A stretch of DNA of 64,000 bases from Rariglobus sp. (GTDB taxonomy: Bacteria; Verrucomicrobiota; Verrucomicrobiia; Opitutales; Opitutaceae). This document shows, piece by piece, positions 1-64,000 of the stretch. The DNA is taken from contig JAQSWS010000027.1 in NCBI GenBank assembly GCA_029266495.1, positions 1 through 64,000 on the forward strand. The letters run 5' to 3'. Each line of letters starts with the position of its first letter. The stretch's first letter is position 1. Made by a program: the position numbers and the translations under genes. The notes beneath the pieces are model-generated. The model worked only from the letters and a program-made list of their open reading frames with translations. It did not search any database and had not been told where the DNA came from.

Positions 1-373
1 CGATCAACCCCAGCGCATTGTCCCGTTTGTCGCAGATCAGAATCTTGATCGCGGTGGAGTAGAACTTCTGTCCATTCGCGTCGACGGACTCCTGGAGCCT
101 GACCACCGGGGTCTGGGTTTCAAACAGGTGGGTTTCGGCGGCATAAAACGACTCGGCCAGCCGGGCGGGAAACAGGTCGAAATCGTTTTTCCCAAGCACC
201 TCCGCCTCGGTGCGTCCAAGGTGGGCCAGGTGCGCACGATTGCTGAAAAGAAAACGGCCTTCGGCGTCCTTGATGAACACGTAATCGCGCACCTCATCGA
301 GAATCGTCAGCAACGGGCCGCCCCGTTGCGTTTTCACATAAACGGCCAAATCGTAGGCATCGATTTTAATCAT
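1..373 (-). CDS. PAS-domain protein, 3' end cut off by window edge
   Basis: Reading the minus strand from the ATG at 371-373 gives an open frame of 124 codons that leaves the window without a stop. After about 20 residues there is a typical PAS start (DYVFIKDAEGRFLFSNRAHL), followed by GRTEAEVLGKNDFDLFP, the usual PAS core and helix pattern. PAS domains sense small ligands, redox state or light, and are usually joined to a kinase, GGDEF or other output domain; here the output lies outside the window. The gene lies 160 bp downstream of the frameshifted secreted protein, in the same direction. A PAS fold is well supported; the output type is unknown. Confidence 0.75.
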   Translation of the reverse strand, partial: MIKIDAYDLAVYVKTQRGGPLLTILDEVRDYVFIKDAEGRFLFSNRAHLAHLGRTEAEVLGKNDFDLFPARLAESFYAAETHLFETQTPVVRLQESVDANGQKFYSTAIKILICDKRDNALGLI

Positions 374-533
374 GGGGGGTAGAGATTGAAGCGTGGTCAT
401 TTACTATTGCTGAGACGTCTGGATTCCAAGCGGAGAACACCGCATGTGAACGAATTGGGGGGAAATCCTGATGCTGCAAAAACAGGCTCGGCTCCTGGCG
501 CGCCGAGGGGGATTGGCCGCGACGAACGCACTT

Positions 534-2466
534 TTATTTCCCGGTGTCCGCCGCCGGGGGAATCTGCGCCTCGAGCTGGGTCATGATTTCCTCGCTTACC
601 CGGGTGAGGCCGGCGCGGGCGAGCTGGCTGGCGGGATGAATATCCTGTGCGGCGAGGTATTGGGTGAGACTGGCGGCGTAGCGCTGGCTCCCCTCATAAC
701 GTTTGGCCTGGTCGAGGCGGCCGACAAACTCGGCCACGCGGGGCGCGAGCTGGGCCATGCGCTGGTTCAACACCACGTCGTTGGGTGCGAAAGCCGTGGC
801 ACCCGCAAGGGCCTCCCACGCGGAGAATGCATTGTTTTGCGCAAGCAATTCCTCCGTCTGGGCGAGATAGATTTCCACGCGGGCCATACGATCGATCACC
901 GCAGCGAGCTGGGGTCCGCGCACCCGGTCGTTGAGGAACGCCACGCCGAGCTCCGCGCGCCGTTCGTAAATGCGCCGGAAATCCTCCCGCTTGAAGGCGT
1001 CGTCGAAGACCACGGCGGCCTGGGTGCCGAGATCGGCCTGCGAAGCCATGTTTTCGGTGTAGTTTCGGATCGCCGGATTAAGGGGCCACAGTTGCGCGGC
1101 CTTTTCCACGAACTCCTGGGCCCGGTTGTAGTCACCCGTGGCGGCGGCCTGCTGGGCGGCGTTGAGCGAAAGTGTGCTCATGCGCTGGGCGGAGCGCACG
1201 GCCGAGCTGACCTCTTGGGCGCGGAAATCCTTCGTCAGCGTGCCGATCTCCTCGGTGAGCGCGATGACCGCGTCGAAGTCCCGCAGGTCGGCGAGCTTTC
1301 TCGCCTCGTCCACCTTTCGATAGAGCGTGAGCAGCGCCTCCTTGCGGGCGGGTTCAAACTGGGTGACCGAAGGCAGGTATTCACCCAGGAAAAATGTGTC
1401 CTGCAGGCGTTCGAGCGCGCCGATCTTGCGGCCGTTGCAAAAAGAGACTGATGATCTGGCTTTGAAATTGAATCTTCGCCTGGGTGACCGACAGAAGGCC
1501 GGCGGCTTCGAGGGACTTGATCTTGGCCTCGGTCTCCGCGAGTTCCCGCGCGCGGAAGATCTGCCCGAGCGGGCCGGCGGTGTTGCCCGTGCCCACCGTC
1601 TGCCGCGCCTGGCCGGAATTGCCGCCGCTCCCTCCGCCCGACCGGTTGTTGTTATTGCCATTGCCCGTGCCGCCGACGGTGACGGTGGTGCCTCCCGAGC
1701 TGACCGTGGTGCTGCCGCTTCCGCTCCCCCCGTTTGAATTGTTGGAACCGGAGTTGCTGGCGGAACCGGAATTGAGACCGCCCAGCAACGCGGAGCTGGA
1801 AATGGTGTCGGCGGCGCCGCGGCCCGCTTGCGAAACGAAGGCGTCGCCGGCGTAAACCACGCTGGCGGCCTGCTGGCGGCGGATGCGGTCAAGCTCGGTC
1901 TGGGTGACGCTGAACGCCTGCTTTTCGTCCCGGATGCGCCAGGCGTTGAAAATCTGGTTCGCCACGCCAAGGCTGTTGCCGCCGTCCACTTCGTATTCAG
2001 CAGCTCGATACAAAAGCTTCCAGGCCTCGACCACGCTGTCCTGCGACCCGTCGGCGGTGCGGGTCGAGAGGAGCTTGAAAATCTCATCGACGGTTGCGCC
2101 GTAAAGATCCTGGTCCCGCGTGGCCGGCAATGAGAGGTAGCGCTCGAAACGTCCGCGGAAGACGCGGAACTGGCCGATGTCGTAGGTGTGCCCCTTCCAA
2201 GTCATCGTGCCGGTCTCCGGATTGATGGAATCCGAGTTCGCGTCGAAGGCCTTGTTAATGATCTGAAGCAGGGTGCCGCTCTCCATGCTGTTGATGTTGA
2301 CCGCGCGGGCCTGGGATTCGGTCGCGCCGGAGCGGGTGTCGGGACGGGTCTCGGCGGCCTTGCTTGCGGCCGCGGTGGCCGGGCCGCTGGCGCCCACGGG
2401 GGCATCCTGGGCTTCGAGAACGGAGACGCCGGCGGACAGGGCTAGAAAAAGGGAGAGACGGCGCAT
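534..2466 (-). CDS. Secreted hypothetical protein interrupted by a frameshift
   Basis: The frame starting at 2466 encodes a signal peptide (MRRLSLFLALSAG, cleavage near VLEAQ), a globular region, and a Gly/Asn/Ser-rich linker at about residues 240-300. It then runs into an incompatible tail. In the next frame the protein continues smoothly as a helix-rich, TPR-like region to a stop at 534. Removing one base from the five-A run at 1439-1443 (plus strand) joins the halves into about 643 residues. Amino-acid composition is natural on both sides of the joint. I do not recognise the family. It starts 2 nt after the lipoprotein gene, so the two are probably translated together. The shift may be a sequencing error or a real mutation; the local sequence does not resemble a known programmed +1 site. 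Confidence 0.7.
1439..1443 (-). other. Apparent frameshift site in a homopolymer
   Basis: Five A residues on the plus strand (five T in the gene). Upstream coding continues only if one base is skipped here. The annotated span of 1933 nt is one more than a multiple of three, consistent with a single inserted base. Confidence 0.65.
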
Positions 2467-2468
2467 GG

Positions 2469-2819
2469 TCAGAGTTTTTTGAGACGCTCAACGTAGAGGA
2501 GCCCGCCCTTGCGCACGGTGATTTCAAAGCGGTAGCGCTGGGCGACGAGCAGGTTGGCCTTCATGGAATCGGCGATGAACACCGGCAGACGGGCATCGCC
2601 GCGCAGCGTGCGCACCGCGATAAGACGGCCGACTCCTTCGCGCCAGTTGAGCTGCGCGTCGATCTCGGCCTCGAGTTCGTAGCGGTTGCCCTGCAGGTTG
2701 TCGGGCGCGGCGAGAAACGCCTGCACGGGAAACGGTTCACCCGAACGTCCGCAGCCGGAGCCGAGAAACAGGGCGGCGGCAAAGGCCGCAGGGATCAAAA
2801 AACGACTCACGAAGCGCAT
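2469..2819 (-). CDS. Small lipoprotein
   Basis: A protein of 116 residues starting at the ATG at 2817-2819. It begins MRFVSRF followed by a hydrophobic stretch and a clear lipobox (LGSGC), so the mature protein should be lipid-anchored at Cys24 or so. The remainder is a compact domain rich in beta-prone segments (ELEAEIDAQLNW, LPVFIADSM, YRFEITVRKGG). Longer starts at 2834 and 2882 are open but lie in or against the end of the transporter gene and would bury the signal peptide. It sits between the ABC transporter (33 nt upstream) and the secreted protein (2 nt downstream), suggesting one transcript. The family is not recognised. Confidence 0.7.
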   Translation of the reverse strand: MRFVSRFLIPAAFAAALFLGSGCGRSGEPFPVQAFLAAPDNLQGNRYELEAEIDAQLNWREGVGRLIAVRTLRGDARLPVFIADSMKANLLVAQRYRFEITVRKGGLLYVERLKKL

Positions 2820-2851
2820 TGACGACAACGGCATGGGGTGGGCCGCAACCG

Positions 2852-4549
2852 TCACGGCCAACACTTTTTCTGGCAACCCCAAAACACCAGCGCGGCCCCT
2901 ATGATAAAGTGGATCGCGAGCACGCCCGTGGAAATCACGGGAGGCGCCAGCCAGCTTTTATCCAGCATCGTCACCGCATCGTAAAAACGCGAATCCGTCA
3001 TCGCGGTGAGATAGCCCGCCCATCCCCAATACGTTGCAATGAATGGCCGCACCGCCCACACGAGCGCCGCCGGCAGCGCCAGGACAACCCCCGAGAGCGG
3101 CAGTTGAAAACCCACCAGATAGATCGAAAGCAGCGAAGCCTTGTCTGGCGAAGACAGCACGGCGGACAACCCGAGGCAGACCACGCTCATCGAGGCCCCC
3201 GTGGCGCTGAGAACCGCCAGTTGAGCCCCCCACCCGCCCGGAAATTCACACAGCAGTTTCACGAAGACGGTCATCCACACGCCTTGCGCGGCACCCAGGA
3301 GCGCCGTGTAAATGAGCTTGGACCACGCATACGCCGACGGGCGCAGGCCCGACATGCGTTCCTTCTCATAAAGCGTGCGCTCGGCGGCGATCTCACGGGC
3401 TCCGTTGTTGCTTCCCATCAAGCACAGCAGGATCACCTGAAAAATAATCAGTCCCGACACCAAAGTCGCCGTCTCCGCCGCTGACTGGCGATAAGCCGCG
3501 CGCGCCTGCAACGTCTCGAGGAATCCCCCCGTGTTCTCCAGCGCGAGGACCTTCATCTGCGGCAATCCACCGAGGGCAAAAATCACCACCAGGCAGGGAA
3601 ACCCAAACGTGATCGCCAAGGTAAGCAGCAGGTAGCCGCGATCGCGCACCAGCAACCGCCAGCGACGCGCGAGCAACGTGGCCAGTTGCGACATCGCGGA
3701 CGGGCGTTCCGCCGGCCGGCGGGCTTCAGACGGCGCCGGCTCGAACCCGGACGGGCGCATCCCTGCGTCGCCGTCCGCCACCGAGGCGGCAAAACGTTCC
3801 TGCCAGTGCTCCCGTGATTGCCCGCTCAGGCGGTCATAGAGTTCCAGCGCATCGGCGATTTGAAAATGCTCCAGCATCGCCGCCAGCGGCCCCTGCCAGA
3901 CCACCACTCCCTCGAAAACCACCGTGATGGTGTCGAATTGAGAAAGCTTCGCCAGGTTGTGAATGACGCAAACCACGGTCTTGTTTCGCTGCTCCACGAG
4001 CGCGCGCAGCACCGCAATAATCTGGTCCTCCGAACGCGGATCCAGTCCGCTGGTCACCTCGTCACACAGCAGGCAGGTCGGATCAGTGGTGAGTTCGAGC
4101 GCAAGGCCGAGGCGGCGCAGCTGGCCGCCGCTGAGCTTTTCCACCGCAGTGGCGCCGCGTTCGGCGAGACCGACGAGCTGCAAGAGCTCGGCGTTCCTGA
4201 CGGCAAGAGCCGTGTCATCACTTTTCTGATACAATTTCAAGGCGCAGCCGACCGCCTCGGACACGGTGAGTTTTCCATGCGCAATGCTGAATTGCGGGGC
4301 AAACGCCACCTCGCGCAGCAACTCCTCGCGCGAGGCCACCATGCGGCCATGGAGCCACACCTCGCCCTCGGTGGGCAGAATATCGAGAATGCCCTTGAGC
4401 AGGGTCGTCTTTCCGCAGCCGGAGGGTCCGATGAGGGCGTGCAATCCGCCGGCGGAGAATTGCGCGGTGGCGGCGTGGACAAGTGCGGCCGCGCCGGAAC
4501 GGGGACGGACGGTGAGATTGCGACAAGCAAGCATGGGGAGTCGCGGCAT
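2852..4549 (-). CDS. ABCG-like ABC transporter (ATPase fused to membrane domain)
   Basis: An ATPase domain leads a C-terminal membrane domain, the ABCG half-transporter order. Walker A is GPSGCGKTT (about residues 41-49), the signature LSGGQ is at about 139, and Walker B with catalytic Glu is LLCDE at about 160. The second half has about six hydrophobic segments and the ABC2-type motif AAERTLYEKERMSG. It probably works as a dimer in the inner membrane as an exporter; the substrate is not deducible. The start is placed at MPRLPML (4549) because upstream in-frame sequence is unlike the family; 4552 and 4534 are alternatives. The gene is divergent from the GIDE-LemA gene with about 100 bp between them, and leads the lipoprotein gene. 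Confidence 0.85.
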   Translation of the reverse strand: MPRLPMLACRNLTVRPRSGAAALVHAATAQFSAGGLHALIGPSGCGKTTLLKGILDILPTEGEVWLHGRMVASREELLREVAFAPQFSIAHGKLTVSEAVGCALKLYQKSDDTALAVRNAELLQLVGLAERGATAVEKLSGGQLRRLGLALELTTDPTCLLCDEVTSGLDPRSEDQIIAVLRALVEQRNKTVVCVIHNLAKLSQFDTITVVFEGVVVWQGPLAAMLEHFQIADALELYDRLSGQSREHWQERFAASVADGDAGMRPSGFEPAPSEARRPAERPSAMSQLATLLARRWRLLVRDRGYLLLTLAITFGFPCLVVIFALGGLPQMKVLALENTGGFLETLQARAAYRQSAAETATLVSGLIIFQVILLCLMGSNNGAREIAAERTLYEKERMSGLRPSAYAWSKLIYTALLGAAQGVWMTVFVKLLCEFPGGWGAQLAVLSATGASMSVVCLGLSAVLSSPDKASLLSIYLVGFQLPLSGVVLALPAALVWAVRPFIATYWGWAGYLTAMTDSRFYDAVTMLDKSWLAPPVISTGVLAIHFIIGAALVFWGCQKKCWP

Positions 4550-4650
4550 CATCACGGAAGCGGGGAAAGACGGAAGCACGGAAACGGTCCGCCCGTTGAT
4601 TGCCGGCGATTGCCAAGCCCGTCCGTTGCACCACAACCAAAGCACCTCAA

Positions 4651-5952
4651 ATGAATGATGCCCCGCTCGTCGTGCTGATCGGATCCCTGCTCTCCGCCGC
4701 GTGCCTGTGGGCCAGCCTCCGGTTGCGCCGCCGTCAACGCCTGCTTCACGATCTGCCCACCTCGAAAACCCTCGGGGTGTTCATCGGCATGGTGGAGCTC
4801 AAGGGCACTGCGGAAAGCGAGGAGCCGCTCACCAGTCATCTCGCCGGATGCGCCTGCGTGCTCTACGACTGGACGGTCCAGGAACACTGGTCGCGCACCG
4901 TCACGAGAACCGACAGCAAGGGACGTCGCACCACCCGCCGTGAAAGTGGCTGGAAAACCGTCGCGCACGGCGGCTATTCGATTCCTTTTTATCTCCGCGA
5001 TGACGAGGGCCTCGTGCTCGTGCGGCCCAAGGATGCGGCGCTTGAACTGCTCACCGTCTTCGACGAAACAGTCGATGACAGCCATCCGCTTTACTATGCC
5101 AAGGGTCCGCATGATGCCATCGCTCACTCCGATCACCGGCGGCGGTTTGCAGAAGAGGCGATTCCGCTTCACGCGCCCATCTACGTCGTCGGCACGGCGC
5201 GCGAACGCAGCGACGTGGTCGCACCGGAAATCGCCGCACAAGACGAGTCCCCGCTCTACCTCATTTCCGTGCGCAGCGAAGAACGCGTGCAATCGAGCCT
5301 CGCCCGCTGGTCCTGGTTTTGGTGGACGCTCGGGCTGATCATTGCCGGCGTGCCGTTCATGCTCTCCTTCTCGCCGGAAGCCCACCCGTGGCAAACCACA
5401 CCCGTCCGGGCCGCATGGCTTCTCGCAGCCTATCTCGCGCTCTGGACCGGCGCCTGGGCCTGGATGGCTTACAACAGCCTCGTCGGCCTGCGCGAACGCG
5501 TGCGCCAGGCCGGATCACTCATCGATGTGCAACTCAAACGCCGTCACGATCTGATCCCCGGACTCGCTTCCGCGGTGGCTGCGCTCGGGGCACATGAACG
5601 CGATACCCAGGAGGCAGTCGCTGTGCTGCGGGCACAACTTGCAGCCACACCTGCCGGCGTCCAGGGACCGGACTTCGCCGGAGTCTCCGGCAGCCTGCAT
5701 GCCGTGATCGAACGTTACCCCGAAATCAAAGCCAGCTCCGGGTTCACCACGTTGCACACGCAACTGGTCGAGACCGAGCAACGCATTGCGCTCGCACGCT
5801 CCTATTACAACGACATCGCCACCCAGTTCGCCACCCGGCTTGCAACCGTGCCCGACGCACTGGTCGCCCGGCTGGGGGCGATGCGACCCGAACCGTTGCT
5901 GGCGGCGGCGGATTTCGAACGCGCCTCCGTGGCCGTAAAACTGGTCCGCTGA
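4651..5952 (+). CDS. Membrane protein with GIDE-like and LemA-like domains
   Basis: 433 residues. A membrane segment (about 5-22) is followed by a region resembling the GIDE domain of MUL1-type proteins (FIGMVELKGTAES at about 45, HLAGCACVLYDWTVQE at about 63). Two more membrane segments (about 222-242 and 253-275) follow, then a LemA-like helical domain beginning YNSLVGLRERVRQAGSL and LIDVQLKRRHDLIPGL, the LemA hallmark. LemA proteins are membrane-anchored helical proteins of unclear role; GIDE domains accompany a RING finger in eukaryotic MUL1, but no RING is present. The ATG at 4651 is preferred over 4600, since the membrane segment follows it directly. A role in envelope stress is only a guess. 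Confidence 0.75.
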   Translation: MNDAPLVVLIGSLLSAACLWASLRLRRRQRLLHDLPTSKTLGVFIGMVELKGTAESEEPLTSHLAGCACVLYDWTVQEHWSRTVTRTDSKGRRTTRRESGWKTVAHGGYSIPFYLRDDEGLVLVRPKDAALELLTVFDETVDDSHPLYYAKGPHDAIAHSDHRRRFAEEAIPLHAPIYVVGTARERSDVVAPEIAAQDESPLYLISVRSEERVQSSLARWSWFWWTLGLIIAGVPFMLSFSPEAHPWQTTPVRAAWLLAAYLALWTGAWAWMAYNSLVGLRERVRQAGSLIDVQLKRRHDLIPGLASAVAALGAHERDTQEAVAVLRAQLAATPAGVQGPDFAGVSGSLHAVIERYPEIKASSGFTTLHTQLVETEQRIALARSYYNDIATQFATRLATVPDALVARLGAMRPEPLLAAADFERASVAVKLVR

Positions 5953-6002
5953 ACGGCGCACGCAGTCTTCCCATCCCGTTTCAACCTGCTACTCAGATCG
6001 CC

Positions 6003-6488
6003 GTGGCCAAACCCGTTTATCTCATCGTCGCCTGCTCCGAGAATCGCGTGATCGGTCGTCGCGGCGGCCTGCCGTGGTCGATCCCGGAAGACTCGCGTTT
6101 TTTCCAGGATAAGACCCGTGGCCACACCGTGATCATGGGCTCGCACTCGTTCGGCGAGTGGCCGGGTTGCGTGAAGGGGCGCGATGTCGTTGTGATCACC
6201 CACGAGCCCGAAAAAATCCCCGCCGGTGTGCACGCCGTCCACAGTCTCCCGGAAGCCATCAAAGTCGCCCAAGGCCTGCGTGGAGACATCTACCTCTGCG
6301 GCGGACAACGTGTTTACGAAGAAGGCCTGGCGCTCGGCGACCGTCTTTATCTCACGCTCGTCCATGCCATGATCGATGATGGCGATACCTTTTTCCCTGA
6401 TTGGAGACGATATTTTCCCCGCGAAATCGCCCGCCGTGAAAGCAGCGATGAGCACTGGCGATATACGTTCCTGACGTTGGAAAAGTAA
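6003..6488 (+). CDS. folA: Dihydrofolate reductase
   Basis: 161 residues, the usual length for bacterial DHFR, with a GTG start. It reduces dihydrofolate to tetrahydrofolate using NADPH in the cytoplasm, supplying one-carbon metabolism. Conserved features in order are the N-terminal strand YLIVACSENRVIG, the active-site loop GGLPWSIPEDSRFF (acidic residue at the D27 position of E. coli), the NADPH-binding segment HTVIMG, and IYLCGGQRVYEEGL. No thymidylate synthase gene is adjacent. It lies 50 nt after the GIDE-LemA gene and converges on the glutamine synthetase gene. Confidence 0.92.
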   Translation: MAKPVYLIVACSENRVIGRRGGLPWSIPEDSRFFQDKTRGHTVIMGSHSFGEWPGCVKGRDVVVITHEPEKIPAGVHAVHSLPEAIKVAQGLRGDIYLCGGQRVYEEGLALGDRLYLTLVHAMIDDGDTFFPDWRRYFPREIARRESSDEHWRYTFLTLEK

Positions 6489-6539
6489 CGCGTGGACACG
6501 CGCTGGAACTGCCTGAAATCCATCTGGGAATCCGACCGT

Positions 6540-6598
6540 AGGGCTGGCGCTTGCGCCATGCCTTCGAGCTGATGAGGCAACGCGCAAGCGCCAGCCCT
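6540..6598. repeat. REP-like palindrome between convergent genes
   Basis: A perfect 17-bp inverted repeat: 6540-6556 (AGGGCTGGCGCTTGCGC) pairs with 6582-6598 across a 25-nt loop. It lies in the convergent gap between folA and the glutamine synthetase gene and resembles the other GC-rich palindromes at 9804, 15073 and 27612. Confidence 0.75.
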
Positions 6599-6648
6599 GC
6601 ACGCCAAGATCGCCACATGCATGGTGAGGGCGCGACGCACCACTTCAT

Positions 6649-6682
6649 AAAAAAAGCGGCCTCACCCAGGTGAAGCCGCTTT
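6649..6682 (-). terminator. Rho-independent terminator of the glutamine synthetase gene
   Basis: On the minus strand AAAGCGGC..TCACC pairs with GGTGA..GCCGCTTT, forming a stem of about 14 bp with one wobble, followed by a run of seven T. It begins about 50 nt past the stop codon at 6733. Confidence 0.85.
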
Positions 6683-6732
6683 GAAAAAAGACATGCGGGA
6701 CTCCCACGAGCCCCGCATGGAACAGAACCAGA

Positions 6733-7767
6733 TTACTTGGTCGGAACCGAAGCGATCGTCTTGAGGATGCGGGAGGCAACCTCGTAGGGATTCGCAGCGG
6801 AGTTCGGACGGCGGTCCTCAAGGTAGCCCCTGTAGCCGTTGTTGATAAAGCTGTGGGGGATGCGGATCGAGGCACCACGGTCGGCGAGACCGTAGGTGAA
6901 CTTGTCGATCGACTGGGTCTCGTGGAGACCGGTGAGGCGCATGTGGTTGTCCGGACCATACACGGCAATGTGCTCGTCCATGTATTTGGCGAACGCAGCC
7001 ATGAGCTTCTCGAAGTATTCCTTGCCACCGGTTTCACGCATGAAGGTGGTGGAGAAGTTCGAGTGCATGCCGGAGCCGTTCCAATCGAGGGCCTTGCCCC
7101 AGATGTCACGGATCGGTTTGCAGTGGAACTCGACATCAACCTGATACTTTTCGCAAAGGCGGATCAGGATGTAGCGGGCAACCCAAACATCATCGGCGGC
7201 CTTCTTGGAGCCCTTGCCGAAGATCTGGAATTCCCACTGTCCGGAAGCGACCTCGGCATTGATGCCCTCGTGGTTGATACCGGCGTCCAAGCAGAGATCG
7301 AGGTGCTCCTCGACGATCTGGCGGGCGACGTCACCGACGTTCTTGTAGCCCACGCCCGTGTAGTAGGGGCCTTGGGGGGCGGGATAGCCGCCCTCGGGGA
7401 AGCCGAGAGGACGACCGTCCTGATAGAGGAAATACTCCTGCTCGAAGCCGAACCAGGTGCCTTCGTCGTCGACGATGGTGGCGCGGGAGTTCGTGATGTG
7501 CGGGGTCTTTCCGTCCGGCATCATCACTTCGCACATGACCAGCACGCCGTTCTTACGGGTGGAGTCAGGATACACGGCCACCGGCTTCAGCACGCAGTCG
7601 GAGCTTTTGCCCTCGGCCTGCTGGGTCGAGCTGCCGTCGAAGCCCCAATTGGGAAGGTCCTCGAGCTTGGGAAAGCTGCTGAATTCCTTGATCTGTGTTT
7701 TGCTGCGCAGGTTGGCTACGGGCTTGTAGCCATCGAGCCAGATGTATTCCAATTTGTATTTGGCCAT
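6733..7767 (-). CDS. glnII: Glutamine synthetase, GSII (eukaryote-like) type
   Basis: 344 residues starting at MAKYKLEYIWLDGYKP, matching GSII length rather than the roughly 470 residues of GSI. It condenses ammonia and glutamate to glutamine with ATP. Diagnostic segments are WGFDGSSTQQAEGKSSDC, the metal-binding FGFEQEYFL, AEVASGQWEFQIFG and WNGSGMHSNFST. The frame is open to 8004 but upstream residues are unrelated to the family. GSII enzymes lack the adenylylation site of GSI, so regulation is probably transcriptional or by product. Downstream is a strong terminator, suggesting a monocistronic unit. No nitrogen regulator lies nearby. Confidence 0.93.
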   Translation of the reverse strand: MAKYKLEYIWLDGYKPVANLRSKTQIKEFSSFPKLEDLPNWGFDGSSTQQAEGKSSDCVLKPVAVYPDSTRKNGVLVMCEVMMPDGKTPHITNSRATIVDDEGTWFGFEQEYFLYQDGRPLGFPEGGYPAPQGPYYTGVGYKNVGDVARQIVEEHLDLCLDAGINHEGINAEVASGQWEFQIFGKGSKKAADDVWVARYILIRLCEKYQVDVEFHCKPIRDIWGKALDWNGSGMHSNFSTTFMRETGGKEYFEKLMAAFAKYMDEHIAVYGPDNHMRLTGLHETQSIDKFTYGLADRGASIRIPHSFINNGYRGYLEDRRPNSAANPYEVASRILKTIASVPTK

Positions 7768-7799
7768 GAGTAGGTAGTTTGTGCGGGTCTGGAAGTGCG

Positions 7800-7830
7800 G
7801 TATTTCGGACAGCGAAAGCAAACGAAATAC
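7800..7830 (-). promoter_or_regulatory. Inverted repeat upstream of glutamine synthetase
   Basis: An 8-bp inverted repeat, GTATTTCG at 7800-7807 and CGAAATAC at 7823-7830, lies 33-63 nt upstream of the start at 7767. It could be an operator or leader hairpin. No sigma-54 promoter pattern was seen around it. Confidence 0.35.
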
Positions 7831-7984
7831 GCAGTCCGAAAACCGTCCGCGTGTATGAGCACCTGTCATGCCAGTGGCAATCGGAACCGAGAGGTTGAAT
7901 GAATTTTTTTCACTCGACCGACGCCTGTCCATCAAGCGGTCCTTGCAAGAACCCGCGGCTGCGCCAACGTTCGCCGAAAGACTG

Positions 7985-8401
7985 ATGCATGAGGTAAAAG
8001 ACACCGCACGCGCCTTGGTAAGAATCGGTTACGATGGTCGTGTGCATAAAACCTTCCGCGGCCACGAAGCCAAGGAACGCTATGAAAACGAAGTGCTTGT
8101 GCTCAAACACCTTGAGCAACAGGGGTGTCCTTTCGTGCCCCGATTGCTTGAAGCCGACCCGGCCCTTTTGAAAATTGTCACGGACAACTGCGGCACCCGC
8201 GTCGACCGCATCAGTGAGGAGAAGATGAAGCAGCTGTTCGCCGAACTGGAGCAATACGGCGTCCGTCACGACGATGCCTTCATGCGCAACATCACTTATC
8301 GGGCGTCAGACGGACGGTTTTGCATCATCGATTTCGAATTCGCGACGCTACTTGATGGCAGCAACCATCCCCCGAAGCCCGCCGAGGGAAATCGTGGTTA
8401 A
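7985..8401 (+). CDS. Protein kinase-fold protein (small, RIO/APH-like)
   Basis: 138 residues from the ATG at 7985; an ATG at 7868 is an alternative, but the extra 39 residues look non-conserved. The sequence reads like a compact kinase fold: a glycine/Lys region (RIGYDGRVHKTFRGHEAKER), a hydrophobic strand at LLKIVTDNCGTRV, a catalytic-loop-like VRHDDAFMRNI with the H-D and N spacing of kinases, and CIIDFEFATLL in place of the DFG segment. It lacks much of the C-lobe of a full kinase. It is upstream of a PP2C phosphatase in the same direction, which suggests a kinase and phosphatase pair. Activity is not certain. Confidence 0.6.
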   Translation: MHEVKDTARALVRIGYDGRVHKTFRGHEAKERYENEVLVLKHLEQQGCPFVPRLLEADPALLKIVTDNCGTRVDRISEEKMKQLFAELEQYGVRHDDAFMRNITYRASDGRFCIIDFEFATLLDGSNHPPKPAEGNRG

Positions 8402-8549
8402 ATTTGCTCAATTCACCCACCCGGTCACGGACCACGTTTGCTCAATAAAACGCATTTTTTTATCAACCGCGCATCACGCTTAAGGAAGAGTTGCTCCCTG
8501 CTTGCGGACTCCTTCAGCTGATCCTTTACGGCCCCCGCTTTTTCGCACA

Positions 8550-9410
8550 ATGGCGACTCTTTCCGCCCCATCAAATTCCCGCCCCGACCCAATCATTCAC
8601 TGGTCCGGGATGACCCACATCGGACGCGTGCGCACCAATAACGAGGACTCGTTTCTCGGCGTGACCGTAAACGGCCATGAGGTGCGCTATCTCGGTAAAA
8701 TCGGTGAATCCTCCATGGCCGCATCCGATTTCGTTTTCGCGGTGAGCGATGGCATGGGCGGCGCCAAATCGGGCGAGTTCGCAAGCCGCATTGCCCTCGA
8801 TAAGATCACCAAGCTCCTGCCCAAGGGCTTCCGCCTCTCCGCCCAAGGCATGGCCAGCGGCTTCTCCGATCTCCTTTCGGAACTCTTCGACTCCATTCAC
8901 AACGAATTATTGAAATTGGGCTACTCCTACGAGGAATGCGCCGGCATGGGGGCGACACTCAGCCTGTGCTGGTTCACCCCGGAATGGATGTATTTCGGCC
9001 ACATTGGGGACAGTCGCATTTATTATCTGCCCAAGGACGGCGGCATCTCCCAGATCACCCACGACCACAGCCATGTCGGCTTTCTTCGTCGTTCGGGACA
9101 GATCAACGAACGCGAGGCCCGCACCCACCCCCGCCGCAACGCCCTCAATCAAGCCCTCGGCGCGGGACACCAATTTGTCGATCCGCATCTCGGCGCCGTC
9201 GGCTACCGCCCCGGCGACCGTTTCGTCATCTGCTCCGATGGCTTGATCGATGGACTTTGGGATCGTCACATCGAGGAACTCATTCGCATCCCGGACGCCG
9301 CTTCCGCCAGTCAGGATGATGCGCGCCGCCTGGTCGAAAGAGCCGTCGAAAACTCCGGGCGCGACAACGCCACCGCCGTCGTGATCGATATCCGCGGACC
9401 CACCCTCTGA
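8550..9410 (+). CDS. PP2C-family protein serine/threonine phosphatase
   Basis: 286 residues. The metal-binding motifs of PP2C phosphatases appear in order: RTNNEDSFL, VSDGMGGAKSGEFAS, AGMGATL, GHIGDSRIYYL, FVICSDGLIDGLWD and GRDNATAVVIDI. It should remove phosphate from Ser/Thr in an Mn/Mg-dependent way in the cytoplasm; no membrane segment is present. The start is placed at ATG 8550; the upstream TTG at 8502 is less likely. It follows the small kinase-fold gene by about 150 bp and precedes the GGCT-like gene by 30 bp. Confidence 0.9.
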   Translation: MATLSAPSNSRPDPIIHWSGMTHIGRVRTNNEDSFLGVTVNGHEVRYLGKIGESSMAASDFVFAVSDGMGGAKSGEFASRIALDKITKLLPKGFRLSAQGMASGFSDLLSELFDSIHNELLKLGYSYEECAGMGATLSLCWFTPEWMYFGHIGDSRIYYLPKDGGISQITHDHSHVGFLRRSGQINEREARTHPRRNALNQALGAGHQFVDPHLGAVGYRPGDRFVICSDGLIDGLWDRHIEELIRIPDAASASQDDARRLVERAVENSGRDNATAVVIDIRGPTL

Positions 9411-9440
9411 CCGGGCACCCGTCACTTCATCCCGTCGCCG

Positions 9441-9803
9441 ATGCCCCTCATCTTCGTTTACGGCACGCTTAAACGCGGGTGCAAAAACCACCGTCACCTT
9501 GCCGGTCAGCATTACCTCGGCGAGGCTCGCACCGTCCCCGGCTTTCGCCTCTATCATCTGGGCTCCTATCCGGGCATGGTGGCCGATGTCAGCGACACGG
9601 AAGGCGTGACCGGTGAACTCTGGTCCGTGGACGCCGACGCCCTCGCCCGTCTCGATGCGTTCGAAGGCATCGACGAAGGCCTTTACCGCCGCGCGTTCGT
9701 TTCGTTGCTCGCGCCGTATGAAAACGAAAGCGTCAACACCTACCTCTACGCCCGCGACCTCGCCGGACACCGCGCGCTCGGTCCGACCTGGACCGAAAGG
9801 TAG
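9441..9803 (+). CDS. Gamma-glutamylcyclotransferase-family protein (AIG2/GGACT-like)
   Basis: 120 residues with the family N-terminus MPLIFVYGTLKRG, where YGTL binds substrate, then GFRLYHLGSYPGMV and VTGELWSVDADALARLDAFEG, where the acidic residue of the E/D-x-F-E segment fits the catalytic Glu. Family members cleave gamma-glutamyl amides to 5-oxoproline, but many bacterial members are uncharacterised. It is transcribed with the phosphatase gene and ends at a REP-like palindrome facing the end of dnaX. Confidence 0.8.
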   Translation: MPLIFVYGTLKRGCKNHRHLAGQHYLGEARTVPGFRLYHLGSYPGMVADVSDTEGVTGELWSVDADALARLDAFEGIDEGLYRRAFVSLLAPYENESVNTYLYARDLAGHRALGPTWTER

Positions 9804-9825
9804 GGCGGGGACTCCGCTCCCCGCC
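9804..9825. repeat. GC-rich palindrome after GGCT-like gene
   Basis: An 8-bp perfect inverted repeat, GGCGGGGA and TCCCCGCC, with a 6-nt loop. It sits directly after the stop codon in a convergent gap and has no T-run, so it resembles a REP-like element more than a terminator. Confidence 0.6.
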
Positions 9826-9865
9826 GGCCCGGATTCGCATGACGTGCGCCGTCGAAGGCCCCAAC

Positions 9866-11505
9866 CTACCCCTTCAGCACCTTCTTCGGCACCCGGGTGA
9901 CCTTCACAAACTTCACGCGAAACAAATCCTCCAACGTATCGCGCACGTCGGCAGGGATCCGCTCAACAAGTTCGTCGAGCGACGGAAGGTTTTTCTTTTC
10001 CGCTGCAGCCTCCGCCGCCGCGTCCGCCGCTTCGCGGGCCGCGCGTGAGGACAATGTCTCTCCACGTTCGGCCACCTCGGCGCGCATGCCCGACTCCTGC
10101 GCTTCGTCCGGCCACACAGGGCCATCATCGTCGAAAGCCGATCCGCCCCCGCCCGCCCCCATTGCATTGCCTGGGCCCGCAGCCGCCTCGACACCGGGGA
10201 TGCCAACTTGCACGACCACTCCCGCCTCTTCGTCGGGAGCATCAGGGTCGTCGCCCCTGTCTCCGCCTGCTCCGGCAAGCACCGGCTGCGCCGACTTCGC
10301 CACCTCAATGGCCAGCACCAGGCGCGACTCCAATCGATCAATCAGTCCTTTTTTTTTTCGCCGCCGGCCTCCGGGGCCTCCGTCACCGGAGCTTCTTCCG
10401 CCAGCGCGGCGAGTTCCTTGATGAGTGAATCGATCGCCCGCGCACGGCTCGCCTCGACCGCCTTGAGCAGCGTCACTTCAAAATTGATTTTTTCCGCGAG
10501 ACCCAGCTTCACGCCCCCCTCGCCTTCACGCAGGCCATCGAGCAAACGCGTAAGCTGCTCCGTCGTCATCGATACGCCGCCGAGCTTGTCGCTGCGGCCA
10601 CCCTTGGCGATGGCGTCGAGAAGCGCCTGGCGCACCAGCGCCTGCAGGTCGGTGAGCAACCGCACGAGGTCGCGGCCGCCTTCGTCACACTCGTCCACGA
10701 TGGCGATGATCTTCTGATGATCTCCCGCCGCGACCGCACCGGCGAGCGCGGTTATTTTTTCACCGGATACGAGGCCGTATACATCCAGCACGTCGGGCTC
10801 GGAAATCTCCGTGCCGCAGAACGAAATCATCTGGTCAAAAATCGACTGCGCGTCGCGCATGCCGCCATCGGCCATGCGGGCGATGCAAGCCAGCGCCCCG
10901 GGCGTGACCTTGATTTTTTCCTCGTCGGCGATGGTTTGCAGGCGCCCCACGATCAGTTCGGCGGGGATCGGCTTCAGATCAAAACGCTGGCAACGCGACA
11001 GGATCGTCGGAAGCACCTTCTGCACATCGGTCGTCGCGAAGACAAATTTCACGTGCTCGGGCGGTTCCTCGAGGGTCTTCAGCAAGGCGTTGAACGCCTG
11101 GTTGGAGAGCATGTGCACCTCGTCGATGATGTAGATCTTGTATTTGCCCTGTGTCGGCGCGTAACGCACGTCATCGCGCAGGTCGCGAATCTGGTCCACC
11201 GAGTTATTGGAGGCACCGTCGATCTCGATCACGTCCATCGACGTGCCTTCGGTGATCGACTGCACCGCGGGATCCTTCGGATCGAAGTCGGCCTTCGGGC
11301 CGTCGGTGCAATTGAGCGCCTTGGCAAAAATGCGGGCGGTCGACGTTTTGCCCGTGCCACGCGGCCCTACAAACAAGTAGGCGTGCGCGATGCGGTTGCG
11401 GGCGATGGCGTTTTTGAGCGTCCGCACCACATGATCCTGCCCGACGACGTCGTTGAACGTCTGGGGGCGCCACTTGCGAGCGATGACTTGGTAGGACGAA
11501 GACAC
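9866..11505 (-). CDS. dnaX: DNA polymerase III tau/gamma subunit, with frameshift to long form
   Basis: The clamp-loader ATPase. The zero frame (11505 to 10342) encodes 387 residues with Walker [10 protein letters not shown] (about 47-55), the Walker B segment IIDEVHML, and the SRC sensor segment (LSRCQRF), ending EKKKD. A -1 shift on the A10 run at 10349-10358 extends it by about 160 residues to 9866, giving about 546. That tail is natural: an acidic and Ala-rich linker, then a conserved-looking end ([20 protein letters not shown]). The short form would be gamma-like, the long form tau-like. The zinc-binding Cys cluster after ALNC, present in E. coli, is missing. A missing base in the A-run could instead make this one plain reading frame. 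Confidence 0.88.
10349..10372 (-). promoter_or_regulatory. Candidate programmed frameshift signal of dnaX
   Basis: On the minus strand a run of ten A (10349-10358) lies 9 nt downstream of GGAGG (10368-10372); a second GGAGG is at 10377-10381. In E. coli dnaX a Shine-Dalgarno-like sequence about 10 nt upstream of A AAA AAG stimulates -1 frameshifting. A -1 shift here enters the long tail frame. The zero-frame TGA follows three nucleotides after the AAG codon. Confidence 0.6.
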
Positions 11506-11666
11506 TGCGCGTTAGTGCATGATCGTTGGCCGTCGGTGCAACTGAAAACTCACCTTACCGAACGGGAGGATTGACCGCAAAAACCCCGTCGCCCCGGCAA
11601 AAATCCATTACACTGCGTCACGTTTGACTCCGCCGCGTGTCCGCGCTTCCTTCCCCTTCTTCCTTG

Positions 11667-13016
11667 ATGGCCGACTTCCTCGACAATACTCCGAAAAAAG
11701 ACTCGAAACGCGTTGAACGCGCCTACCTCGTGGGCGTGCAGACTTCCCAGATGCCGCCGGGCGATGCCGAGGAGTTGCTCAACGAACTTCAAGAGCTCGT
11801 CGAAAATCTTCAGATCACCGTCGTCGGGCGCAACTTGGTCAACCTCCGCGCCCCCACCCCCGCCACCCTCATCGGCAGCGGCAAAACCGAGGAGATCATC
11901 GCCGCCGCCAAGGAGCTGGATTGTGATGTGATCGTCTTCGACGAAACCCTTTCCCCCGCCCAGCAGCGCAACTGGGAAAAGCTCGCCGGGATCGCGGTCA
12001 TCGACCGGCAGGAAGTCATCCTCGATGTCTTCGCCGATCGCGCCCAGACCCGCGAAGCCGTCATTCAAGTCGCGCTGGCCCGCATGGAGTATTCCCTCCC
12101 CCGGCTGACCCGCGCCTGGACCCACCTCTCCCGCCAGGGCGGCAAGGGCGGCATGGGCGGCGAAGGCGAAACCCAGCTCGAACAGGACCGCCGTCTCGTC
12201 AACGACCGCATCACGCGCCTCAAGCGCGAGCTCGAGGCCGTGCGCAAGCAACGCGGCGTGCAACGGCACAAACGCCAGCGCGTCCCCGTGCCCACCGCCG
12301 CGATCGTCGGCTATACCAACGCCGGCAAGTCCTCCCTCCTCAACACCCTGACCGGCGCGCACGTGCTCGCCGAGGACAAGCTCTTCGCGACCCTCGATCC
12401 CACCACCCGCCAGCTCATCCTGCGCGGCAACCAGAAGCTCCTCGTCACCGACACGGTCGGTTTCATCCGCCGCCTGCCTCACGGCCTCGTCGAGGCGTTC
12501 AAGGCCACGCTTGAGGAGGCGCTTGTCGCCGATTTTCTGATACACGTCCTCGACGTCACCGCGCCCAACCTCGCCGCCCACCATGAGACCACCATGTCGG
12601 TGCTCAAGGAGCTGGGCGCCGCCGACGACAAGCGCATCCTCACCGTCTTCAACAAAGTCGACGCCGCCACCGAGGCGCAGCTCAACACCGCGCACCTGCT
12701 GGACCCGGACGGTATTTTCCTGAGCGCGCGAACCGGCAGGGGCATCGAAGGCCTTGTCGACCAATGCCTCGAACTCATCGCCGATGCGTTCGGATCACTG
12801 GAATTGCTCATCCCGCACAGCCGTTACGACCTCATCGCCCGCCTGCACGCGATCGGCCATGTGCAAAGCGAAGAACAGGAAGACGACGGTGTGCGCATTC
12901 ATACGCGGATCCCGCCTTCGCAACTCGCTCCCTTCGTCGAGTTCATCGATCCGCCGGTGGCCGCGACAACGAGTGCCGCCCGGCCGTCGAAGGCCGCCAA
13001 AGCCGCGCAGTTATAA
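11667..13016 (+). CDS. hflX: GTPase HflX
   Basis: 449 residues. HflX is a ribosome-associated GTPase that splits stalled or heat-damaged 70S ribosomes. The N-terminal HflX domain ends in the glycine-rich RQGGKGGMGGEGETQLEQD, diagnostic for the family, followed by a coiled-coil and the G domain: G1 GYTNAGKSS (about 215-223), G3 DTVGF, and G4 NKVD. A C-terminal domain follows, with an Ala/Lys-rich end. ATG 11667 is chosen over GTG 11637. The gene is divergent from dnaX and convergent with a transglutaminase gene. Confidence 0.92.
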   Translation: MADFLDNTPKKDSKRVERAYLVGVQTSQMPPGDAEELLNELQELVENLQITVVGRNLVNLRAPTPATLIGSGKTEEIIAAAKELDCDVIVFDETLSPAQQRNWEKLAGIAVIDRQEVILDVFADRAQTREAVIQVALARMEYSLPRLTRAWTHLSRQGGKGGMGGEGETQLEQDRRLVNDRITRLKRELEAVRKQRGVQRHKRQRVPVPTAAIVGYTNAGKSSLLNTLTGAHVLAEDKLFATLDPTTRQLILRGNQKLLVTDTVGFIRRLPHGLVEAFKATLEEALVADFLIHVLDVTAPNLAAHHETTMSVLKELGAADDKRILTVFNKVDAATEAQLNTAHLLDPDGIFLSARTGRGIEGLVDQCLELIADAFGSLELLIPHSRYDLIARLHAIGHVQSEEQEDDGVRIHTRIPPSQLAPFVEFIDPPVAATTSAARPSKAAKAAQL

Positions 13017-13059
13017 AAGCAGACGCGGCCAAAACGCCGCGGCCACGTTTGACCCGCCC

Positions 13060-13989
13060 TCACACTTCCAGCCCGGTCCGGATCTCTTCCGTGCCGTCGA
13101 GGCGCAGCGACAAATCGATCGGCGAACCCACCGATACCAGGCCCGGCGGCACCTGATAGGCCCACACCTCGAAATGGGTGAGTTTCGCCGCTCCGTAGAT
13201 CGTCGAAAAGGCCCCGTCGACCGCATCAAGTCCGCAGGACACCTTCACCCGGCCGATGCGCGGCACGTTGTAACGTGCATCATAGGTAAACCAGCGTCCG
13301 CCGACATAGACCTCGCAATACGCGTGAAAATCCATCGGCGAACCCGGATCGATATACCCGATGTCCGGCAGATGTCCGGTCACATAGCGCGCAGGCAGGT
13401 TGAGCGCGCGACAGAGTGCGATCGTCGTGTGGGCGAAATCGCGGCACACGCCGTAGCCGCATTGAATGACCTCGTAGGCCGAGATATCCGGACGACCGGA
13501 GCCAAAGCGATACTCGATGTTTTCATGGATCCAGTTGCTGATCGCATCGACCTGCGGCAGCCCCGGTTCGAGCGAACCGAATTTTTCCCACGCGAACTGC
13601 AGCAACTTGTCCGAGTCGCAATACCGGCTCGGCAGCGTATAACGAAGCAACGACGGCGGCAGCTCAACCAACGACACGGGCGCGTGTGGCGACAGATCGA
13701 CGAACTCCTGGTTGTCCGGCACGGAAGGCACGCACACCAGCGCGTCATGGCGAATCTCGTTAAGGCCCGGCTGCAACATGAACCGATAGACAATGTTGCC
13801 ATGCGAATCCTCGAACTCCTCGGCCGGAAGGTTGTGGCCGAGCACCAGTTGTTCCTCCTGCAAGGACTGGCGGGGATCGCGGCGGGGTTTCAGGTTGAGC
13901 AGCAACGGCACCTGAACGGCGGTTTCATAGACCAGATTGCAACCGACCCGGACGGTAAGATCATGCGGAACCAAGGTTTGTGGGTTCAT
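13060..13989 (-). CDS. Transglutaminase-like cysteine protease-fold protein
   Basis: 309 residues, no signal peptide. The N-terminal half is the beta-rich region usual for bacterial transglutaminase-like proteins (VRVGCNLVYETAVQVPLLLNL). The catalytic segment CGYGVCRDFAHTTIALCRAL carries Cys182, followed by MDFHAY (His221) and WFTYDARYN (Asp236), a complete Cys-His-Asp triad. Such proteins are thought to act as peptidases or amidases; substrates are unknown. It faces a second transglutaminase gene across a 215-bp divergent gap with no other gene. Confidence 0.88.
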   Translation of the reverse strand: MNPQTLVPHDLTVRVGCNLVYETAVQVPLLLNLKPRRDPRQSLQEEQLVLGHNLPAEEFEDSHGNIVYRFMLQPGLNEIRHDALVCVPSVPDNQEFVDLSPHAPVSLVELPPSLLRYTLPSRYCDSDKLLQFAWEKFGSLEPGLPQVDAISNWIHENIEYRFGSGRPDISAYEVIQCGYGVCRDFAHTTIALCRALNLPARYVTGHLPDIGYIDPGSPMDFHAYCEVYVGGRWFTYDARYNVPRIGRVKVSCGLDAVDGAFSTIYGAAKLTHFEVWAYQVPPGLVSVGSPIDLSLRLDGTEEIRTGLEV

Positions 13990-14204
13990 AAACGAAAGAC
14001 TGGATTGCGCGGAAACGTCCCGCGTCGGGTCATGGAGAGGATTTGGACCGGAATAGTTCCATAAGATGCGTTCAGGTCACGGAACCCCCGGAGCTAACGT
14101 GCGACTATTTGGAATCTTAGCACCTTGCCGCAGCTTCCGGTATCCGGCGGCCGCCCGAGGTCCAGTGTCCCTTTTTCCAAAAAGCCCGCTTACCCGCATG
14201 TGGC

Positions 14205-15059
14205 ATGAGACTCCGCATTATTCACCAGACCCGCTATACTTATAAAAAAGAAGTGGAGTTCGGCGACCACCGGCTGGTGCTGCGTCCACGTGAAGGACAT
14301 GACGTGCGTGTCGAGGCGATGGATGTGAAAATCGAGCCGGCCGCCCAACTCACCTGGAGTCGTGACGTGTTCGGAAACTCCGTGGCCACGGTGGAGTTCG
14401 AGGAACCCGCCAAAGAACTTCTCATCGAAAGCAATGTGCTCATCGTTCGCATGGCTCCGGTTGCGAGGCGCAAGGCCCCCTTGACGAGCATCACGCCGTG
14501 GCCACCCGTCTATGATCCGAGGGAGCGGGTGTTCGTTCGCGCCTACCAAAAGCTCTCCTACCCCAAGGATGCCGCCGCAGTGAAAACCTGGCTGGAAAAT
14601 TTCCGGATCAAAAAACCCGACTACGCCGAGGATGTGGTGCGCAACCTCAACGAATATATTTACGACGAGTTGCGCTACATCCGCCGGGAGGAAAAAGGGG
14701 TGCTCACGCCCGCACAGACCCTGGAGCTCGGCGGCGGCTCCTGCCGGGATCTCGCCACGCTGTTGCTGGAGGCGGCCCGGGTGCTTGGCATCGCCGCACG
14801 CTTTGCAAGCGGCTACCTGGAATGCCAGGCCGCCGAAATGGGCGAGGCGTCCACTCACGCATGGGCCGAGATCTATCACCCGGGACGCGGCTGGGAAGGT
14901 TACGATCCCTCGATCGGCGAAGAGACCACCTCGCGGCATGTCGTCACCGGCGTGAGCAACCATCCGCGTGGAGTCATGCCGGTCTCGGGCAGCTTCTATG
15001 GCAAGGCGAGCGCATTCAAGAGCATGAGCATCGCCGTCACGGTGCGCCCGGAGGAATGA
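14205..15059 (+). CDS. Transglutaminase-like cysteine protease-fold protein, second copy
   Basis: 284 residues. It begins with the bacterial transglutaminase N-terminal region (MRLRIIHQTRYTYKKEVEFG, then HRLVLRPREGHDVRV). The core carries Cys180 (GGGSCRDLATLLLEAARVLG), His218 (STHAWAEIYHPGRGW) and Asp234 (GYDPSIGEE). Together with the divergent gene at 13060-13989 this makes a pair, probably sharing the 215-bp promoter region between them. It is distinct in sequence from its neighbour, so not a recent duplication. Confidence 0.88.
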   Translation: MRLRIIHQTRYTYKKEVEFGDHRLVLRPREGHDVRVEAMDVKIEPAAQLTWSRDVFGNSVATVEFEEPAKELLIESNVLIVRMAPVARRKAPLTSITPWPPVYDPRERVFVRAYQKLSYPKDAAAVKTWLENFRIKKPDYAEDVVRNLNEYIYDELRYIRREEKGVLTPAQTLELGGGSCRDLATLLLEAARVLGIAARFASGYLECQAAEMGEASTHAWAEIYHPGRGWEGYDPSIGEETTSRHVVTGVSNHPRGVMPVSGSFYGKASAFKSMSIAVTVRPEE

Positions 15060-15072
15060 TGATTGATAAGTG

Positions 15073-15094
15073 GCCCTGAGCGTGAGCTCAGGGC
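15073..15094. repeat. REP-like palindrome GCCCTGAGC/GCTCAGGGC
   Basis: A perfect 9-bp inverted repeat with loop GTGA in the convergent gap between the transglutaminase gene and proB. Nearly the same 22 nt recurs at 27612-27633, one mismatch at the end. Confidence 0.8.
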
Positions 15095-15107
15095 TACGTT
15101 GTGACCA

Positions 15108-16208
15108 TCAGAGCAGCACCAGATTGTCGCGATGGACAACTTCCAGTCGCTTGCGGCCGGGATAGAGCGGCTTCAGTTCCTCGCTGGTTTTGCCGGCGAT
15201 GGCCTTGACCTCGTGCGAATCAAAAGCAGTCACGCCGCGCGCCAGGATTTTGCCGCCGGCGTCCAGGATGTTGACGATTTCCCCCTCGGAAAAAGCGCCG
15301 CTGACACCGGTCACGCCGATCGCAAGCAGGCTCCTGCCCTCGTCACGCAGCACGGGAACGGCCCGGGCGTTGATTTGAATGCCACCGGTGGGCCTTTGGA
15401 AATAGGCGAGCCAGCGTTTCTTGGCATCGAGCGGAATGCCGCTGGGAACAAAGAAGGTTCCCGGCCCCGTGCCCCCCAAAAGGCGCGCAATGATGTCGGG
15501 CTCGGCGCCGCTCGCGATGAACACACCGCAACCGGCGCGCACCGCGAGTTTCGCGGCGGTGATCTTGGAAATCATCCCGCCGGTCGCGGTAATATCGGTC
15601 GTGCCGCCGGCCATCGCCTCGATCTCGGGGGTGATTTTCTCGACGACCGGCACGATCTCCCCGGTGCCCTTCATATCAATAAGACCAGGTGCGGTGGAAA
15701 GGATCAGGAGGTGCTGGGCACCGGTCAGGCTGGCCACCATGGCGGAGAGCGTGTCGTTGTCGCCGAACTTGATCTCGGCGGCGCTCACCGTGTCATTTTC
15801 GTTGATGACCGGAATCGTGCCGTAGGCGATGAGTTCCTCGAGGCAGGCCTTGACGCCGAGATGGCGGTCGCGGTTGCGCAGATCCTCGTGCGTGAGGAGC
15901 ACCTGGGCGGCGGCGAGACCGTGCGGATCGAAACCGTGCTGCCAGGTTTGCATCAGCAATGACTGGCCGACGGCGGCGCAGGCCTGCTTTTTGGAAACAT
16001 CGGCGGGCTTTTTCTTGAGGCCGAGGCGCCCCATCCCGAGGCCCACCGCTCCCGAGGACACGACAATGACCTCCGTGCCGGCTGCCCGCAGGCCGGCGAC
16101 CCCGGCCGCCAGCGCGGCGATGCGTTCGGTATTCAACTGACCGATACCGGACGTGAGCACGCCGGTGCCGAGCTTGATGACAACGCGACGGGGGGCGGTG
16201 GTTTTCAC
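15108..16208 (-). CDS. proB: Glutamate 5-kinase with PUA domain
   Basis: 366 residues. It phosphorylates glutamate with ATP, the first step of proline synthesis. The amino-acid kinase domain shows VVIKLGTGVLT, VSSGAVGLGMGRLG, INENDTVSAAEIKFGDND and GGTTDITATGGMISKI. The C-terminal PUA domain, about residues 275-366, contains GVTGVSGAFSEGEIVNI and GVTAFDSHEVKAI. It follows frr in the same direction, with a hexamer-repeat element in the gap; proA is not in the window. Confidence 0.93.
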   Translation of the reverse strand: MKTTAPRRVVIKLGTGVLTSGIGQLNTERIAALAAGVAGLRAAGTEVIVVSSGAVGLGMGRLGLKKKPADVSKKQACAAVGQSLLMQTWQHGFDPHGLAAAQVLLTHEDLRNRDRHLGVKACLEELIAYGTIPVINENDTVSAAEIKFGDNDTLSAMVASLTGAQHLLILSTAPGLIDMKGTGEIVPVVEKITPEIEAMAGGTTDITATGGMISKITAAKLAVRAGCGVFIASGAEPDIIARLLGGTGPGTFFVPSGIPLDAKKRWLAYFQRPTGGIQINARAVPVLRDEGRSLLAIGVTGVSGAFSEGEIVNILDAGGKILARGVTAFDSHEVKAIAGKTSEELKPLYPGRKRLEVVHRDNLVLL

Positions 16209-16230
16209 GGAGGCGCGAGCGAAAAAAACT

Positions 16231-16311
16231 TCGTTCTCATTCTCGTTCTTTTACTCGTCCTCTTGATTTCCCCGAAGGAGAACGAGAACGAGTAAGAGAA
16301 CGAGAACGATT
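16231..16311. repeat. Hexamer-based inverted repeat between frr and proB
   Basis: Arms at about 16231-16260 and 16278-16311 are each made of degenerate 6-bp tandem units (consensus AGAACG on one arm, CGTTCT on the other), giving an imperfect long hairpin. It fills the intercistronic gap. A relative of different sequence but the same design is at 43283-43366. Confidence 0.75.
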
Positions 16312-16316
16312 CGAAC

Positions 16317-16862
16317 TCAGACCGTGAGCAGGTCCTTTTCCTTTGCGGCGAGGTGCTTGTTGATTTCCTCGATGGATTTGTCGGTCAGCGTCTGGATGTC
16401 CTTTTCCGTGCGCTTGGCGTCGTCTTCGGGGAGCTTGGCTTTTTTGACGGCCTCAAGGCCGTCGCGGCGGACATTGCGCACCTGGACGCGACCCTCTTCG
16501 GCGAGGCGGTTGGCGACTTTCACGAACTCCTGGCGGCGCTCGCGGCTCATGTCGGCGAGGGGGATGCGCACCAGCTGGCCGTCCACCGCGGGATTAAAGC
16601 CGAGGTTTGCGATCTGAATGGCTTTGGAGATGGCCTGTGTGAGGCCCTTATCCCAAGGCTGGATGACAATCTGGCGGGCATCGGGGGTCGAAATGGCGGC
16701 GCAATCCTTGATGCGCATCATCGAGCCGTAAGCTTCCACCATGATGCCTTCGACCATGGAGGGGGTGGCCTTGCCGGTGTGAATATTGGCGAATTCGTGG
16801 AGCGTGTGGTCCACGGTTTTCTTCATCTTGGCCTGGGTATCGGTGAGAATGGGATGGGACAT
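16317..16862 (-). CDS. frr: Ribosome recycling factor
   Basis: 181 residues from MSHPILTDTQ, the usual size. Together with EF-G it splits the post-termination ribosome. Conserved stretches are the N-terminal helix (KMKKTVDHTLHEFANI), the hinge region GSMMRIKDCAAISTPDAR, PWDKGLTQAISKAI, and IPLADMSRERRQEFVK. An upstream in-frame extension to 16949 is encoded by repeat DNA and is not credible. It lies downstream of pyrH, the common bacterial order. Confidence 0.95.
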   Translation of the reverse strand: MSHPILTDTQAKMKKTVDHTLHEFANIHTGKATPSMVEGIMVEAYGSMMRIKDCAAISTPDARQIVIQPWDKGLTQAISKAIQIANLGFNPAVDGQLVRIPLADMSRERRQEFVKVANRLAEEGRVQVRNVRRDGLEAVKKAKLPEDDAKRTEKDIQTLTDKSIEEINKHLAAKEKDLLTV

Positions 16863-16874
16863 GGGGAGAAAAAA

Positions 16875-16967
16875 TGGCGAGTAGTGAGTGGCGAGTAGGA
16901 CAGACTTTGGATCGGGGTGGCGGTTGCTTGCAGAATGCTCGCTACTCACTACCCGCTACTCGCTACT
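16875..16967. repeat. Heptamer-based inverted repeat between pyrH and frr
   Basis: Left arm at about 16875-16899 and right arm at 16937-16967 consist of degenerate 7-bp units (RGTAGYG and its complement CRCTACY). Copies of the same element lie before tpiA and pgk. The left arm is immediately upstream of the frr start. Confidence 0.85.
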
Positions 16968-16977
16968 TTTAAACAGA

Positions 16978-17715
16978 TCAACCGTGGACAAGGGTGCCCA
17001 CTTTCTGGCCGGTCACCGCCTTCTCAATCGCGTGAGGATCATTCAGATCGAAAACGAGAATCGGCACATTATTGTCCAGGCAGAGGGAAAACGCAGTCGA
17101 ATCCATGACGTTGAGGCGCTGGCGGAGGGCGTCGATGAACGTGATGGTCTCATACCGGACGGCATCGGGATGTTTTTTCGGATCCTTGTCGTAGATTCCG
17201 TCCACCTTGGTCGCCTTCATGATGATGTCGGCATGCATCTCGGAGGCGCGAAGGGCCGCGGTGGTGTCCGTGGAGAAATACGGGTTGCCGGTGCCGGCGG
17301 CGAAAATCACGACGCGTTTCTTTTCGAGGTGCCGCATCGCACGGCGGAGGATGAACGGCTCGGCGACCTGGTTCATCGGGATGGCGCTCTGCACGCGGGT
17401 GGACACGCCCATTTTTTCCAGGCAATCCATGAGCGCGAGCGAGTTGATGACCGTCGCAAGCATGCCCATGTAATCACCGGTGGTGCGATCAACGCCGCGT
17501 TTCTCGCCCTGCAGGCCGCGGAAAATATTGCCGCCGCCAATGACGACGCACACTTGCACGCCCATGTCATGGATTTCCTTCACTTGCGCGCAAATGCGCT
17601 CAAGCACGCCGGCGTCGATGGGATTGTTGGATTTCCCGCTCAGGACTTCGCCGCTCAATTTGAGCACGATGCGTTTGTATTTGGTCGTCGCGTTGGTCGC
17701 CAAGGTGTCACTCAT
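16978..17715 (-). CDS. pyrH: UMP kinase
   Basis: 245 residues from [10 protein letters not shown]. It phosphorylates UMP to UDP in pyrimidine synthesis and forms a hexamer. Motifs are [41 protein letters not shown] and the nucleotide-binding [18 protein letters not shown]. The upstream extension to 17751 is rejected because family alignment begins near [10 protein letters not shown]. First gene of an apparent pyrH-frr-proB transcript; the next gene upstream is divergent. Confidence 0.95.
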
Positions 17716-17898
17716 GCCACGGAGGAAACGTTCCGGTAAAGTCGGCGTCAATGCGCGAGATGAACAAGTCCTTCAGGTTCCCCCGGGCCGCCCGCCCCGT
17801 CCGCGGATGTCTGACGCTCTCGCTTGCAATCCATCCACCAGATGTTCGTCTAGTCGGTCGAGCCTATGCCTATTACCCTCCCGCTCCTCCCCCCGCGC

Positions 17899-18690
17899 AT
17901 GTATGGACTCCTGCGCCGACTCTCCTGGGTCGCGCTGGTATCGGCTGCGTTGAACAACGCCCAAGCCACCCCTTGGGACGACCTTCGCGGAGGTCTTTTT
18001 AATGAGGCCCATCACACTTTCTCCAAGGAGGCGGAGGCCGCCGGCAAAGCGGACCAGCGCGGACTGCGCTTTGGCGAGGCCGTCGCCTTGCTCAACATCC
18101 AGCCGCGCACCCAGTCCAACATCGACAAGGCCTATGCCCTGCTTGAGGACGTGCGCACCGCCGCCCCCGGGGATGACCTGGGCATTGAGTCACGCTACCT
18201 CCAGGGGCGCATCGAGCAGGTTCAACGCTCCACGCCGGATCCCGTCAAAGCCGAGGCGATTTTTTCCGAGCTGGTCCAGCAACACCCCGCCCATCCAATC
18301 GGCCAGCGCGCCCGCGTGAAGCTCGCGGTGTTGCGCCTCTATGCCAAGACCGACGCCGCCGAGCGGCGCCGCCGCTACGACGACTTCACCTCCGGCGCGG
18401 GCGAACTCTCCGATCCGGGCGCCAAGGTGCAGATGCACCTGCTGCTGGCGGACGTCGCCCAGCGCTTCAACTACGGCAACGAAGAGGAACTCGCCCACAT
18501 GCTCGCCGCCGACCAGGTCGGGGTGATCAAACGCAGCCTGCAGGTCCAGGTTCTCGTGCGTGTCGGCGACCTTGCCCGCCTCACCGGTAAAAACGCAATG
18601 GCCCGCACCTACTACACACGCTTCCTGGAACAATTCCCCCGCACCGACCGGCGCTCGACCATCGAAGGCTACCTGGCCGCCCTTAACTGA
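17899..18690 (+). CDS. Secreted TPR-like repeat protein
   Basis: 263 residues from MYGLLRRLSWVALVSAALNN, a signal peptide cleaving after AQA. The mature part is almost wholly helical, with pairs of amphipathic helices typical of TPR or Sel1-like repeats (KAYALLEDVRTAAPGDDL, KAEAIFSELVQQHPAHPI, GKNAMARTYYTRFLEQFP). It is probably periplasmic and may bind another protein. An alternative start is ATG 17866. It ends 5 nt before a solute-binding protein gene, so the two are probably co-translated and functionally linked. Confidence 0.7.
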   Translation: MYGLLRRLSWVALVSAALNNAQATPWDDLRGGLFNEAHHTFSKEAEAAGKADQRGLRFGEAVALLNIQPRTQSNIDKAYALLEDVRTAAPGDDLGIESRYLQGRIEQVQRSTPDPVKAEAIFSELVQQHPAHPIGQRARVKLAVLRLYAKTDAAERRRRYDDFTSGAGELSDPGAKVQMHLLLADVAQRFNYGNEEELAHMLAADQVGVIKRSLQVQVLVRVGDLARLTGKNAMARTYYTRFLEQFPRTDRRSTIEGYLAALN

Positions 18691-18695
18691 TCCCC

Positions 18696-20294
18696 ATGAA
18701 CCGCGAACGCCTTTCCCTCATCGCCGGGCTCACCCTGCTCGCCGTCGTTTTTGCCTCCGCCAGCCTCAATATCTGGAAACGCTCCTCCAACGAGGCCAAG
18801 CCCGGCCAGAAGATCATTCGCCTCGCCCACTGGCAGCTCGAGCCGCCCGTGCGCGCCGCTTTCGAAAAAATCGCCGCGATCTACATGGAGGAGCATCCGG
18901 GCGTCACCATCGAAACCATCGCCGTTCCCGAACGCACCTACGCCCAGTGGTTCATGACCCGCCTTGTCGGCGGTTTCGCCCCGGATCTGATCGAGATTCG
19001 TTCCAATGGCGATTCGGCGCTCATTTCCCGCTATTTCACGCCCCTCACTGAAGCGATTGAGAAGCCCAATCCCTACAATGCCGGCACGCCGCTGGCCGAC
19101 GCTTCCTGGCGCAACACCTTTATCGACGGTCTCGCGAACGATCAGGCCTACCATCCGCAGCTGCTCGACTATTACGCGGTGCCCGTCTCCCAATTCACAA
19201 ATCGCATCATCTACAATCAAGCGTTGTGGCGTGAGGTGCTCGGAGACACTCCGCATCCCGCCACCTACGCCGAACTCATCGCCCTGTGCACGCGTTTTTC
19301 CGAGGAGGCCAGGAAGAAAGGCCGCGCCGTCGTCCCGTTCCTGTCGTCAAAATATCACGCCAGCGGAGTCTACAACCGGCTCTTCTCCAGCCAGACCCAG
19401 AAGCTCACCGAGCAACTGCGCGGGACCCCTCTCTTCATTTACAACACGGTGGAACTCCAGCTCGATTACATCCGCGGCGACTGGTCGCTCGACACGCCTG
19501 AGATTGTCTCCGGCCTGAATATCACGCGCGACGTCAGCACGCTCTTCCAGTCGGGCTACGAGCAACTCTCGCGCGAGGACGGCGGCTTTCGTTTCCTGCA
19601 AGGCACCGCGCTGATGATTTACACCGGCAGCTGGGATTACGCCAGCTTCCGCGACCAGGCCCAATTCAAGCTTGGCGTATTCGATCTGCCAATACCCGAG
19701 GCCGGATCAGCCGGCTTCGGGCAATATGTCGCCGGCGAGCCGTCGGAAGGCGGTGTCGCCACCAATGCGGTCTTCAGCCTGGCGCGTCAGTCCCAATACC
19801 CCGCCGAGGCGCTGGATTTCCTTCAGTTCCTCACCTCGGAACGGGGCAACCGGCTCTTTGCCGAGGCCAGTGGATGGCTGCCGGCCATCGTGGGCGTGAA
19901 ACCCGATAAAGACATTCAGCCGTTCTACCCCGAGATCGAGGGGGTGCGCAATGGATTCGACACCTCCACCCTCGGCCAGCAGAACGCCGGGCGCGTGGTC
20001 GAGAGCGGCCGGCACGCGCTCCTCGGCCCGAACGGCTCGGTGGAGGCCTACCGCACTTACTTGAAACAAGAACTTGGACCGGCCGTCCGCGAGGACCTTG
20101 AACGCATCGTCGTCCAGCAAAACAAAGTCGTGCAACGGCAGGACAGCGTGATCGCCGCCTACGCCCAACTCGCCAGAAATCCGGAACACGCCGCGGGCGC
20201 CCTCCGCAAGATGCGTGAAAACGAGGAAAGCCAGACCACCCTGGAAACCCTCACCGCCTGGATTTCGCTCAACCTGGATGAGCCCGTGCGCTGA
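18696..20294 (+). CDS. Extracellular solute-binding protein (family 1-like), membrane-anchored
   Basis: 532 residues, longer than most binding proteins of about 420. An N-terminal hydrophobic anchor (SLIAGLTLLAVVFASASL) has no lipobox. The body resembles sugar-type binding proteins: AAFEKIAAIYMEEHPGVTIET, FAPDLIEIRSNGDSALI, GTALMIYTGSWDYASF and a C-terminal helical extension with QQNKVVQRQDSVIAAYA. No ABC permease or ATPase gene lies nearby, so it is an orphan and the ligand is unknown. It follows the TPR-like gene and ends at a strong terminator. Confidence 0.8.
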   Translation: MNRERLSLIAGLTLLAVVFASASLNIWKRSSNEAKPGQKIIRLAHWQLEPPVRAAFEKIAAIYMEEHPGVTIETIAVPERTYAQWFMTRLVGGFAPDLIEIRSNGDSALISRYFTPLTEAIEKPNPYNAGTPLADASWRNTFIDGLANDQAYHPQLLDYYAVPVSQFTNRIIYNQALWREVLGDTPHPATYAELIALCTRFSEEARKKGRAVVPFLSSKYHASGVYNRLFSSQTQKLTEQLRGTPLFIYNTVELQLDYIRGDWSLDTPEIVSGLNITRDVSTLFQSGYEQLSREDGGFRFLQGTALMIYTGSWDYASFRDQAQFKLGVFDLPIPEAGSAGFGQYVAGEPSEGGVATNAVFSLARQSQYPAEALDFLQFLTSERGNRLFAEASGWLPAIVGVKPDKDIQPFYPEIEGVRNGFDTSTLGQQNAGRVVESGRHALLGPNGSVEAYRTYLKQELGPAVREDLERIVVQQNKVVQRQDSVIAAYAQLARNPEHAAGALRKMRENEESQTTLETLTAWISLNLDEPVR

Positions 20295-20344
20295 GCCGGC
20301 TTGTCCCCCCGGTCGCCCCCGGCGACCCGGGCGGTCTCCGATCA

Positions 20345-20394
20345 CCCGACATGAAAAAGGCGGCCCTTAATCGGGCCGCCTTTTTCATGTCGGG
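20345..20394. terminator. Bidirectional rho-independent terminator
   Basis: A perfect 22-bp inverted repeat (20345-20366 and 20373-20394) with a 6-nt TTAATC loop. The GC-rich core GGCGGCCC is flanked by A and T runs, so it can terminate in both directions, serving the binding-protein gene and tpiA. Confidence 0.93.
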
Positions 20395-20416
20395 CTGAAT
20401 CGCGCGTCTTGGTTGC

Positions 20417-21187
20417 TCACTTGGCCGCGGCGGCGGCTTTGATGAGTTCGACGAAGCTGCGGGATTCCAGCGACGCGCCGCCGATGAGGCCGCCGTCGAT
20501 GTCCTTTTGCGCGAGCAGCTCGGGAGCGTTGGCCGGCTTCATCGAGCCGCCGTAGAGAATGCGCACCTTCTGCGCGACCGACTCGCCGAAAAGCTTCACG
20601 AGAAGACTGCGGATGAACGCATGCACCTCCTGGGCCTGCTCGGTGGTGGCAACTTTGCCGGTGCCGATCGCCCAGACGGGTTCGTAGGCAATCACGACGC
20701 AAGTCGCCAGATCCTTGCTCACGCCATCGAGACCGGCTTCGAGCTGGGTCTGCACGACCTTGAGCGTCTGGTTGCCTTCGCGCTCGGCGAGGGTTTCGCC
20801 GACGCAGAGAATGGGCTTCAGCTGGTTCTTGAGGGCGGCGAGCACCTTCTGGTTAACGAAGGCGTCGGTGTCGCCGAAATAGGTGCGTCGCTCGCTGTGA
20901 CCGACGATCACGTAATTGACGAAGAGGGCGCGGAGCATCTCGGCGGAAATCTCGCCGGTGTAGGCGCCGCTCTTTTCGGGATGCAGGTTTTGCGCGCCGA
21001 GCTTGATGCTGGAGCCGTCGAGGGTCTTGCCGGCGGATTCCAGGGAGGTGAACGGCGGGCACACGACGACTTCGACGTCGGCCTGCTTGCCAACCTCGGC
21101 AACGATCTCCTGCACGAGGGCGGAGGCATCAGCGGAGGTTTTGTTCATCTTCCAGTTACCGGCGATGAGTTTTTTGCGAATGGACAT
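20417..21187 (-). CDS. tpiA: Triosephosphate isomerase
   Basis: 256 residues from MSIRKKLIAGNWKMNKT. It interconverts dihydroxyacetone phosphate and glyceraldehyde 3-phosphate. The catalytic residues are visible: Lys in GNWKMN, His in GHSERR, Glu in AYEPVWAIGTG; the phosphate-binding end YGGSMKPANA and GGASL are present. Last gene of the gap-pgk-tpiA operon, preceded by a heptamer-repeat element in place of a Shine-Dalgarno site. Confidence 0.97.
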   Translation of the reverse strand: MSIRKKLIAGNWKMNKTSADASALVQEIVAEVGKQADVEVVVCPPFTSLESAGKTLDGSSIKLGAQNLHPEKSGAYTGEISAEMLRALFVNYVIVGHSERRTYFGDTDAFVNQKVLAALKNQLKPILCVGETLAEREGNQTLKVVQTQLEAGLDGVSKDLATCVVIAYEPVWAIGTGKVATTEQAQEVHAFIRSLLVKLFGESVAQKVRILYGGSMKPANAPELLAQKDIDGGLIGGASLESRSFVELIKAAAAAK

Positions 21188-21197
21188 GGTTTTTAGA

Positions 21198-21301
21198 AGT
21201 AGCGGGTAGCGAGTAGTGGGTAGCGAGTAGAAAAACGGCCGGAGCCCGGGGCGGAGTAGCAAGCATCATGCTCGCTACTCACTACCCGCTACTCGCTACT
21301 T
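21198..21301. repeat. Heptamer-based inverted repeat between pgk and tpiA
   Basis: Left arm 21198-21230 and right arm 21270-21300 are nearly perfect complements made of 7-bp units (for example AGTAGCG, GGTAGCG, AGTAGTG). The arms flank the intercistronic gap, one by the tpiA start, the other touching the pgk stop. Confidence 0.9.
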
Positions 21302-21308
21302 CAAGGAA

Positions 21309-22553
21309 TCAGCTCTCCAGGAACACGACGCCGGGAAGGGCCTTGCCTTCGAGGAACTCGAGGGACGCGCCGCCACCGGTGGAGCAATGGGTGACCTTCT
21401 TGGCGACGCCGAATTTCTTGGCGGCCGTGGCGGTGTCGCCGCCGCCGACGATGGTCGTGGCGCCCTTGGCGGTGGCCTCGGCGATGGCATCGGCCATGGC
21501 CTTGGTCGCGCCGGCGAATTTATCGAATTCGAACACGCCCGCGGGGCCGTTCCAGATGATGGTCTTCGACGACAGGATGGCCTGGCGATAAAGCTCGATG
21601 GACTTCGGACCGGCATCGAGACCGCCCCAGCCGTCAGGAATACCGGTGGCAAGGTCGGCGGCACAGGTGTTGGCGTCAGGCGAGAAAGTGTCGGAGCACA
21701 CGAAGTCGACCGGGAAGATCAGCTCAACGTTGCGGGCCGACGCCTTGGCGACGAGTTCCTCGACGATCTTGGCACCCTCGGGGTCGTAGAGGCTGGTGCC
21801 GATCGGCGTGCCGCGGAGCACCTTGTGGAAGGTGTAGGCCATGCCGCCGCCGATGATGATCTTGTCCGCCTTGTCGATGAGGTTTTTGATCAGCGGGATC
21901 TTGTCCGCGATCTTGGCCCCGCCAAGGATGGCGAGAAGCGGACGCTCGGGGGTTTCGAGCACCTTGGCGAACGCCTTGAGCTCGGCCTCCATGAGGAAAC
22001 CGGCGGCCTTCACGGGAAGGGTGACGCCGACCATGGAGCTGTGCGCGCGGTGGGCGGTGCCGAAGGCGTCGTTGACGTAAACGTCGGCGAGCTTGGAAAG
22101 ACCGGCGCGGAAAGCAGTGACGGCGACGGGATCTGCTTTCTTCGAGGTGCCGTCCTCAAGCTTCACCTTGCCCTCTTCCTCAATGTGGAAGCGAAGGTTT
22201 TCAAGGAGGAGGACCTGGCCGGGCTTCAGGGCGGCGGCGGCTTGCTCGGCAACGGGGCCGACGCAGTCGGCGGCGAAAACAACGGGCTTGCCGAGGACTT
22301 TTTCGAGCTCGGCGGCGACGGGCTTGAGGGAGAATTTCTCAATCACCTGGCCATCCGGACGGCCAAGGTGGCTCGCGAGGACGACGGACGCGCCTTTTTC
22401 GAGGGCGTAGTTGATCGTGGGCAGCGCGGCGACAATGCGGGCGTTATTGGTGATGGCGCCGGTCTTCTTGTCCTGAGGGACATTGAAATCGACGCGGATG
22501 AACACGCGTTTGCCGGCGAGGTCGAGGTCGCGGATGGTTTTGAATTTGGACAT
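21309..22553 (-). CDS. pgk: Phosphoglycerate kinase
   Basis: 414 residues. It transfers phosphate from 1,3-bisphosphoglycerate to ADP. N-terminal domain motifs are [24 protein letters not shown] and [17 protein letters not shown]-terminal nucleotide-binding segments are [33 protein letters not shown] and [13 protein letters not shown]. Middle gene of the glycolytic operon, with heptamer-repeat elements in both flanking gaps. Confidence 0.97.
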
Positions 22554-22562
22554 GGTCTGAAA

Positions 22563-22690
22563 AGTAGCGAGTAGCGGGTAGTGAGTAGCGAGTAGATAAA
22601 CCCGCCGGATGCGGGCTAAAAAAGAGCGAGTAGCGAGCAGCGTCTTTAGCAGCGGAATGCTCGCTACTCGCTACTCACTACTCGCTACTT
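22563..22690. repeat. Heptamer-based inverted repeat between gap and pgk
   Basis: Left arm 22563-22595 and right arm 22659-22690, plus an extra half unit at 22624-22640, all made of RGTAGYG-like 7-bp units. It is the longest of the three copies and again fills the whole gap between two genes of one operon. Confidence 0.9.
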
Positions 22691-22709
22691 TCAAGCGGCA
22701 AGGCCGCGC

Positions 22710-23771
<1,062 letters not shown>

Positions 23772-23912
23772 CTATGAGTTAGATTACTGTTACAGGTTGA
23801 CCGAACCTTGTGGGCGCGGGATGACGAAAGAAGGGCGCGACTCGTGGATTTGCAAGGGTTTTGGCTGCGCAGATGCTGGCAAACCCCCTGCGTTTATTGC
23901 ACCGAACCCCGG

Positions 23913-26372
23913 CTACACGGTCTCACGGACCCATAAACCACAACCTAGGGCCGGCACAAAGAGTTCCGTCTCGACCGGCTGACGGATCACATGGGAGTCG
24001 TTTTCGCGGAAAAACCGGTCGTGGTCGGCCAGTTGGCGCCAGTCCGGCGAAGCAATGCCTTCACCCAGCGGAATAACCACGTCGTTGAGGGTGTTGTTAA
24101 TCGCAAACAGCAACTGGCCCGCGCCTTGAGAGGCATCGGCGTTGTAGATCACCGCGGCGGCGGCCGTGTCGTAGGCCCAGTAGAATTGGAAAAAACGCTC
24201 ACTGGCCCGTGAAAAATGCCTGATCAAGCGGCCGGCCTCGGAACGACGGAAGGCGATCCAATCGGCAAAATACGTGTGGGTGGACGGAAACCGGTAAATA
24301 CGCCGGTAGTCGAGGGCGTTCACCTCGCCCATCTGGTAGGTGTTATGAATCCCCTGTTTCGAGCGGATGAAGTCCTGGCCCGCCGACAGCATGGGTATGC
24401 CGACCGACATAAACAAGGAGGCCGCCATCAGATGGGTGCGCCGACGGTCGTTCGCGGTGGGCGTATCGCCGTTGCCGCTGGCGTTCTCGGTGATGACGTC
24501 GATCCAGGTTTTGTCGTCGTGCGACTCGGTGTAATTGACCGTCTGCGCCGGCCATTTCGCGTAATACCAGGGCGACCCCTTCAGGTAATACTCGAAGCCC
24601 TCGCGCGTGCCGCCACCACGCACATATTCCCGGATGAAATTGCGGTAGCCGTCATTCCACGACGCCCAGCCGGTGTCGCGCAGCTCCCCCGCGATATGAC
24701 CCCGGAAGCTCCACGGCTCGGCGATGAGGATGACGTCGGGCTTGATGCGCTTGAGCGCGGCCTCGACTTGTTTGAGCACCGGCGCACTCACGAGATCGGC
24801 AAGATCGAAGCGGAAGCCGTCGACCCCGTAGGTTTCAACCAGGTGCCGGCAGCTGTCGATGATCAGCTGCGTGGCCATCGCCGCGGTGGAACGCAGGTCA
24901 TTGCCGCAACCGCTCCAGTTCGACAGGTTCCCCTTGCCGTCCTGCTCAAAGTAGTAGAGCCGGTCGACGAACATCAGGTGCGCCGGTTCGCCGACATGGT
25001 TGTAAACCACATCAAGGACCACCGCCATGCCGCGCCGATGGAACGCCGCGACGAGATCCTGGAGTTCCTTCACCCCGCTCGCCTTCGCCGGATCGGACGA
25101 ATAGCCGCTGGCGGGCGCGAAAAAATTATTGGTCATGTAGCCCCAGTGATATTCCTCGGGGGACTTCGCGTCGTTCTCCTGCACCGGCTGAAGCTCCACG
25201 CAATTCACGCCGAGCCGGTGCAGATAAAAATCCGGGTGCTCCACCCATTTCCGCAGACCCTCGAAGCCGCGTCTCGCCTCCGTGTTCAACGCCACCGGAG
25301 CCCGTGCAACGAGGTCGCGCACGTGGGCTTCAACAATGACAAGATCCTGCCAGGCGGGTGTCTTGAAACCGCGGTCGCCCTTCCCCACCCAAGCCGCATC
25401 CAGCACAATGCCCGGCCCGAGCCGGCTCACGCTCGCCTGCGCATAGGGGTCGAGCACGCGATGCCCGGGATCGAACAGGCCAAACACGTCGCGCGGTCCG
25501 TCCACATGATACCAGTAGAACCAGCCATGAAGGTTTTGCGCGAGCACCACCTCCCAGACGCCACCGTCACGCGCGCCCACGTCGGCGATCCGTTTGAGCG
25601 GATAGCGATGCGGCGAATCCCGTTCCGCGAGGTCGGCGCAAACGCACAGTTCGACGGATTTCGCACGCGGAGCGAAGAGCCGGAAAACGGTTTCGCCCTC
25701 GTTCACCCGCGAGCCCATTGGCAAATCGGTTTTCAGCCGGTAAAAGAACTCCCCCGGCTTGAGCGGCACGGATTCCGCGTCCTGCGCGTCCGACCACTGC
25801 ACCGACCATGATTTTGAAAGGTCAAGCGGCTCGGCCAGGTCGAATTTGAACAAATGCTGCCCCGTGCGCTCCGGATCGATGGAATAGTTGATATTGCCCA
25901 ACTCATCACGCACCGCATTGGGCGCCGATGGCGGCACCTGCAGCCACCGGCCTGCTTCCGTCACAAATTTGAACCGTTGATGCGGGTAGGTGTTAAACCG
26001 GTCCGCCTTCCCGGACCAGACGAGCGCCGGGCTGCCGTCCATCGAAGCCGCCCGCAACACCCACTCGTCGTTGGCCATTCCCTCCCAGCCGTTGAAATCG
26101 CCGGCCAGATAAACCCGTTCGCCCGACGCGACCAGGTCCGGGTGCTCGTCCAGCCGGAGGAAAAACCAGATGGCCCCCTTCCGGTTCTCAAAATAGGTGC
26201 TCTCACAACCGAACGTGTAGTCCGGCACGCGCTGCAGCGTCCCAAATCTCGCCCCCGCGCTCAACGCCAGCGGTGGCAGGTGACGCGCGCGCCAGTCGTG
26301 GGTGAGTTCGATCACTCCCCGAGTCGGCGATTCCAGCCAGGCGCGGGCGATTTTTTTGGCACGGGAAGACAT
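23913..26372 (-). CDS. GH13 alpha-glucan debranching enzyme (pullulanase/GlgX-like)
   Basis: About 819 residues from [14 protein letters not shown]. Two N-terminal carbohydrate-binding or early-set-like domains ([33 protein letters not shown], the CBM48 pattern) precede a GH13 barrel. GH13 regions in order: [16 protein letters not shown] with nucleophile Asp, ILIAEPWS with acid/base Glu, and TESHDDKT. The layout fits pullulanase or isoamylase-type enzymes that cut alpha-1,6 branches of glycogen. No signal peptide, so cytoplasmic. It lies upstream of gap. In-frame sequence up to 26549 overlaps the mnmA promoter and is not used. Confidence 0.88.
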
Positions 26373-26475
26373 GAACAGAAGGCCTTCATCATTCGCCATG
26401 CCAACCCTCGCACAAGACCGAAAGCAGGCGCCCGCGGTTGACAAACCGCCCGGCCCGTTCACGTCGTCATGCCTC

Positions 26476-27600
26476 ATGTCCGCGTCCGATAAAATTCTCG
26501 TCGCCATGTCCGGCGGGGTCGACAGCTCCGTCGCCGCACTCCTGCTCAAGCGGGAGGGCCGCGATCTCGTGGGCGCCTACATGAAAAACTGGATAAACGA
26601 GGACAACGTCATCGGCCACTGCCCGTGGCAGCAGGACATCGAGGACGCCCGCGCCGTTTGCGACCGCCTCGGCATCGAGTTCCGGGTGGTCAACCTCATG
26701 CAGGACTACCGCGAACGCGTGGTCGCGTATTTGCTGGATGGTTACAAACGCGGCCTCACGCCCAACCCCGACATCATGTGCAACCGCGAAATCAAATTCG
26801 GGGTTTTCCGCCAATGGGCGCGCGATCACGGTTTCGGGGCGGTCGCCACCGGCCACTACGCCCGGCGCGTGGAAACTTCTCCCGATCAAAGTAACCCAAT
26901 AGGTTACTTTGATCGGGAGGGCGGAACCCGCTTTGCCCTGCTCGAAGGCGCCGACAAAAACAAGGACCAGTCCTACTTCCTCGCCCTGCTCTCCCAGGAG
27001 CAGCTCGCCGATGCCCGTTTTCCCATCGGTCACCTGCCCAAGCCCGAGTTGCGCCGCCTGGCCGCCGAAGCCGGCCTGCCCACCGCCACGAAAAAAGACA
27101 GCCAGGGCATCTGCTTCATCGGCGAAGTGAAGATGCAGGACTTCCTCCGCCAATACGTGCCCGACCAGCCCGGCCCGATCGTGCGCGCCACCGACGACAA
27201 ACACCTCGGGGTCCACCGCGGTTTGCATTACTACACCCTCGGCCAGCGCAAAGGCATCGGCGTTCCCTCCAACGCCGACAACCAGGCTTATGTCGTCGTC
27301 GGCAAACGCGCCGGCGACAACGCCCTCCTCGTCGCCTTCGACGCCGCCGACGCGCCGGGCCTCTTTCAAACGGAGGTGCGCGTGCATTCACTGCAATGGA
27401 ACGCCACGCCTCCCGCCGCGCCGTGCCGGCTCGAAGGTCGTGTGCGTTATCGTGATCCACGCGTCCCCATCGAATTCATTCCCGAAGCGGGCAACACTGC
27501 ACTCGTGCGCTTCGACGAACCCCAACGCGGTCTCGCCAGCGGCCAGATCCTCGCGCTCTACGATGGCGAACGTCTCCTCGGCGGCGGCGTTTACGTTTGA
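26476..27600 (+). CDS. mnmA: tRNA 2-thiouridylase MnmA, with in-frame palindromic insertion
   Basis: 374 residues from [14 protein letters not shown]. It thiolates the wobble uridine of tRNA for Glu, Gln and Lys. The PP-loop is [12 protein letters not shown]; catalytic Cys102 lies in [14 protein letters not shown] and Cys213 in [10 protein letters not shown]. Between GHYARR and [15 protein letters not shown] the protein has about 20 residues where homologues have a short loop. This stretch is encoded by a palindrome at 26879-26919. The reading frame is kept, and both catalytic sites are intact, so the enzyme is probably active. Confidence 0.93.
26879..26919. repeat. Palindromic element inserted within mnmA
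   Basis: A perfect 18-bp inverted repeat (26879-26896 and 26902-26919) with loop CAATA inside the coding sequence. Its core, GTAACCCAATAGGTTAC (26891-26907), matches the core in the AMP-ligase gene at 51072-51088 except for one loop base and one compensated base pair. Confidence 0.9.
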
Positions 27601-27611
27601 GTAAACCTGTG

Positions 27612-27685
27612 GCCCTGAGCGTGAGCTCAGGGTGTTTATTGCGCAGGGTCCCTGACCGCCTTCCCTCGGCTCACGCCTCGGGCCA
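27612..27685. repeat. REP-like palindromes after mnmA
   Basis: 27612-27633 repeats the GCCCTGAGC-GTGA-GCTCAGGG hairpin of 15073-15094. A second, imperfect relative in opposite orientation (CCCTCGGC-TCAC-GCCTCGGG) lies at about 27663-27682. They sit between the convergent mnmA and tRNA-Arg genes. Confidence 0.7.
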
Positions 27686-27708
27686 CAAAGAGCCGTCAGC
27701 GCGGGCAC

Positions 27709-27741
27709 AAAAAACCCGTTATTCTTTGGGAATAACGGGCT
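27709..27741 (-). terminator. Rho-independent terminator of tRNA-Arg transcript
   Basis: CCCGTTATT (27715-27723) pairs with AATAACGGG (27731-27739); on the minus strand the stem is followed by six T. It starts 7 nt past the CCA end of the tRNA. Confidence 0.88.
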
Positions 27742-27747
27742 TCAAAG

Positions 27748-27824
27748 TGGTGCAACCTTAGGGAGTCGAACCCCAAACCTTCTGATTCGTAGTCAGATGC
27801 TCTATCCAGTTGAGCTAAGGCTGC
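27748..27824 (-). tRNA. tRNA-Arg (anticodon ACG)
   Basis: A complete 77-nt cloverleaf with the 3' CCA encoded. The acceptor stem is GCAGCCT with AGGTTGC. The anticodon stem TCTGA/TCAGA encloses loop CTACGAA, anticodon ACG, whose A34 is expected to be edited to inosine to read CGU, CGC and CGA. T-arm TGGGG-TTCGACT-CCCTA. The first 23 nt overlap the 3' end of the FG-GAP gene on the same strand. Confidence 0.95.
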
Positions 27825-30111
27825 GCTGAGGAGAGGTGAAAATTGCCTCGCGCGGCTCCATCGATTCGCCCCGGCGGCCTTGGAAATGTTCGTCCGTCTC
27901 GAAGACCTTGAAATGCAAGCGGCTCACCCACGCCTTCTCCGCTTCATCGCGCGCGAGCACTTCAACCACGCTGCTTTCCGGATCGAGCGTCACCAGCTCG
28001 ACCTTGCCGTCGCCCGTCAGATCACCGGCGATCACGTCGCTGTAATTGATGTCCGGCAAATCCGTCGTGTAATTCTCCACCGAGCGCGCCGTAAAATCAC
28101 CCCGCCCAAGCGGCAGCCACCAGAAGCGATCCTTGCCAAGGAGGAACAGTTCGGACTTCCCGCCCTTTCTTTCCGTGCGCACCTCGCTGCCGACCACGTC
28201 AATGCGGCCGGCCGGCACGGTGTCGGCGACTTCGTAGACGCCTTGCTTGTTGGCTCGCAGACGCTGGAACTGTTCGCCCTTTCGATCGTAGAGCAGCACT
28301 TCGCGTCGTTTGCCCTTCATCGCCGGAATCACCACCGCCGTGGTGATCTCCGCCGTGGTGTCGCGTGCATTAAACTGATCGACCACCGTCAGTGCACCCG
28401 TGTCGTCGACGCGCAACGCCCGCGCGAATCCGCCCGTGCTCACGATCAACGCCGGCTTGCCGTCGTCGGCCATCTCACCCGTCGTCACCGCGCCGGGGTC
28501 CAGGTTGTCGACCAGGCCCTTGCGAAAGCCCTCCGCCTTCGAGGCATCGGCAAAGCTGCCATCCTTCGCCTGAATAAAAAGTCGCAATGCATCGAGCGGC
28601 GTGAACACCGCCACGTCGAGAAGACCGTCATGATTCGCGTCCATCAGGCGCAGCCCGCGTGGATCGGTCTTGAGCCCGGTCAACTCAACGGTGCGGCTGA
28701 TCGCGGGCGCACCCTCGGGATTGCGCGTGATGAGATCGAACCAGCGTTTGCCTTTCTCTTCGCGCAACACGACGAGCGTCGGCGTGCGTGTGCCGGCCAG
28801 ATCGCCCGCCGCGACCGCAAGCGGACGTCCGGTGCCGGGCAACGGCTTCGGATAATCAAGGCGCCCGTCGGCATTGACCGTCGCGATGCCGGCCGCCTGT
28901 TCCTTGAGGCTTGCAACGAACAGCTCGGTGCGGCCGTCGCCATCCCAGTCCCAGGCCGCGAGGCTGCGCACGTCGGCAAAGCTCGGGAAGCGCTCCGCCA
29001 CCGTGAAACCACCGTCGGCCTGTCGAAAATAAATAAATACCTGCGCCCCGTCGGCGTCGCTCACCGCGATGTCTTCGCGTCTGTCGCCGTTGAAATCGCC
29101 AAACGCATACGCGGCGGGGGTCTTGCCGGAGGCGCGCGGCGTGAACACGCGCGGACGCAGCAGCGGCGCGCCGTCCGATTGCTCCTTCGCGGTCTCCAGG
29201 TTGAAAAATTCCAGCTGCCCGGTGCGCTGCTGCGCGAAGACCAGCCGCGCCGGCTGGTTTTTATCGGAGTTGGCCGCGGCCAGTATTTGCAACGTGCTGC
29301 GCGCCTCCTTGATTGCATACGCCTGCTCGGGACCGAACTGGCCTTGGGCGTTTTGCAGACGCACGCGCAAGGCGTCGCGTTTTGAGTTGCTCAGGTAGAC
29401 GACATCGGTGCGGCCGTCGCCATCGGCATCGAAGAGCTCAAGACCGTAGCAATTTTCATCGGCCAGGGGAAAACGCTTCGGCGCGGCCAGTTCCCCCGAC
29501 TCGGCCTGGTGGAAGAGCGCGAGCTCCTTCAACCCGAGCATGACCAGATCGGTGCGCTTGTCTCCATCGAGATCGCCGAGACGCAGGCTGCCGGGGGATT
29601 GGATCGGGCCCGGCGCCTCGTTGAGGCGCGTTTCCAGCCAGGTGCCATCCGCCTGCTGATAGCGGACGGTCAATGCCTCGGAGTCGCCGCTGTAGGCCAG
29701 GTCGGCGCGTCCATCGCCGTTGAGATCGCCGGCCACGAGATCATACATCGTCACTCCGGTGGTCACGCGTTCGCGACGAAACCGCGCGTCCTCGACGACG
29801 GGCTCCCAGCGATTGGCCCGGGCGGTTTTGGCGGCGGCTTCGCGGGCGTCGCCCGGTTTGAGTTGATAAAGAATGTCGATCGTCGCCCGGTCGTTGTTGG
29901 CCACGAGCACATCGAGCAACCCGTCGCCATTCATGTCCACCGCCTGGAGACCGCGGGCGTTCCAATCGAGTTTTTGAACATCGGGCCCCGCAAGAACAAC
30001 CTCCGGCGCGGCGGCCTGCGCGGTGAGTGCGGAGATACAGGCCGCGAGCACGCACGAAAGCGGGACCGTCGCCTTCGTTTTGCGCCGTCCCTTGGTGGAT
30101 TGATCGTTCAT
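27802..30111 (-). CDS. Secreted FG-GAP/VCBS repeat protein
   Basis: 769 residues. A signal peptide (VPLSCVLAACISALTAQA) leads to repeated calcium-loop units of the FG-GAP/VCBS type: VDMNGDGLLDVLVANND, GDLNGDGRADLAYSGD, LGDLDGDKRTDLVMLG, LFDADGDGRTDVVYLS and others, suggesting a beta-propeller. Such proteins are exported and act in adhesion or polymer binding; the ligand is unknown. The start overlaps the stop of the upstream gene by ATGA. The final codons and stop (TAG at 27802-27804) lie in the tRNA-Arg D-arm, so tRNA processing would remove the mRNA's end. Confidence 0.85.
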   Translation of the reverse strand: MNDQSTKGRRKTKATVPLSCVLAACISALTAQAAAPEVVLAGPDVQKLDWNARGLQAVDMNGDGLLDVLVANNDRATIDILYQLKPGDAREAAAKTARANRWEPVVEDARFRRERVTTGVTMYDLVAGDLNGDGRADLAYSGDSEALTVRYQQADGTWLETRLNEAPGPIQSPGSLRLGDLDGDKRTDLVMLGLKELALFHQAESGELAAPKRFPLADENCYGLELFDADGDGRTDVVYLSNSKRDALRVRLQNAQGQFGPEQAYAIKEARSTLQILAAANSDKNQPARLVFAQQRTGQLEFFNLETAKEQSDGAPLLRPRVFTPRASGKTPAAYAFGDFNGDRREDIAVSDADGAQVFIYFRQADGGFTVAERFPSFADVRSLAAWDWDGDGRTELFVASLKEQAAGIATVNADGRLDYPKPLPGTGRPLAVAAGDLAGTRTPTLVVLREEKGKRWFDLITRNPEGAPAISRTVELTGLKTDPRGLRLMDANHDGLLDVAVFTPLDALRLFIQAKDGSFADASKAEGFRKGLVDNLDPGAVTTGEMADDGKPALIVSTGGFARALRVDDTGALTVVDQFNARDTTAEITTAVVIPAMKGKRREVLLYDRKGEQFQRLRANKQGVYEVADTVPAGRIDVVGSEVRTERKGGKSELFLLGKDRFWWLPLGRGDFTARSVENYTTDLPDINYSDVIAGDLTGDGKVELVTLDPESSVVEVLARDEAEKAWVSRLHFKVFETDEHFQGRRGESMEPREAIFTSPQRSLSSTG

Positions 30112-31931
30112 TTTTTCGGGTGGGCGAGACGCGTGGTGGAGAAGAGACCTTCCGGCGTGCGGGTGACGTAACCGCCCGACATGCCCCAGTGGCGCGCAAT
30201 CACCTCGGCGTCGGGGCGGGCGGACACATCCACGTAGTTTTTCTTTTCGTCGTCGGATTTCTGCGCGTTGGCGAGTTCCTGCATCTGCACCGCGGTTTCA
30301 ATGATGGAGGCGATCATCACGCGGAGATCCTGCACCTGCAGGCCGGCCGCATTGGAGGGCAGATCGGCGAGCGCCGCCTTCACGTCATCGCGTTTCCAAA
30401 AGAGTCCCTGCGACGAGGCCATGCCCTGCAGTGCGTTTTCAACCGTCGCGGGAGATCCGATGCCAAGCAGGAACGTGCCGTTGGCGATCGCATACGAAAA
30501 CCCGCGCGCGGGTTTTGCACCGGGCTCCGCGGGCGGCAGGTTAAGCGTGTAGAGGGCGTTCCCCAGGTAATCGCGTTTCGTGAACATCTGCTCGGCGGCG
30601 GGGCCGGCCAGGCTCTTGAGCGCGTCGATCGATTTCGTGAACGATTCCTCGTTGACCAGCGAAAACGCGAACAGCTGGTCCATCTCCGTCCAAGCCGGCA
30701 CGGCACCGGGCTCAAGCCCCGGAGGAACCGCATAGGCGGAGACAAAATCATCGCCGACGCTGCCGATCAGATCGCGCTTGAGGTCGATGCGGAGCTTTTT
30801 GTTGAAGGCGCGGATCTGCCCCTGGGCCATGCCCGACATCATCGGGCTGATCGCTTCGAGGAGTTCCTCCAGCCCTTCATAGGCCTTCGAGAGGCTGAAT
30901 CGTGCGGTGGAAACGCTCGGCCATTTCGCGGGAATCCAATCGGGCTGCACCGCGGGGCCGGGTTGATAAGCGATGAGTTTGAGCAAACCACGCTCTTCCG
31001 CGTAAAGGAGACCGCCATCCATGCGCGTCTCCGTGTCACTGATCCGAAGCGCCAGATAGCATTCACCCAGCGCATCGAGGCCGAGCGCGCCAAACACGGT
31101 CTCGGGGTCGAGCCCCAGCGGGTTGCCCGCCGCCTTGGCCTTCGCGAGGATAACCGCGTCGCGCAGGGCCGGATAGATCGCGGGGAAATTCAAATACACC
31201 AGGGATTGGGTCACCCCCACCCGTTCGCGCGTGCGCAGGAACCGTTCGCTCTTCCCGAGGGCGGCGCCCAGGCCGCCCTGCTTGACGGCATCGATGGCGG
31301 AAAACACACGTTCTTTTTCGGCGCTGATCAGCAAAATCCCCTCGACGATCGCCCAGCTGACGGTGCTCGGCGCGGCGGCCTTCGCCGCTTCGCCATCGGC
31401 CGGGGCGGGCTCTTCGTCCGCCTCGTCCTTCGACGTGACCGGACGGATGGTCACCTTTACCCCGGAGAAGGTTTCAGTCTCCTCCTTAAGCGATTTTTTG
31501 GCGGCGGAATCCACGAGCATCTTCTCGATTTTCTCCGCCTGGCCGCCGACTTCGAGCGCCATCAGGAAAGGCGGCGGAGCATCGGAATCGAGCTTGGCAA
31601 AATCGAAGGCGGGCACCGCGAGCAGCACCTCTCCCTCGGCGAGGCCCAGCAACTCGCGGATCGAGAGGCCGGTCGCCTCCCTCGTGTCGGCGTCCCAGTC
31701 CGCGACTTTCATTTCCTCGCGGAGCGGGGCGAGAAATTTAACGACCTGCGGATCGTTCCAGGTCGTGGCGAGCGGACCTGCGTCCCAGCCGCGCAAGAGT
31801 GCCGGCGCGTCGGTCACCGACAACGCGAAGATCGTCTGGTCATCGACGAGATTGACCAGCGGAACGGCCGGTGCGGCCGGCAGCAGCGTGGCGGTGAAGA
31901 CGAAAACGGGAGCGAGAAGGCGGCGGATCAT
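30108..31931 (-). CDS. Secreted DUF3352-like protein
   Basis: About 607 residues with a signal peptide (MIRRLLAPVFVFTATLLPAAPA). No catalytic motif is seen. The pattern of repeated phrases about loading and evaluating a function (DDQTIFALSVTDAPALLRGWD, VYLNFPAIYPALRDAV, LPSNAAGLQVQDLRVMIASI) resembles the DUF3352 group of bacterial envelope proteins. A TTG at 31949 would overlap the upstream gene, but ATG 31931 is preferred because the signal peptide follows at once. Co-directional with the protease and FG-GAP genes. Confidence 0.6.
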   Translation of the reverse strand: MIRRLLAPVFVFTATLLPAAPAVPLVNLVDDQTIFALSVTDAPALLRGWDAGPLATTWNDPQVVKFLAPLREEMKVADWDADTREATGLSIRELLGLAEGEVLLAVPAFDFAKLDSDAPPPFLMALEVGGQAEKIEKMLVDSAAKKSLKEETETFSGVKVTIRPVTSKDEADEEPAPADGEAAKAAAPSTVSWAIVEGILLISAEKERVFSAIDAVKQGGLGAALGKSERFLRTRERVGVTQSLVYLNFPAIYPALRDAVILAKAKAAGNPLGLDPETVFGALGLDALGECYLALRISDTETRMDGGLLYAEERGLLKLIAYQPGPAVQPDWIPAKWPSVSTARFSLSKAYEGLEELLEAISPMMSGMAQGQIRAFNKKLRIDLKRDLIGSVGDDFVSAYAVPPGLEPGAVPAWTEMDQLFAFSLVNEESFTKSIDALKSLAGPAAEQMFTKRDYLGNALYTLNLPPAEPGAKPARGFSYAIANGTFLLGIGSPATVENALQGMASSQGLFWKRDDVKAALADLPSNAAGLQVQDLRVMIASIIETAVQMQELANAQKSDDEKKNYVDVSARPDAEVIARHWGMSGGYVTRTPEGLFSTTRLAHPKK

Positions 31932-31945
31932 TGCGATGGATAAGG

Positions 31946-32923
31946 TCAAGGTTTGCTGGAAGTGGCGGCGGGAATGGAAGCGGATGCAGGCACGGTCTTC
32001 ACCGGCTGGGGCGGCTCAAGATAACGGTAGCCGGCGTTCGGGTTGCGGGGATCGAAGGCGAAGGCGTCGCGGTTGCGCAGGAAGTTTTTCAGCACGGGGG
32101 TCGGAATCGCGAAATTGAGTCCCTCGATGCCCACTTGCATCGCCTTCATGTTGTTCACGCCGACCACCTCGCCGCGGAGGTTGAAGAGCGGGCCGCCCGA
32201 GTTGCCCGGATTGATCTGCGTGGTCGTCTGGATGTAGAGCTGGCCGTCGAGCGGCCGCGTGCGCGCACTCACAATGCCCTGCGAGACCGTGCGGTCGAGG
32301 CCGAGCGGGCTGCCGATGGCGAAGACCGTCTGGCCGTCGTTCAATCCGCCACCGTCCCCGAGCGGCACCGTCGGGAACAGCACCGGGCCGGCGTCCTCGA
32401 TCTTGAGGAGCGCAAGGTCGAGCCGCGAGTCCAGGGCGACGATGCGGACCTTGCTGTATTGGACCTTCTCCAGCTCCGTCGCACCGCGGCGAAACTGGGT
32501 GACGGTGATGTTGTATTCACCGGCGATCACATGCTCGTTGGTGACAATGTAACCCGAGGGATGAATAAAAAACCCCGAGCCCAGTCCGACCGGGGTGCGC
32601 ACCAGGACGACGGCCTCGCCGACTCGGTCGACGTTCTCCTTCACCGAAAGCACGGGGAGATTTCCGGCGACACGGTAAAGATCGGCGTTTTCCGGCACGG
32701 CCTCGAGGCTCGAGACCTCCTTGGACTTGAGGCTCTCGATCTCGTCGCGCGGCACGGTCACGACGGTGAAGCCCAGGTCGACGACGATGCGGTCGGCCTT
32801 CTCGGCAATCACGTCGGCCTCGATGCTCGCGCCGCTTTTGAGCTGGACCGTGCTGAGCGCAAAAACGGGCGCGACGGCCAGGATGAATGCCGCGCCTAAC
32901 GCGGACGGGGGGGAAATCTTCAT
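31946..32923 (-). CDS. Secreted trypsin-like (Deg/HtrA-type) serine protease without PDZ
   Basis: 325 residues from MKISPPSALGAAFILAVAPV, a signal peptide. After a small beta-rich N-terminal domain (STVQLKSGASIEADVIAEKA) comes a chymotrypsin fold with a full triad: His in IVTNEHVIAG, Asp in SRLDLALLKIED, Ser in INPGNSGGPLFN. No PDZ domain follows, unlike classical DegP. It probably acts in the periplasm in protein quality control or processing. In-frame sequence to 33286 is antisense-like and rejected. It is 19 nt after aroF and precedes the DUF3352-like gene. Confidence 0.85.
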   Translation of the reverse strand: MKISPPSALGAAFILAVAPVFALSTVQLKSGASIEADVIAEKADRIVVDLGFTVVTVPRDEIESLKSKEVSSLEAVPENADLYRVAGNLPVLSVKENVDRVGEAVVLVRTPVGLGSGFFIHPSGYIVTNEHVIAGEYNITVTQFRRGATELEKVQYSKVRIVALDSRLDLALLKIEDAGPVLFPTVPLGDGGGLNDGQTVFAIGSPLGLDRTVSQGIVSARTRPLDGQLYIQTTTQINPGNSGGPLFNLRGEVVGVNNMKAMQVGIEGLNFAIPTPVLKNFLRNRDAFAFDPRNPNAGYRYLEPPQPVKTVPASASIPAATSSKP

Positions 32924-32942
32924 GATATAAAACGGGAAGGAT

Positions 32943-33986
32943 TCAGGTTGTTTTCCCAGACCGGCGCAATGTCCACAAGTGCCGTGCCTGCGTGATGGTG
33001 GCCGCCAGGACCCCGGGGGTGAGCGCCTGCTTGGGGTCGTCACCGATGCCCTGGCTTGGCTGCACGTGTGCCTCGATGCAAAGACCGTCGGCTCCGTAAG
33101 CCACGGCGGCGAGCGCGCAGGCCGGGACATAGACGGCCTTGCCCACGGAATGCGACGGATCGACCACCACGGGCGCCCAGGTTTTTTCCTTGAGGAGCGG
33201 CGTGATGCTCTCGTCGGGATGATTGCGGTAGCCGTCGAGCGCGGGCGCGGTGCCGCGCGGGCACAGCAGCACGTTGGGATTGCCAAAGCTCACGATGTAT
33301 TCGGCGGCGGAAATGAACTCGCTGAGCGGGCCCATGTGCAGACCGCGCTTGAGGAGAACGATGGTGTTGCGATCGGCGACCGCGCGGCCGATGGCGCGGA
33401 GGAGCGAGTAGTTAAGGGCGTTGCGCGCGCCGACCTGGAGCATGTGCACGCCGGCATCGAGCGCGAGACGCAGCTGGGTTTCGTCCATCACCTCGGCGTC
33501 GACCGGCAGACCGGTGCGGCGGTGGGCCTCCATGAGAATGTCGAGCGACTTGGCGTCCCCTTGAAATGAATAGGGATTGGTCCGCGGCTTCCACACGCCG
33601 CCTCGGAGCGCATTGGCACCGGCCTCCTTCACGGCATGGGCGGTTTCGTAGAGAAAATTGGGATTCTTCGGGTCGATGGTGCACTGGCCCGCGATGACCA
33701 GCAATTCGTCGCCCAGGGTGACGCTGCCGAGCTTGATGCGGTGGCTCGCGAGGTCGGAGCGGCGGTCCATGAGCTTGTGCGGCGACTGGATGCGATCGAC
33801 GCGCTCGATGTAGGCAAGGCCCTCGAGACGGTTGATCATCAACTCGTCCCGCTCGTCACCGACGATCGCATAGATCGTGCGAACCGCGCCGATGATGGGC
33901 TGCACGCTGCAGCCGAAGGGCTCGACGATCGCGGTGACTTCGACCAGCTGCGCCGGGGTGAGACGAGGGCTCTTGGGAAGAATCAT
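32943..33986 (-). CDS. aroF: 3-deoxy-7-phosphoheptulonate synthase (AroF, type I-beta)
   Basis: 347 residues. It joins phosphoenolpyruvate and erythrose 4-phosphate, the first step of the shikimate pathway. The N-terminal ferredoxin-like regulatory domain (about 1-90, DRIQSPHKLMDR) is typical of the I-beta class. Barrel motifs: IAGQCTIDP, LRGGVWKPRTNPYSFQG, LQVGARNALNYSLL, LLKRGLHM, VVVDPSHSVGK and GLCIEAH. Shikimate flux feeds chorismate, the substrate of the chorismatase at 53470, but the two are far apart. Confidence 0.93.
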   Translation of the reverse strand: MILPKSPRLTPAQLVEVTAIVEPFGCSVQPIIGAVRTIYAIVGDERDELMINRLEGLAYIERVDRIQSPHKLMDRRSDLASHRIKLGSVTLGDELLVIAGQCTIDPKNPNFLYETAHAVKEAGANALRGGVWKPRTNPYSFQGDAKSLDILMEAHRRTGLPVDAEVMDETQLRLALDAGVHMLQVGARNALNYSLLRAIGRAVADRNTIVLLKRGLHMGPLSEFISAAEYIVSFGNPNVLLCPRGTAPALDGYRNHPDESITPLLKEKTWAPVVVDPSHSVGKAVYVPACALAAVAYGADGLCIEAHVQPSQGIGDDPKQALTPGVLAATITQARHLWTLRRSGKTT

Positions 33987-34022
33987 GTCGCAGGTTTCAG
34001 TGCGTCCATTCCGCGACCGCTG

Positions 34023-34805
34023 TCAAAGCAACTGCTGGAATTCCGGCGGCAGCGGCGCGGTCGCGCTGAAGTGGAATTTTTTCCCCTGCCACTCGTAATC
34101 GAAGCTCGTTTCGTAGGAGTGCAGGAAGAGGCGCTTATGGCCGGTCGCCTTGGCAAAGGCCTTGTTGGCCGGGAAATCGCCGTAGGTCAGATCGCCAACG
34201 ATCGGCAGGTTGCGGGCGGCGCATTGCACGCGGAGTTGATGGCTGCGACCGGTGAGCGGCTCCAGCTGGATCAAGGCGAGCGGAGGCACCACGTCGCGTT
34301 TCTGGCGGATGACCGTCATGCGGGACTCGGACGCCTTGGCGGCCTCGGCCTGGGTGCCGACGCCCACACGGATCTTGGCCCGGCTCTTCTGCACCGAAAG
34401 ACGGTCGCGCCAAAGCTGCGACTTTTCGGAAGGTTTTCCAAATACGACCGCCTGGTAGAGCTTCTGGATATGCTTGTGCAAAAAAAGCTCGCGCATGTAG
34501 GTCGCGAGTTTCTCGTTGGCGGTGACGAGGATCACGCCCGAGGTGGCGGAATCGAGGCGGTTCAGCAGGAAAAGACGGCGCGGGGCCGCACCCGGAATGT
34601 CGGCGGGCGTCCAATTGAAACACTCGCCCTTGATCGTGTAGGGCACGGTGAGCAACGCACGCGGGACTTCGCTCTCCATGTTGGGATGCGAAAGCACACC
34701 CTCGGGCTTGCTGAGGGCGGCGAGTCCGTTCGCGTCGTGCGAAAGCAAGGTCACACCGGTGCCGAGGGGAAGTTGCTCCCAGAATTTTGAAGGTAAGGCA
34801 CTCAT
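34023..34805 (-). CDS. RluA-family RNA pseudouridine synthase
   Basis: 260 residues. RluA-type enzymes convert uridine to pseudouridine in rRNA or tRNA. The catalytic Asp lies in LFLLNRLDSATSGVIL, where Asn replaces the more common His before RLD. Also present are LALIQLEPLTGRSHQLRVQCA and LFLHSYETSFDY near the end. No S4 domain is seen, so specificity cannot be assigned. Lies between the TonB-like gene and aroF, gaps of 9 and 36 nt. Confidence 0.87.
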   Translation of the reverse strand: MSALPSKFWEQLPLGTGVTLLSHDANGLAALSKPEGVLSHPNMESEVPRALLTVPYTIKGECFNWTPADIPGAAPRRLFLLNRLDSATSGVILVTANEKLATYMRELFLHKHIQKLYQAVVFGKPSEKSQLWRDRLSVQKSRAKIRVGVGTQAEAAKASESRMTVIRQKRDVVPPLALIQLEPLTGRSHQLRVQCAARNLPIVGDLTYGDFPANKAFAKATGHKRLFLHSYETSFDYEWQGKKFHFSATAPLPPEFQQLL

Positions 34806-34814
34806 GTGATGATT

Positions 34815-35930
34815 TTAATTATAATGAAAAGTGAAGGTGATCTCCTGCGACTCGCCCAGAATGGCGACCATGTCCTCCGGCCATTCGCCGTAAGGTTCAC
34901 GGGCCACGATCGCGCTCACGCAGGCGTCCTGCGCGGCGCGGCCCCCGCTGCTCTCGACCTTGACGATTTCCGCGATGGCCCCCTTCGAGTTCATGCGGAA
35001 TTTAACCACGACCTTCGTGCCGGCCACGGGGTAGATGTTGCTTTGCTCGATGATGCGCTGCCACTGGATGTCGACCGACTCGATGAACTTCTGAAGGTAT
35101 TCACCATAGGCGCTCCACTTGGCGTTGTAGGCGACCGCGCCGATGTTCTCGGTGCCGAATTCGCGATGTGCCAGCGGAGACGGGCGGGCCTTGACCACAT
35201 CGGGCGCGAGCGTGGGGCGGGCCTGCGGCTTTTTAGGATCAATCGTGCGCGAAAAATAAATGCCCTTGGCCGGCCCCTCGGGCGCGCCCTCGACGCGCTC
35301 CGGGACGGGCGTGGCGTTGGGCGCGGGTTTGCCGATGTTGCCGCCGAGACCATCGGGGTTTTCGCCCTCGAATTTTTCCGTGCCCGGCAGGGGAATTTGC
35401 GCACGGCGGGCCGCTTCCTGTTCGGGGGTCTCCGGCTGGTTTGACGGCGGCTGACGGCGGACGGCAGGCTGCGGTTCGACCTGTTGTCCGCTCACGACGG
35501 CGGTCGATGACGTGGCGGGATCGCCTTTGCTGGCGGGCTCGTCGGTTTTGCCGGCGGGGGTGGGCGTTTCCTGGGCAACCTGCTGGTTTTGCGCCGCAAC
35601 GTTGTCCGTCTTGTCGGGTGCGTTGTCGGGCGCGTTGGGATTGGCCTCGACGAATTTCGGCGGCTGCATCGGAGCGGGGGGCTCCGCCTCCTGCGGCGTC
35701 AGTTCGATTTGAAACTCCCGCGACGCCCATTCGTTCGCCGGGGCCCCTGTGTCGCGTGCGTCGATCCATTGCTCGATTTTCGGAGCCAGCACGAGAAGCA
35801 GCACATGCACGAGGATCGTCGCCACGACGCCGATCTGCACGGAGCGCACGTCCGGGTTGGCCGACCACAGCGACCGCGCAGGGCGCCGCGATGCAGGCGG
35901 CTTGGCGGGCGTGGGCGGAGGTTTAAGCAT
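34815..35930 (-). CDS. TonB-like energy-transducing protein
   Basis: 371 residues with one N-terminal membrane segment (VQIGVVATILVHVLLLVLAP) and a long Pro/Glu/Lys-rich linker (about 60-270) to span the periplasm. The C-terminal domain (KVVVKFRMNSKGAIAEIVKVESSGG) has the TonB-C pattern. It would couple the proton gradient to outer-membrane receptors. No exbB/exbD genes are adjacent. The gene follows maf by 16 nt. Confidence 0.75.
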   Translation of the reverse strand: MLKPPPTPAKPPASRRPARSLWSANPDVRSVQIGVVATILVHVLLLVLAPKIEQWIDARDTGAPANEWASREFQIELTPQEAEPPAPMQPPKFVEANPNAPDNAPDKTDNVAAQNQQVAQETPTPAGKTDEPASKGDPATSSTAVVSGQQVEPQPAVRRQPPSNQPETPEQEAARRAQIPLPGTEKFEGENPDGLGGNIGKPAPNATPVPERVEGAPEGPAKGIYFSRTIDPKKPQARPTLAPDVVKARPSPLAHREFGTENIGAVAYNAKWSAYGEYLQKFIESVDIQWQRIIEQSNIYPVAGTKVVVKFRMNSKGAIAEIVKVESSGGRAAQDACVSAIVAREPYGEWPEDMVAILGESQEITFTFHYN

Positions 35931-35946
35931 GGAGAACGGTGGCTGA

Positions 35947-36528
35947 TCAGGATTTAAGCAGACCGCAACGAGTCAAAAGTTGTTTCGTCTCATCTACCGG
36001 CAGTCCGATGATATTGGTGAGCGAGCCGGTATAGTGGTCCACGATCAGTTCGCCATGGTCCTGGATCCCGTAACCGCCCGCCTTGTCGAGAGTATAAACC
36101 TTCGCCAGGTAAGCCTCGATCGCCGGCTCGTCGAGCACGCGCAGAGTCACGTTACTGGCAACTCCCTGATCGATTCGCACACCGGTGGCGTGATGTCGCA
36201 ACGCGATGCCCGTGAACACCGTGTGGGTGCGGCCGCTCAGCCGTCGCAACATCGCCCGGGCCTCGACGCCGTCCTGCGGTTTGTTGAGCGCATGACCGTC
36301 GATGAACACCGTCGTGTCCGCTCCGAGCACCCATGCGTGCGGGTGGCGTTCGGCCACCCAGTCGGCCTTCAACGCGGCGTTGTGCGCAACCATCACGCGC
36401 GGATCCGTCGTCGCCTCCTCGTGTTCGGTCACCTGCGCCGTCACCACATCGAACGCCACCCCCAGCCCCGCGAGCAATTCACGGCGGCGCGGCGAGGCGG
36501 AGGCAAGGATGAGCGGCGCTTGGGACAT
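35947..36528 (-). CDS. maf: Maf-family nucleotide pyrophosphatase
   Basis: 193 residues from MSQAPLILASASPRRRELL, the Maf signature. Maf proteins hydrolyse non-canonical or pyrimidine nucleoside triphosphates. Also visible are ADTTVFIDGHALNKPQD, SGRTHTVFTGIAL and DKAGGYGIQDHGELIVD. The frame is open upstream to 37491, but that is antisense to nadE and unrelated to Maf. First gene of the long minus-strand group, divergent from nadE with about 100 bp between them. Confidence 0.93.
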   Translation of the reverse strand: MSQAPLILASASPRRRELLAGLGVAFDVVTAQVTEHEEATTDPRVMVAHNAALKADWVAERHPHAWVLGADTTVFIDGHALNKPQDGVEARAMLRRLSGRTHTVFTGIALRHHATGVRIDQGVASNVTLRVLDEPAIEAYLAKVYTLDKAGGYGIQDHGELIVDHYTGSLTNIIGLPVDETKQLLTRCGLLKS

Positions 36529-36624
36529 GCCGCTTGTTTGCTCACCCGGAATGTCAGGAGCAAGCGCGCCTTGTGAGTTGTCAGAACTTCTTCCGCGGGC
36601 AAAGGTCTCGCCTCCTTCATCGTC

Positions 36625-38277
36625 ATGCGCATCGGCCTCGCTCAGCTCAACACCATCGTCGGCGACCTCCCCGGCAACCGCCGGCTCATTCTGGACGCCT
36701 ACCACACGCTCGTCGCCCAAGGCGCCGAACTGGTCGTCTACCCCGAGCTGGTGATCTGCGGCTACCCGCCGCGCGACCTTCTCTTTAAACGGAGCTTCGT
36801 CCCCGACATCGAGGCCACGCTCGCCGACATCGCCGCCCGCATCGGTGACGTGCCCGCGCTCATCGGCACCGTCGCCGTCAATCCCGCCGCATCCGGCCGC
36901 CGCTTCTTCAACGCCGCCGCCTTCTGCCAGCAGGGCCGCATCGTCAGCGTCGCCCACAAATGCCTCCTGCCCACCTACGACGTGTTCGACGAGGATCGTT
37001 ACTTCGAGCCCGCCGCATCGCCCCCGCTGGTCCTCGCCCTCAACGGCAAAAAAATCGGCATCACCATTTGCGAGGACATCTGGACGCATCCTCAACTCGC
37101 CCCGCGCAACCTCTACCATTTCGAACCGCTTCAGTCGCTCGCCGGCCAGGGTCTCGACCTGATGGTCAACCTCTCCGCCAGCCCCTGGCATCATGGCAAA
37201 GGCCACCTGCGCACCCAGCTCGTCACTGACGCCGCCCGCCAGCTCGGCTGCCCGGTCGTCTACGTCAACGCGGTCGGCGGCAACGACGAGCTCATCTTCG
37301 ACGGCCGCAGCCTCGTATCCGGTTCTCAAGGACAGATCATCGCCTCCCTTCCGCCGTTTGTGCCGTCCGTTCGGGTGGTCGACCTCGCATTGTCCTCCGC
37401 ACCCGCATCCGCCGCCACCGGTGACGACCCCGTCAACGAACTCGCCGACGTTCACGCCGCCCTCGTTCTCGGCCTGCGCGACTATGCGCACAAGAGTGGT
37501 TTCAAAAAGGCCCTGATTGCCCTTTCCGGCGGCATCGACTCCGCCCTTGTCGCCGAACTGGCCGTCGAAGCCCTCGGGGCGGACAATGTCATCGGTGTCT
37601 CGCTGCCCTCGGCGATCTCATCGCAACACTCCCGCGACGACGCGCGCGATCTCGCCCGCAATCTCGGCATTCGTTTCGAGACGATCGCCATCGCCGACAC
37701 CGTGGCCGCCGCCGAGACCTCGCTCGGCCCGGTCTTCGCCGGGCGCCCGCGCGACGTGACCGAGGAAAACATCCAGGCCCGCGTGCGCGGCGTCGTGATG
37801 ATGGCGCTCTCCAACAAATTCGGCGCGCTCCTCCTCACCACCGGCAACAAGAGCGAGGTCGCCGTCGGTTATTGCACGCTCTACGGCGACATGTGCGGCG
37901 GACTCGCCGTGATCAGCGATGTCTTCAAGACGCAGGTCTACGACCTCTGCCGGTGGATCAACCGCGATCGCGAGATCATCCCCGTCAATACCATCGAGAA
38001 ACCGCCCAGTGCCGAGCTGCGCCCGGGCCAGGTCGACCAGGACAGCCTCCCACCCTACGAGATCCTCGATGCGATCCTGAAAGGCTACGTCGAGGAAGGC
38101 CTCTCCCGCCGCGACCTCGTCGCCCGGGGTTTTGCCGAGGTGGTCGTCAACGACATCGTCCGCAAGGTCGACCTCAACGAATACAAACGAAAGCAAATGG
38201 CCCCCGGCCTGAAGATCACCCCCCTTGCCTTCGGCGTCGGCCGCCGCATCCCCATCGTCCAAAAATACGTAAATTGA
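36625..38277 (+). CDS. nadE: Glutamine-dependent NAD+ synthetase
   Basis: 550 residues. An N-terminal nitrilase-fold glutaminase domain (Glu in [13 protein letters not shown], Lys in [12 protein letters not shown], Cys in ITICEDIW) frees ammonia, which the C-terminal domain uses to amidate deamido-NAD+. The ATP-binding loop is [38 protein letters not shown] follows. It is upstream of the pigment cluster, 70 nt before its first gene, but is probably housekeeping. Confidence 0.95.
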
Positions 38278-38280
38278 GCC

Positions 38281-38297
38281 GCGGTCGTTTTGACCGC
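38281..38297 (+). other. Short hairpin after nadE
   Basis: GCGGTC-GTTTT-GACCGC lies 4 nt past the nadE stop. It has no T-run, so it is a weak terminator at best, and may be another GC-rich palindromic repeat. Confidence 0.35.
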
Positions 38298-38347
38298 TGA
38301 TGTCCGGCCATGGACGCCAGATGTTCCTTAGCCGTCAACCCTCCGTC

Positions 38348-39679
38348 ATGGTCTCTCACAATCACACCCACGACTACGACGTCATCGTCATCGGCGCCGG
38401 CCCCGCCGGCAGTTCCGCCGCCACGCGCACCGCCGCGGCCGGCCTGAAGACCCTCGTCGTCGAAAAAGAAACGTTCCCCCGTTTCCGCATCGGCGAATCC
38501 CTCCTCCCCTACGGAAACACCCTCCTGCGCGAAACTGGCGCCTGGCCGAAAATCGAAGCCGCCGGGTTCATCCGCAAATTCGGCGCGAGCTTTCACCTCG
38601 CCGACGGCTCCGCCGACAAGGAAGTCATCTTTGCCAGCGGCATCGTTCCCGGCCTCGACCAGACGTTCCAGGTCGAGCGCTCCAAGTTCGACGCACTCCT
38701 GCTCGATCACGCCCGCGAAACCGGCGCCGAGGTGCGCACCGCCACGACCGTTCGTGCCATCTCGAGCGATGCCGGCGGCCACCGCGTGTCACTCGCCGCC
38801 GCCTCCGCAGGCAATCCCGACGACACGACAGTGGTCACCGCGCGCTGGATCATCGATGCCGGCGGACGCGATCAGCTCTTCCCCAACGAACTCAAACGCG
38901 TGCTCGATCCGTCTCCATTTCCCAAGCGCGTGGCGATTTACAATCATTTCAAAAACGTCCCGCGCGCCGAAGGCTCCGCCGGCGGGCACACCGTGATCGT
39001 CCGCCTGCCCGATGGCTGGTTCTGGATCATCCCCATCGACGCCGAACGCACCTCGGTCGGTCTCGTCACCACGGTCGATGCCATGCGCGAGGCCCGCCTG
39101 CAGCCCGCCGACCTCTTCACCCGCGCGGTCGAGAGCTCCTCGAAGCTTCGTGACCTCATGGCCGGCGCCGCACCCGTGATGTCGTTTCACGTCACCAGCG
39201 ACTACAGTTATTTCCGCCGTGAACTCGCTTCCGGACGCCTCGTGCTCGCCGGCGATGCGGGTGGTTTCTTCGATCCGATTTTTTCCTCGGGCGTCTACAT
39301 GGCCTGTCATTCGGCCAAGCTCGCGTCCGAACTCGTCGTGCGCGCCCACCGCGAAAAACGTCCGCTCACGGCCCGTGAATGCCGTCGCTACACCCGCGCG
39401 GTCAAAACCCACGCCGGCGTCTTCCAGAAGCTCATCGCCGCCTTTTACGACAACGCCAGTTTCTCCGTCTTCATGTGTCCCCGGCCGCCCCTTGGGCTCG
39501 CTCCCGCGATCACTTCGATCGTGGCCGGACACTCCAAACTTACCTGGCCCATTTGGTGGCGCTTCAAGATTTTTCTCCTCGTGTGCCGGCTTCAGCACCA
39601 CCTTCCTATGGTGCCTGATTTACGTATCGCGGAGACGGCTCCAACGGGGTCAACCCGTGTCCGTCCGTCCGTCGCATGA
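38348..39679 (+). CDS. Flavin-dependent halogenase-like oxidoreductase 1
   Basis: 443 residues from MVSHNHTHDYDVIVIG. FAD-binding GAGPAG at 16-21; FPRFRIGESLLP at about 43; RKFGASF with Lys77 at the position of the catalytic Lys of flavin halogenases; WFWIIP (224-229), matching WxWxIP; GRLVLAGDAGGFFDPIFSSG, the second FAD motif. WxWxIP with GxGxxG is the classic flavin-halogenase pair, but some relatives are simple hydroxylases or reductases. In a pigment cluster it could halogenate the aryl head or polyene as in xanthomonadins; it could also be a desaturase-like enzyme. Start 38348 chosen over 38300. Overlaps the next gene by 4 nt. Confidence 0.75.
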   Translation: MVSHNHTHDYDVIVIGAGPAGSSAATRTAAAGLKTLVVEKETFPRFRIGESLLPYGNTLLRETGAWPKIEAAGFIRKFGASFHLADGSADKEVIFASGIVPGLDQTFQVERSKFDALLLDHARETGAEVRTATTVRAISSDAGGHRVSLAAASAGNPDDTTVVTARWIIDAGGRDQLFPNELKRVLDPSPFPKRVAIYNHFKNVPRAEGSAGGHTVIVRLPDGWFWIIPIDAERTSVGLVTTVDAMREARLQPADLFTRAVESSSKLRDLMAGAAPVMSFHVTSDYSYFRRELASGRLVLAGDAGGFFDPIFSSGVYMACHSAKLASELVVRAHREKRPLTARECRRYTRAVKTHAGVFQKLIAAFYDNASFSVFMCPRPPLGLAPAITSIVAGHSKLTWPIWWRFKIFLLVCRLQHHLPMVPDLRIAETAPTGSTRVRPSVA

Positions 39680-41268
39680 TTAACACCTCCTCTTCCATCG
39701 ACTCCCCCCGCTGGGATGTGATCGTTCTCGGCGGTGCCCTTTCGGGCGCATCCACCGCCTGCCTGCTCCTCCGCCGCAATCCCCGCTTGCGCGTGCTCAT
39801 CGTCGAGCGCAGCGAACAGTTCAAACGTCGGGTCGGCGAATCCACCGTCGAGGTCAGCAGCTACTTTCTCGGCCGTGTGCTCGATCTCACCGGGCATCTC
39901 CACGAGAAACATCTCACCAAGCAGGGCCTGCGTTTCTGGTTTAAAAACGAACACACCACCGCGCTCGACGAGTGCAGTGAGACCGGCCCGGGTTACAACG
40001 TCCGCCTTCCCGGATACCAGGTGGACCGAGCCGTCCTCGACGAAGAAGTCCTCTCGCGCGCCATCGCCTCCGGGGCCCGCCTGCTGCGTCCCGCCCGCGT
40101 GACCGACATTACGCTCGTGCCCGGCGGCGAACAGGCCGTCGCCTGGACTTCCGACGACGGACGCTCCGGCACCGAGACCGCTCGCTGGCTGGTGGACGCC
40201 TCCGGCGTGGCCGCGTTGCTCGCGCGCAAAAACGGCTGGCTCGTCCCCAACACCGCGCATCCCATCGCCTCCGCCTGGAGCCGCTGGACCGGCGTGAAAA
40301 ATTGGGATTCGCGCGAACTTGCCGAGAAATTCCCCGCCTGGTCCCGCCGCGCCCACGGCTGGCGCAACAACGCCACCAACCACCTCGTCGGTCTCGGCTG
40401 GTGGGCGTGGTTCATCCCGCTCAAGGGCGGCGACGTGAGCGTGGGCGTGGTCTTCGATCAGCGGATCGTCGACCTGCCCGAGGGCGATCACCTCGGCGAA
40501 CGTCTTCGCACGATGCTGCTGGAGCACCCCATCGCGAAAGAGTTGCTGGCCGGCGCACACTGGCAGGAGGGCGACGTGCACTTCCGTCGCAATCTCGCCT
40601 ATCGCTCCTCCACATTTGCGGGGGATGGTTTCGTCCTCGTGGGCGACGCGGCCGGTTTCATCGATCCGTTTTATTCGCCGGGCATGGACTGGATCAGCTA
40701 CACCGCCAGCGCCGCCGCCGCCCTCGTGGACGGCTCCGCCCGCGGCAAACCCAGGGCCCCGCGCATCGCCCGCCACAACGAGCTGTTTTCCACCAGTTAC
40801 GACCGGTGGTTCCGCGCGGTGTATCAGGATAAATATTACTACATGGGCGACTTCGAGCTCATGACCCTGGCCTTCCGCCTCGACCTCGGGCTCTACTATT
40901 TCGGCGTCGTCTCCCAACCCTTCCGGCGTGGAGCGGAGGCATTGGAAATCCCGACGTTCTCCGGCCCCTACACCAAGCTGCCGTTCCGTTTTATCGCCTG
41001 CTACAACCGCCGGCTCGCCGCCATGGCCCGCTCCCGCCTCCAGCGGGGCGTCTGGGGCCGGCGCAATCACGGCGGCTACTTTGGCTTTCGCAGCTACGAA
41101 CTCACCTGGACCCTGCCGTTCCGTCTGCTCGGCGTGATCGCTCTCTACCTGCGCCTTGAGCTGTGCGAAGGCTGGCGCACCTGGTTCACCGCCCCGGTCA
41201 CCCGGGAAAAACATCTGCCCGAGGCATCGAAAACAACTATCGCCACCGAGAGTGTTGCCCATCCTTAA
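39676..41268 (+). CDS. Flavin-dependent halogenase-like oxidoreductase 2
   Basis: 530 residues. N-terminal Rossmann segment DVIVLGGALSGASTACLLL, a degenerate GxGxxG; RRVGESTVEVSSYFLGRVLDL; Lys82 in LTKQGLRFWF; WAWFIP at 243-248, matching WxWxIP; FVLVGDAAGFIDPFYSPGMDW. The C-terminal 130 residues are longer than in the first enzyme and carry hydrophobic, membrane-proximal helices (RLLGVIALYLRLEL). Two distinct halogenase-like proteins in tandem, not recent copies. The start overlaps the previous stop (ATGA), so expression is coupled. Substrate unknown; the polyene or aryl acyl-ACP is likely. Confidence 0.75.
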   Translation: MINTSSSIDSPRWDVIVLGGALSGASTACLLLRRNPRLRVLIVERSEQFKRRVGESTVEVSSYFLGRVLDLTGHLHEKHLTKQGLRFWFKNEHTTALDECSETGPGYNVRLPGYQVDRAVLDEEVLSRAIASGARLLRPARVTDITLVPGGEQAVAWTSDDGRSGTETARWLVDASGVAALLARKNGWLVPNTAHPIASAWSRWTGVKNWDSRELAEKFPAWSRRAHGWRNNATNHLVGLGWWAWFIPLKGGDVSVGVVFDQRIVDLPEGDHLGERLRTMLLEHPIAKELLAGAHWQEGDVHFRRNLAYRSSTFAGDGFVLVGDAAGFIDPFYSPGMDWISYTASAAAALVDGSARGKPRAPRIARHNELFSTSYDRWFRAVYQDKYYYMGDFELMTLAFRLDLGLYYFGVVSQPFRRGAEALEIPTFSGPYTKLPFRFIACYNRRLAAMARSRLQRGVWGRRNHGGYFGFRSYELTWTLPFRLLGVIALYLRLELCEGWRTWFTAPVTREKHLPEASKTTIATESVAHP

Positions 41269-41288
41269 TCCGCCCCCGCCGTCTCCAC

Positions 41289-41693
41289 ATGGCTTCAGAC
41301 AACACTCCCTCCGCTCCCGCAAAACCCAAACCGGTCAAATCCGGCCCGCTCGACAAGTTTTCCGCTGCCGTGCGTGACGCACACGCACGGTTCCTCGCCA
41401 CCGGCGATATCGACGCGCTCGACACGGTTGTGCTCGCCATCGTGCGCGACCACCAGCCCGCGGAGGCCCGCGCCGCCACGCCCGCCGCACCGCCCGATTC
41501 CGCGTTGCTGATCGGCGACCTTGGCTTCGACTCGCTGGCCCTCGCCGAAATCGTTTTCTTCATCGAGGATCTTTACCAGGTCTCCGTCAGCAACGAGGAG
41601 CTCATGCGTATCACCACGGTCGGCGAACTTCGCGGCTTCATCCGCATCAAGGTCGCCTCCTCCGGCGCCTCGTCGCAGCCACCTTCCTCCTGA
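41289..41693 (+). CDS. Acyl carrier protein-like protein 1
   Basis: 134 residues, long for an ACP: about 45 N-terminal residues rich in Ala, Pro and Lys precede the domain. The phosphopantetheine site is LIGDLGFDSLALAEIVFFIE with Ser82, and the helix III region VSVSNEELMRITTVGELRGF follows. It should carry the growing acyl chain. It follows the second flavin enzyme by 20 nt and precedes the ketosynthase by 7 nt. Confidence 0.85.
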   Translation: MASDNTPSAPAKPKPVKSGPLDKFSAAVRDAHARFLATGDIDALDTVVLAIVRDHQPAEARAATPAAPPDSALLIGDLGFDSLALAEIVFFIEDLYQVSVSNEELMRITTVGELRGFIRIKVASSGASSQPPSS

Positions 41694-41700
41694 CGCCCTC

Positions 41701-42963
41701 GTGTCACGCTCCGCCCTCATCACCGGCCTCGGTTTCATCACAAGCATAGGAAACGACGCCACCTCCGTCTCCGCCAGCCTTCGCGCCGGCCGGCATGGCA
41801 TGGTGGTGCACCCGCTGTGGGACAATCCCAACGTCGCCGTCAAAGTCGCCGCGCCCGTGCGCGGGTTTTTCGTCGATTCGGCAAGCTGGCGCGACTGGAC
41901 CTGGCCGGAACGTTACGAACTGCCGCGCGAAACGCTCCGCAGTCTCGCGCCTCACGGCGTGTATGCCTTCTGCGCCCTTGAACAGGCCCTCGCCGACGCC
42001 GGCCTCACCAAGGCCGACCTCACGGATGGCTCCACCGGTTTGTTCTGCGCCTCCGCCGGCTCGGCGTTCATGCAGTATCACCACCTCTCCCAGGCGCATG
42101 CCGGCAACTTTGAGCGCGGCAATCCCATGGGCGTCGTTTCCGCCATCGCCGGCACGCTCAACTTCAACCTCGCGGCCCACTACGGCATCACCGGCGCGGT
42201 CACCGGGTTTGTCTCCGCCTGCGCCTCATCGAGCCACGCGATCGGCTACGCGCTCGACGAAATCCGTCTCGGCCGCCAGGAGCGCATGATCATCGTCGGC
42301 GCCGAGGAGTTGAACGCCGATACCATCCTGCCGTTCGCTCCGATGCGCGCGCTCTCCGTCAACCCCGACCCCGCGACCGCCTCGCGTCCGTTTGACTCCG
42401 CACGCGACGGGTTTGTCGGCACCGGCGGCGCGGTCGTGCTCATCATCGAGGAGGCTTCGCTCGCCCGCCGTCGCAACGCGACCGCCTATGCCGAGATCCT
42501 CGGCTGGGGCCAGGCTTCCGACGGTCACAGCGTCGCCTCCTCCCATCCCGAAGGCGCCGGTCTCCGCAACGCCATGCAACGCGCCCTCCGCGACGCCGCC
42601 GTCGCGCCTGCGCAGATCGATTACGTCAACGCCCATGCCACCTCGACACCGGTCGGCGACCGCGCCGAGGCGCTCGCCCTGCGAGCCGTGTTCTCCGACG
42701 CCGGCGCCCGTCCGGCTGTGAGCAGCACCAAGGGGCTCACCGGCCACGGTCTTTCCATGGCCGGCGCGATGGAGGCCGGCTTCTGCGCCCTCGCGCTCCG
42801 CGAAGGCTGGATGCCGGGCAACCCCCACCTTGTTAACCCGGATAACTCCTGCGATGGCCTGAACCTTCCACGCGAAACGTTGTCCGTTGCTCCAGCGCTC
42901 GTGCTCAACAACAGCAGCGGCTTCGGCGGCAGCAATGTCTGCCATGTTCTCCGTCGTGTTTGA
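41701..42963 (+). CDS. Beta-ketoacyl-ACP synthase (elongating ketosynthase 1)
   Basis: 420 residues with GTG start 7 nt after the ACP stop. A FabF-type thiolase fold with complete catalytic triad: Cys174 in SACASSSHAIG, His312 in NAHATSTPVGD, His349 in SSTKGLTGHGLSMAGAMEAG. The C-terminal NNSSGFGGSNVCHVLRR is typical. It would condense malonyl-ACP units onto the aryl starter. Related to aryl-polyene ketosynthases by context, but FabF itself cannot be excluded by sequence alone. Confidence 0.9.
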   Translation: MSRSALITGLGFITSIGNDATSVSASLRAGRHGMVVHPLWDNPNVAVKVAAPVRGFFVDSASWRDWTWPERYELPRETLRSLAPHGVYAFCALEQALADAGLTKADLTDGSTGLFCASAGSAFMQYHHLSQAHAGNFERGNPMGVVSAIAGTLNFNLAAHYGITGAVTGFVSACASSSHAIGYALDEIRLGRQERMIIVGAEELNADTILPFAPMRALSVNPDPATASRPFDSARDGFVGTGGAVVLIIEEASLARRRNATAYAEILGWGQASDGHSVASSHPEGAGLRNAMQRALRDAAVAPAQIDYVNAHATSTPVGDRAEALALRAVFSDAGARPAVSSTKGLTGHGLSMAGAMEAGFCALALREGWMPGNPHLVNPDNSCDGLNLPRETLSVAPALVLNNSSGFGGSNVCHVLRRV

Positions 42964-43006
42964 CCCGCGGATCCCCTTTTCTCACTCCCACCCTGTCATC
43001 CCGTTC

Positions 43007-43282
43007 ATGTCCGACCCGCTCATCTCACAACTCAAGGTCCTCGTCGTCGAAACCCTCCGCCTCGAAGACATCGTCGCCGCCGACATTCCCGATGACGAAC
43101 CGCTCATCGGCGGCGGCCTCAGCCTCGACTCCATCGATGCACTCGAACTCGTCGTGCGCCTGGAAAAAGAGTTCGGAATCAAGATCAGCAGCAGCGAGGA
43201 ATCCCGCACCGCCCTCGCCAGCATCGGATCGCTCGCCGCCTACATCCGCGAACACGCCACCGCCGACCGCCTTCCCTCTTAA
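43007..43282 (+). CDS. Acyl carrier protein 2
   Basis: 91 residues, the normal ACP length. Phosphopantetheine Ser42 lies in IGGGLSLDSIDALELVVRLE; EKEFGIKISSSEESRTA follows as helix III. Two ACPs with different sequences are a known feature of aryl polyene clusters. It precedes the second ketosynthase across an 86-bp gap filled by a hexamer-repeat hairpin. Confidence 0.9.
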   Translation: MSDPLISQLKVLVVETLRLEDIVAADIPDDEPLIGGGLSLDSIDALELVVRLEKEFGIKISSSEESRTALASIGSLAAYIREHATADRLPS

Positions 43283-43366
43283 TCTCATTCCCGTTCTCTT
43301 GCTCAGTCCCGTTCGTCAGCAATAACACGAGGGAACGAGCAAGAGTAAGAGAACGGGAACGAACAG
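43283..43366. repeat. Hexamer-based inverted repeat in pigment cluster
   Basis: Arms at 43284-43316 and 43328-43364 are made of degenerate 6-bp units (for example GGAACG, AGCAAG, AGTAAG, AGAACG) and are imperfect complements. It fills the only large gap inside the first half of the cluster and ends next to the start at 43369. Same design as 16231-16311. Confidence 0.75.
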
Positions 43367-43368
43367 AA

Positions 43369-44478
43369 ATGAGCGCATCCCCTTCGCCGATTCGCATCGC
43401 CGCCTGCGGCGCGCTCACCGCCTTTGGCGATGAGTCCGTCACGCTGGCCGCCTTGCTCGACGGGCACCGCGCCTTTGCCTTGGTTCCCGTGCTCGGCCGC
43501 GAAGGCGGCGACTCCGTCCCGCTCGCCCTGTGCGCCGGCCACAATTATGACGAGACGGTTCCCCCCGGCTGGCTCGCACCGCTCCGCACGCTCGTCGATC
43601 GCATCCCCGGCGACGGATGGGGTTCTCCGCGACGTCCGGTCTTTGTCACGAGCAGCAATTTCGGCGTCGGCAGCCTGCACGCGTTTCGCCGCACGGGCGA
43701 GTCCGCCCACCTTGCCCATGGCACGCCTTTCCGCTGCGTGGACTGGCTCGCCGGTCAATTCGGATGGGGTCCGAACGTCACCACCTTTTCCCACGCCTGC
43801 GTCTCCGCCCACCTGGGCTTGTTGCAGGCCTCGCGCGTGCTCGCCGCCGGTCTCGCCGATGAAGCCCTCGTCTTCTCGTTCGATTTTCTCAGCCCGTTTG
43901 TCGCCGGCGGATTTCACGCGTTAAAAATCCTCAACGCCGACCTGCCCACGCCGTATCAGGAGCGCGAAACCGGCTCCATCGGTCTCGGCGATGGCGCCGC
44001 CTTCACGGTGCTCACCCGTGATCACGGCGACTTCACCCTCGCCGCCCAGAGCCTGCACAACGAGATGCACCACTTCACGGCCAATCAGGCCGACGGCACC
44101 GGCTTTGACGCCTGCCTCGCTCCGCTGCTGGGCGCAACCGCCGGGCGCCGCTTCTGGCTCAAGGGCCACGGCACCGGCACGCTTGAAGCCGGCCGGCTCG
44201 AGGCCGGTGTGCTCGCCCGTCATTTTTCCGGCGCTCCCCTGGTCGGCTGGAAGGGCAGCCTCGGCCATACGCTTGGCAGTTGCGGCCTCGTCGAGCTGAC
44301 CATCGCCGCCGCGGCGATTCGCAAGGGCCGCGCTCCCGGCACCGTCGGCAGCGCAGGCCCCGCTTTCACGCCGGATGTCGCCCTGGAGCCTTTCGATCTC
44401 CACGCATTTGACAGCGTTCTCTGCACCAGCAACGCCTTCGGAGGCGCCCACGCCGCCCTCCTTCTCAGCCATGCTTGA
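43369..44478 (+). CDS. Beta-ketoacyl-ACP synthase (ketosynthase 2)
   Basis: 369 residues, shorter than FabF. All three catalytic residues are kept: Cys144 in FSHACVSAHLG, His267 in LKGHGTGTLEAG, His300 in KGSLGHTLGSCGLVE, and the ending is CTSNAFGGAHAALLLS. Divergent from ketosynthase 1, so it may form a heterodimer with it or act at a different step, such as the first condensation. Its stop overlaps the next gene by 8 nt. Confidence 0.85.
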   Translation: MSASPSPIRIAACGALTAFGDESVTLAALLDGHRAFALVPVLGREGGDSVPLALCAGHNYDETVPPGWLAPLRTLVDRIPGDGWGSPRRPVFVTSSNFGVGSLHAFRRTGESAHLAHGTPFRCVDWLAGQFGWGPNVTTFSHACVSAHLGLLQASRVLAAGLADEALVFSFDFLSPFVAGGFHALKILNADLPTPYQERETGSIGLGDGAAFTVLTRDHGDFTLAAQSLHNEMHHFTANQADGTGFDACLAPLLGATAGRRFWLKGHGTGTLEAGRLEAGVLARHFSGAPLVGWKGSLGHTLGSCGLVELTIAAAAIRKGRAPGTVGSAGPAFTPDVALEPFDLHAFDSVLCTSNAFGGAHAALLLSHA

Positions 44479-45148
44479 ACGCTGGATCACCGCCCTTCAC
44501 ATCGAAGACCCGGGCCTCGAGGAGCCCGCCGCCACGCGCGAACGGTTCAAAGACCGTTTCCCCAAAAACGCCACGCGTCGCATGACCCAGCTTGGCCTGC
44601 TGGTCGGTGCCACCCTCGAACCGCTGAAACCCACCGAAAACGATACGCTGGTCTACGCCTCCGGCTACGCCGAAACCCGCGCCATCGAAGGCTACCTCGA
44701 CAGCTTTCCCGGTGCGAGCCCCACGCTCTTTCAAACCTCGATCCATCCGAGCGCGGTCCAACAGGCCCTCATCGTTCACCAGCAGCCCGTGCGTCAGTTT
44801 TTCCCGCTGACCGGCGGAGCGCACCTGCCCGTCCACGCCCTCCAGGTTGCGATGCTCGCCGAAACTCCCCGCACCCTCCTCTGCGGCGGCGAGGAACGCG
44901 GCACCTGGCTCCTCGAAAACCACTCGGCCAGCGATCGCGCATTCGCCTTCGCACTTGCGCTCTCCGCTTCACCCGAAGGCGCGATTGGCCGTCTCACGCT
45001 CGCGTGCGACGAATTGACGGACGTCCCCCGTGTCGCCGATGCGGCCATTCCTTTCGCGCTGCCCGACTTCTTTGACGTGCTCCACACCCGCCGTCCTTTT
45101 AACGGCTGCATCGCACCGTCCCGTCGACTGAAGCTCACCTGGTTATGA
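44471..45148 (+). CDS. Ketosynthase-like partner protein (N-terminal domain-2 type)
   Basis: 225 residues, about half a ketosynthase. It has a thiolase-like pattern (RRMTQLGLLVGATLE, DTLVYASGYAETRAIEGYL, TSIHPSAVQQALIVHQ) but no catalytic Cys or His pair. It resembles the Ketoacyl-synt_2 proteins present in aryl polyene clusters, which are thought to serve as chain-length or priming partners. It overlaps both neighbours by a few bases, implying coupled synthesis. Function is inferred from context. Confidence 0.65.
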   Translation: MLERWITALHIEDPGLEEPAATRERFKDRFPKNATRRMTQLGLLVGATLEPLKPTENDTLVYASGYAETRAIEGYLDSFPGASPTLFQTSIHPSAVQQALIVHQQPVRQFFPLTGGAHLPVHALQVAMLAETPRTLLCGGEERGTWLLENHSASDRAFAFALALSASPEGAIGRLTLACDELTDVPRVADAAIPFALPDFFDVLHTRRPFNGCIAPSRRLKLTWL

Positions 45149-46098
45149 ACGCGCCCGTGGTCACTCACCGCCCCGACTCGGCAACCATTGTAGCTCCCGG
45201 CTACTCCCGTCCGCCGCGTAATCCCGGCCCGAGTTGGGGCTTCAGCTTCCTGCGGATTGCCGACCACGTGCTGCCCGAATGGTTTTATCGTCCCCTCCGT
45301 GCCCTGGGCACCTGGGTCGCCTTGTTCGGCATGCCCGCCCAGCGCCGACATTCCCGCGACTACCTGCGCGTCGTCCTCGGACGCGAGCCCTCGACGCGCG
45401 AGGTCTTCCAGCACTTTTTCGTTTTTCAAGAAACACTCATCCTCAAGATGCGTGTCGCCGACGGACGCCCGCATCACGGGGAACTCGCCCCCGGCTCCGG
45501 CGATTTCCGGCAGATCATCCAATCCAGCGAACCCGCGCTGCTCGGCACGTTTCACTTCGCTCACTCCGATCTCACCGGGTTTCTTTTCGGCGGACAGGAA
45601 AAACGCCGCGTCGCCCTCATCCGGCAGCGTGTGGAAAACTCGCGCGACACCGACCAGCTCGCCAGGCGCTTCGCCGGCTGGGTGTCGTTCATCTGGGTCA
45701 ACGCCGGCGAAAATCCCCTGTTCGCAATCAAGGACGCCATCGCGTCCGGAAGCTCGGTCGCGCTCACCTGCGACCGGATCGAGTTCAGCGCCCGCGGCGA
45801 ACCGTTTCACTTTTTGGGCGCGCGCCGGCGGTTCCCTTTCACGATCTACCACCTCGCGTTGATCTTCCAAAAACCGGTGCTGCTCAGCGTCGGCGTTCCC
45901 GGCCGCCCCGGCGAAACCATCGTCCACAGCTCCCCTGCCTGGCGCCCCGATCCCGCGCTGGGCCGCGAGGAGAATTTCGCGCGCGCCCGCGACCATTTCC
46001 AGACCTTCCTCAACCGCCTCGAGGAACTCCTGCGCATCAACCCCTATTGGTGGTTCAACTTCATCGAGCTCAACCCCGAGGTCCCCGCCACATGTTGA
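45145..46098 (+). CDS. LpxL/HtrB-like acyltransferase
   Basis: 317 residues. The acyltransferase pattern GTFHFAHSDLTGF carries an HxxxxD-like active-site His and Asp, followed by FIWVNAGENPLFAIKDAI, SVALTCDRIEF, FPFTIYHLALIFQKPVLL and a C-terminal LLRINPYWWFNF, seen in lauroyl-ACP-type transferases. It might attach the polyene chain to a lipid or sugar acceptor at the inner membrane. The start overlaps the preceding stop (ATGA). Confidence 0.8.
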   Translation: MNAPVVTHRPDSATIVAPGYSRPPRNPGPSWGFSFLRIADHVLPEWFYRPLRALGTWVALFGMPAQRRHSRDYLRVVLGREPSTREVFQHFFVFQETLILKMRVADGRPHHGELAPGSGDFRQIIQSSEPALLGTFHFAHSDLTGFLFGGQEKRRVALIRQRVENSRDTDQLARRFAGWVSFIWVNAGENPLFAIKDAIASGSSVALTCDRIEFSARGEPFHFLGARRRFPFTIYHLALIFQKPVLLSVGVPGRPGETIVHSSPAWRPDPALGREENFARARDHFQTFLNRLEELLRINPYWWFNFIELNPEVPATC

Positions 46099-46850
46099 GT
46101 TTGTTTCGCCAGCTCTGGCTTCCCGTCGCCTATTATCTGTCGTGGATCTTGTTCGGTCTCGGCGGGCTCGTCCTCAATTTCGCCTGCATCCCCCTGTTGC
46201 TGCTTCCCCACCGCGAACGCCATGGACCGCGCGTCCGCGCCGTCACCCGGTGGATGTTCAATTTCTGGCTGCGCTGGATGCATGCCTCCGGCGTCGTGCG
46301 CGTCACATGGAACGGTTTCGATCGTCCGCTGCCCACGGGCGTCATCTATGTTGCCAACCACCCGTGCCTGGTGGATGCGCCGTTTCTCTTTGCACGGCTG
46401 CCGGACACCGTGTGCATCTTTAAACCTGCGCTGCTTCGCAATCCGTTCATTGCCCCCACCGCCCTCCTCTGCGGCTACGTATCCGCCGGTGAAAACGGCA
46501 TCGATCTGATCCGCAACTCGGTCGAGCGCCTCGCGGCCGGACAATCCCTGCTCATTTTTCCCGAAGGCACCCGCACCGCCTCCGGCAGGACCCTCAATCC
46601 CCTCAAGCCGGGCTTCGCGCTCATCGCCCGCCGGTCCGGCTGCCCCGTGCAGCTGATCCGCGTTCGCTCCAGCCCCCTGCTCGCCCGTAAATCCTGCCCG
46701 TGGTGGCGCGTCCCGCCCCTGCCCGGCTGCGTTGAGTTCACACTCGACGAATTCATTTTCCCCGGAGAAATCGATTCCCCCGCCTCGTTCTCCGAACGCA
46801 TCGCCGCGCATTTCCAGGAAAAACTGCCCCTTGTATCCGATTGCGCATGA
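46092..46850 (+). CDS. PlsC-like 1-acyl-glycerol-3-phosphate-type acyltransferase
   Basis: 252 residues with two N-terminal hydrophobic segments (LPVAYYLSWILFGLGGLVLN). Catalytic NHPCLVD (His90, Asp95) is the HX4D motif; FPEGTR (about 157) is motif III. Transfers an acyl group to a phosphoglycerol or related acceptor. Two acyltransferases in tandem suggest a two-chain lipid product. It overlaps both neighbours by 4-7 nt. Confidence 0.85.
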   Translation: MLSLFRQLWLPVAYYLSWILFGLGGLVLNFACIPLLLLPHRERHGPRVRAVTRWMFNFWLRWMHASGVVRVTWNGFDRPLPTGVIYVANHPCLVDAPFLFARLPDTVCIFKPALLRNPFIAPTALLCGYVSAGENGIDLIRNSVERLAAGQSLLIFPEGTRTASGRTLNPLKPGFALIARRSGCPVQLIRVRSSPLLARKSCPWWRVPPLPGCVEFTLDEFIFPGEIDSPASFSERIAAHFQEKLPLVSDCA

Positions 46851-47674
46851 CGCCTTCGTCCACCCACCTCGTCCTCATCCCGAGCTACAACACCGGCGCC
46901 CTGCTCCTCCCCACGGTCGAAGAGGCGCTCCGCCACTGGCAACCCGTGTGGGTCGTGATCGACGGCAGCACCGACGCGAGCGCACCAAGCCTCGTTGCCC
47001 TCGCCGCCCGTGAACCCGCGCTTCGCGTCCTCCACCGTCCGCGCAATGGCGGCAAAGGCGCCGCCGTTCTCACCGGCGTCGAGGCCGCCCTCGCCGCCGG
47101 CTTCACCCATGTCCTCACGATGGACTCCGACGGACAACATCCCGCAAGTCACATCGCGCCTTTCATGGACGTCTCGCAAAGCGATCCCGCCGCGCTCGTG
47201 CTGGGGCTTCCCGTCTTCGGACCCGAAGCCCCGTTCGAACGGCTTCAAGGCCGCAAGCTCAGCGTCGCCCTCGCGCATTTTCAAACGTTCAGCCGCGCCA
47301 TCGGCGACCCGCTCTTCGGCTTCCGCGTGTATCCGGCGGCACCGCTGCGTGCCGCGCTCCTGCAAACCAGCGCCGCCCGCGGCTTCGACTTCGATCCCGA
47401 GATCGCCGTGCGCATGGTCTGGGGCGGCGTGCCCACCCTCAACATCCCCGCACCCTGCCGTTATCTCTCCAAGGCCGACGGAGGCGTCTCTCATTTCAAC
47501 TATCTGCGCGACAACCTGAAGATGATCTGGCTGCACACGCGCCTCATCAGCCAGCTGTTACTTTGGCGCTGGCCTGCTGTCTTGAGGATTCGAACGAAAA
47601 CAAATCGCCAACAATGCGCCGGGATTGGCGCGCCAGCCCAGGAGTCGGCAAAGGAGTTTACCACGAGTAAATGA
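46847..47674 (+). CDS. Glycosyltransferase family 2
   Basis: 275 residues. GT-A fold: HLVLIPSYNTGALLLPTVEE, VWVVIDGSTDASAP, RPRNGGKGAAVLTGVEAAL, and the DxD-like metal site in VLTMDSDGQHPASHI. It probably transfers a sugar to the lipid-linked pigment. The C-terminal 40 residues are Lys/Arg rich and of uncertain frame. ATG 46847 overlaps the previous stop (ATGA); the TTG at 46841 is not preferred. A 99-bp gap follows with no feature seen. Confidence 0.82.
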   Translation: MTPSSTHLVLIPSYNTGALLLPTVEEALRHWQPVWVVIDGSTDASAPSLVALAAREPALRVLHRPRNGGKGAAVLTGVEAALAAGFTHVLTMDSDGQHPASHIAPFMDVSQSDPAALVLGLPVFGPEAPFERLQGRKLSVALAHFQTFSRAIGDPLFGFRVYPAAPLRAALLQTSAARGFDFDPEIAVRMVWGGVPTLNIPAPCRYLSKADGGVSHFNYLRDNLKMIWLHTRLISQLLLWRWPAVLRIRTKTNRQQCAGIGAPAQESAKEFTTSK

Positions 47675-47773
47675 CCGACGACGACGACGCCGCCGGATCA
47701 TGCTTCAAGACCAAGCAGAATTGATGATCTATTTTCGACCAAGTCCCCTTGTGTTCGCAGTCCCCCGCGCCTC

Positions 47774-48385
47774 ATGACCTTTCGCCTTTTCGTTTTTCTT
47801 CTGCTCGCGATCCCCGCGTTCGCCGAACCTTACGCCGCCGAACTCTCCGACACCTGGCGTGCGCGCCTCGTCGAACTCACAAAGCCGCGGACGATCACCG
47901 CCACGTTCAGCGAAAGCCGCCACACTCCGCTCAAACGCGTTCCTGTCGTTGTCACCGGCACGGTCCGCATTTATCGCGAACGCGGCCTCAGCCTCTCCTA
48001 TGACCAGAAGCACGCGCCCCTCATCATTCTCGATGACCGCGGGCTCCTCCTCCGCCATCCCGACGGACGCGAGCAATCCGCACCTCCCGAAGCCGAAAAC
48101 GACCTGCGCCTCCTCCATGCCTTGTTCGCGTTCGACCTGGTCACCTTGGAAAAATCCTACGCGCTCGTCGCGTCGGACTCTCCCGACGGCGCCTGGACGC
48201 TCACCTTCACCCGGCGTCCCGATTCAAACGCCGGCTACCGCGAACTCATTCTTTCAGGCAACGCCGCCCACCTTGCTGCGATCACTCTCGCAAAAACCCC
48301 GAATCTAAAAACCGCGATCACCCTCGCTTCGCCGCAGCTCAACTCCGTGTTCAACTCCGACGAGCTCGCCCGTTATTTCCGTTAA
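47774..48385 (+). CDS. LolA-like outer-membrane lipoprotein carrier
   Basis: 203 residues with a signal peptide (MTFRLFVFLLLAIPAFAEPY, cleavage after FAE or AFA). The LolA-like start TKPRTITATFSESRHTPLKR, then GTVRIYRERGLSLSYDQ, LLRHPDG and YRELILSGNA fit an open-barrel lipid carrier. LolA-like proteins occur in aryl polyene clusters, presumably moving the pigment lipid across the periplasm. It is 2 nt before the MMPL exporter gene. Confidence 0.8.
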   Translation: MTFRLFVFLLLAIPAFAEPYAAELSDTWRARLVELTKPRTITATFSESRHTPLKRVPVVVTGTVRIYRERGLSLSYDQKHAPLIILDDRGLLLRHPDGREQSAPPEAENDLRLLHALFAFDLVTLEKSYALVASDSPDGAWTLTFTRRPDSNAGYRELILSGNAAHLAAITLAKTPNLKTAITLASPQLNSVFNSDELARYFR

Positions 48386-48387
48386 GC

Positions 48388-50694
48388 GTGCCTGGTTCCA
48401 AACACTACACCTTGGTCGCCCTCTTTGCGTTCGTCGCTCTATGCGGCGCATGGCTGCTTTCGCTCGACCCCCGCGAACACTTCACGACTGACGTCACCGA
48501 ACTCCTCCCGGCCAACGAACGCGACCCCGAGGCCCGCCTCGCGCTCTCCCTCGTTCATGACCGCCAGAGCCGGGTCGTGCTGGTCGCGTTGGACGCTCCC
48601 GCCGGCACTTCCGCCGCTGCGCTCGCCAGCGCTGCGCGCACCCACGCCGACACGCTCCTCGCCTCCCGCGCCTTTGTCACCGCCCACCCGCTCGCCGACC
48701 AAACCTGGCAACACACACTCGGACGTCTGTTGCACGCCCGCCGCTTCGATCTCCTCCTGCCCGGCTGGCTCACCACCCAGCGCGATGCCTACGCCGCGGA
48801 CAACACTACGGTCCCCTTTCCCGACTGGCTTGCGGCACGCGCCACCGCCGCCCTGGACGCCCACCTCGCCTCGCCCGCCGCCGCCGCCACGACCGAGCTC
48901 GTCGCTTCCGATCCCCTGCTTCTGCTCGTCGCACTGGCCGACCAAAGCGCCTCGCTTGCCGCCGCTCCGGCTGCATCGCCCACACGCGCTCTCGTCTGGG
49001 CCGAGACCCGCGAGGGTCCCCTCACGGAAGCCGGCCAGCAACCCGTCTTCGACGCCCTCGCCGCCGCCGAGACCGCCGCCCGCGCCCATGTTCCCGAACT
49101 CGTCGCACATTTCACCGGCGTCGCCCGTTTCGCCGCCGCCGCGAAGGCCTCCACGCGCAGCGAGATCACCCGCCTTAATACCATCGCCATCGCCTGCGTC
49201 CTGGCTCTGACCGCCCTTTTTCTTCGCCGCTTTTACTCCCTCCTTCACCTGCTACCTGTCATCTTGATCGCCACGCTCGGGGCCACGGCAATCACCACGC
49301 TCGTCTTCCCGCGCGTGCACGTGCTCGTCTTCGTGCTGGGTTCTCTCCTCTCCGGCGTGGCCGTGGATTACGCCTTTCAACTCGTCCTCGCCCGCCGCGA
49401 AAACGAACCCTATCCCGCGCGCCTCCGGCGCCTTGCCCTCCCGCTCCTTGGCGGTGCCGGCACCACCTTCGCCGGTTTTCTCGTCCTCAGCGTTTCCGAA
49501 CTCCCGCTCGTGCGTCAACTCGGCGTCTACGTCGCCGCCGGCATCGTCTGCGGCCTGGTCGCCACGGTCCTTTATTTTTCCCTCTTTCCCCGCCTCGACT
49601 TCGCCCCGCGCCACCCGTCCCTCCGTTTCGCGTTGCCGAACCGCATCCGTCTTCCGCTGCTGGTCGTGCTCACCGCCCTTTCTGTTTTCGGCCTTTCCCG
49701 GCTCCACTGGCACGACGACCTTCGCAACCTCGAATATCCCTCGCCCGCGCTTCGCGCCGAGGATGCCGCCCTTCGCACCGCCTTCGGGCAAACCGACGCC
49801 GGCGCCACACTTCTCACCCGCGGCGCCACCTACGCCGAGGCCCGCTCCCGCTGGCAACAACTCTCCGCCGGCGCCCCCGCCAATGCTCCTCTTTCCAGTA
49901 TAGCCTCGTTGCTTCCCGTCCCCGAGGATTACCGCGCCGCCACCACACCTGAAACTCGGGCGCAACTCGCCGCCTTCCTCCCGTCCTTCCTCGCCGCCGC
50001 CAAAGCCGCCGGTTTCGAAGCCGAGGCCTTCGCTCCTTTCCAACGCGACTTCACCGCTTACCTCAACGCCCCGTCGCCCGGCTATGAACCCCTCCTTCGC
50101 GACACCCTCGCCAGCCTTCCCGGCCCGCTCGCCTTGCTCGCCCATTCAGACGAGGAGGGCGTCTGGTTTCTCTCCACCGCACCGCGAGCCTTCGCGATTC
50201 CCTCCGCTGCCGAAGGCACCTTGTCCCTCTCGGGCATCGAGGGACTCAACCATCTCTTCTCCCGCTATCGCGCCGCCACCGCCCGCTTGAGCCTGGTGGG
50301 CATCCTCGCGCTCGTCGTCATCTCCTGCGCCTTGCACGGCCCGCGCCTTGGTCTGCGCACCGCCGCGCTGCCCCTGCTCGCCACCGGACTTGCCTTCGGT
50401 GTCCTCGCTTTGCGCGGCGAAACGTTTGGCCTCTTCCATCTGCTCGGCGCACTCCTCGGCGTCTGCCTCGCCGACGACTACGCTCACTTCGCCCACATCG
50501 ACGATCCCGCCCACCCGCAAGCCCGCACCGCCATCCGTCTTTCCGGCCTGACCACCGCCGCCTCGTTTGCCGTGCTCATGACCAGCGAAATCCCCGCCGT
50601 TACCGCCCTCGGCGCCACGGTCACCCTCATCGTTGTGTTCGCCCTCGTCTTTGTGGAAACCGACCTCTTCTCGCTCCACGGCCATCATGCCTGA
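48388..50694 (+). CDS. MMPL-family (RND) exporter
   Basis: 768 residues, GTG start. Two repeated membrane halves, each with a first helix, a large periplasmic loop and about five further helices: YTLVALFAFVALCGAWLL, LNTIAIACVLALTALFL, then in the second half IRLPLLVVLTALSVFGL and LVGILALVVISCALHG. Residues like GVAVDYAFQLVLARR and CLADDYAHFAH lie in the helices used for proton relay. MMPL proteins export lipids. It should extract the finished lipid and hand it to the LolA-like protein. Confidence 0.88.
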   Translation: MPGSKHYTLVALFAFVALCGAWLLSLDPREHFTTDVTELLPANERDPEARLALSLVHDRQSRVVLVALDAPAGTSAAALASAARTHADTLLASRAFVTAHPLADQTWQHTLGRLLHARRFDLLLPGWLTTQRDAYAADNTTVPFPDWLAARATAALDAHLASPAAAATTELVASDPLLLLVALADQSASLAAAPAASPTRALVWAETREGPLTEAGQQPVFDALAAAETAARAHVPELVAHFTGVARFAAAAKASTRSEITRLNTIAIACVLALTALFLRRFYSLLHLLPVILIATLGATAITTLVFPRVHVLVFVLGSLLSGVAVDYAFQLVLARRENEPYPARLRRLALPLLGGAGTTFAGFLVLSVSELPLVRQLGVYVAAGIVCGLVATVLYFSLFPRLDFAPRHPSLRFALPNRIRLPLLVVLTALSVFGLSRLHWHDDLRNLEYPSPALRAEDAALRTAFGQTDAGATLLTRGATYAEARSRWQQLSAGAPANAPLSSIASLLPVPEDYRAATTPETRAQLAAFLPSFLAAAKAAGFEAEAFAPFQRDFTAYLNAPSPGYEPLLRDTLASLPGPLALLAHSDEEGVWFLSTAPRAFAIPSAAEGTLSLSGIEGLNHLFSRYRAATARLSLVGILALVVISCALHGPRLGLRTAALPLLATGLAFGVLALRGETFGLFHLLGALLGVCLADDYAHFAHIDDPAHPQARTAIRLSGLTTAASFAVLMTSEIPAVTALGATVTLIVVFALVFVETDLFSLHGHHA

Positions 50695-52045
50695 CGTCCT
50701 CGCCCAGTGGACGCGCCTCGTCCGTCAGAACCCCGCCGCCATCGCGCTCACCGAGTCCGTCACGGATCGGACCTGGACGCGTGCCGGACTCGACGCCGAA
50801 GCCCTCGCCTGGCCCGAAAACCTCTCCGGTCAACGGGTCACCTTTGCCCTTCCCAACGGCGCCCGCTGGTTCGCTGTATTCATCGGCTTGTTACGCGCCG
50901 GCGCCGTTCCCGTCCCCCTTGACCCCGCCGAACCCGCCGCCTCCCAACTCCAGCTCGCCGCCTCCGCCGGCGCCTCCTTCGCCTGGATCGACGGCCGCCT
51001 GTCCCCGATCCAGTGTCACCTATTAGGTGACACTTCCTTCGGGCCCCTTCCCAATAGTCCCGGGAAAAAGCGTCACCTAATAGGTGACACCGGGTCGAAG
51101 ATGTGCCTCGTCAAACTCACCTCGGGCAGCACTGGAAAACCCCGTGCGCTCGCGTTCACCGCCGCGCAGATGATCGCCGACGGACGCCAGGTGTGCACCA
51201 GCATGGGCATCACACCCGACGACGTAAACTTTGCGGTCATCCCGTTCGGCCACTCCTACGGACTCGGCAATCTCGTGATGCCGCTCCTCCTTCAAGGCAC
51301 CGCGATCGCCTGTTCCGGCGTGCCGCTGCCCCACGTGCTCGCCGCGGACATCGCCCGCTGGCGACCCACCGTGTTCCCAGCCGTGCCCGCGTTGCTGCGC
51401 GTCCTTGCACAGGCTGACCTGCCCGCCGACGCGCTCTCCAGCCTCCGCACCGTGATCTCCGCCGGCACCCCGCTGCCTGCCGAAGTCGCCCAGGCCTTTT
51501 TCAAAAAATTCAACCTGCGCCCGCACAGCTTCTACGGGTCCAGCGAAACAGGCGGCATCACCTACGACCGCACCGGCGAAGCCACGCTCGCGGGACGCAG
51601 CGTCGGCACTCCGCTTGAAGGTGTCATGCTCACGCCTGTTCGCGGCGGACGCATCCGCGTCGCCAGCGCCGCCGTTCACGGCCGCGGCACGTTCATCCCC
51701 GCCGACCGCGTCGCTTTCAATGAACACGGCGAACTCGTGCTCCAGGGCCGCGCCGGCCGACTCGTGAAAATCGCCGGGCGCCGCCTCGACCTCGGCGACC
51801 TCGAACGCGTGTTGCGTGCCCTGCCCGATGTGCGGGACGCGTTCGTCTCGCTTCACCCGCAAAATCCCGACGAACTCGCCACCGTGCTCGCCACCTCGCT
51901 CGACACGGCCTCCGTCCGCGCCTTGCTCCGTCGTGAACTCGCCACGTGGAAAGTCCCCCGTCGCATCGTGGCCGTCACGGAGTTTCCGCTGACCGCCCGC
52001 GGCAAGCCCGACACCCGCGCGTTGCAAGCGCTGCTCACCCGCTGA
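50687..52045 (+). CDS. AMP-forming acyl/aryl-acid ligase with palindromic insertion
   Basis: 452 residues. The P-loop LTSGSTGKPRAL (about 144-155) is followed by FGHSYGLGNLVMPLL, FYGSSETGGITY, and, near the end, GRAGRLVKIAGRRLDL and a C-terminal RGKPD catalytic-Lys segment. It adenylates an acid for loading onto CoA or ACP. With the chorismatase nearby, the substrate is probably 3- or 4-hydroxybenzoate. Residues about 109-137 (HLLGDTSFG, HLIGDTG) are encoded by paired palindromes at 51012-51090 and have no counterpart in the family. Both A3 and later motifs are intact. Confidence 0.87.
   Translation: MPDVLAQWTRLVRQNPAAIALTESVTDRTWTRAGLDAEALAWPENLSGQRVTFALPNGARWFAVFIGLLRAGAVPVPLDPAEPAASQLQLAASAGASFAWIDGRLSPIQCHLLGDTSFGPLPNSPGKKRHLIGDTGSKMCLVKLTSGSTGKPRALAFTAAQMIADGRQVCTSMGITPDDVNFAVIPFGHSYGLGNLVMPLLLQGTAIACSGVPLPHVLAADIARWRPTVFPAVPALLRVLAQADLPADALSSLRTVISAGTPLPAEVAQAFFKKFNLRPHSFYGSSETGGITYDRTGEATLAGRSVGTPLEGVMLTPVRGGRIRVASAAVHGRGTFIPADRVAFNEHGELVLQGRAGRLVKIAGRRLDLGDLERVLRALPDVRDAFVSLHPQNPDELATVLATSLDTASVRALLRRELATWKVPRRIVAVTEFPLTARGKPDTRALQALLTR
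51012..51090. repeat. Paired palindromic elements within AMP-ligase gene
   Basis: A 23-nt perfect palindrome at 51012-51034 (core TCACCTATTAGGTGA) and a second at 51072-51088, GTCACCTAATAGGTGAC, form exact 19-bp inverted copies (51013-51031 and 51072-51090), about 40 nt apart. Both lie in-frame in the coding sequence. The core matches the mnmA insertion. Confidence 0.9.
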
Positions 52046-52048
52046 TCC

Positions 52049-52705
52049 ATGCGCGCCGCTCACGACACTCCGTCCCTCCGCACGCGCATCGTCAGCCATG
52101 TGTGGCTCAAGGCCCTCGTCACACCGCTCTTCATGGTGGTGTTCTTCATCATCTATTTTGCGGTGCTGCGGCACCCGGGTTCAACGCCGGTGGAGATTCC
52201 TCGCACCGCGCTGGATCACTGGATCAGTTTTCAACCGCTCGCACTCATTCCCTACGCCTCGCTCTGGCTTTACGTGATCCTGCCGACGGCGCTGATGGTG
52301 AGCTTCCGCGAGTTGATCGGTTATACGATCGGAGCAGCCGCCCTCAGCGCGACCGGTCTGGTCATCTTCTATGTGTGGCCAACGATCACACCGCCCGCCG
52401 ATATCGATTGGACGGCCCATCCCAGCATCCAGTTTCTCAAAAACATGGACGCCTCCGGCAACGCCTGCCCGTCCCTCCATGTCGCCTTCGCCGTTTTTAC
52501 CGCGGTCTGGCTCGGCCGTATGTTGCGCCGCCTGGGTGCGGGCCGGTCCCTTCATGTGCTCAACGTGATCTGGGCCGTCGCGATCCTTTACTCCACCCTG
52601 GCCACCCGTCAGCACGTCGCCATTGACATGATCGCAGGCACGTTCCTCGGTGGATTCGCGGCCTGGCTCAACCTGCGGCTCTGCCCGGAGCCGGTCGAAT
52701 CCTGA
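52049..52705 (+). CDS. PAP2-superfamily membrane phosphatase
   Basis: 218 residues with about five membrane helices. The PAP2 signatures are GNACPSLHVAFAVFTAVWLG (motif with His) and YSTLATRQHVAIDMIAG (catalytic His, Asp). It hydrolyses lipid phosphates on the outer face of the inner membrane, perhaps the phosphate of the polyene-lipid intermediate. The start lies 3 nt past the ligase stop, and the gene shares one base with the next start. Confidence 0.85.
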   Translation: MRAAHDTPSLRTRIVSHVWLKALVTPLFMVVFFIIYFAVLRHPGSTPVEIPRTALDHWISFQPLALIPYASLWLYVILPTALMVSFRELIGYTIGAAALSATGLVIFYVWPTITPPADIDWTAHPSIQFLKNMDASGNACPSLHVAFAVFTAVWLGRMLRRLGAGRSLHVLNVIWAVAILYSTLATRQHVAIDMIAGTFLGGFAAWLNLRLCPEPVES

Positions 52706-53469
52706 TGCGTTTTTCGCTTGTTCACATCGCCTTCATCAAGCTCGCCGGCGCCGTGCTCGCGGCCACCGGATTTTCGTGGACGTGGGCCTTCGTGCTTTTT
52801 TTCGCCCCCGATCTTTGGGTGCTCTATCATGTGTTTATGCCAGGTGCGTCGGGCATCGTGCGCACGTTCACCCGGTTTCAAACCGCCCACCCCGAGGTCT
52901 GGCTCACGATTGACGATGGCCCCGACGAACAGGACACCCCGCGCATTCTCGATTTGCTCGACCGCCACCGGGCAAAGGCCACGTTTTTTCTCATCGGTGA
53001 GCGCGCCGCGCGCCGTCCCGATCTCGTTGCCGAGATCGCCCGCCGTGGTCACGAAATCGGGCACCACACCCATACGCATTGCGGCGCGACGTTCTGGTGT
53101 GCGGCACCCGGCCGGATCCACCAGGAACTCGACTCCTCATTTCCTACGCTGACACCGCCGGGCGGTCCGCGTCCGCACCGTTTCCGCGCTCCCGTCGGCA
53201 TCAAAAATCTATTTCTCGCGAAAGCGCTCGCCCGCCGAAGCCTCCTCTGCACCGGCTGGTCGGTTCGCAGCTTCGATTCGTTTTCCCACAATCCGGAAAA
53301 AGTCGCCAGGCGCGTCCTCCGTCAGGTGCGCCCCGGAGCCATCGTGCTGCTGCACGAAGGACCCTCGTTGCACCCGCACGTGCGCGTGACCGCCATCGCC
53401 CGGGTGCTCGAAGGCCTGGATACCCGCGGCCTCCGTTGCGTCATCCCGACCGACATGCAACTCCACTGA
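52705..53469 (+). CDS. NodB-type polysaccharide deacetylase
   Basis: 254 residues with one or two N-terminal hydrophobic helices. Catalytic and metal residues are visible: WLTIDDGPDEQDTPRIL (Asp pair), GHEIGHHTHTH (metal His), RFRAPVGIKN and VLLHEGPSLHPH. It removes N-acetyl groups from a sugar, perhaps the sugar attached by the glycosyltransferase, on the outer face of the inner membrane. The final gene of the cluster; it abuts the convergent chorismatase gene without spacer. Confidence 0.87.
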   Translation: MRFSLVHIAFIKLAGAVLAATGFSWTWAFVLFFAPDLWVLYHVFMPGASGIVRTFTRFQTAHPEVWLTIDDGPDEQDTPRILDLLDRHRAKATFFLIGERAARRPDLVAEIARRGHEIGHHTHTHCGATFWCAAPGRIHQELDSSFPTLTPPGGPRPHRFRAPVGIKNLFLAKALARRSLLCTGWSVRSFDSFSHNPEKVARRVLRQVRPGAIVLLHEGPSLHPHVRVTAIARVLEGLDTRGLRCVIPTDMQLH

Positions 53470-54411
53470 TCAAACGTCCGCCGTCAGCGTTGCCTCGATC
53501 TCAATCAGCAAGGCCGATCGACAGATGTCGGAACGCAACCACGTCACGTGATCCGTCGGCCTGAACAATGCCTGGTCAAACGCTTTTTTCACCGCGTCAT
53601 AATCGGCCGCGTGGCGCAGATAGACTTTGAAGTGCCGCTGCCATCCCGCCGCCGGGCCTTCGCCCAGCCGGTCACCCAGGTCACAAACGCGGGAAATGAT
53701 TCGCAGGTTATCGAGCGTGCAGGCGATCTGCCCTTCCAGATCACCCACGGCGACCGTCGCATGTCCTTTGATCGCCGCGGTCCCCGAAATAAAAACATGG
53801 CGTCTCCCGGCCGCTTCCACCCGGGTCGCGCGTGAAAAACTCGGCGGACGCGGGCCGTGCTCCGGCGGATACGCATAGGCGGGCACCTGCTCGGGATTCT
53901 CAATGTGCTCGGGTTCGCCGGGTGTCGCCGCAAACACCACCACGAGCCGCCCGTCCACGCCACCCACGGCGGACGCCGCCGGCAAATGCTGTTCGTAACC
54001 CCCGCCCAGCCGCTCCTCGAAGGCGAGCGAGCGTCCGCGGCAAAATGCCCGGTAGTTCTCAAGGCCGCTCGCGTCCGGCTCATTGATCCGCGGCACATAG
54101 TTCCAGACGCGCGCCAGCCTGCGTCCGCCGATCAAGGCAAGCAGCCGCCGGTAAAGCCGGTGCGCCTGGCCCCCCAGGTCGACTTCGGCGACCTCGTCGA
54201 TCGCCCCGACCAGAAGCCCGTCACGCTCGAACAAACGCCATCCATCGTTCGGGGAAACCTCCCTCAATCCGTGAAAAATCGTCTCGGCCGTCGCCCCGCC
54301 CAAGACCTGCAAGGGAACATTAAACGCATCCGTGGCGTCCATGTCCGAACCAAACCGCACGACGAAATCGGTGGACGGGGACCGGTTGAGCGAAGGGGTG
54401 ACGGATAACAT
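53470..54411 (-). CDS. Chorismatase (FkbO/XanB2-like), RidA-related
   Basis: 313 residues from the ATG at 54409-54411. The N-terminal part contains ARVWNYVPRINEPDASGLENYRAFC, and the C-terminal RidA-like domain has FSRATRVEAAGRRHVFISGTA, KGHATVAVGDLEGQIACTLDN and LLIEIEATLTADV with the terminal Glu of the active site. This is the pattern of chorismatases such as XanB2 that make 3- and 4-hydroxybenzoate for xanthomonadin. It should supply the aryl starter for the polyene. A different member making a dihydro-dihydroxybenzoate is possible. Confidence 0.85.
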   Translation of the reverse strand: MLSVTPSLNRSPSTDFVVRFGSDMDATDAFNVPLQVLGGATAETIFHGLREVSPNDGWRLFERDGLLVGAIDEVAEVDLGGQAHRLYRRLLALIGGRRLARVWNYVPRINEPDASGLENYRAFCRGRSLAFEERLGGGYEQHLPAASAVGGVDGRLVVVFAATPGEPEHIENPEQVPAYAYPPEHGPRPPSFSRATRVEAAGRRHVFISGTAAIKGHATVAVGDLEGQIACTLDNLRIISRVCDLGDRLGEGPAAGWQRHFKVYLRHAADYDAVKKAFDQALFRPTDHVTWLRSDICRSALLIEIEATLTADV

Positions 54412-54510
54412 TACGAGAACGGACAACACGAAGGCCCTCCTGGTTCATCAAGGCAAATTATCCCCTTCCGGGTTTCACCCCGTTTTGCACCTGCGCCAGG
54501 TATTCTCATT

Positions 54511-54547
54511 GCTCCCTCCTCTCCGCTCCCTCCGACTCCGCGCTTCA
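54511..54547. repeat. Pyrimidine-rich tandem repeat before antiporter gene
   Basis: GCTCCCTCC recurs at 54511 and 54525 with a 14-nt period, inside a CTCC-rich leader ending about 10 nt from the antiporter start. Similar in position to the other repeat leaders. Confidence 0.5.
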
Positions 54548-54556
54548 CTCTAACGC

Positions 54557-55795
54557 ATGACCCCCTTCGAGCTTTCCGTCCGCTTCTTCCTCCAGCTCGC
54601 CATCATCCTCTGCGTCTGCCGCTTTGTCAGTTGGGCCGCCACCCGCGTCGGACAACCACCCGTCGTCGGTGAAATGATCGCCGGCGTGCTCCTCGGCCCC
54701 TCGCTCTTCGGCCTGCTGGCACCGTATTGGCAGGCCCAACTCTTCCCGCCTGCCTCCAAGTCCGTGATCTTCAGCGTGGCGCAGGTTGGCCTCGTGCTCT
54801 ACATGTTCGTCGTCGGTCTGGAATTCCGAATCGACCTGGTCCGCGAGCGTTTGCGGAGCGCCCTCGCGATCTCGGCCTCCGGCATTCTCGCCCCGTTTCT
54901 GCTGGGCTGCGCCATTGCCACATGGCTTCTCGCTCGCGGAGGATTTTTCACCCCGGGCGTCCATTTATGGCAGGCGATGCCCTACATGGGCGCGGCGATG
55001 GCAATCACGGCCTTTCCGATGCTGGCACGCATCATCGTGGAGCGCCGCCTCACCGGCACCCCGGTCGGCGCGCTTGCCCTCGCCGCCGGTGCGATCGATG
55101 ACGCCGCCGCGTGGTGCGTGCTCGCGCTCGTGCTGGCAAGTTTCGCCAATGATCCGACCATCGCGCTTTACGCGATCGGCGGCAGCGTGCTGCTCGTGGC
55201 CCTCACCTTCACCCTCGGCAAACGCCTCCTCGGTGCGATCGCCACGCGCGCGGAACGCAGCGAAGCCGACAGCCGGCTGATGTTCGGCTGGATGCTCGTG
55301 CTGCTCATGCTCGTCGCCTGGTATACGGACACCATCGGCATCTACGCGGTGTTTGGCGCATTCGTGCTGGGGGCCGCCGTGCCCAGGGGAAAATTCACCG
55401 AACAAATCCAGACGCGCATCGAACCGATCGCGACCCAGTTGCTCCTTCCGCTTTTCTTCATCTATTCGGGTCTCAACACGCGCTTCGACCTCGTCAACGA
55501 CGTCGGGCTCTGGCTCGTGGCCTTCGTCGTCCTCGCCGCCGCCGTTCTTGGCAAGATGGGCGCCTGCTATCTCGCCGCCCGCGCCTGCGGAGAATCCCAC
55601 CGCGACGGCCTCGGGGTCGGCGCGCTCATGAACGCGCGGGGACTCATGGAATTGATCATCCTCAACATCGGCCTCGAACGCGGACTGATCACCCCGACGC
55701 TGTTCACCATTTTGGTGCTCATGGCCATCGTGACCACGTTGATGGCTACGCCCCTGTTTGAGTGGGTTTATCTGCGGCGCCGGGAGACGGCGTGA
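54557..55795 (+). CDS. CPA2-family sodium/proton antiporter
   Basis: 412 residues with about 12 membrane helices. Conserved pieces include GQPPVVGEMIAGVLLGPSLFG, LVLYMFVVGLEFRIDL, and the paired Asp of AAGAIDDAAAWCVLALVL for ion binding, with GMTG-like NARGLMELIILNIGLE near the end. It exchanges Na+ or K+ for protons in the inner membrane. No regulatory TrkA-N domain is attached, unlike KefB. Its 3' end overlaps the convergent TVP38 gene by 50 nt. Confidence 0.88.
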   Translation: MTPFELSVRFFLQLAIILCVCRFVSWAATRVGQPPVVGEMIAGVLLGPSLFGLLAPYWQAQLFPPASKSVIFSVAQVGLVLYMFVVGLEFRIDLVRERLRSALAISASGILAPFLLGCAIATWLLARGGFFTPGVHLWQAMPYMGAAMAITAFPMLARIIVERRLTGTPVGALALAAGAIDDAAAWCVLALVLASFANDPTIALYAIGGSVLLVALTFTLGKRLLGAIATRAERSEADSRLMFGWMLVLLMLVAWYTDTIGIYAVFGAFVLGAAVPRGKFTEQIQTRIEPIATQLLLPLFFIYSGLNTRFDLVNDVGLWLVAFVVLAAAVLGKMGACYLAARACGESHRDGLGVGALMNARGLMELIILNIGLERGLITPTLFTILVLMAIVTTLMATPLFEWVYLRRRETA

Positions 55796-56450
55796 CCGCG
55801 CGTTTGGCCGCGATGCGCTTGCGCAGCAGGTGCACGCCCACCCCGACCGCCGCGAACAACGCGCCGGCAATCGCCAGCTTGCCCTTGTTGCCTTGCATGA
55901 GCGCGTCCCCCGCGAGAACCGCCGCGATCAGATACGCCGCCGGCACCAGCGTGGAAACCAGCATGTAGATCCCAAACCGGACCCGGGCGAGTCCCAGCAG
56001 GTAGCTCTGCAGGAAAAATGGCACGCCCGGCAGCAGCCGCAGCACCAGCGTGAACTCCAGGCTTTTTCCCTCGGGCAACTGCGGAGTCTTGTAGCCCATC
56101 CAGGTGATCACCCGCTCCATCCAGGGACGCAGTGCGCACGCTGCAAACCAGTAGGAAAGCGCGACGTTGGCCGCGATCGCCGCCACCCCGCACACGATCA
56201 CCATGCCCGGCCCCAAGGTCGGGGCAAACACCGGTCCCGCCGAAAAAATGAACGGCGAAAGAGGAAACCCAAAAAACGGCAGCACCAGCATCGCCGCAAA
56301 AAACATCCCCGCCCCTTCCGCGCGCACGATCTCCAGACAGCGCTTCACCTGTTCGCCCAAGTCCATCCTCAACGCCAGCAGCCCGAGCACCCCGCCCAGC
56401 ACGGCAAGACAGCCCAGAGCCCCCACCAACCGTTTTTTGCGCACATCCAT
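55746..56450 (-). CDS. TVP38/TMEM64 (DedA-like) membrane protein
   Basis: 234 residues from MDVRKKRLVGALGC, with five to six hydrophobic segments. The family signature is present: FFGFPLSPFIFSAGPVF, LVLRLLPGVPFFLQSYLLGLARV and FGIYMLVSTLVPAAYLI. Members are envelope proteins with a possible phospholipid-scramblase role. A start at 56516 is possible but adds non-conserved residues. Divergent from hemL. Confidence 0.82.
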   Translation of the reverse strand: MDVRKKRLVGALGCLAVLGGVLGLLALRMDLGEQVKRCLEIVRAEGAGMFFAAMLVLPFFGFPLSPFIFSAGPVFAPTLGPGMVIVCGVAAIAANVALSYWFAACALRPWMERVITWMGYKTPQLPEGKSLEFTLVLRLLPGVPFFLQSYLLGLARVRFGIYMLVSTLVPAAYLIAAVLAGDALMQGNKGKLAIAGALFAAVGVGVHLLRKRIAAKRAVTPSPGAADKPTQTGA

Positions 56451-56570
56451 GATTTCGAAGCCAACGATGAGCGAGCCTTCCCCCACGGCGCAACCCGGCG
56501 ATTCCACAGATTTCATGAAGTGGGAAGTCCGTCGCTCCATCAGAACTAAAAAAATGCCTTTCACCCCTGC

Positions 56571-56604
56571 CGCCATTAGTGCCCTTTAGTGTTCATCAGT
56601 GGTT
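56571..56604 (+). repeat. Degenerate tandem-repeat leader before hemL
   Basis: CATTAGTGC, CCTTTAGTG and TTCATCAGTGG follow one another, a degenerate ~9-10 bp period ending about 12 nt before the hemL start. No complementary arm seen. Confidence 0.45.
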
Positions 56605-56616
56605 AAAAAATCCGCC

Positions 56617-57900
<1,284 letters not shown>

Positions 57901-57955
57901 GCCCTTGCCCCTTGCAAAACGGCAGCCACCTCCAAACCTTTCGCCACTTACCACC

Positions 57956-58678
57956 ATGTTCATCCAGCTCGCTCGTTTCTCCGTGGTCCTGATCGCGCTC
58001 TCCGGCCTGGCCGGAGCCGCCCAAGCCCTCACCTTGGAAGCACCAGTGACCATGGACATGACGATCAGCGTCACCGGCCCGGAAAGTGAACGCACCACCA
58101 AGGCCGGGACCGATTACCAGGCCAAGCTCAAGACCTTCAAGTTCACCAATCGTGAATACCTGGAAATTTTGGCCGACGAGGGTGTGATCAGCTCCACCAG
58201 AGGATGGAAACTGGTCGCACGCTGGACCTCCGGCGACTCCGTGGCCGACTACCAGTTTTATCTTGTGAAAAAGGGCCAGCCCGCCCTCGCCCTGGACTCG
58301 AACGACGGCGGGCTCGATCTTGATTTCGGAGCGCTGGCCGCCGGCTACAACGAGCGCTGGAAAAACGGCCAGGCGATCTCCGGCAGCGGCACCGTCAAAT
58401 TTGCCACCGCCTTTGCCCTGGACGGCGATGGCGATTCGTTCCGCATGGGCGGCGTGGGCACCGGAACCTACTCGATCAAAGCCGTCACCAAAAACGGCGC
58501 GCCGATCCTTGTCTTCAATTCCTTAAAGCTGACGCTGCTGGGCGGGGTGTCATCGACCGGCATCGAAGGTGTTGTCGAAATGACCTTGTCCATCGGCAAA
58601 GCCACGGTCGTCCCGGAGCCCCCGTCCCCCATAATCGATGGATCCGTCATCGTCGGCGGCGTCTGGCCGGCAAACTAA
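57956..58678 (+). CDS. Secreted hypothetical protein
   Basis: 240 residues with a signal peptide (MFIQLARFSVVLIALSGLAG, cleavage near AQA). The mature part is beta-rich, with repeats of KFTNREYLEILADEG, YQFYLVKKGQPALALDSND and TYSIKAVTKNGAP, and ends in Pro-rich VPEPPSPIIDG. Not recognised. It begins 56 nt after hemL and abuts the next gene, so they may be co-transcribed. Confidence 0.6.
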   Translation: MFIQLARFSVVLIALSGLAGAAQALTLEAPVTMDMTISVTGPESERTTKAGTDYQAKLKTFKFTNREYLEILADEGVISSTRGWKLVARWTSGDSVADYQFYLVKKGQPALALDSNDGGLDLDFGALAAGYNERWKNGQAISGSGTVKFATAFALDGDGDSFRMGGVGTGTYSIKAVTKNGAPILVFNSLKLTLLGGVSSTGIEGVVEMTLSIGKATVVPEPPSPIIDGSVIVGGVWPAN

Positions 58679-58680
58679 AG

Positions 58681-59193
58681 GTGAAACGCGCGTTCGTTGT
58701 CGTCGCCGTCCTCCTGACCGGCTCGGCGTGGATTTATTGGCAGCGCACGCCTGAAATCGTCCTGCCGGCAGACGGATTGCCGCTGCCAGCGACGACGACG
58801 TTGCCCCCGCGTTCGAGCTCCGTTGCAGATTCCCCTCCGGCGGTTCCAACCCCTGCCCCGCCCACGCCTCTGCTTGAAGGCGATTCCGCACACCAGCTTC
58901 TGAGCGATGCCGTCGCCACCTTGGATGCGGCACAACTTCCGTTGCTCGCCCGCTACCTGTCCCATCCGGACGCCAGCCTTCGCGATGCGGCCCGGGAGGC
59001 AATCGTTCAACTCGGCGAACCCGCCGGCGTCGCCCTGCTGCAAGCCGCCGCCGGCCGGGCCGAAGACCCGGAGGAAGCCCGCGAACTCCGCAAGTCCGCC
59101 GACTTCCTGGCCCTTCCCTCGTGGTCCGAGCGCCGCCGCCAAGAAGCACGAACTCCAACTCCGTCCGGCACTCGCGCGCCGGAAAGCCCCTGA
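58681..59193 (+). CDS. Hypothetical protein with HEAT-like helical region
   Basis: 170 residues with GTG start 2 nt after the preceding stop. A single N-terminal hydrophobic segment (AFVVVAVLLTGSAWIYW) suggests a membrane anchor; a Pro-rich stretch (about 30-62) follows, then LLARYLSHPDASLRDAAREA and IVQLGEPAGVALLQAAAG, resembling one or two HEAT repeats. Function unknown. It ends 23 nt before the convergent response regulator. Confidence 0.6.
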   Translation: MKRAFVVVAVLLTGSAWIYWQRTPEIVLPADGLPLPATTTLPPRSSSVADSPPAVPTPAPPTPLLEGDSAHQLLSDAVATLDAAQLPLLARYLSHPDASLRDAAREAIVQLGEPAGVALLQAAAGRAEDPEEARELRKSADFLALPSWSERRRQEARTPTPSGTRAPESP

Positions 59194-59215
59194 CCAAACC
59201 ACAGCCCGGGCCGGC

Positions 59216-59911
59216 TCAGTGCTGCGCCGCGACTTCGCCGATCAAACCGGATTGCGCGGCAAACAACGAAAGCTGGGCCACCCGGCGCAGGCCCGTCTTT
59301 TTCATCAGGTTGCTGCGATGATTGATCACCGTGTGAACGCTCACGCCAAGCTTGCCGGCGATCTCCTTCGAACTCATCCCCTGCGCAACATAGCACAACA
59401 CGGTTTTTTCCCTCTTGGTCAGTTCGGTAATGCCCGTTTTCTCCTCCGGGTTGCGGCTCACCAGACCTTTGATCAATTGCCCCGCCAGAGGCCCGTAATA
59501 CGTCTGCCCGATCGCCACCGACTGCAGGGCCGCGCGAAAAATATCCAGCGTCGCCATCTTTTCCACCACGCCCAGCACACCCGCCGTGAGCGCGCCCCGC
59601 ATCGCCGAGGGATTGAGATTGCCCGTAAAAATCAACACCCGCGCCTGCGGGCGGATCACGATCAAATCATTCAGAAGCGCAAGGCCCGACACCCCCGGAA
59701 GCACCAGATCCAGAATGATGACATCCACCGGCTGGTTGCGACACAACGCCACGGCCGAACCTGCATCAAGCGCGCTTCCCACCACCTTGAAATTTGGCAA
59801 GGATTCCACCACCTGGGTCATCATTCCGATGATGGCGGCATGGTCATCAATGATCACAACCTTGGTCGGAACCGATAACGGGGAATGGGTGGGAAACAAT
59901 GAAATCGACAT
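59216..59911 (-). CDS. NarL/FixJ-type response regulator
   Basis: 231 residues. The receiver domain has the acidic pair VVIIDDHAAIIG (Asp22, Asp23) and the phospho-acceptor Asp68 in DVIILDLVLPGVSG; KMATLDIF is in the Lys region. The C-terminal LuxR HTH is ELTKREKTVLCYVAQG and KEIAGKLGVSVHTVINHRSNL. It binds DNA as a phosphorylation-controlled dimer. No sensor kinase gene is adjacent. A 12-bp palindrome lies 19 nt upstream of the start. Confidence 0.9.
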   Translation of the reverse strand: MSISLFPTHSPLSVPTKVVIIDDHAAIIGMMTQVVESLPNFKVVGSALDAGSAVALCRNQPVDVIILDLVLPGVSGLALLNDLIVIRPQARVLIFTGNLNPSAMRGALTAGVLGVVEKMATLDIFRAALQSVAIGQTYYGPLAGQLIKGLVSRNPEEKTGITELTKREKTVLCYVAQGMSSKEIAGKLGVSVHTVINHRSNLMKKTGLRRVAQLSLFAAQSGLIGEVAAQH

Positions 59912-59929
59912 TCGGGAATTAAGCCGATC

Positions 59930-60023
59930 ATCGCATGCGATAACTTTGATAAAATTACTACGCTATACCTGAATGCTCCCTATAAAATGAGGTAAAATCT
60001 TACCCCTATCTAGTAATAACTAG
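59930..60023 (-). promoter_or_regulatory. AT-rich region with palindromes upstream of response regulator
   Basis: ATCGCATGCGAT (59930-59941) is a perfect 12-bp palindrome, 19 nt from the gene start. GGTAA-AATC-TTACC (59991-60004) and CTAGT-AATA-ACTAG (60010-60023) are two further short inverted repeats. The stretch is much more AT-rich than the surrounding DNA. It is a likely promoter and operator, possibly for autoregulation. Confidence 0.5.
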
Positions 60024-60067
60024 CTATTTATTCCTGCCGGTCCACGGCCTCAACCGACACCCGCTCT

Positions 60068-61012
60068 TCAGGCCCGGGGATGGGCTTTGGCGTATACATC
60101 GCGGAGGCGGGCGATACTTACGTGTGTGTAAACCTGCGTAGTATTGAGATTAACATGCCCCAGCAATTCCTGGACGAGGCGCAGGTCGGCCCCGGCATTG
60201 AGCAGGTGGGTGGCATAGCTGTGCCGCAGCTTGTGCGGCGTCAGGTCAAGCGGCAGGCCGGCGAGCGCAAGGTAGCGTTTCAACAAGAGCTGCACCTGGC
60301 GCACGGGCAGGCGCTCGTGCTTCGCGTTCACGAGCACCGGCGCATGGTGCGCGGTGTCGCGCGCAAACTCGTTTTTCCATTTTTCGAGCACCGCCATCGC
60401 CACGCGACCGAGTGGACAAAGCCGCTCTTTTTTTCCTTTGCCCAGAACCCTCGCCACGCCGCTCGTGAAATCGATCTGCCCGTAGTCGAGCGCGGTGAGT
60501 TCGCTCACGCGCAGACCGCCGCCATACAACAGCTCCATCACCAGGCGGTCGCGCCACGCGCTGAACGCATCGATGGACTGGTTTTCCAGCAAACGCTGCG
60601 GCCCGGTGAGCAGCAGCTTCATCTGCGACTCGGTCAAAAATTTTGGCAGGCGCTTTTCCAGCTTGGGCAGCGGCACGCCAATGAAGGGGTTGCGCGCCAC
60701 TTTGCCATGTCGCAGCCAGAACTTAAAAAACGCGCGCAGACCCGAAACGTGGTTATGCAGCGTCCGCCGGTCGAAGCGCGCCTGCCCCTCGATCACGAAA
60801 TCACGCAGATCCCGCGTGCCCAGCTTGTCGAAGCCACGCTCCCACAGACCCGCGGCATGCAGCCAGCGATAGAAATCATCGAAGGCCTGCCGGTAGTTGC
60901 GCAGCGTGTAGGCGGAGTAACGGCGTTCCTTTTCAAGAAACTCCGCGAACGGCGCCCACCAGCGCGTCAGCACCGGCTCAGGCGGTGGAGGCTGGGACGC
61001 GGGCTTCGACAT
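60068..61012 (-). CDS. xerC: Tyrosine recombinase XerC-like
   Basis: 314 residues from MSKPASQPPPPEP. An N-terminal SAM-like DNA-binding domain (RYSAYTLRNYRQAFDDFYRWL) precedes the catalytic domain: Arg in LLYGGGLRVSELTALDY, Lys in VLGKGKKERLCP, HxxR in LTPHKLRHSYATHLL, His in QELLGHVNLNTTQVYTH and the Tyr in VYTH. Probably resolves chromosome dimers at dif. It overlaps the end of mazG by 35 nt. Core placement and length argue against a phage integrase, though XerC versus XerD cannot be set. Confidence 0.85.
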   Translation of the reverse strand: MSKPASQPPPPEPVLTRWWAPFAEFLEKERRYSAYTLRNYRQAFDDFYRWLHAAGLWERGFDKLGTRDLRDFVIEGQARFDRRTLHNHVSGLRAFFKFWLRHGKVARNPFIGVPLPKLEKRLPKFLTESQMKLLLTGPQRLLENQSIDAFSAWRDRLVMELLYGGGLRVSELTALDYGQIDFTSGVARVLGKGKKERLCPLGRVAMAVLEKWKNEFARDTAHHAPVLVNAKHERLPVRQVQLLLKRYLALAGLPLDLTPHKLRHSYATHLLNAGADLRLVQELLGHVNLNTTQVYTHVSIARLRDVYAKAHPRA

Positions 61013-61649
61013 CGCGCATGACCTGCGTGGCGTGCAACCGCAGCGCACCCTCGGGATCGAGTCCCTTGGCGCGCGCGGCCGCGGTGAGTTCAAACAACAT
61101 CCTGCCCAGCATCGCGGTGTCGAGTTGCGCCCCCAGGGCCCGGACCTGCGCCACATCCACCACGCCGTCCACCGGCAGATTTTTCTTTTCGATCTGTTTC
61201 CAGACCGTTTCGGCAAACATCAGCGCGGGGAGACGCGGCGGCAGGTCTTTGAAGACACCCGCCTGCACCGGTCCGTTCTTTTTTTCCTGCGCCTTGATCT
61301 GCTCCCACTTCACAATCACGTCCTCGGCCGTGCCAAGCTTGTCGCCCGTGCCAAAGACGTGCGGATGCCGGCGCACCAGCTTGTCATTGGCCTCGCGCGC
61401 AACGTCCTCGAGGTTGAAATGCCCGTCCTCCTCCGCGAGCTGCGCATGGAAGATCACCTGCATCAGCACGTCGCCGAGTTCCTCGCGCATGTGCGGCTTG
61501 TCGAGGCGATCGATGGTGTCGAGCAGTTCGCTCACTTCATCGATCAGGCACCGCGTCAGCGTCGCGTGGGTCTGCTCCTGGTCCCAAGGGCAACCGCCGG
61601 GCGCGCGCAGGGCCGCGATGGTTTTTCGAAGATCTTCAACAGCGCTCAT
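60978..61649 (-). CDS. mazG: MazG nucleoside triphosphate pyrophosphohydrolase
   Basis: 223 residues from MSAVEDLRKTIAALRAPGG. The MazG signature EVSELLDTID and EELGDVLMQVIFHAQLAEE binds Mg and the triphosphate; ANDKLVRRHPHVFG is typical. The C-terminal half (about 130-223) is an all-helical second domain. It hydrolyses NTPs and lowers ppGpp or oxidised nucleotide levels. The upstream extension to 61709 lies in repeat DNA. It overlaps the xerC-like gene by 35 nt. Confidence 0.92.
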   Translation of the reverse strand: MSAVEDLRKTIAALRAPGGCPWDQEQTHATLTRCLIDEVSELLDTIDRLDKPHMREELGDVLMQVIFHAQLAEEDGHFNLEDVAREANDKLVRRHPHVFGTGDKLGTAEDVIVKWEQIKAQEKKNGPVQAGVFKDLPPRLPALMFAETVWKQIEKKNLPVDGVVDVAQVRALGAQLDTAMLGRMLFELTAAARAKGLDPEGALRLHATQVMRDVEARVPASTA

Positions 61650-62017
61650 GCACAGAGGAGAAACCACGAAACACACGAAACACACGAAAATTCCCCTGAT
61701 CCCGACCATCGGGATTCTATTCCGCTAATAAACGCCAATAGCCGCTAAACCGGAGCAGCCTCACGCGATGGGGCAACCTTCAGGCTGTGTATCATCCGTG
61801 CAATCCGTGGTGAACGGATCGGGTTAACGGATATTAGCGGCCATTAGCGGTTCAACCGGATCGAAATCCGAACTCCATGACGCTCTGTGCATCCTCTTTC
61901 CGTCTCTGTGTCCCACTCCGAACACGTCCTCAGCGCGTTGCTTTCAATGCACCGTTGTTCCTAAAGCATCATAAGTCTGGTTTTCGTGTGTTTCGTGTGT
62001 TTCGTGGTGACCTTCAC
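61650..62017. other. Divergent intergenic region packed with short-period repeats
   Basis: This 368-bp gap between mazG and trpC contains no gene. A perfect 28-bp inverted repeat is at 61663-61690 and 61981-62008, each made of 9-bp CACGAAACA units and each placed directly upstream of a start codon (14 nt from mazG, 9 nt from trpC). Inside lie CGCTAATA/TATTAGCG-type segments (about 61723-61752 and 61822-61862) and TCCGTG repeats near 61797-61815. Confidence 0.85.
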
Positions 62018-62821
62018 ATGTCCGATAAACTCACCGAGATCATGGCTTGGAAGCGGCAGGAGATCGCCCCTCTCCTCCGCACGGTTTCCCTGCCCGAGCT
62101 GGCCGCCTACAACGCCATGGCGCCCAAACCCCCGTCCTTCGCCGCCGCCCTCCGCCGTGACGACGGGAAACTCGCCGTGATCGCCGAAATCAAGCGCCGC
62201 TCGCCGTCTGCCGGCGCCATCGCCGCCACCACCCTCTCCGCGACCGATCAGGCCCTCAAATACCGTGCCGCCGGCGCCAGCGCCCTGTCCGTGCTCACCG
62301 ACGAAAAGTTCTTCGGCGGCACCCTCGCGGACCTGACCTCGGTCACCACGCTCTTCCGGCAGGACCGCCCCGCCGTCCCCTGCATCCGCAAGGACTTCAT
62401 GGTTCATCCCATCCAGGTCCTCCAGGCCCGCGAAGCCGGTGCCAGCGCCATCCTCATCATCGTCCGCGCGCTCAACGACGACGAGATCGCCGCCCTCTTC
62501 ACCGCCGCAAAGATGGCCGGCCTCGACGCGCTCTTCGAGATCCACAACGAATCCGAGCTCGAGCGCGCGGTGAAACACGGCGCCAAGATCATCGGGGTGA
62601 ACAACCGTGACCTCGCGATCTTCAAGTGCGACCTGGGCCTGAGCGAACGCCTCATCCCGCAATTTCCCAGACACGTCATCGCCGTGAGCGAAAGCGGCAT
62701 CTTCACCGGCGCCGACGCCGCCCGCGTGCGCAAGGCCGGCGCCCACGCCATCCTCTGCGGCGAAGCCCTCATGAAGTCCCACGATGCCGCCGCGTTGATA
62801 ACCGAATTCCAACGACCATGA
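62018..62821 (+). CDS. trpC: Indole-3-glycerol phosphate synthase
   Basis: 267 residues from MSDKLTEIMAWKRQEI. It closes the indole ring in tryptophan synthesis. Barrel motifs: VIAEIKRRSPSAG (Lys, Ser), ALSVLTDEKFFGGT, CIRKDFMVHPIQVLQAREAGA, LDALFEIHNESELERA, IIGVNNRDLAIFK and AVSESGIFTGADAARV. No other trp gene is adjacent. The start is fixed by the repeat leader ending just upstream; the open frame to 61877 is within the repeat region. Confidence 0.95.
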   Translation: MSDKLTEIMAWKRQEIAPLLRTVSLPELAAYNAMAPKPPSFAAALRRDDGKLAVIAEIKRRSPSAGAIAATTLSATDQALKYRAAGASALSVLTDEKFFGGTLADLTSVTTLFRQDRPAVPCIRKDFMVHPIQVLQAREAGASAILIIVRALNDDEIAALFTAAKMAGLDALFEIHNESELERAVKHGAKIIGVNNRDLAIFKCDLGLSERLIPQFPRHVIAVSESGIFTGADAARVRKAGAHAILCGEALMKSHDAAALITEFQRP

Positions 62822-62839
62822 TCCCTCGCATCACTCCGA

Positions 62840-62873
62840 CATTGGTCATTGGTCATTCGTCATTGTTCATTTA
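62840..62873 (+). repeat. Heptamer tandem repeat (TTGGTCA) before rsmA
   Basis: Four to five degenerate 7-bp units (TTGGTCA, TTGGTCA, TTCGTCA, TTGTTCA) occupy the gap between trpC and rsmA and end about 10 nt from the rsmA start. No complementary arm is present. Heptanucleotide repeats of this type are well known in cyanobacteria. Confidence 0.8.
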
Positions 62874-62883
62874 AGCGAAGCGC

Positions 62884-63723
62884 ATGCCTCTCTCGCCCTC
62901 CGCCACCCGCGATCTGCTCGGCCAGCTCGGCCATTTCCCCAAGCGCGCGCTCGGCCAGAATTTCCTCGTCGATGGCAACATCGTGAACAAATCGCTCGAA
63001 CTCGCCGGAGTCCGCTCCGGTGACACCGTGGTCGAAGTAGGTCCCGGCCTCGGCACCCTCACCACCGCCCTTCTTGAGGCCGGCGCGGATCTCTGGGCCG
63101 TCGAATTCGACCGCCACCTCCACGCCTATCTCGAAACCACTCTCCTGCCCCGCTTCCCGAACACCTTCCACCTGCTCGAAGGCGACGCCGTCGACCATCC
63201 GCTCGCGGCCCTCCCCGCGGACCGCGCCGCGGCCGGCTTCAAGGTCGTCGCCAATCTCCCCTACGCCATCTCCACCCCGTGGATGGACGCCGTATTCTCC
63301 GGCCCGTTACCGACGAACCTCGTGCTCATGCTCCAGCAGGAGGCCGCCCAGCGCTATGCCGCCAAACCCGGCGGCAAGCAATTTGGCGCCATCTCGATCT
63401 TCCTCCAGTCCGCCTACGACATCGCCCCCGGCCACAAAGTCGCCGCCGCCTGCTTTCATCCGCGCCCCGACGTCGAATCGTATTTGCTCAACCTCGTGCG
63501 CAAACCCGCGCCCTTCGTGTTCGACCCCGGGACCAAGCTCCTCATCCGCGCCTGCTTCCAGCAACGCCGCAAGCAACTCGGCGCCCTCCTGCGCGACAAA
63601 CTCCCCGACCAGGGCGCCGCCTGGTTCGCCGAACTCGCCGCCACCGGCTGCAGCCCGCAGAACCGCGCCGAGGAAATCCCCGTCGCGCTCTGGCAAAAAC
63701 TGCACGCCCCGCCCGCCGCCTGA
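62884..63723 (+). CDS. rsmA: 16S rRNA dimethyladenosine transferase
   Basis: 279 residues. It dimethylates two adjacent adenosines near the 3' end of 16S rRNA using S-adenosylmethionine. The start PKRALGQNFLVDGNIVNKSL is diagnostic; SAM-binding VVEVGPGLGTLT; VANLPYAISTPWM holds the NLPY motif; FHPRPDVES near the end. Downstream of trpC; 62 nt gap holding heptamer repeats. Confidence 0.95.
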   Translation: MPLSPSATRDLLGQLGHFPKRALGQNFLVDGNIVNKSLELAGVRSGDTVVEVGPGLGTLTTALLEAGADLWAVEFDRHLHAYLETTLLPRFPNTFHLLEGDAVDHPLAALPADRAAAGFKVVANLPYAISTPWMDAVFSGPLPTNLVLMLQQEAAQRYAAKPGGKQFGAISIFLQSAYDIAPGHKVAAACFHPRPDVESYLLNLVRKPAPFVFDPGTKLLIRACFQQRRKQLGALLRDKLPDQGAAWFAELAATGCSPQNRAEEIPVALWQKLHAPPAA

Positions 63724-63735
63724 AGCGCCGCGCCC

Positions 63736-63972
63736 ATGAACCTGCAAACCTTCATCACCCTGCTGGTCGTCGGCCTCCTCGTCGGACTGGTCATGACCCT
63801 CGCCGGCAAAAACAAAAAGACCGGCCTGCCCGTCAACCTCGTGGTCGCGTCCGCCGGCGCGTTCCTCGGCTGGTTCGTGTTTCACCAGATCAGCCGCACC
63901 GCGATCGAAGTCCTTTTTGCCATCGGCGGCGGCCTGCTCCTCCTCTGGCTGATCGGCTTGATCAAAAAGTAA
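63736..63972 (+). CDS. Small two-helix membrane protein
   Basis: 78 residues: two hydrophobic helices (FITLLVVGLLVGLVMTLAG and EVLFAIGGGLLLLWLIGLI) with a short charged loop (KNKKTG), and a middle hydrophobic piece NLVVASAGAFLGWFVF. Resembles the small YeaQ/YmgE-like membrane proteins but no diagnostic motif. 12 nt after rsmA, so co-transcribed. Confidence 0.6.
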   Translation: MNLQTFITLLVVGLLVGLVMTLAGKNKKTGLPVNLVVASAGAFLGWFVFHQISRTAIEVLFAIGGGLLLLWLIGLIKK

Positions 63973-63982
63973 ACCTGTCATC

Positions 63983-64000
63983 ATGACCGATCCCTATCAG
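63983..64000 (+). CDS. Possible start of next gene, cut off by window edge
   Basis: ATG at 63983 opens a frame reading MTDPYQ to the end of the window, 10 nt after the small membrane protein. Too short to identify. Confidence 0.3.

Follow-up and report, generated by a model that had tools for sequence, protein, structure and literature searches.

Does a gene locus of the bacterial family Opitutaceae (Verrucomicrobiota), which joins ketosynthases and envelope genes with a chorismatase and two halogenase-like flavoenzymes, encode an aryl polyene pathway, and where would its head ring and its reducing steps come from? The locus lies in the window, the whole 64,000-nucleotide stretch of DNA analyzed here (Rariglobus sp., contig JAQSWS010000027.1). 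Judging from its sequence, the locus is likely to make a cell-envelope lipid of aryl polyene type, probably halogenated, with a head ring derived from chorismate, and it is a divergent form of the pathway, since the locus itself yielded neither a reducing nor a dehydrating enzyme. The original prediction had regarded such a mix outside Proteobacteria as undescribed; its occurrence there holds, but aryl polyene clusters of Verrucomicrobia had already been predicted with antiSMASH. The literature searches made found no description of the present divergent form.

Results

Layout and recurrence of the locus

One locus was delineated, consisting of 15 co-directional genes on the + strand (38300-53469) and a convergent chorismatase gene (53470-54429, - strand). 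Seven of the 14 junctions between the 15 genes overlap (4, 8, 4, 7, 4, 8, and 1 nt), in agreement with the predicted run of about 15 co-directional, overlapping genes, and family, PDB-sequence, or fold matches back each gene type named in that prediction, including the convergent chorismatase. Its proposed start at 36625 has to be moved, as the first gene there is a housekeeping NAD synthetase, NadE, which was rejected as a cluster member. The features are as follows.

36625-38277: NadE (NAD synthetase), housekeeping neighbor
38300-39679, +: Hal1, FAD-dependent halogenase-like (Pfam Trp_halogenase 7e-22; PDB phmmer 1.5e-53)
39676-41268, +: Hal2, second FAD-dependent halogenase-like (Pfam 3e-14; PDB 3e1t, RadH)
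41289-41693, +: ACP1 (Pfam PP-binding 3e-6)
41701-42963, +: KS1, FabB/FabF-like ketosynthase (PDB profile; tree)
43007-43282, +: ACP2 (Pfam PP-binding 1.2e-8; NCBIfam PRK09184 65.7 bits, cut-off 70)
43369-44478, +: KS2, ApeO-type ketosynthase (PDB profile)
44471-45148, +: KSn, ApeC-type chain-length-factor-like partner, 225 aa (PDB profile; AlphaFold model with Foldseek)
45145-46098, +: LpxL/LpxM-like acyltransferase (no Pfam match at E <= 1; LpxM the best Foldseek hit of its AlphaFold model, 4.4e-11, with PatA next)
46092-46850, +: PlsC-like acyltransferase (Pfam Acyltransferase 7.2e-14)
46847-47674, +: family 2 glycosyltransferase, GT2 (Pfam Glycos_transf_2 5.6e-18)
47774-48385, +: LolA-like carrier (Pfam LolA 1.1e-4, slightly under cut-off)
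48388-50694, +: MMPL/RND-like exporter (Pfam MMPL 4.6e-4, slightly under cut-off)
50687-52045, +: AMP-forming acyl ligase, proposed hydroxybenzoyl-ACP ligase (Pfam AMP-binding 5.6e-41)
52049-52705, +: PAP2 phosphatase (Pfam PAP2 1.4e-10)
52705-53469, +: polysaccharide deacetylase (Pfam 4.7e-25)
53470-54429, -: chorismatase, convergent (Pfam FkbO_Hyg5-like_N 1.7e-21; PDB Hyg5 7.5e-41)
54557-55795, +: Na+/H+ exchanger, possible member (Pfam 1.4e-55)

An envelope attachment and transport set (acyltransferases, GT2, LolA, RND) is thus present, with LolA and MMPL marginal. Relatives share much of this gene order, more than chance would give, and the locus is therefore a real unit, as predicted: the order ACP2-KS2-KSn-LpxL-PlsC-GT2-LolA-MMPL-AMP is kept in nine of ten Opitutaceae relatives and rearranged in G015. 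Among 286 genomes of the class, KS2 (E <= 1e-150) occurs in 19, 18 of which have the chorismatase (E <= 1e-40), found in 4 of the 267 genomes without KS2 (Fisher 9e-24, only indicative because the class genomes are related). One genome, G069, has KS2 and no close chorismatase, and its Hal1, Hal2, ACP1, and KS1 were not seen within the 16 kb read. The Na+/H+ exchanger adjoins the chorismatase in 4/10 Opitutaceae relatives, and the pigment locus of Azoarcus likewise includes a Na/H antiporter, arcG; the exchanger may belong to the locus.

KS2 and KSn match the ApeO-ApeC complexes

KS2 and KSn each pick out one half of the same solved complexes and are therefore assigned to the aryl polyene type, which agrees with the pathway logic originally proposed. 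Against the PDB, the KS2 profile matched best 7f28_B (6.3e-29) and 6qsp_A (2.6e-21), the latter barely ahead of H. pylori FabF (4.3e-21), and the KSn profile gave two matches only at E <= 1, namely 7f28_A (3e-4) and 6qsp_B (4.7e-4). In PMC8358021, 7F28 is given as the AbApeO-AbApeC complex. KSn is below the Pfam cut-offs, and the Foldseek top three of its AlphaFold model were 6qsp_B, 7f28_C, and 7f28_A. The pair thus matches the aryl polyene ketosynthase/chain-length-factor complexes ApeO-ApeC, KSn also by predicted fold, and would be expected to act likewise. Cys144, His267, and His300 of KS2 are invariant (12/12). In the ketosynthase tree KS2 stands on its own long branch (length 4.34), and the tree therefore does not join it to ApeO.

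KS1 has FabB as its best PDB profile match (7pps, 1.7e-92), with the solved ApeR structures 4ewg and 7f27 scoring below FabB/FabF, and it groups in the tree with another Opitutaceae ketosynthase, that of C157 (support 100/100). The ApeR of known aryl polyene clusters is FabB/FabF-like as well, and KS1 may play an ApeR-like role. Placement of the ketosynthases with FabF of fatty acid synthesis had been named as evidence against the prediction; KS1 is indeed FabB/FabF-like, but KS2 is not.

The head ring points to chorismate

The chorismatase is above the Pfam cut-off for FkbO/Hyg5-like proteins, has Hyg5 and FkbO among its PDB matches, and is under the NCBIfam TIGR04444 cut-off (197 vs 325 bits). 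Its four diagnostic places are Ala154, Gly216, Cys303, and Glu310; it shares Gly, Cys, and Glu with the 3-hydroxybenzoate-forming Hyg5 and lacks the two Ala of FkbO. Compared with the Hyg5-type (CH-II) residues of Nat-hyg5, Gly-164, Gly-231, and Cys-318, as given in PMC7170507, the second Gly and the Cys are kept and Ala occupies the first place, which leaves the set incomplete.

For the tree, the stand-ins for XanB2 were 20 gammaproteobacterial chorismatases whose genomes also carry ApeO, in 11 cases on the same contig and no more than 24 kb away. The window's enzyme falls outside their clade (support 95/96), and a 100/100 branch separates it from the 20, with one gammaproteobacterial MAG (L154) and cyanobacterial enzymes on the window's side. 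Compared with the chorismatases CH-I to CH-IV (FkbO, Hyg5, XanB2), it is alike in family, catalytic Glu, and the Gly and Cys of Hyg5, but differs in its tree side and in the Ala at the Gly173 place of Hyg5. A position outside the XanB2 group had been named as contrary evidence; the enzyme is outside the stand-in clade, and the same Ala is found in 19 of the 21 rows from gammaproteobacteria (including L185, the same gene as L154).

Among the best 80 of 354 chorismatase loci, 11 are cyanobacterial and one is gammaproteobacterial, all 12 without KS2. In the other 68 (two from one genome), an AMP ligase lies <=3 kb from the chorismatase in 59, which argues for a chorismate-derived head; 9 loci have no nearby AMP ligase, KS2, or MMPL, three of these being <6 kb and one being L122 (isolate EW11), whose core genes lie ~9 kb from the chorismatase. 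No ammonia lyase was found among the 20 ORFs scanned. Both halves of the original claim, a head from chorismate and not from tyrosine by an ammonia lyase, are thus supported, and by its residues the chorismatase is probably of the hydroxybenzoate type.

Two flavoenzymes keep halogenase signatures

The nearest solved proteins of Hal1 are ChlB4, PltA, and CmlS (PDB phmmer). GxGxxG, WxWxIP, and the Lys occur in 21/21 rows of its alignment and FxxPxxSxG in 20 (one row is incomplete and two rows are one gene). In Hal2, the Lys and FxxPxxSxG are kept in 13/13 and WxWxIP in 12/13, with GGALSG or GGALAG instead of GxGxxG. At the sequence level, motifs and nearest solved proteins support the suggestion of halogenation first drawn from the two WxWxIP flavoenzymes. 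In ten Opitutaceae relatives both genes are present in four, Hal1 alone in one, and neither in the stretch read in four, with one unread; halogenation is therefore seen as accessory. KS1, like the halogenases, is not universal among these relatives.

No ketoreductase or dehydratase was found in the locus

The ketoreductase (ApeQ) and dehydratase (ApeI/ApeP) families were found in none of the scanned ORFs of the locus, and queries that matched 9 of 12 gammaproteobacterial stretches picked up no dehydratase in the window or in any stretch from Opitutaceae. Among 61 stretches with KS2 (some overlapping or sharing a genome, many without the whole locus), three had a ketoreductase or dehydratase match at E <= 1e-3. 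Of the 12 gammaproteobacterial stretches, two share a genome and one lacks a chorismatase; a ketoreductase was seen in seven of the 12 and the dehydratase in those nine; absence from the locus alone is therefore weak evidence, and a genome-wide ApeQ control was added for this reason. Twelve of 14 gammaproteobacterial genomes matched ApeQ at 48-69% identity, and the best ketoreductase in 35/35 Opitutales genomes is 42-48% identical to ApeQ, identity alone therefore overlapping at 48%. The lid place has the Phe of FabG in 30/30 aligned Opitutales enzymes and Leu or Ile in nine ApeQ rows. No trans-encoded ApeQ was found by inspecting the best ketoreductase per genome in 30 of 35 genomes (13/17 with KS2). 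The window's genome gave 26 SDR matches and has three FabA-like genes elsewhere.

Other Opitutales families have a short ApeI-like ORF between PlsC and GT2 (L058, L067, L228; L064 at only E 0.006), weak and under the Pfam cut-offs where scanned, which hints at a reducing ancestor. Two dehydratase candidates were rejected: a FabZ-like gene with a reductase neighbor in C58, considered as a satellite dehydratase and ketoreductase, which sit among what we take to be OleA- and hydrolase-like genes, and an ACP-FabA fusion in C157, which matches 119/120 family genomes (109 at E <= 1e-40) and is therefore not specific to aryl polyenes. The absence of a thioesterase carries low weight; its query matched only 2/12 gammaproteobacterial stretches.

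Discussion

Based on these findings, we propose that the chorismatase would convert chorismate to 3-hydroxybenzoate (perhaps also 4-hydroxybenzoate) and pyruvate, that the AMP ligase would load the hydroxybenzoate onto an ACP, and that KS1 and the putative KS2/KSn pair would add malonyl units. Ketoreduction and dehydration, the weakest step, would depend on enzymes encoded elsewhere, most likely housekeeping FabG and a FabA/FabZ-type dehydratase. Hal1 and Hal2 could halogenate ring and chain, and, following proposals for known aryl polyene clusters, the two acyltransferases and GT2 would link the chain to its anchor, a lipid or glycolipid, with transport to the outer membrane falling to the MMPL and LolA-like proteins.

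The locus resembles the xanthomonadin/arcuflavin clusters (Xanthomonas, Azoarcus arc) in chorismatase, halogenase (Xanthomonas), AMP ligase, ACP, KS, GT2, acyltransferases, LolA, exporter, deacetylase, and Na/H antiporter (Azoarcus). However, it has two halogenase-like genes and two ACPs, whereas the Xanthomonas clusters lack a second ACP, and the ketoreductase and dehydratase not found here are present in the clusters of E. coli, Lysobacter, and Azoarcus. The predicted likeness to xanthomonadins stands for many common parts, but not for the reducing steps and, judged by the gammaproteobacterial stand-ins, probably not for the chorismatase clade. In support of the proposed pathway, some gammaproteobacterial loci with chorismatase and ApeO/C (e.g., L209, L214) also have GT2-, PlsC-, Hal1-, LpxL-, and MMPL-like genes. 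With the Ape clusters (E. coli, Xenorhabdus, Acinetobacter), the locus shares the ApeO/ApeC pair, a FabB-like second ketosynthase, two ACPs, LolA, RND exporter, and acyltransferases; the E. coli cluster differs in drawing 4-hydroxybenzoate from ubiquinone synthesis and in carrying ApeQ, ApeI/ApeP, and ApeK. Flexirubin follows the same aryl polyene carboxylic acid logic, but no ammonia lyase was found here among the 20 ORFs scanned. Plasmid matches from Variovorax, Caballeronia, and Janthinobacterium could not be used for comparison with aryl polyene clusters and were set aside.

The common parts, chorismatase and halogenase included, would also fit an ordinary xanthomonadin cluster gained from Proteobacteria by horizontal transfer; the chorismatase branch, L154 excepted, the long KS2 branch, and, as weak evidence, GC3 (0.74-0.82 in the locus, 0.84 in NadE) make this very improbable. 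A product without halogen, the flavoenzymes being monooxygenases or other non-halogenases, is rather unlikely: the altered glycine motif of Hal2, scores of both enzymes far below the CmlS cut-off, related oxidases such as QhpG in the scans, and relatives in which the stretch read shows neither gene speak for it, but almost every row retains WxWxIP, FxxPxxSxG, and the lysine, and the nearest solved proteins are halogenases.

The missing ketoreductase and dehydratase, the scarcity of either near KS2, and the FabG-like lid residue would suit a chorismate-headed aryl polyketide lipid, unreduced or partly reduced, since no regular polyene forms without these two activities. We consider this product improbable, as both KS2/KSn and the envelope genes belong to the aryl polyene type, the ApeI-like ORFs hint at reduction in the ancestor, and enzymes acting in trans are plausible because 2/14 gammaproteobacterial genomes carrying cluster parts also gave no ApeQ (E <= 1e-45).

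Returning to the aryl polyene-type lipid, we tentatively suggest, as a possibility somewhat short of an even chance, that the chorismate-headed aryl polyene lipids of Opitutales are a line both old and separate, halogenated in some members and with its own chorismatase clade. Its KS/CLF pair would lack a dedicated reductase and dehydratase and would rely instead on FabG and FabA/FabZ-type enzymes of housekeeping metabolism, contrary to A. baumannii, whose FabG reportedly could not stand in for ApeQ in vitro (PMC8041823). A form in Verrucomicrobia without detected ApeQ or ApeI/P would make the sharing of fatty acid enzymes with a polyene synthase testable, and both the chorismatase clade and the pair of halogenase-like enzymes could be assayed.

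Locus organization and conservation

The window comprises bases 1-64000 of contig C129, from a 4.89 Mb source genome assembled into 172 contigs, and the locus is composed of the following features:

38300-53469, plus strand, run of 15 genes overlapping at 7 of the 14 junctions
53470-54429, convergent with this run, chorismatase

Family scans bore out the cluster's parts list as given in the original prediction, the range of which had begun too early, at 36625, where the scan identifies an NAD synthetase gene. The chorismatase was skipped by a codon-score gene caller, though its relatives are clear, and its GC3 of 0.75 is among the lowest in the locus.

The core order ACP2-KS2-KSn-LpxL-PlsC-GT2-LolA-MMPL-AMP (carrier protein, ApeO-type ketosynthase and its 225-aa ApeC-type partner, two acyltransferases, glycosyltransferase, LolA, exporter-like protein and AMP ligase) is kept in nine of ten Opitutaceae relatives, G015 being the only rearranged one, and the FabB/FabF-like ketosynthase KS1 was seen in six. 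Of 286 genomes of the class, 19 carry KS2 (E <= 1e-150), namely 12 of the 30 from the window's family and 7 others of the order, and the chorismatase (E <= 1e-40) occurs in 18 of these 19 versus 4 of the remaining 267. Among the best 80 of 354 named loci with related chorismatases, 68 lie outside Cyanobacteria and Gammaproteobacteria, all but one ('bacterium') titled Opitutaceae or other Verrucomicrobia; 59 of these 68 have an AMP ligase (at least 35% identity) no more than 3 kb from the chorismatase, and none of the 12 cyanobacterial or gammaproteobacterial ones does. Six cyanobacterial chorismatases (L141, L143, L144, L147, L149 and L156) adjoin an AMP ligase just 24-28% identical to that of the window, and none of the other cluster genes was matched at these six loci.

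Ketosynthases

The KS2 profile, built from 12 Opitutales genomes, best matched 7f28_B (6.3e-29) and then 6qsp_A (2.6e-21) in the PDB, the latter scoring barely above H. pylori FabF (4.3e-21), while the KSn profile had just two matches at E <= 1, 7f28_A and 6qsp_B. Given the title of 6qsp and the naming of 7F28 as an ApeO-ApeC complex in excerpts of PMC8358021, KS2 and KSn thus match the two halves of ApeO-ApeC complexes. The AlphaFold model of KSn (mean pLDDT 81) has these same chains as its three best fold matches. Cys144, His267 and His300 of KS2, which we take to be the catalytic residues, are kept in all 12 rows.

KS1 is closest to FabB/FabF in the PDB profile search, with the solved ApeR proteins 4ewg and 7f27 scoring below. 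In a tree of 37 ketosynthases it joins another Opitutaceae ketosynthase, on contig C157 (support 100/100), and two ApeR rows group with it at 93/86; the KS2 branch measures 4.34 changes per column, so this tree gives KS2 no placement. Elsewhere in the genome, a 2117-aa open frame with a ketosynthase domain (L001, C87:5460-9221) is probably a type I polyketide synthase.

Ketoreductase and dehydratase

Ketoreductase (KR), dehydratase (DH) and thioesterase queries from Azospirillum and E. coli (E <= 1e-3) matched in 3 of 61 KS2-bearing stretches, a set that includes overlapping stretches and cut loci. In two stretches, belonging to other families of the order, the match is a short ApeI-like ORF, and in the third, L085, a generic SDR of 30% identity. 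The short ORF also occurs in L228 and, at E 0.006, in L064, and both copies scanned fell under the Pfam cut-offs. Its place is between PlsC and GT2, and as these two genes have a 4-nt overlap in the window, the ORF may have been lost in Opitutaceae. In 12 gammaproteobacterial control stretches, the same queries matched KR in 7, DH in 9 and thioesterase in just 2.

Whether or not they carry the locus, all 35 Opitutales genomes have a best ApeQ match of 42-48% identity, and that of the window's genome adjoins a FabF-like gene. In Gammaproteobacteria, 14 genomes that have both ApeO and a chorismatase were searched likewise: 12 gave ApeQ matches of 48-69% identity and two gave none at E <= 1e-45. 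The 30 aligned Opitutales best KRs carry PGF and a longer lid, and nine ApeQ rows PGL or PGI and a shorter lid; the significance of this residue and lid length is drawn from excerpts of PMC8041823, according to which A. baumannii FabG could not replace ApeQ in vitro. A Lysobacter KR mutant lacks pigments (PMC3691225, excerpt).

The window's genome has three FabA-like genes: on C32, within a 473-aa frame; on C58 (L183, C58:30500-50499); and on C157 (L178, C157:1-18000), fused to an ACP and followed by a ketosynthase 58% identical to KS1, this pair lying at 7076-9144 of L178. At 9394-12856 of L183, the FabA-family gene, presumably FabZ-like, and a presumably FabI-like one precede what are presumably OleA- and hydrolase-like genes, and these may form a hydrocarbon locus. 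The C157 fusion is matched in all but one of 120 family genomes (119), and nearby genes are presumably glycosyltransferase-, sulfotransferase- and aminotransferase-like.

Chorismatase and halogenase-like enzymes

The chorismatase matches Hyg5 (7.5e-41) and FkbO (1.7e-37) in the PDB, and has A, G, C and E at Hyg5 places 173, 240, 327 and 334, where Hyg5 has GGCE and FkbO GAAE; excerpts of PMC7170507 give Gly, Gly and Cys as the CH-II residues and the fourth-place Glu as an acidic active-site residue. AGCE occurs in 20/22 class-level rows, in 19/21 gammaproteobacterial rows and, among the best 80 of 354 named loci, in 61/68 Verrucomicrobia-side and 9/12 other rows, and GGCE in all eight weak class matches and all four plasmid-borne chorismatases. 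In a 62-row tree, a 100/100 branch separates the Opitutales chorismatases, the cyanobacterial ones and L154, a gammaproteobacterial MAG yet on this side, from the remainder. Within the latter, one clade (95/96) consists of 20 gammaproteobacterial enzymes, and another (98/93) includes Hyg5 and FkbO. These 20 are stand-ins for XanB2, itself absent from the tree, and 11 of them have an ApeO homologue within 24 kb on the same contig. The window's chorismatase likely produces hydroxybenzoate, but a chorismatase's product is not predictable from sequence alone (PMC3949708, excerpt).

Of the two halogenase-like flavoenzymes, Hal1 has ChlB4, PltA and CmlS as its closest solved proteins, and Hal2 has 3e1t and RadH. 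GxGxxG, WxWxIP and a lysine are kept in all 21 Hal1 rows (15 Opitutales, two of them one gene, and six proteobacterial), and FxxPxxSxG in 20, the remaining row being incomplete. Hal2 keeps the lysine and FxxPxxSxG in 13/13 rows and WxWxIP in 12/13, with GGALSG or GGALAG as nucleotide-binding motif. We take these motifs to be diagnostic for halogenases and the lysine to be catalytic, and halogenation is likely. It would not be common to all relatives: both genes occur in G042, G246, G024 and G058, Hal1 without Hal2 in G226, and neither was found within the stretch read in G081, G117, G236 and G015; in the tenth relative, G141, the stretch read stops short of that side.

A chorismatase on the Opitutales side of the tree (L059 / L060, G128:C28) adjoins a Hal2-like gene, with no further cluster gene matched within the stretch read, which suggests a halogenated hydroxybenzoate made for other use.

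Classification

Aryl polyene clusters have been predicted by antiSMASH in the verrucomicrobial Oceaniferula flavus (PMC9865893, excerpt) and in the Opitutales strain ASA1, whose predicted cluster shows low similarity to known ones (PMC12193912, excerpt); searches of the open literature on xanthomonadin and chorismatases in Verrucomicrobia/Opitutales, and on aryl polyenes with halogenases or chorismate, turned up no description of the present form. We do not class the locus as a plain aryl polyene member, because the KR and DH features tested were not found in it, nor as a xanthomonadin cluster, because its chorismatase was not assigned to the XanB2 group. The non-universal halogenases and the weak ApeI-like ORFs bear on the halogen part and on the proposed loss, and leave the main reading unaffected, namely that the locus works like an aryl polyene system.
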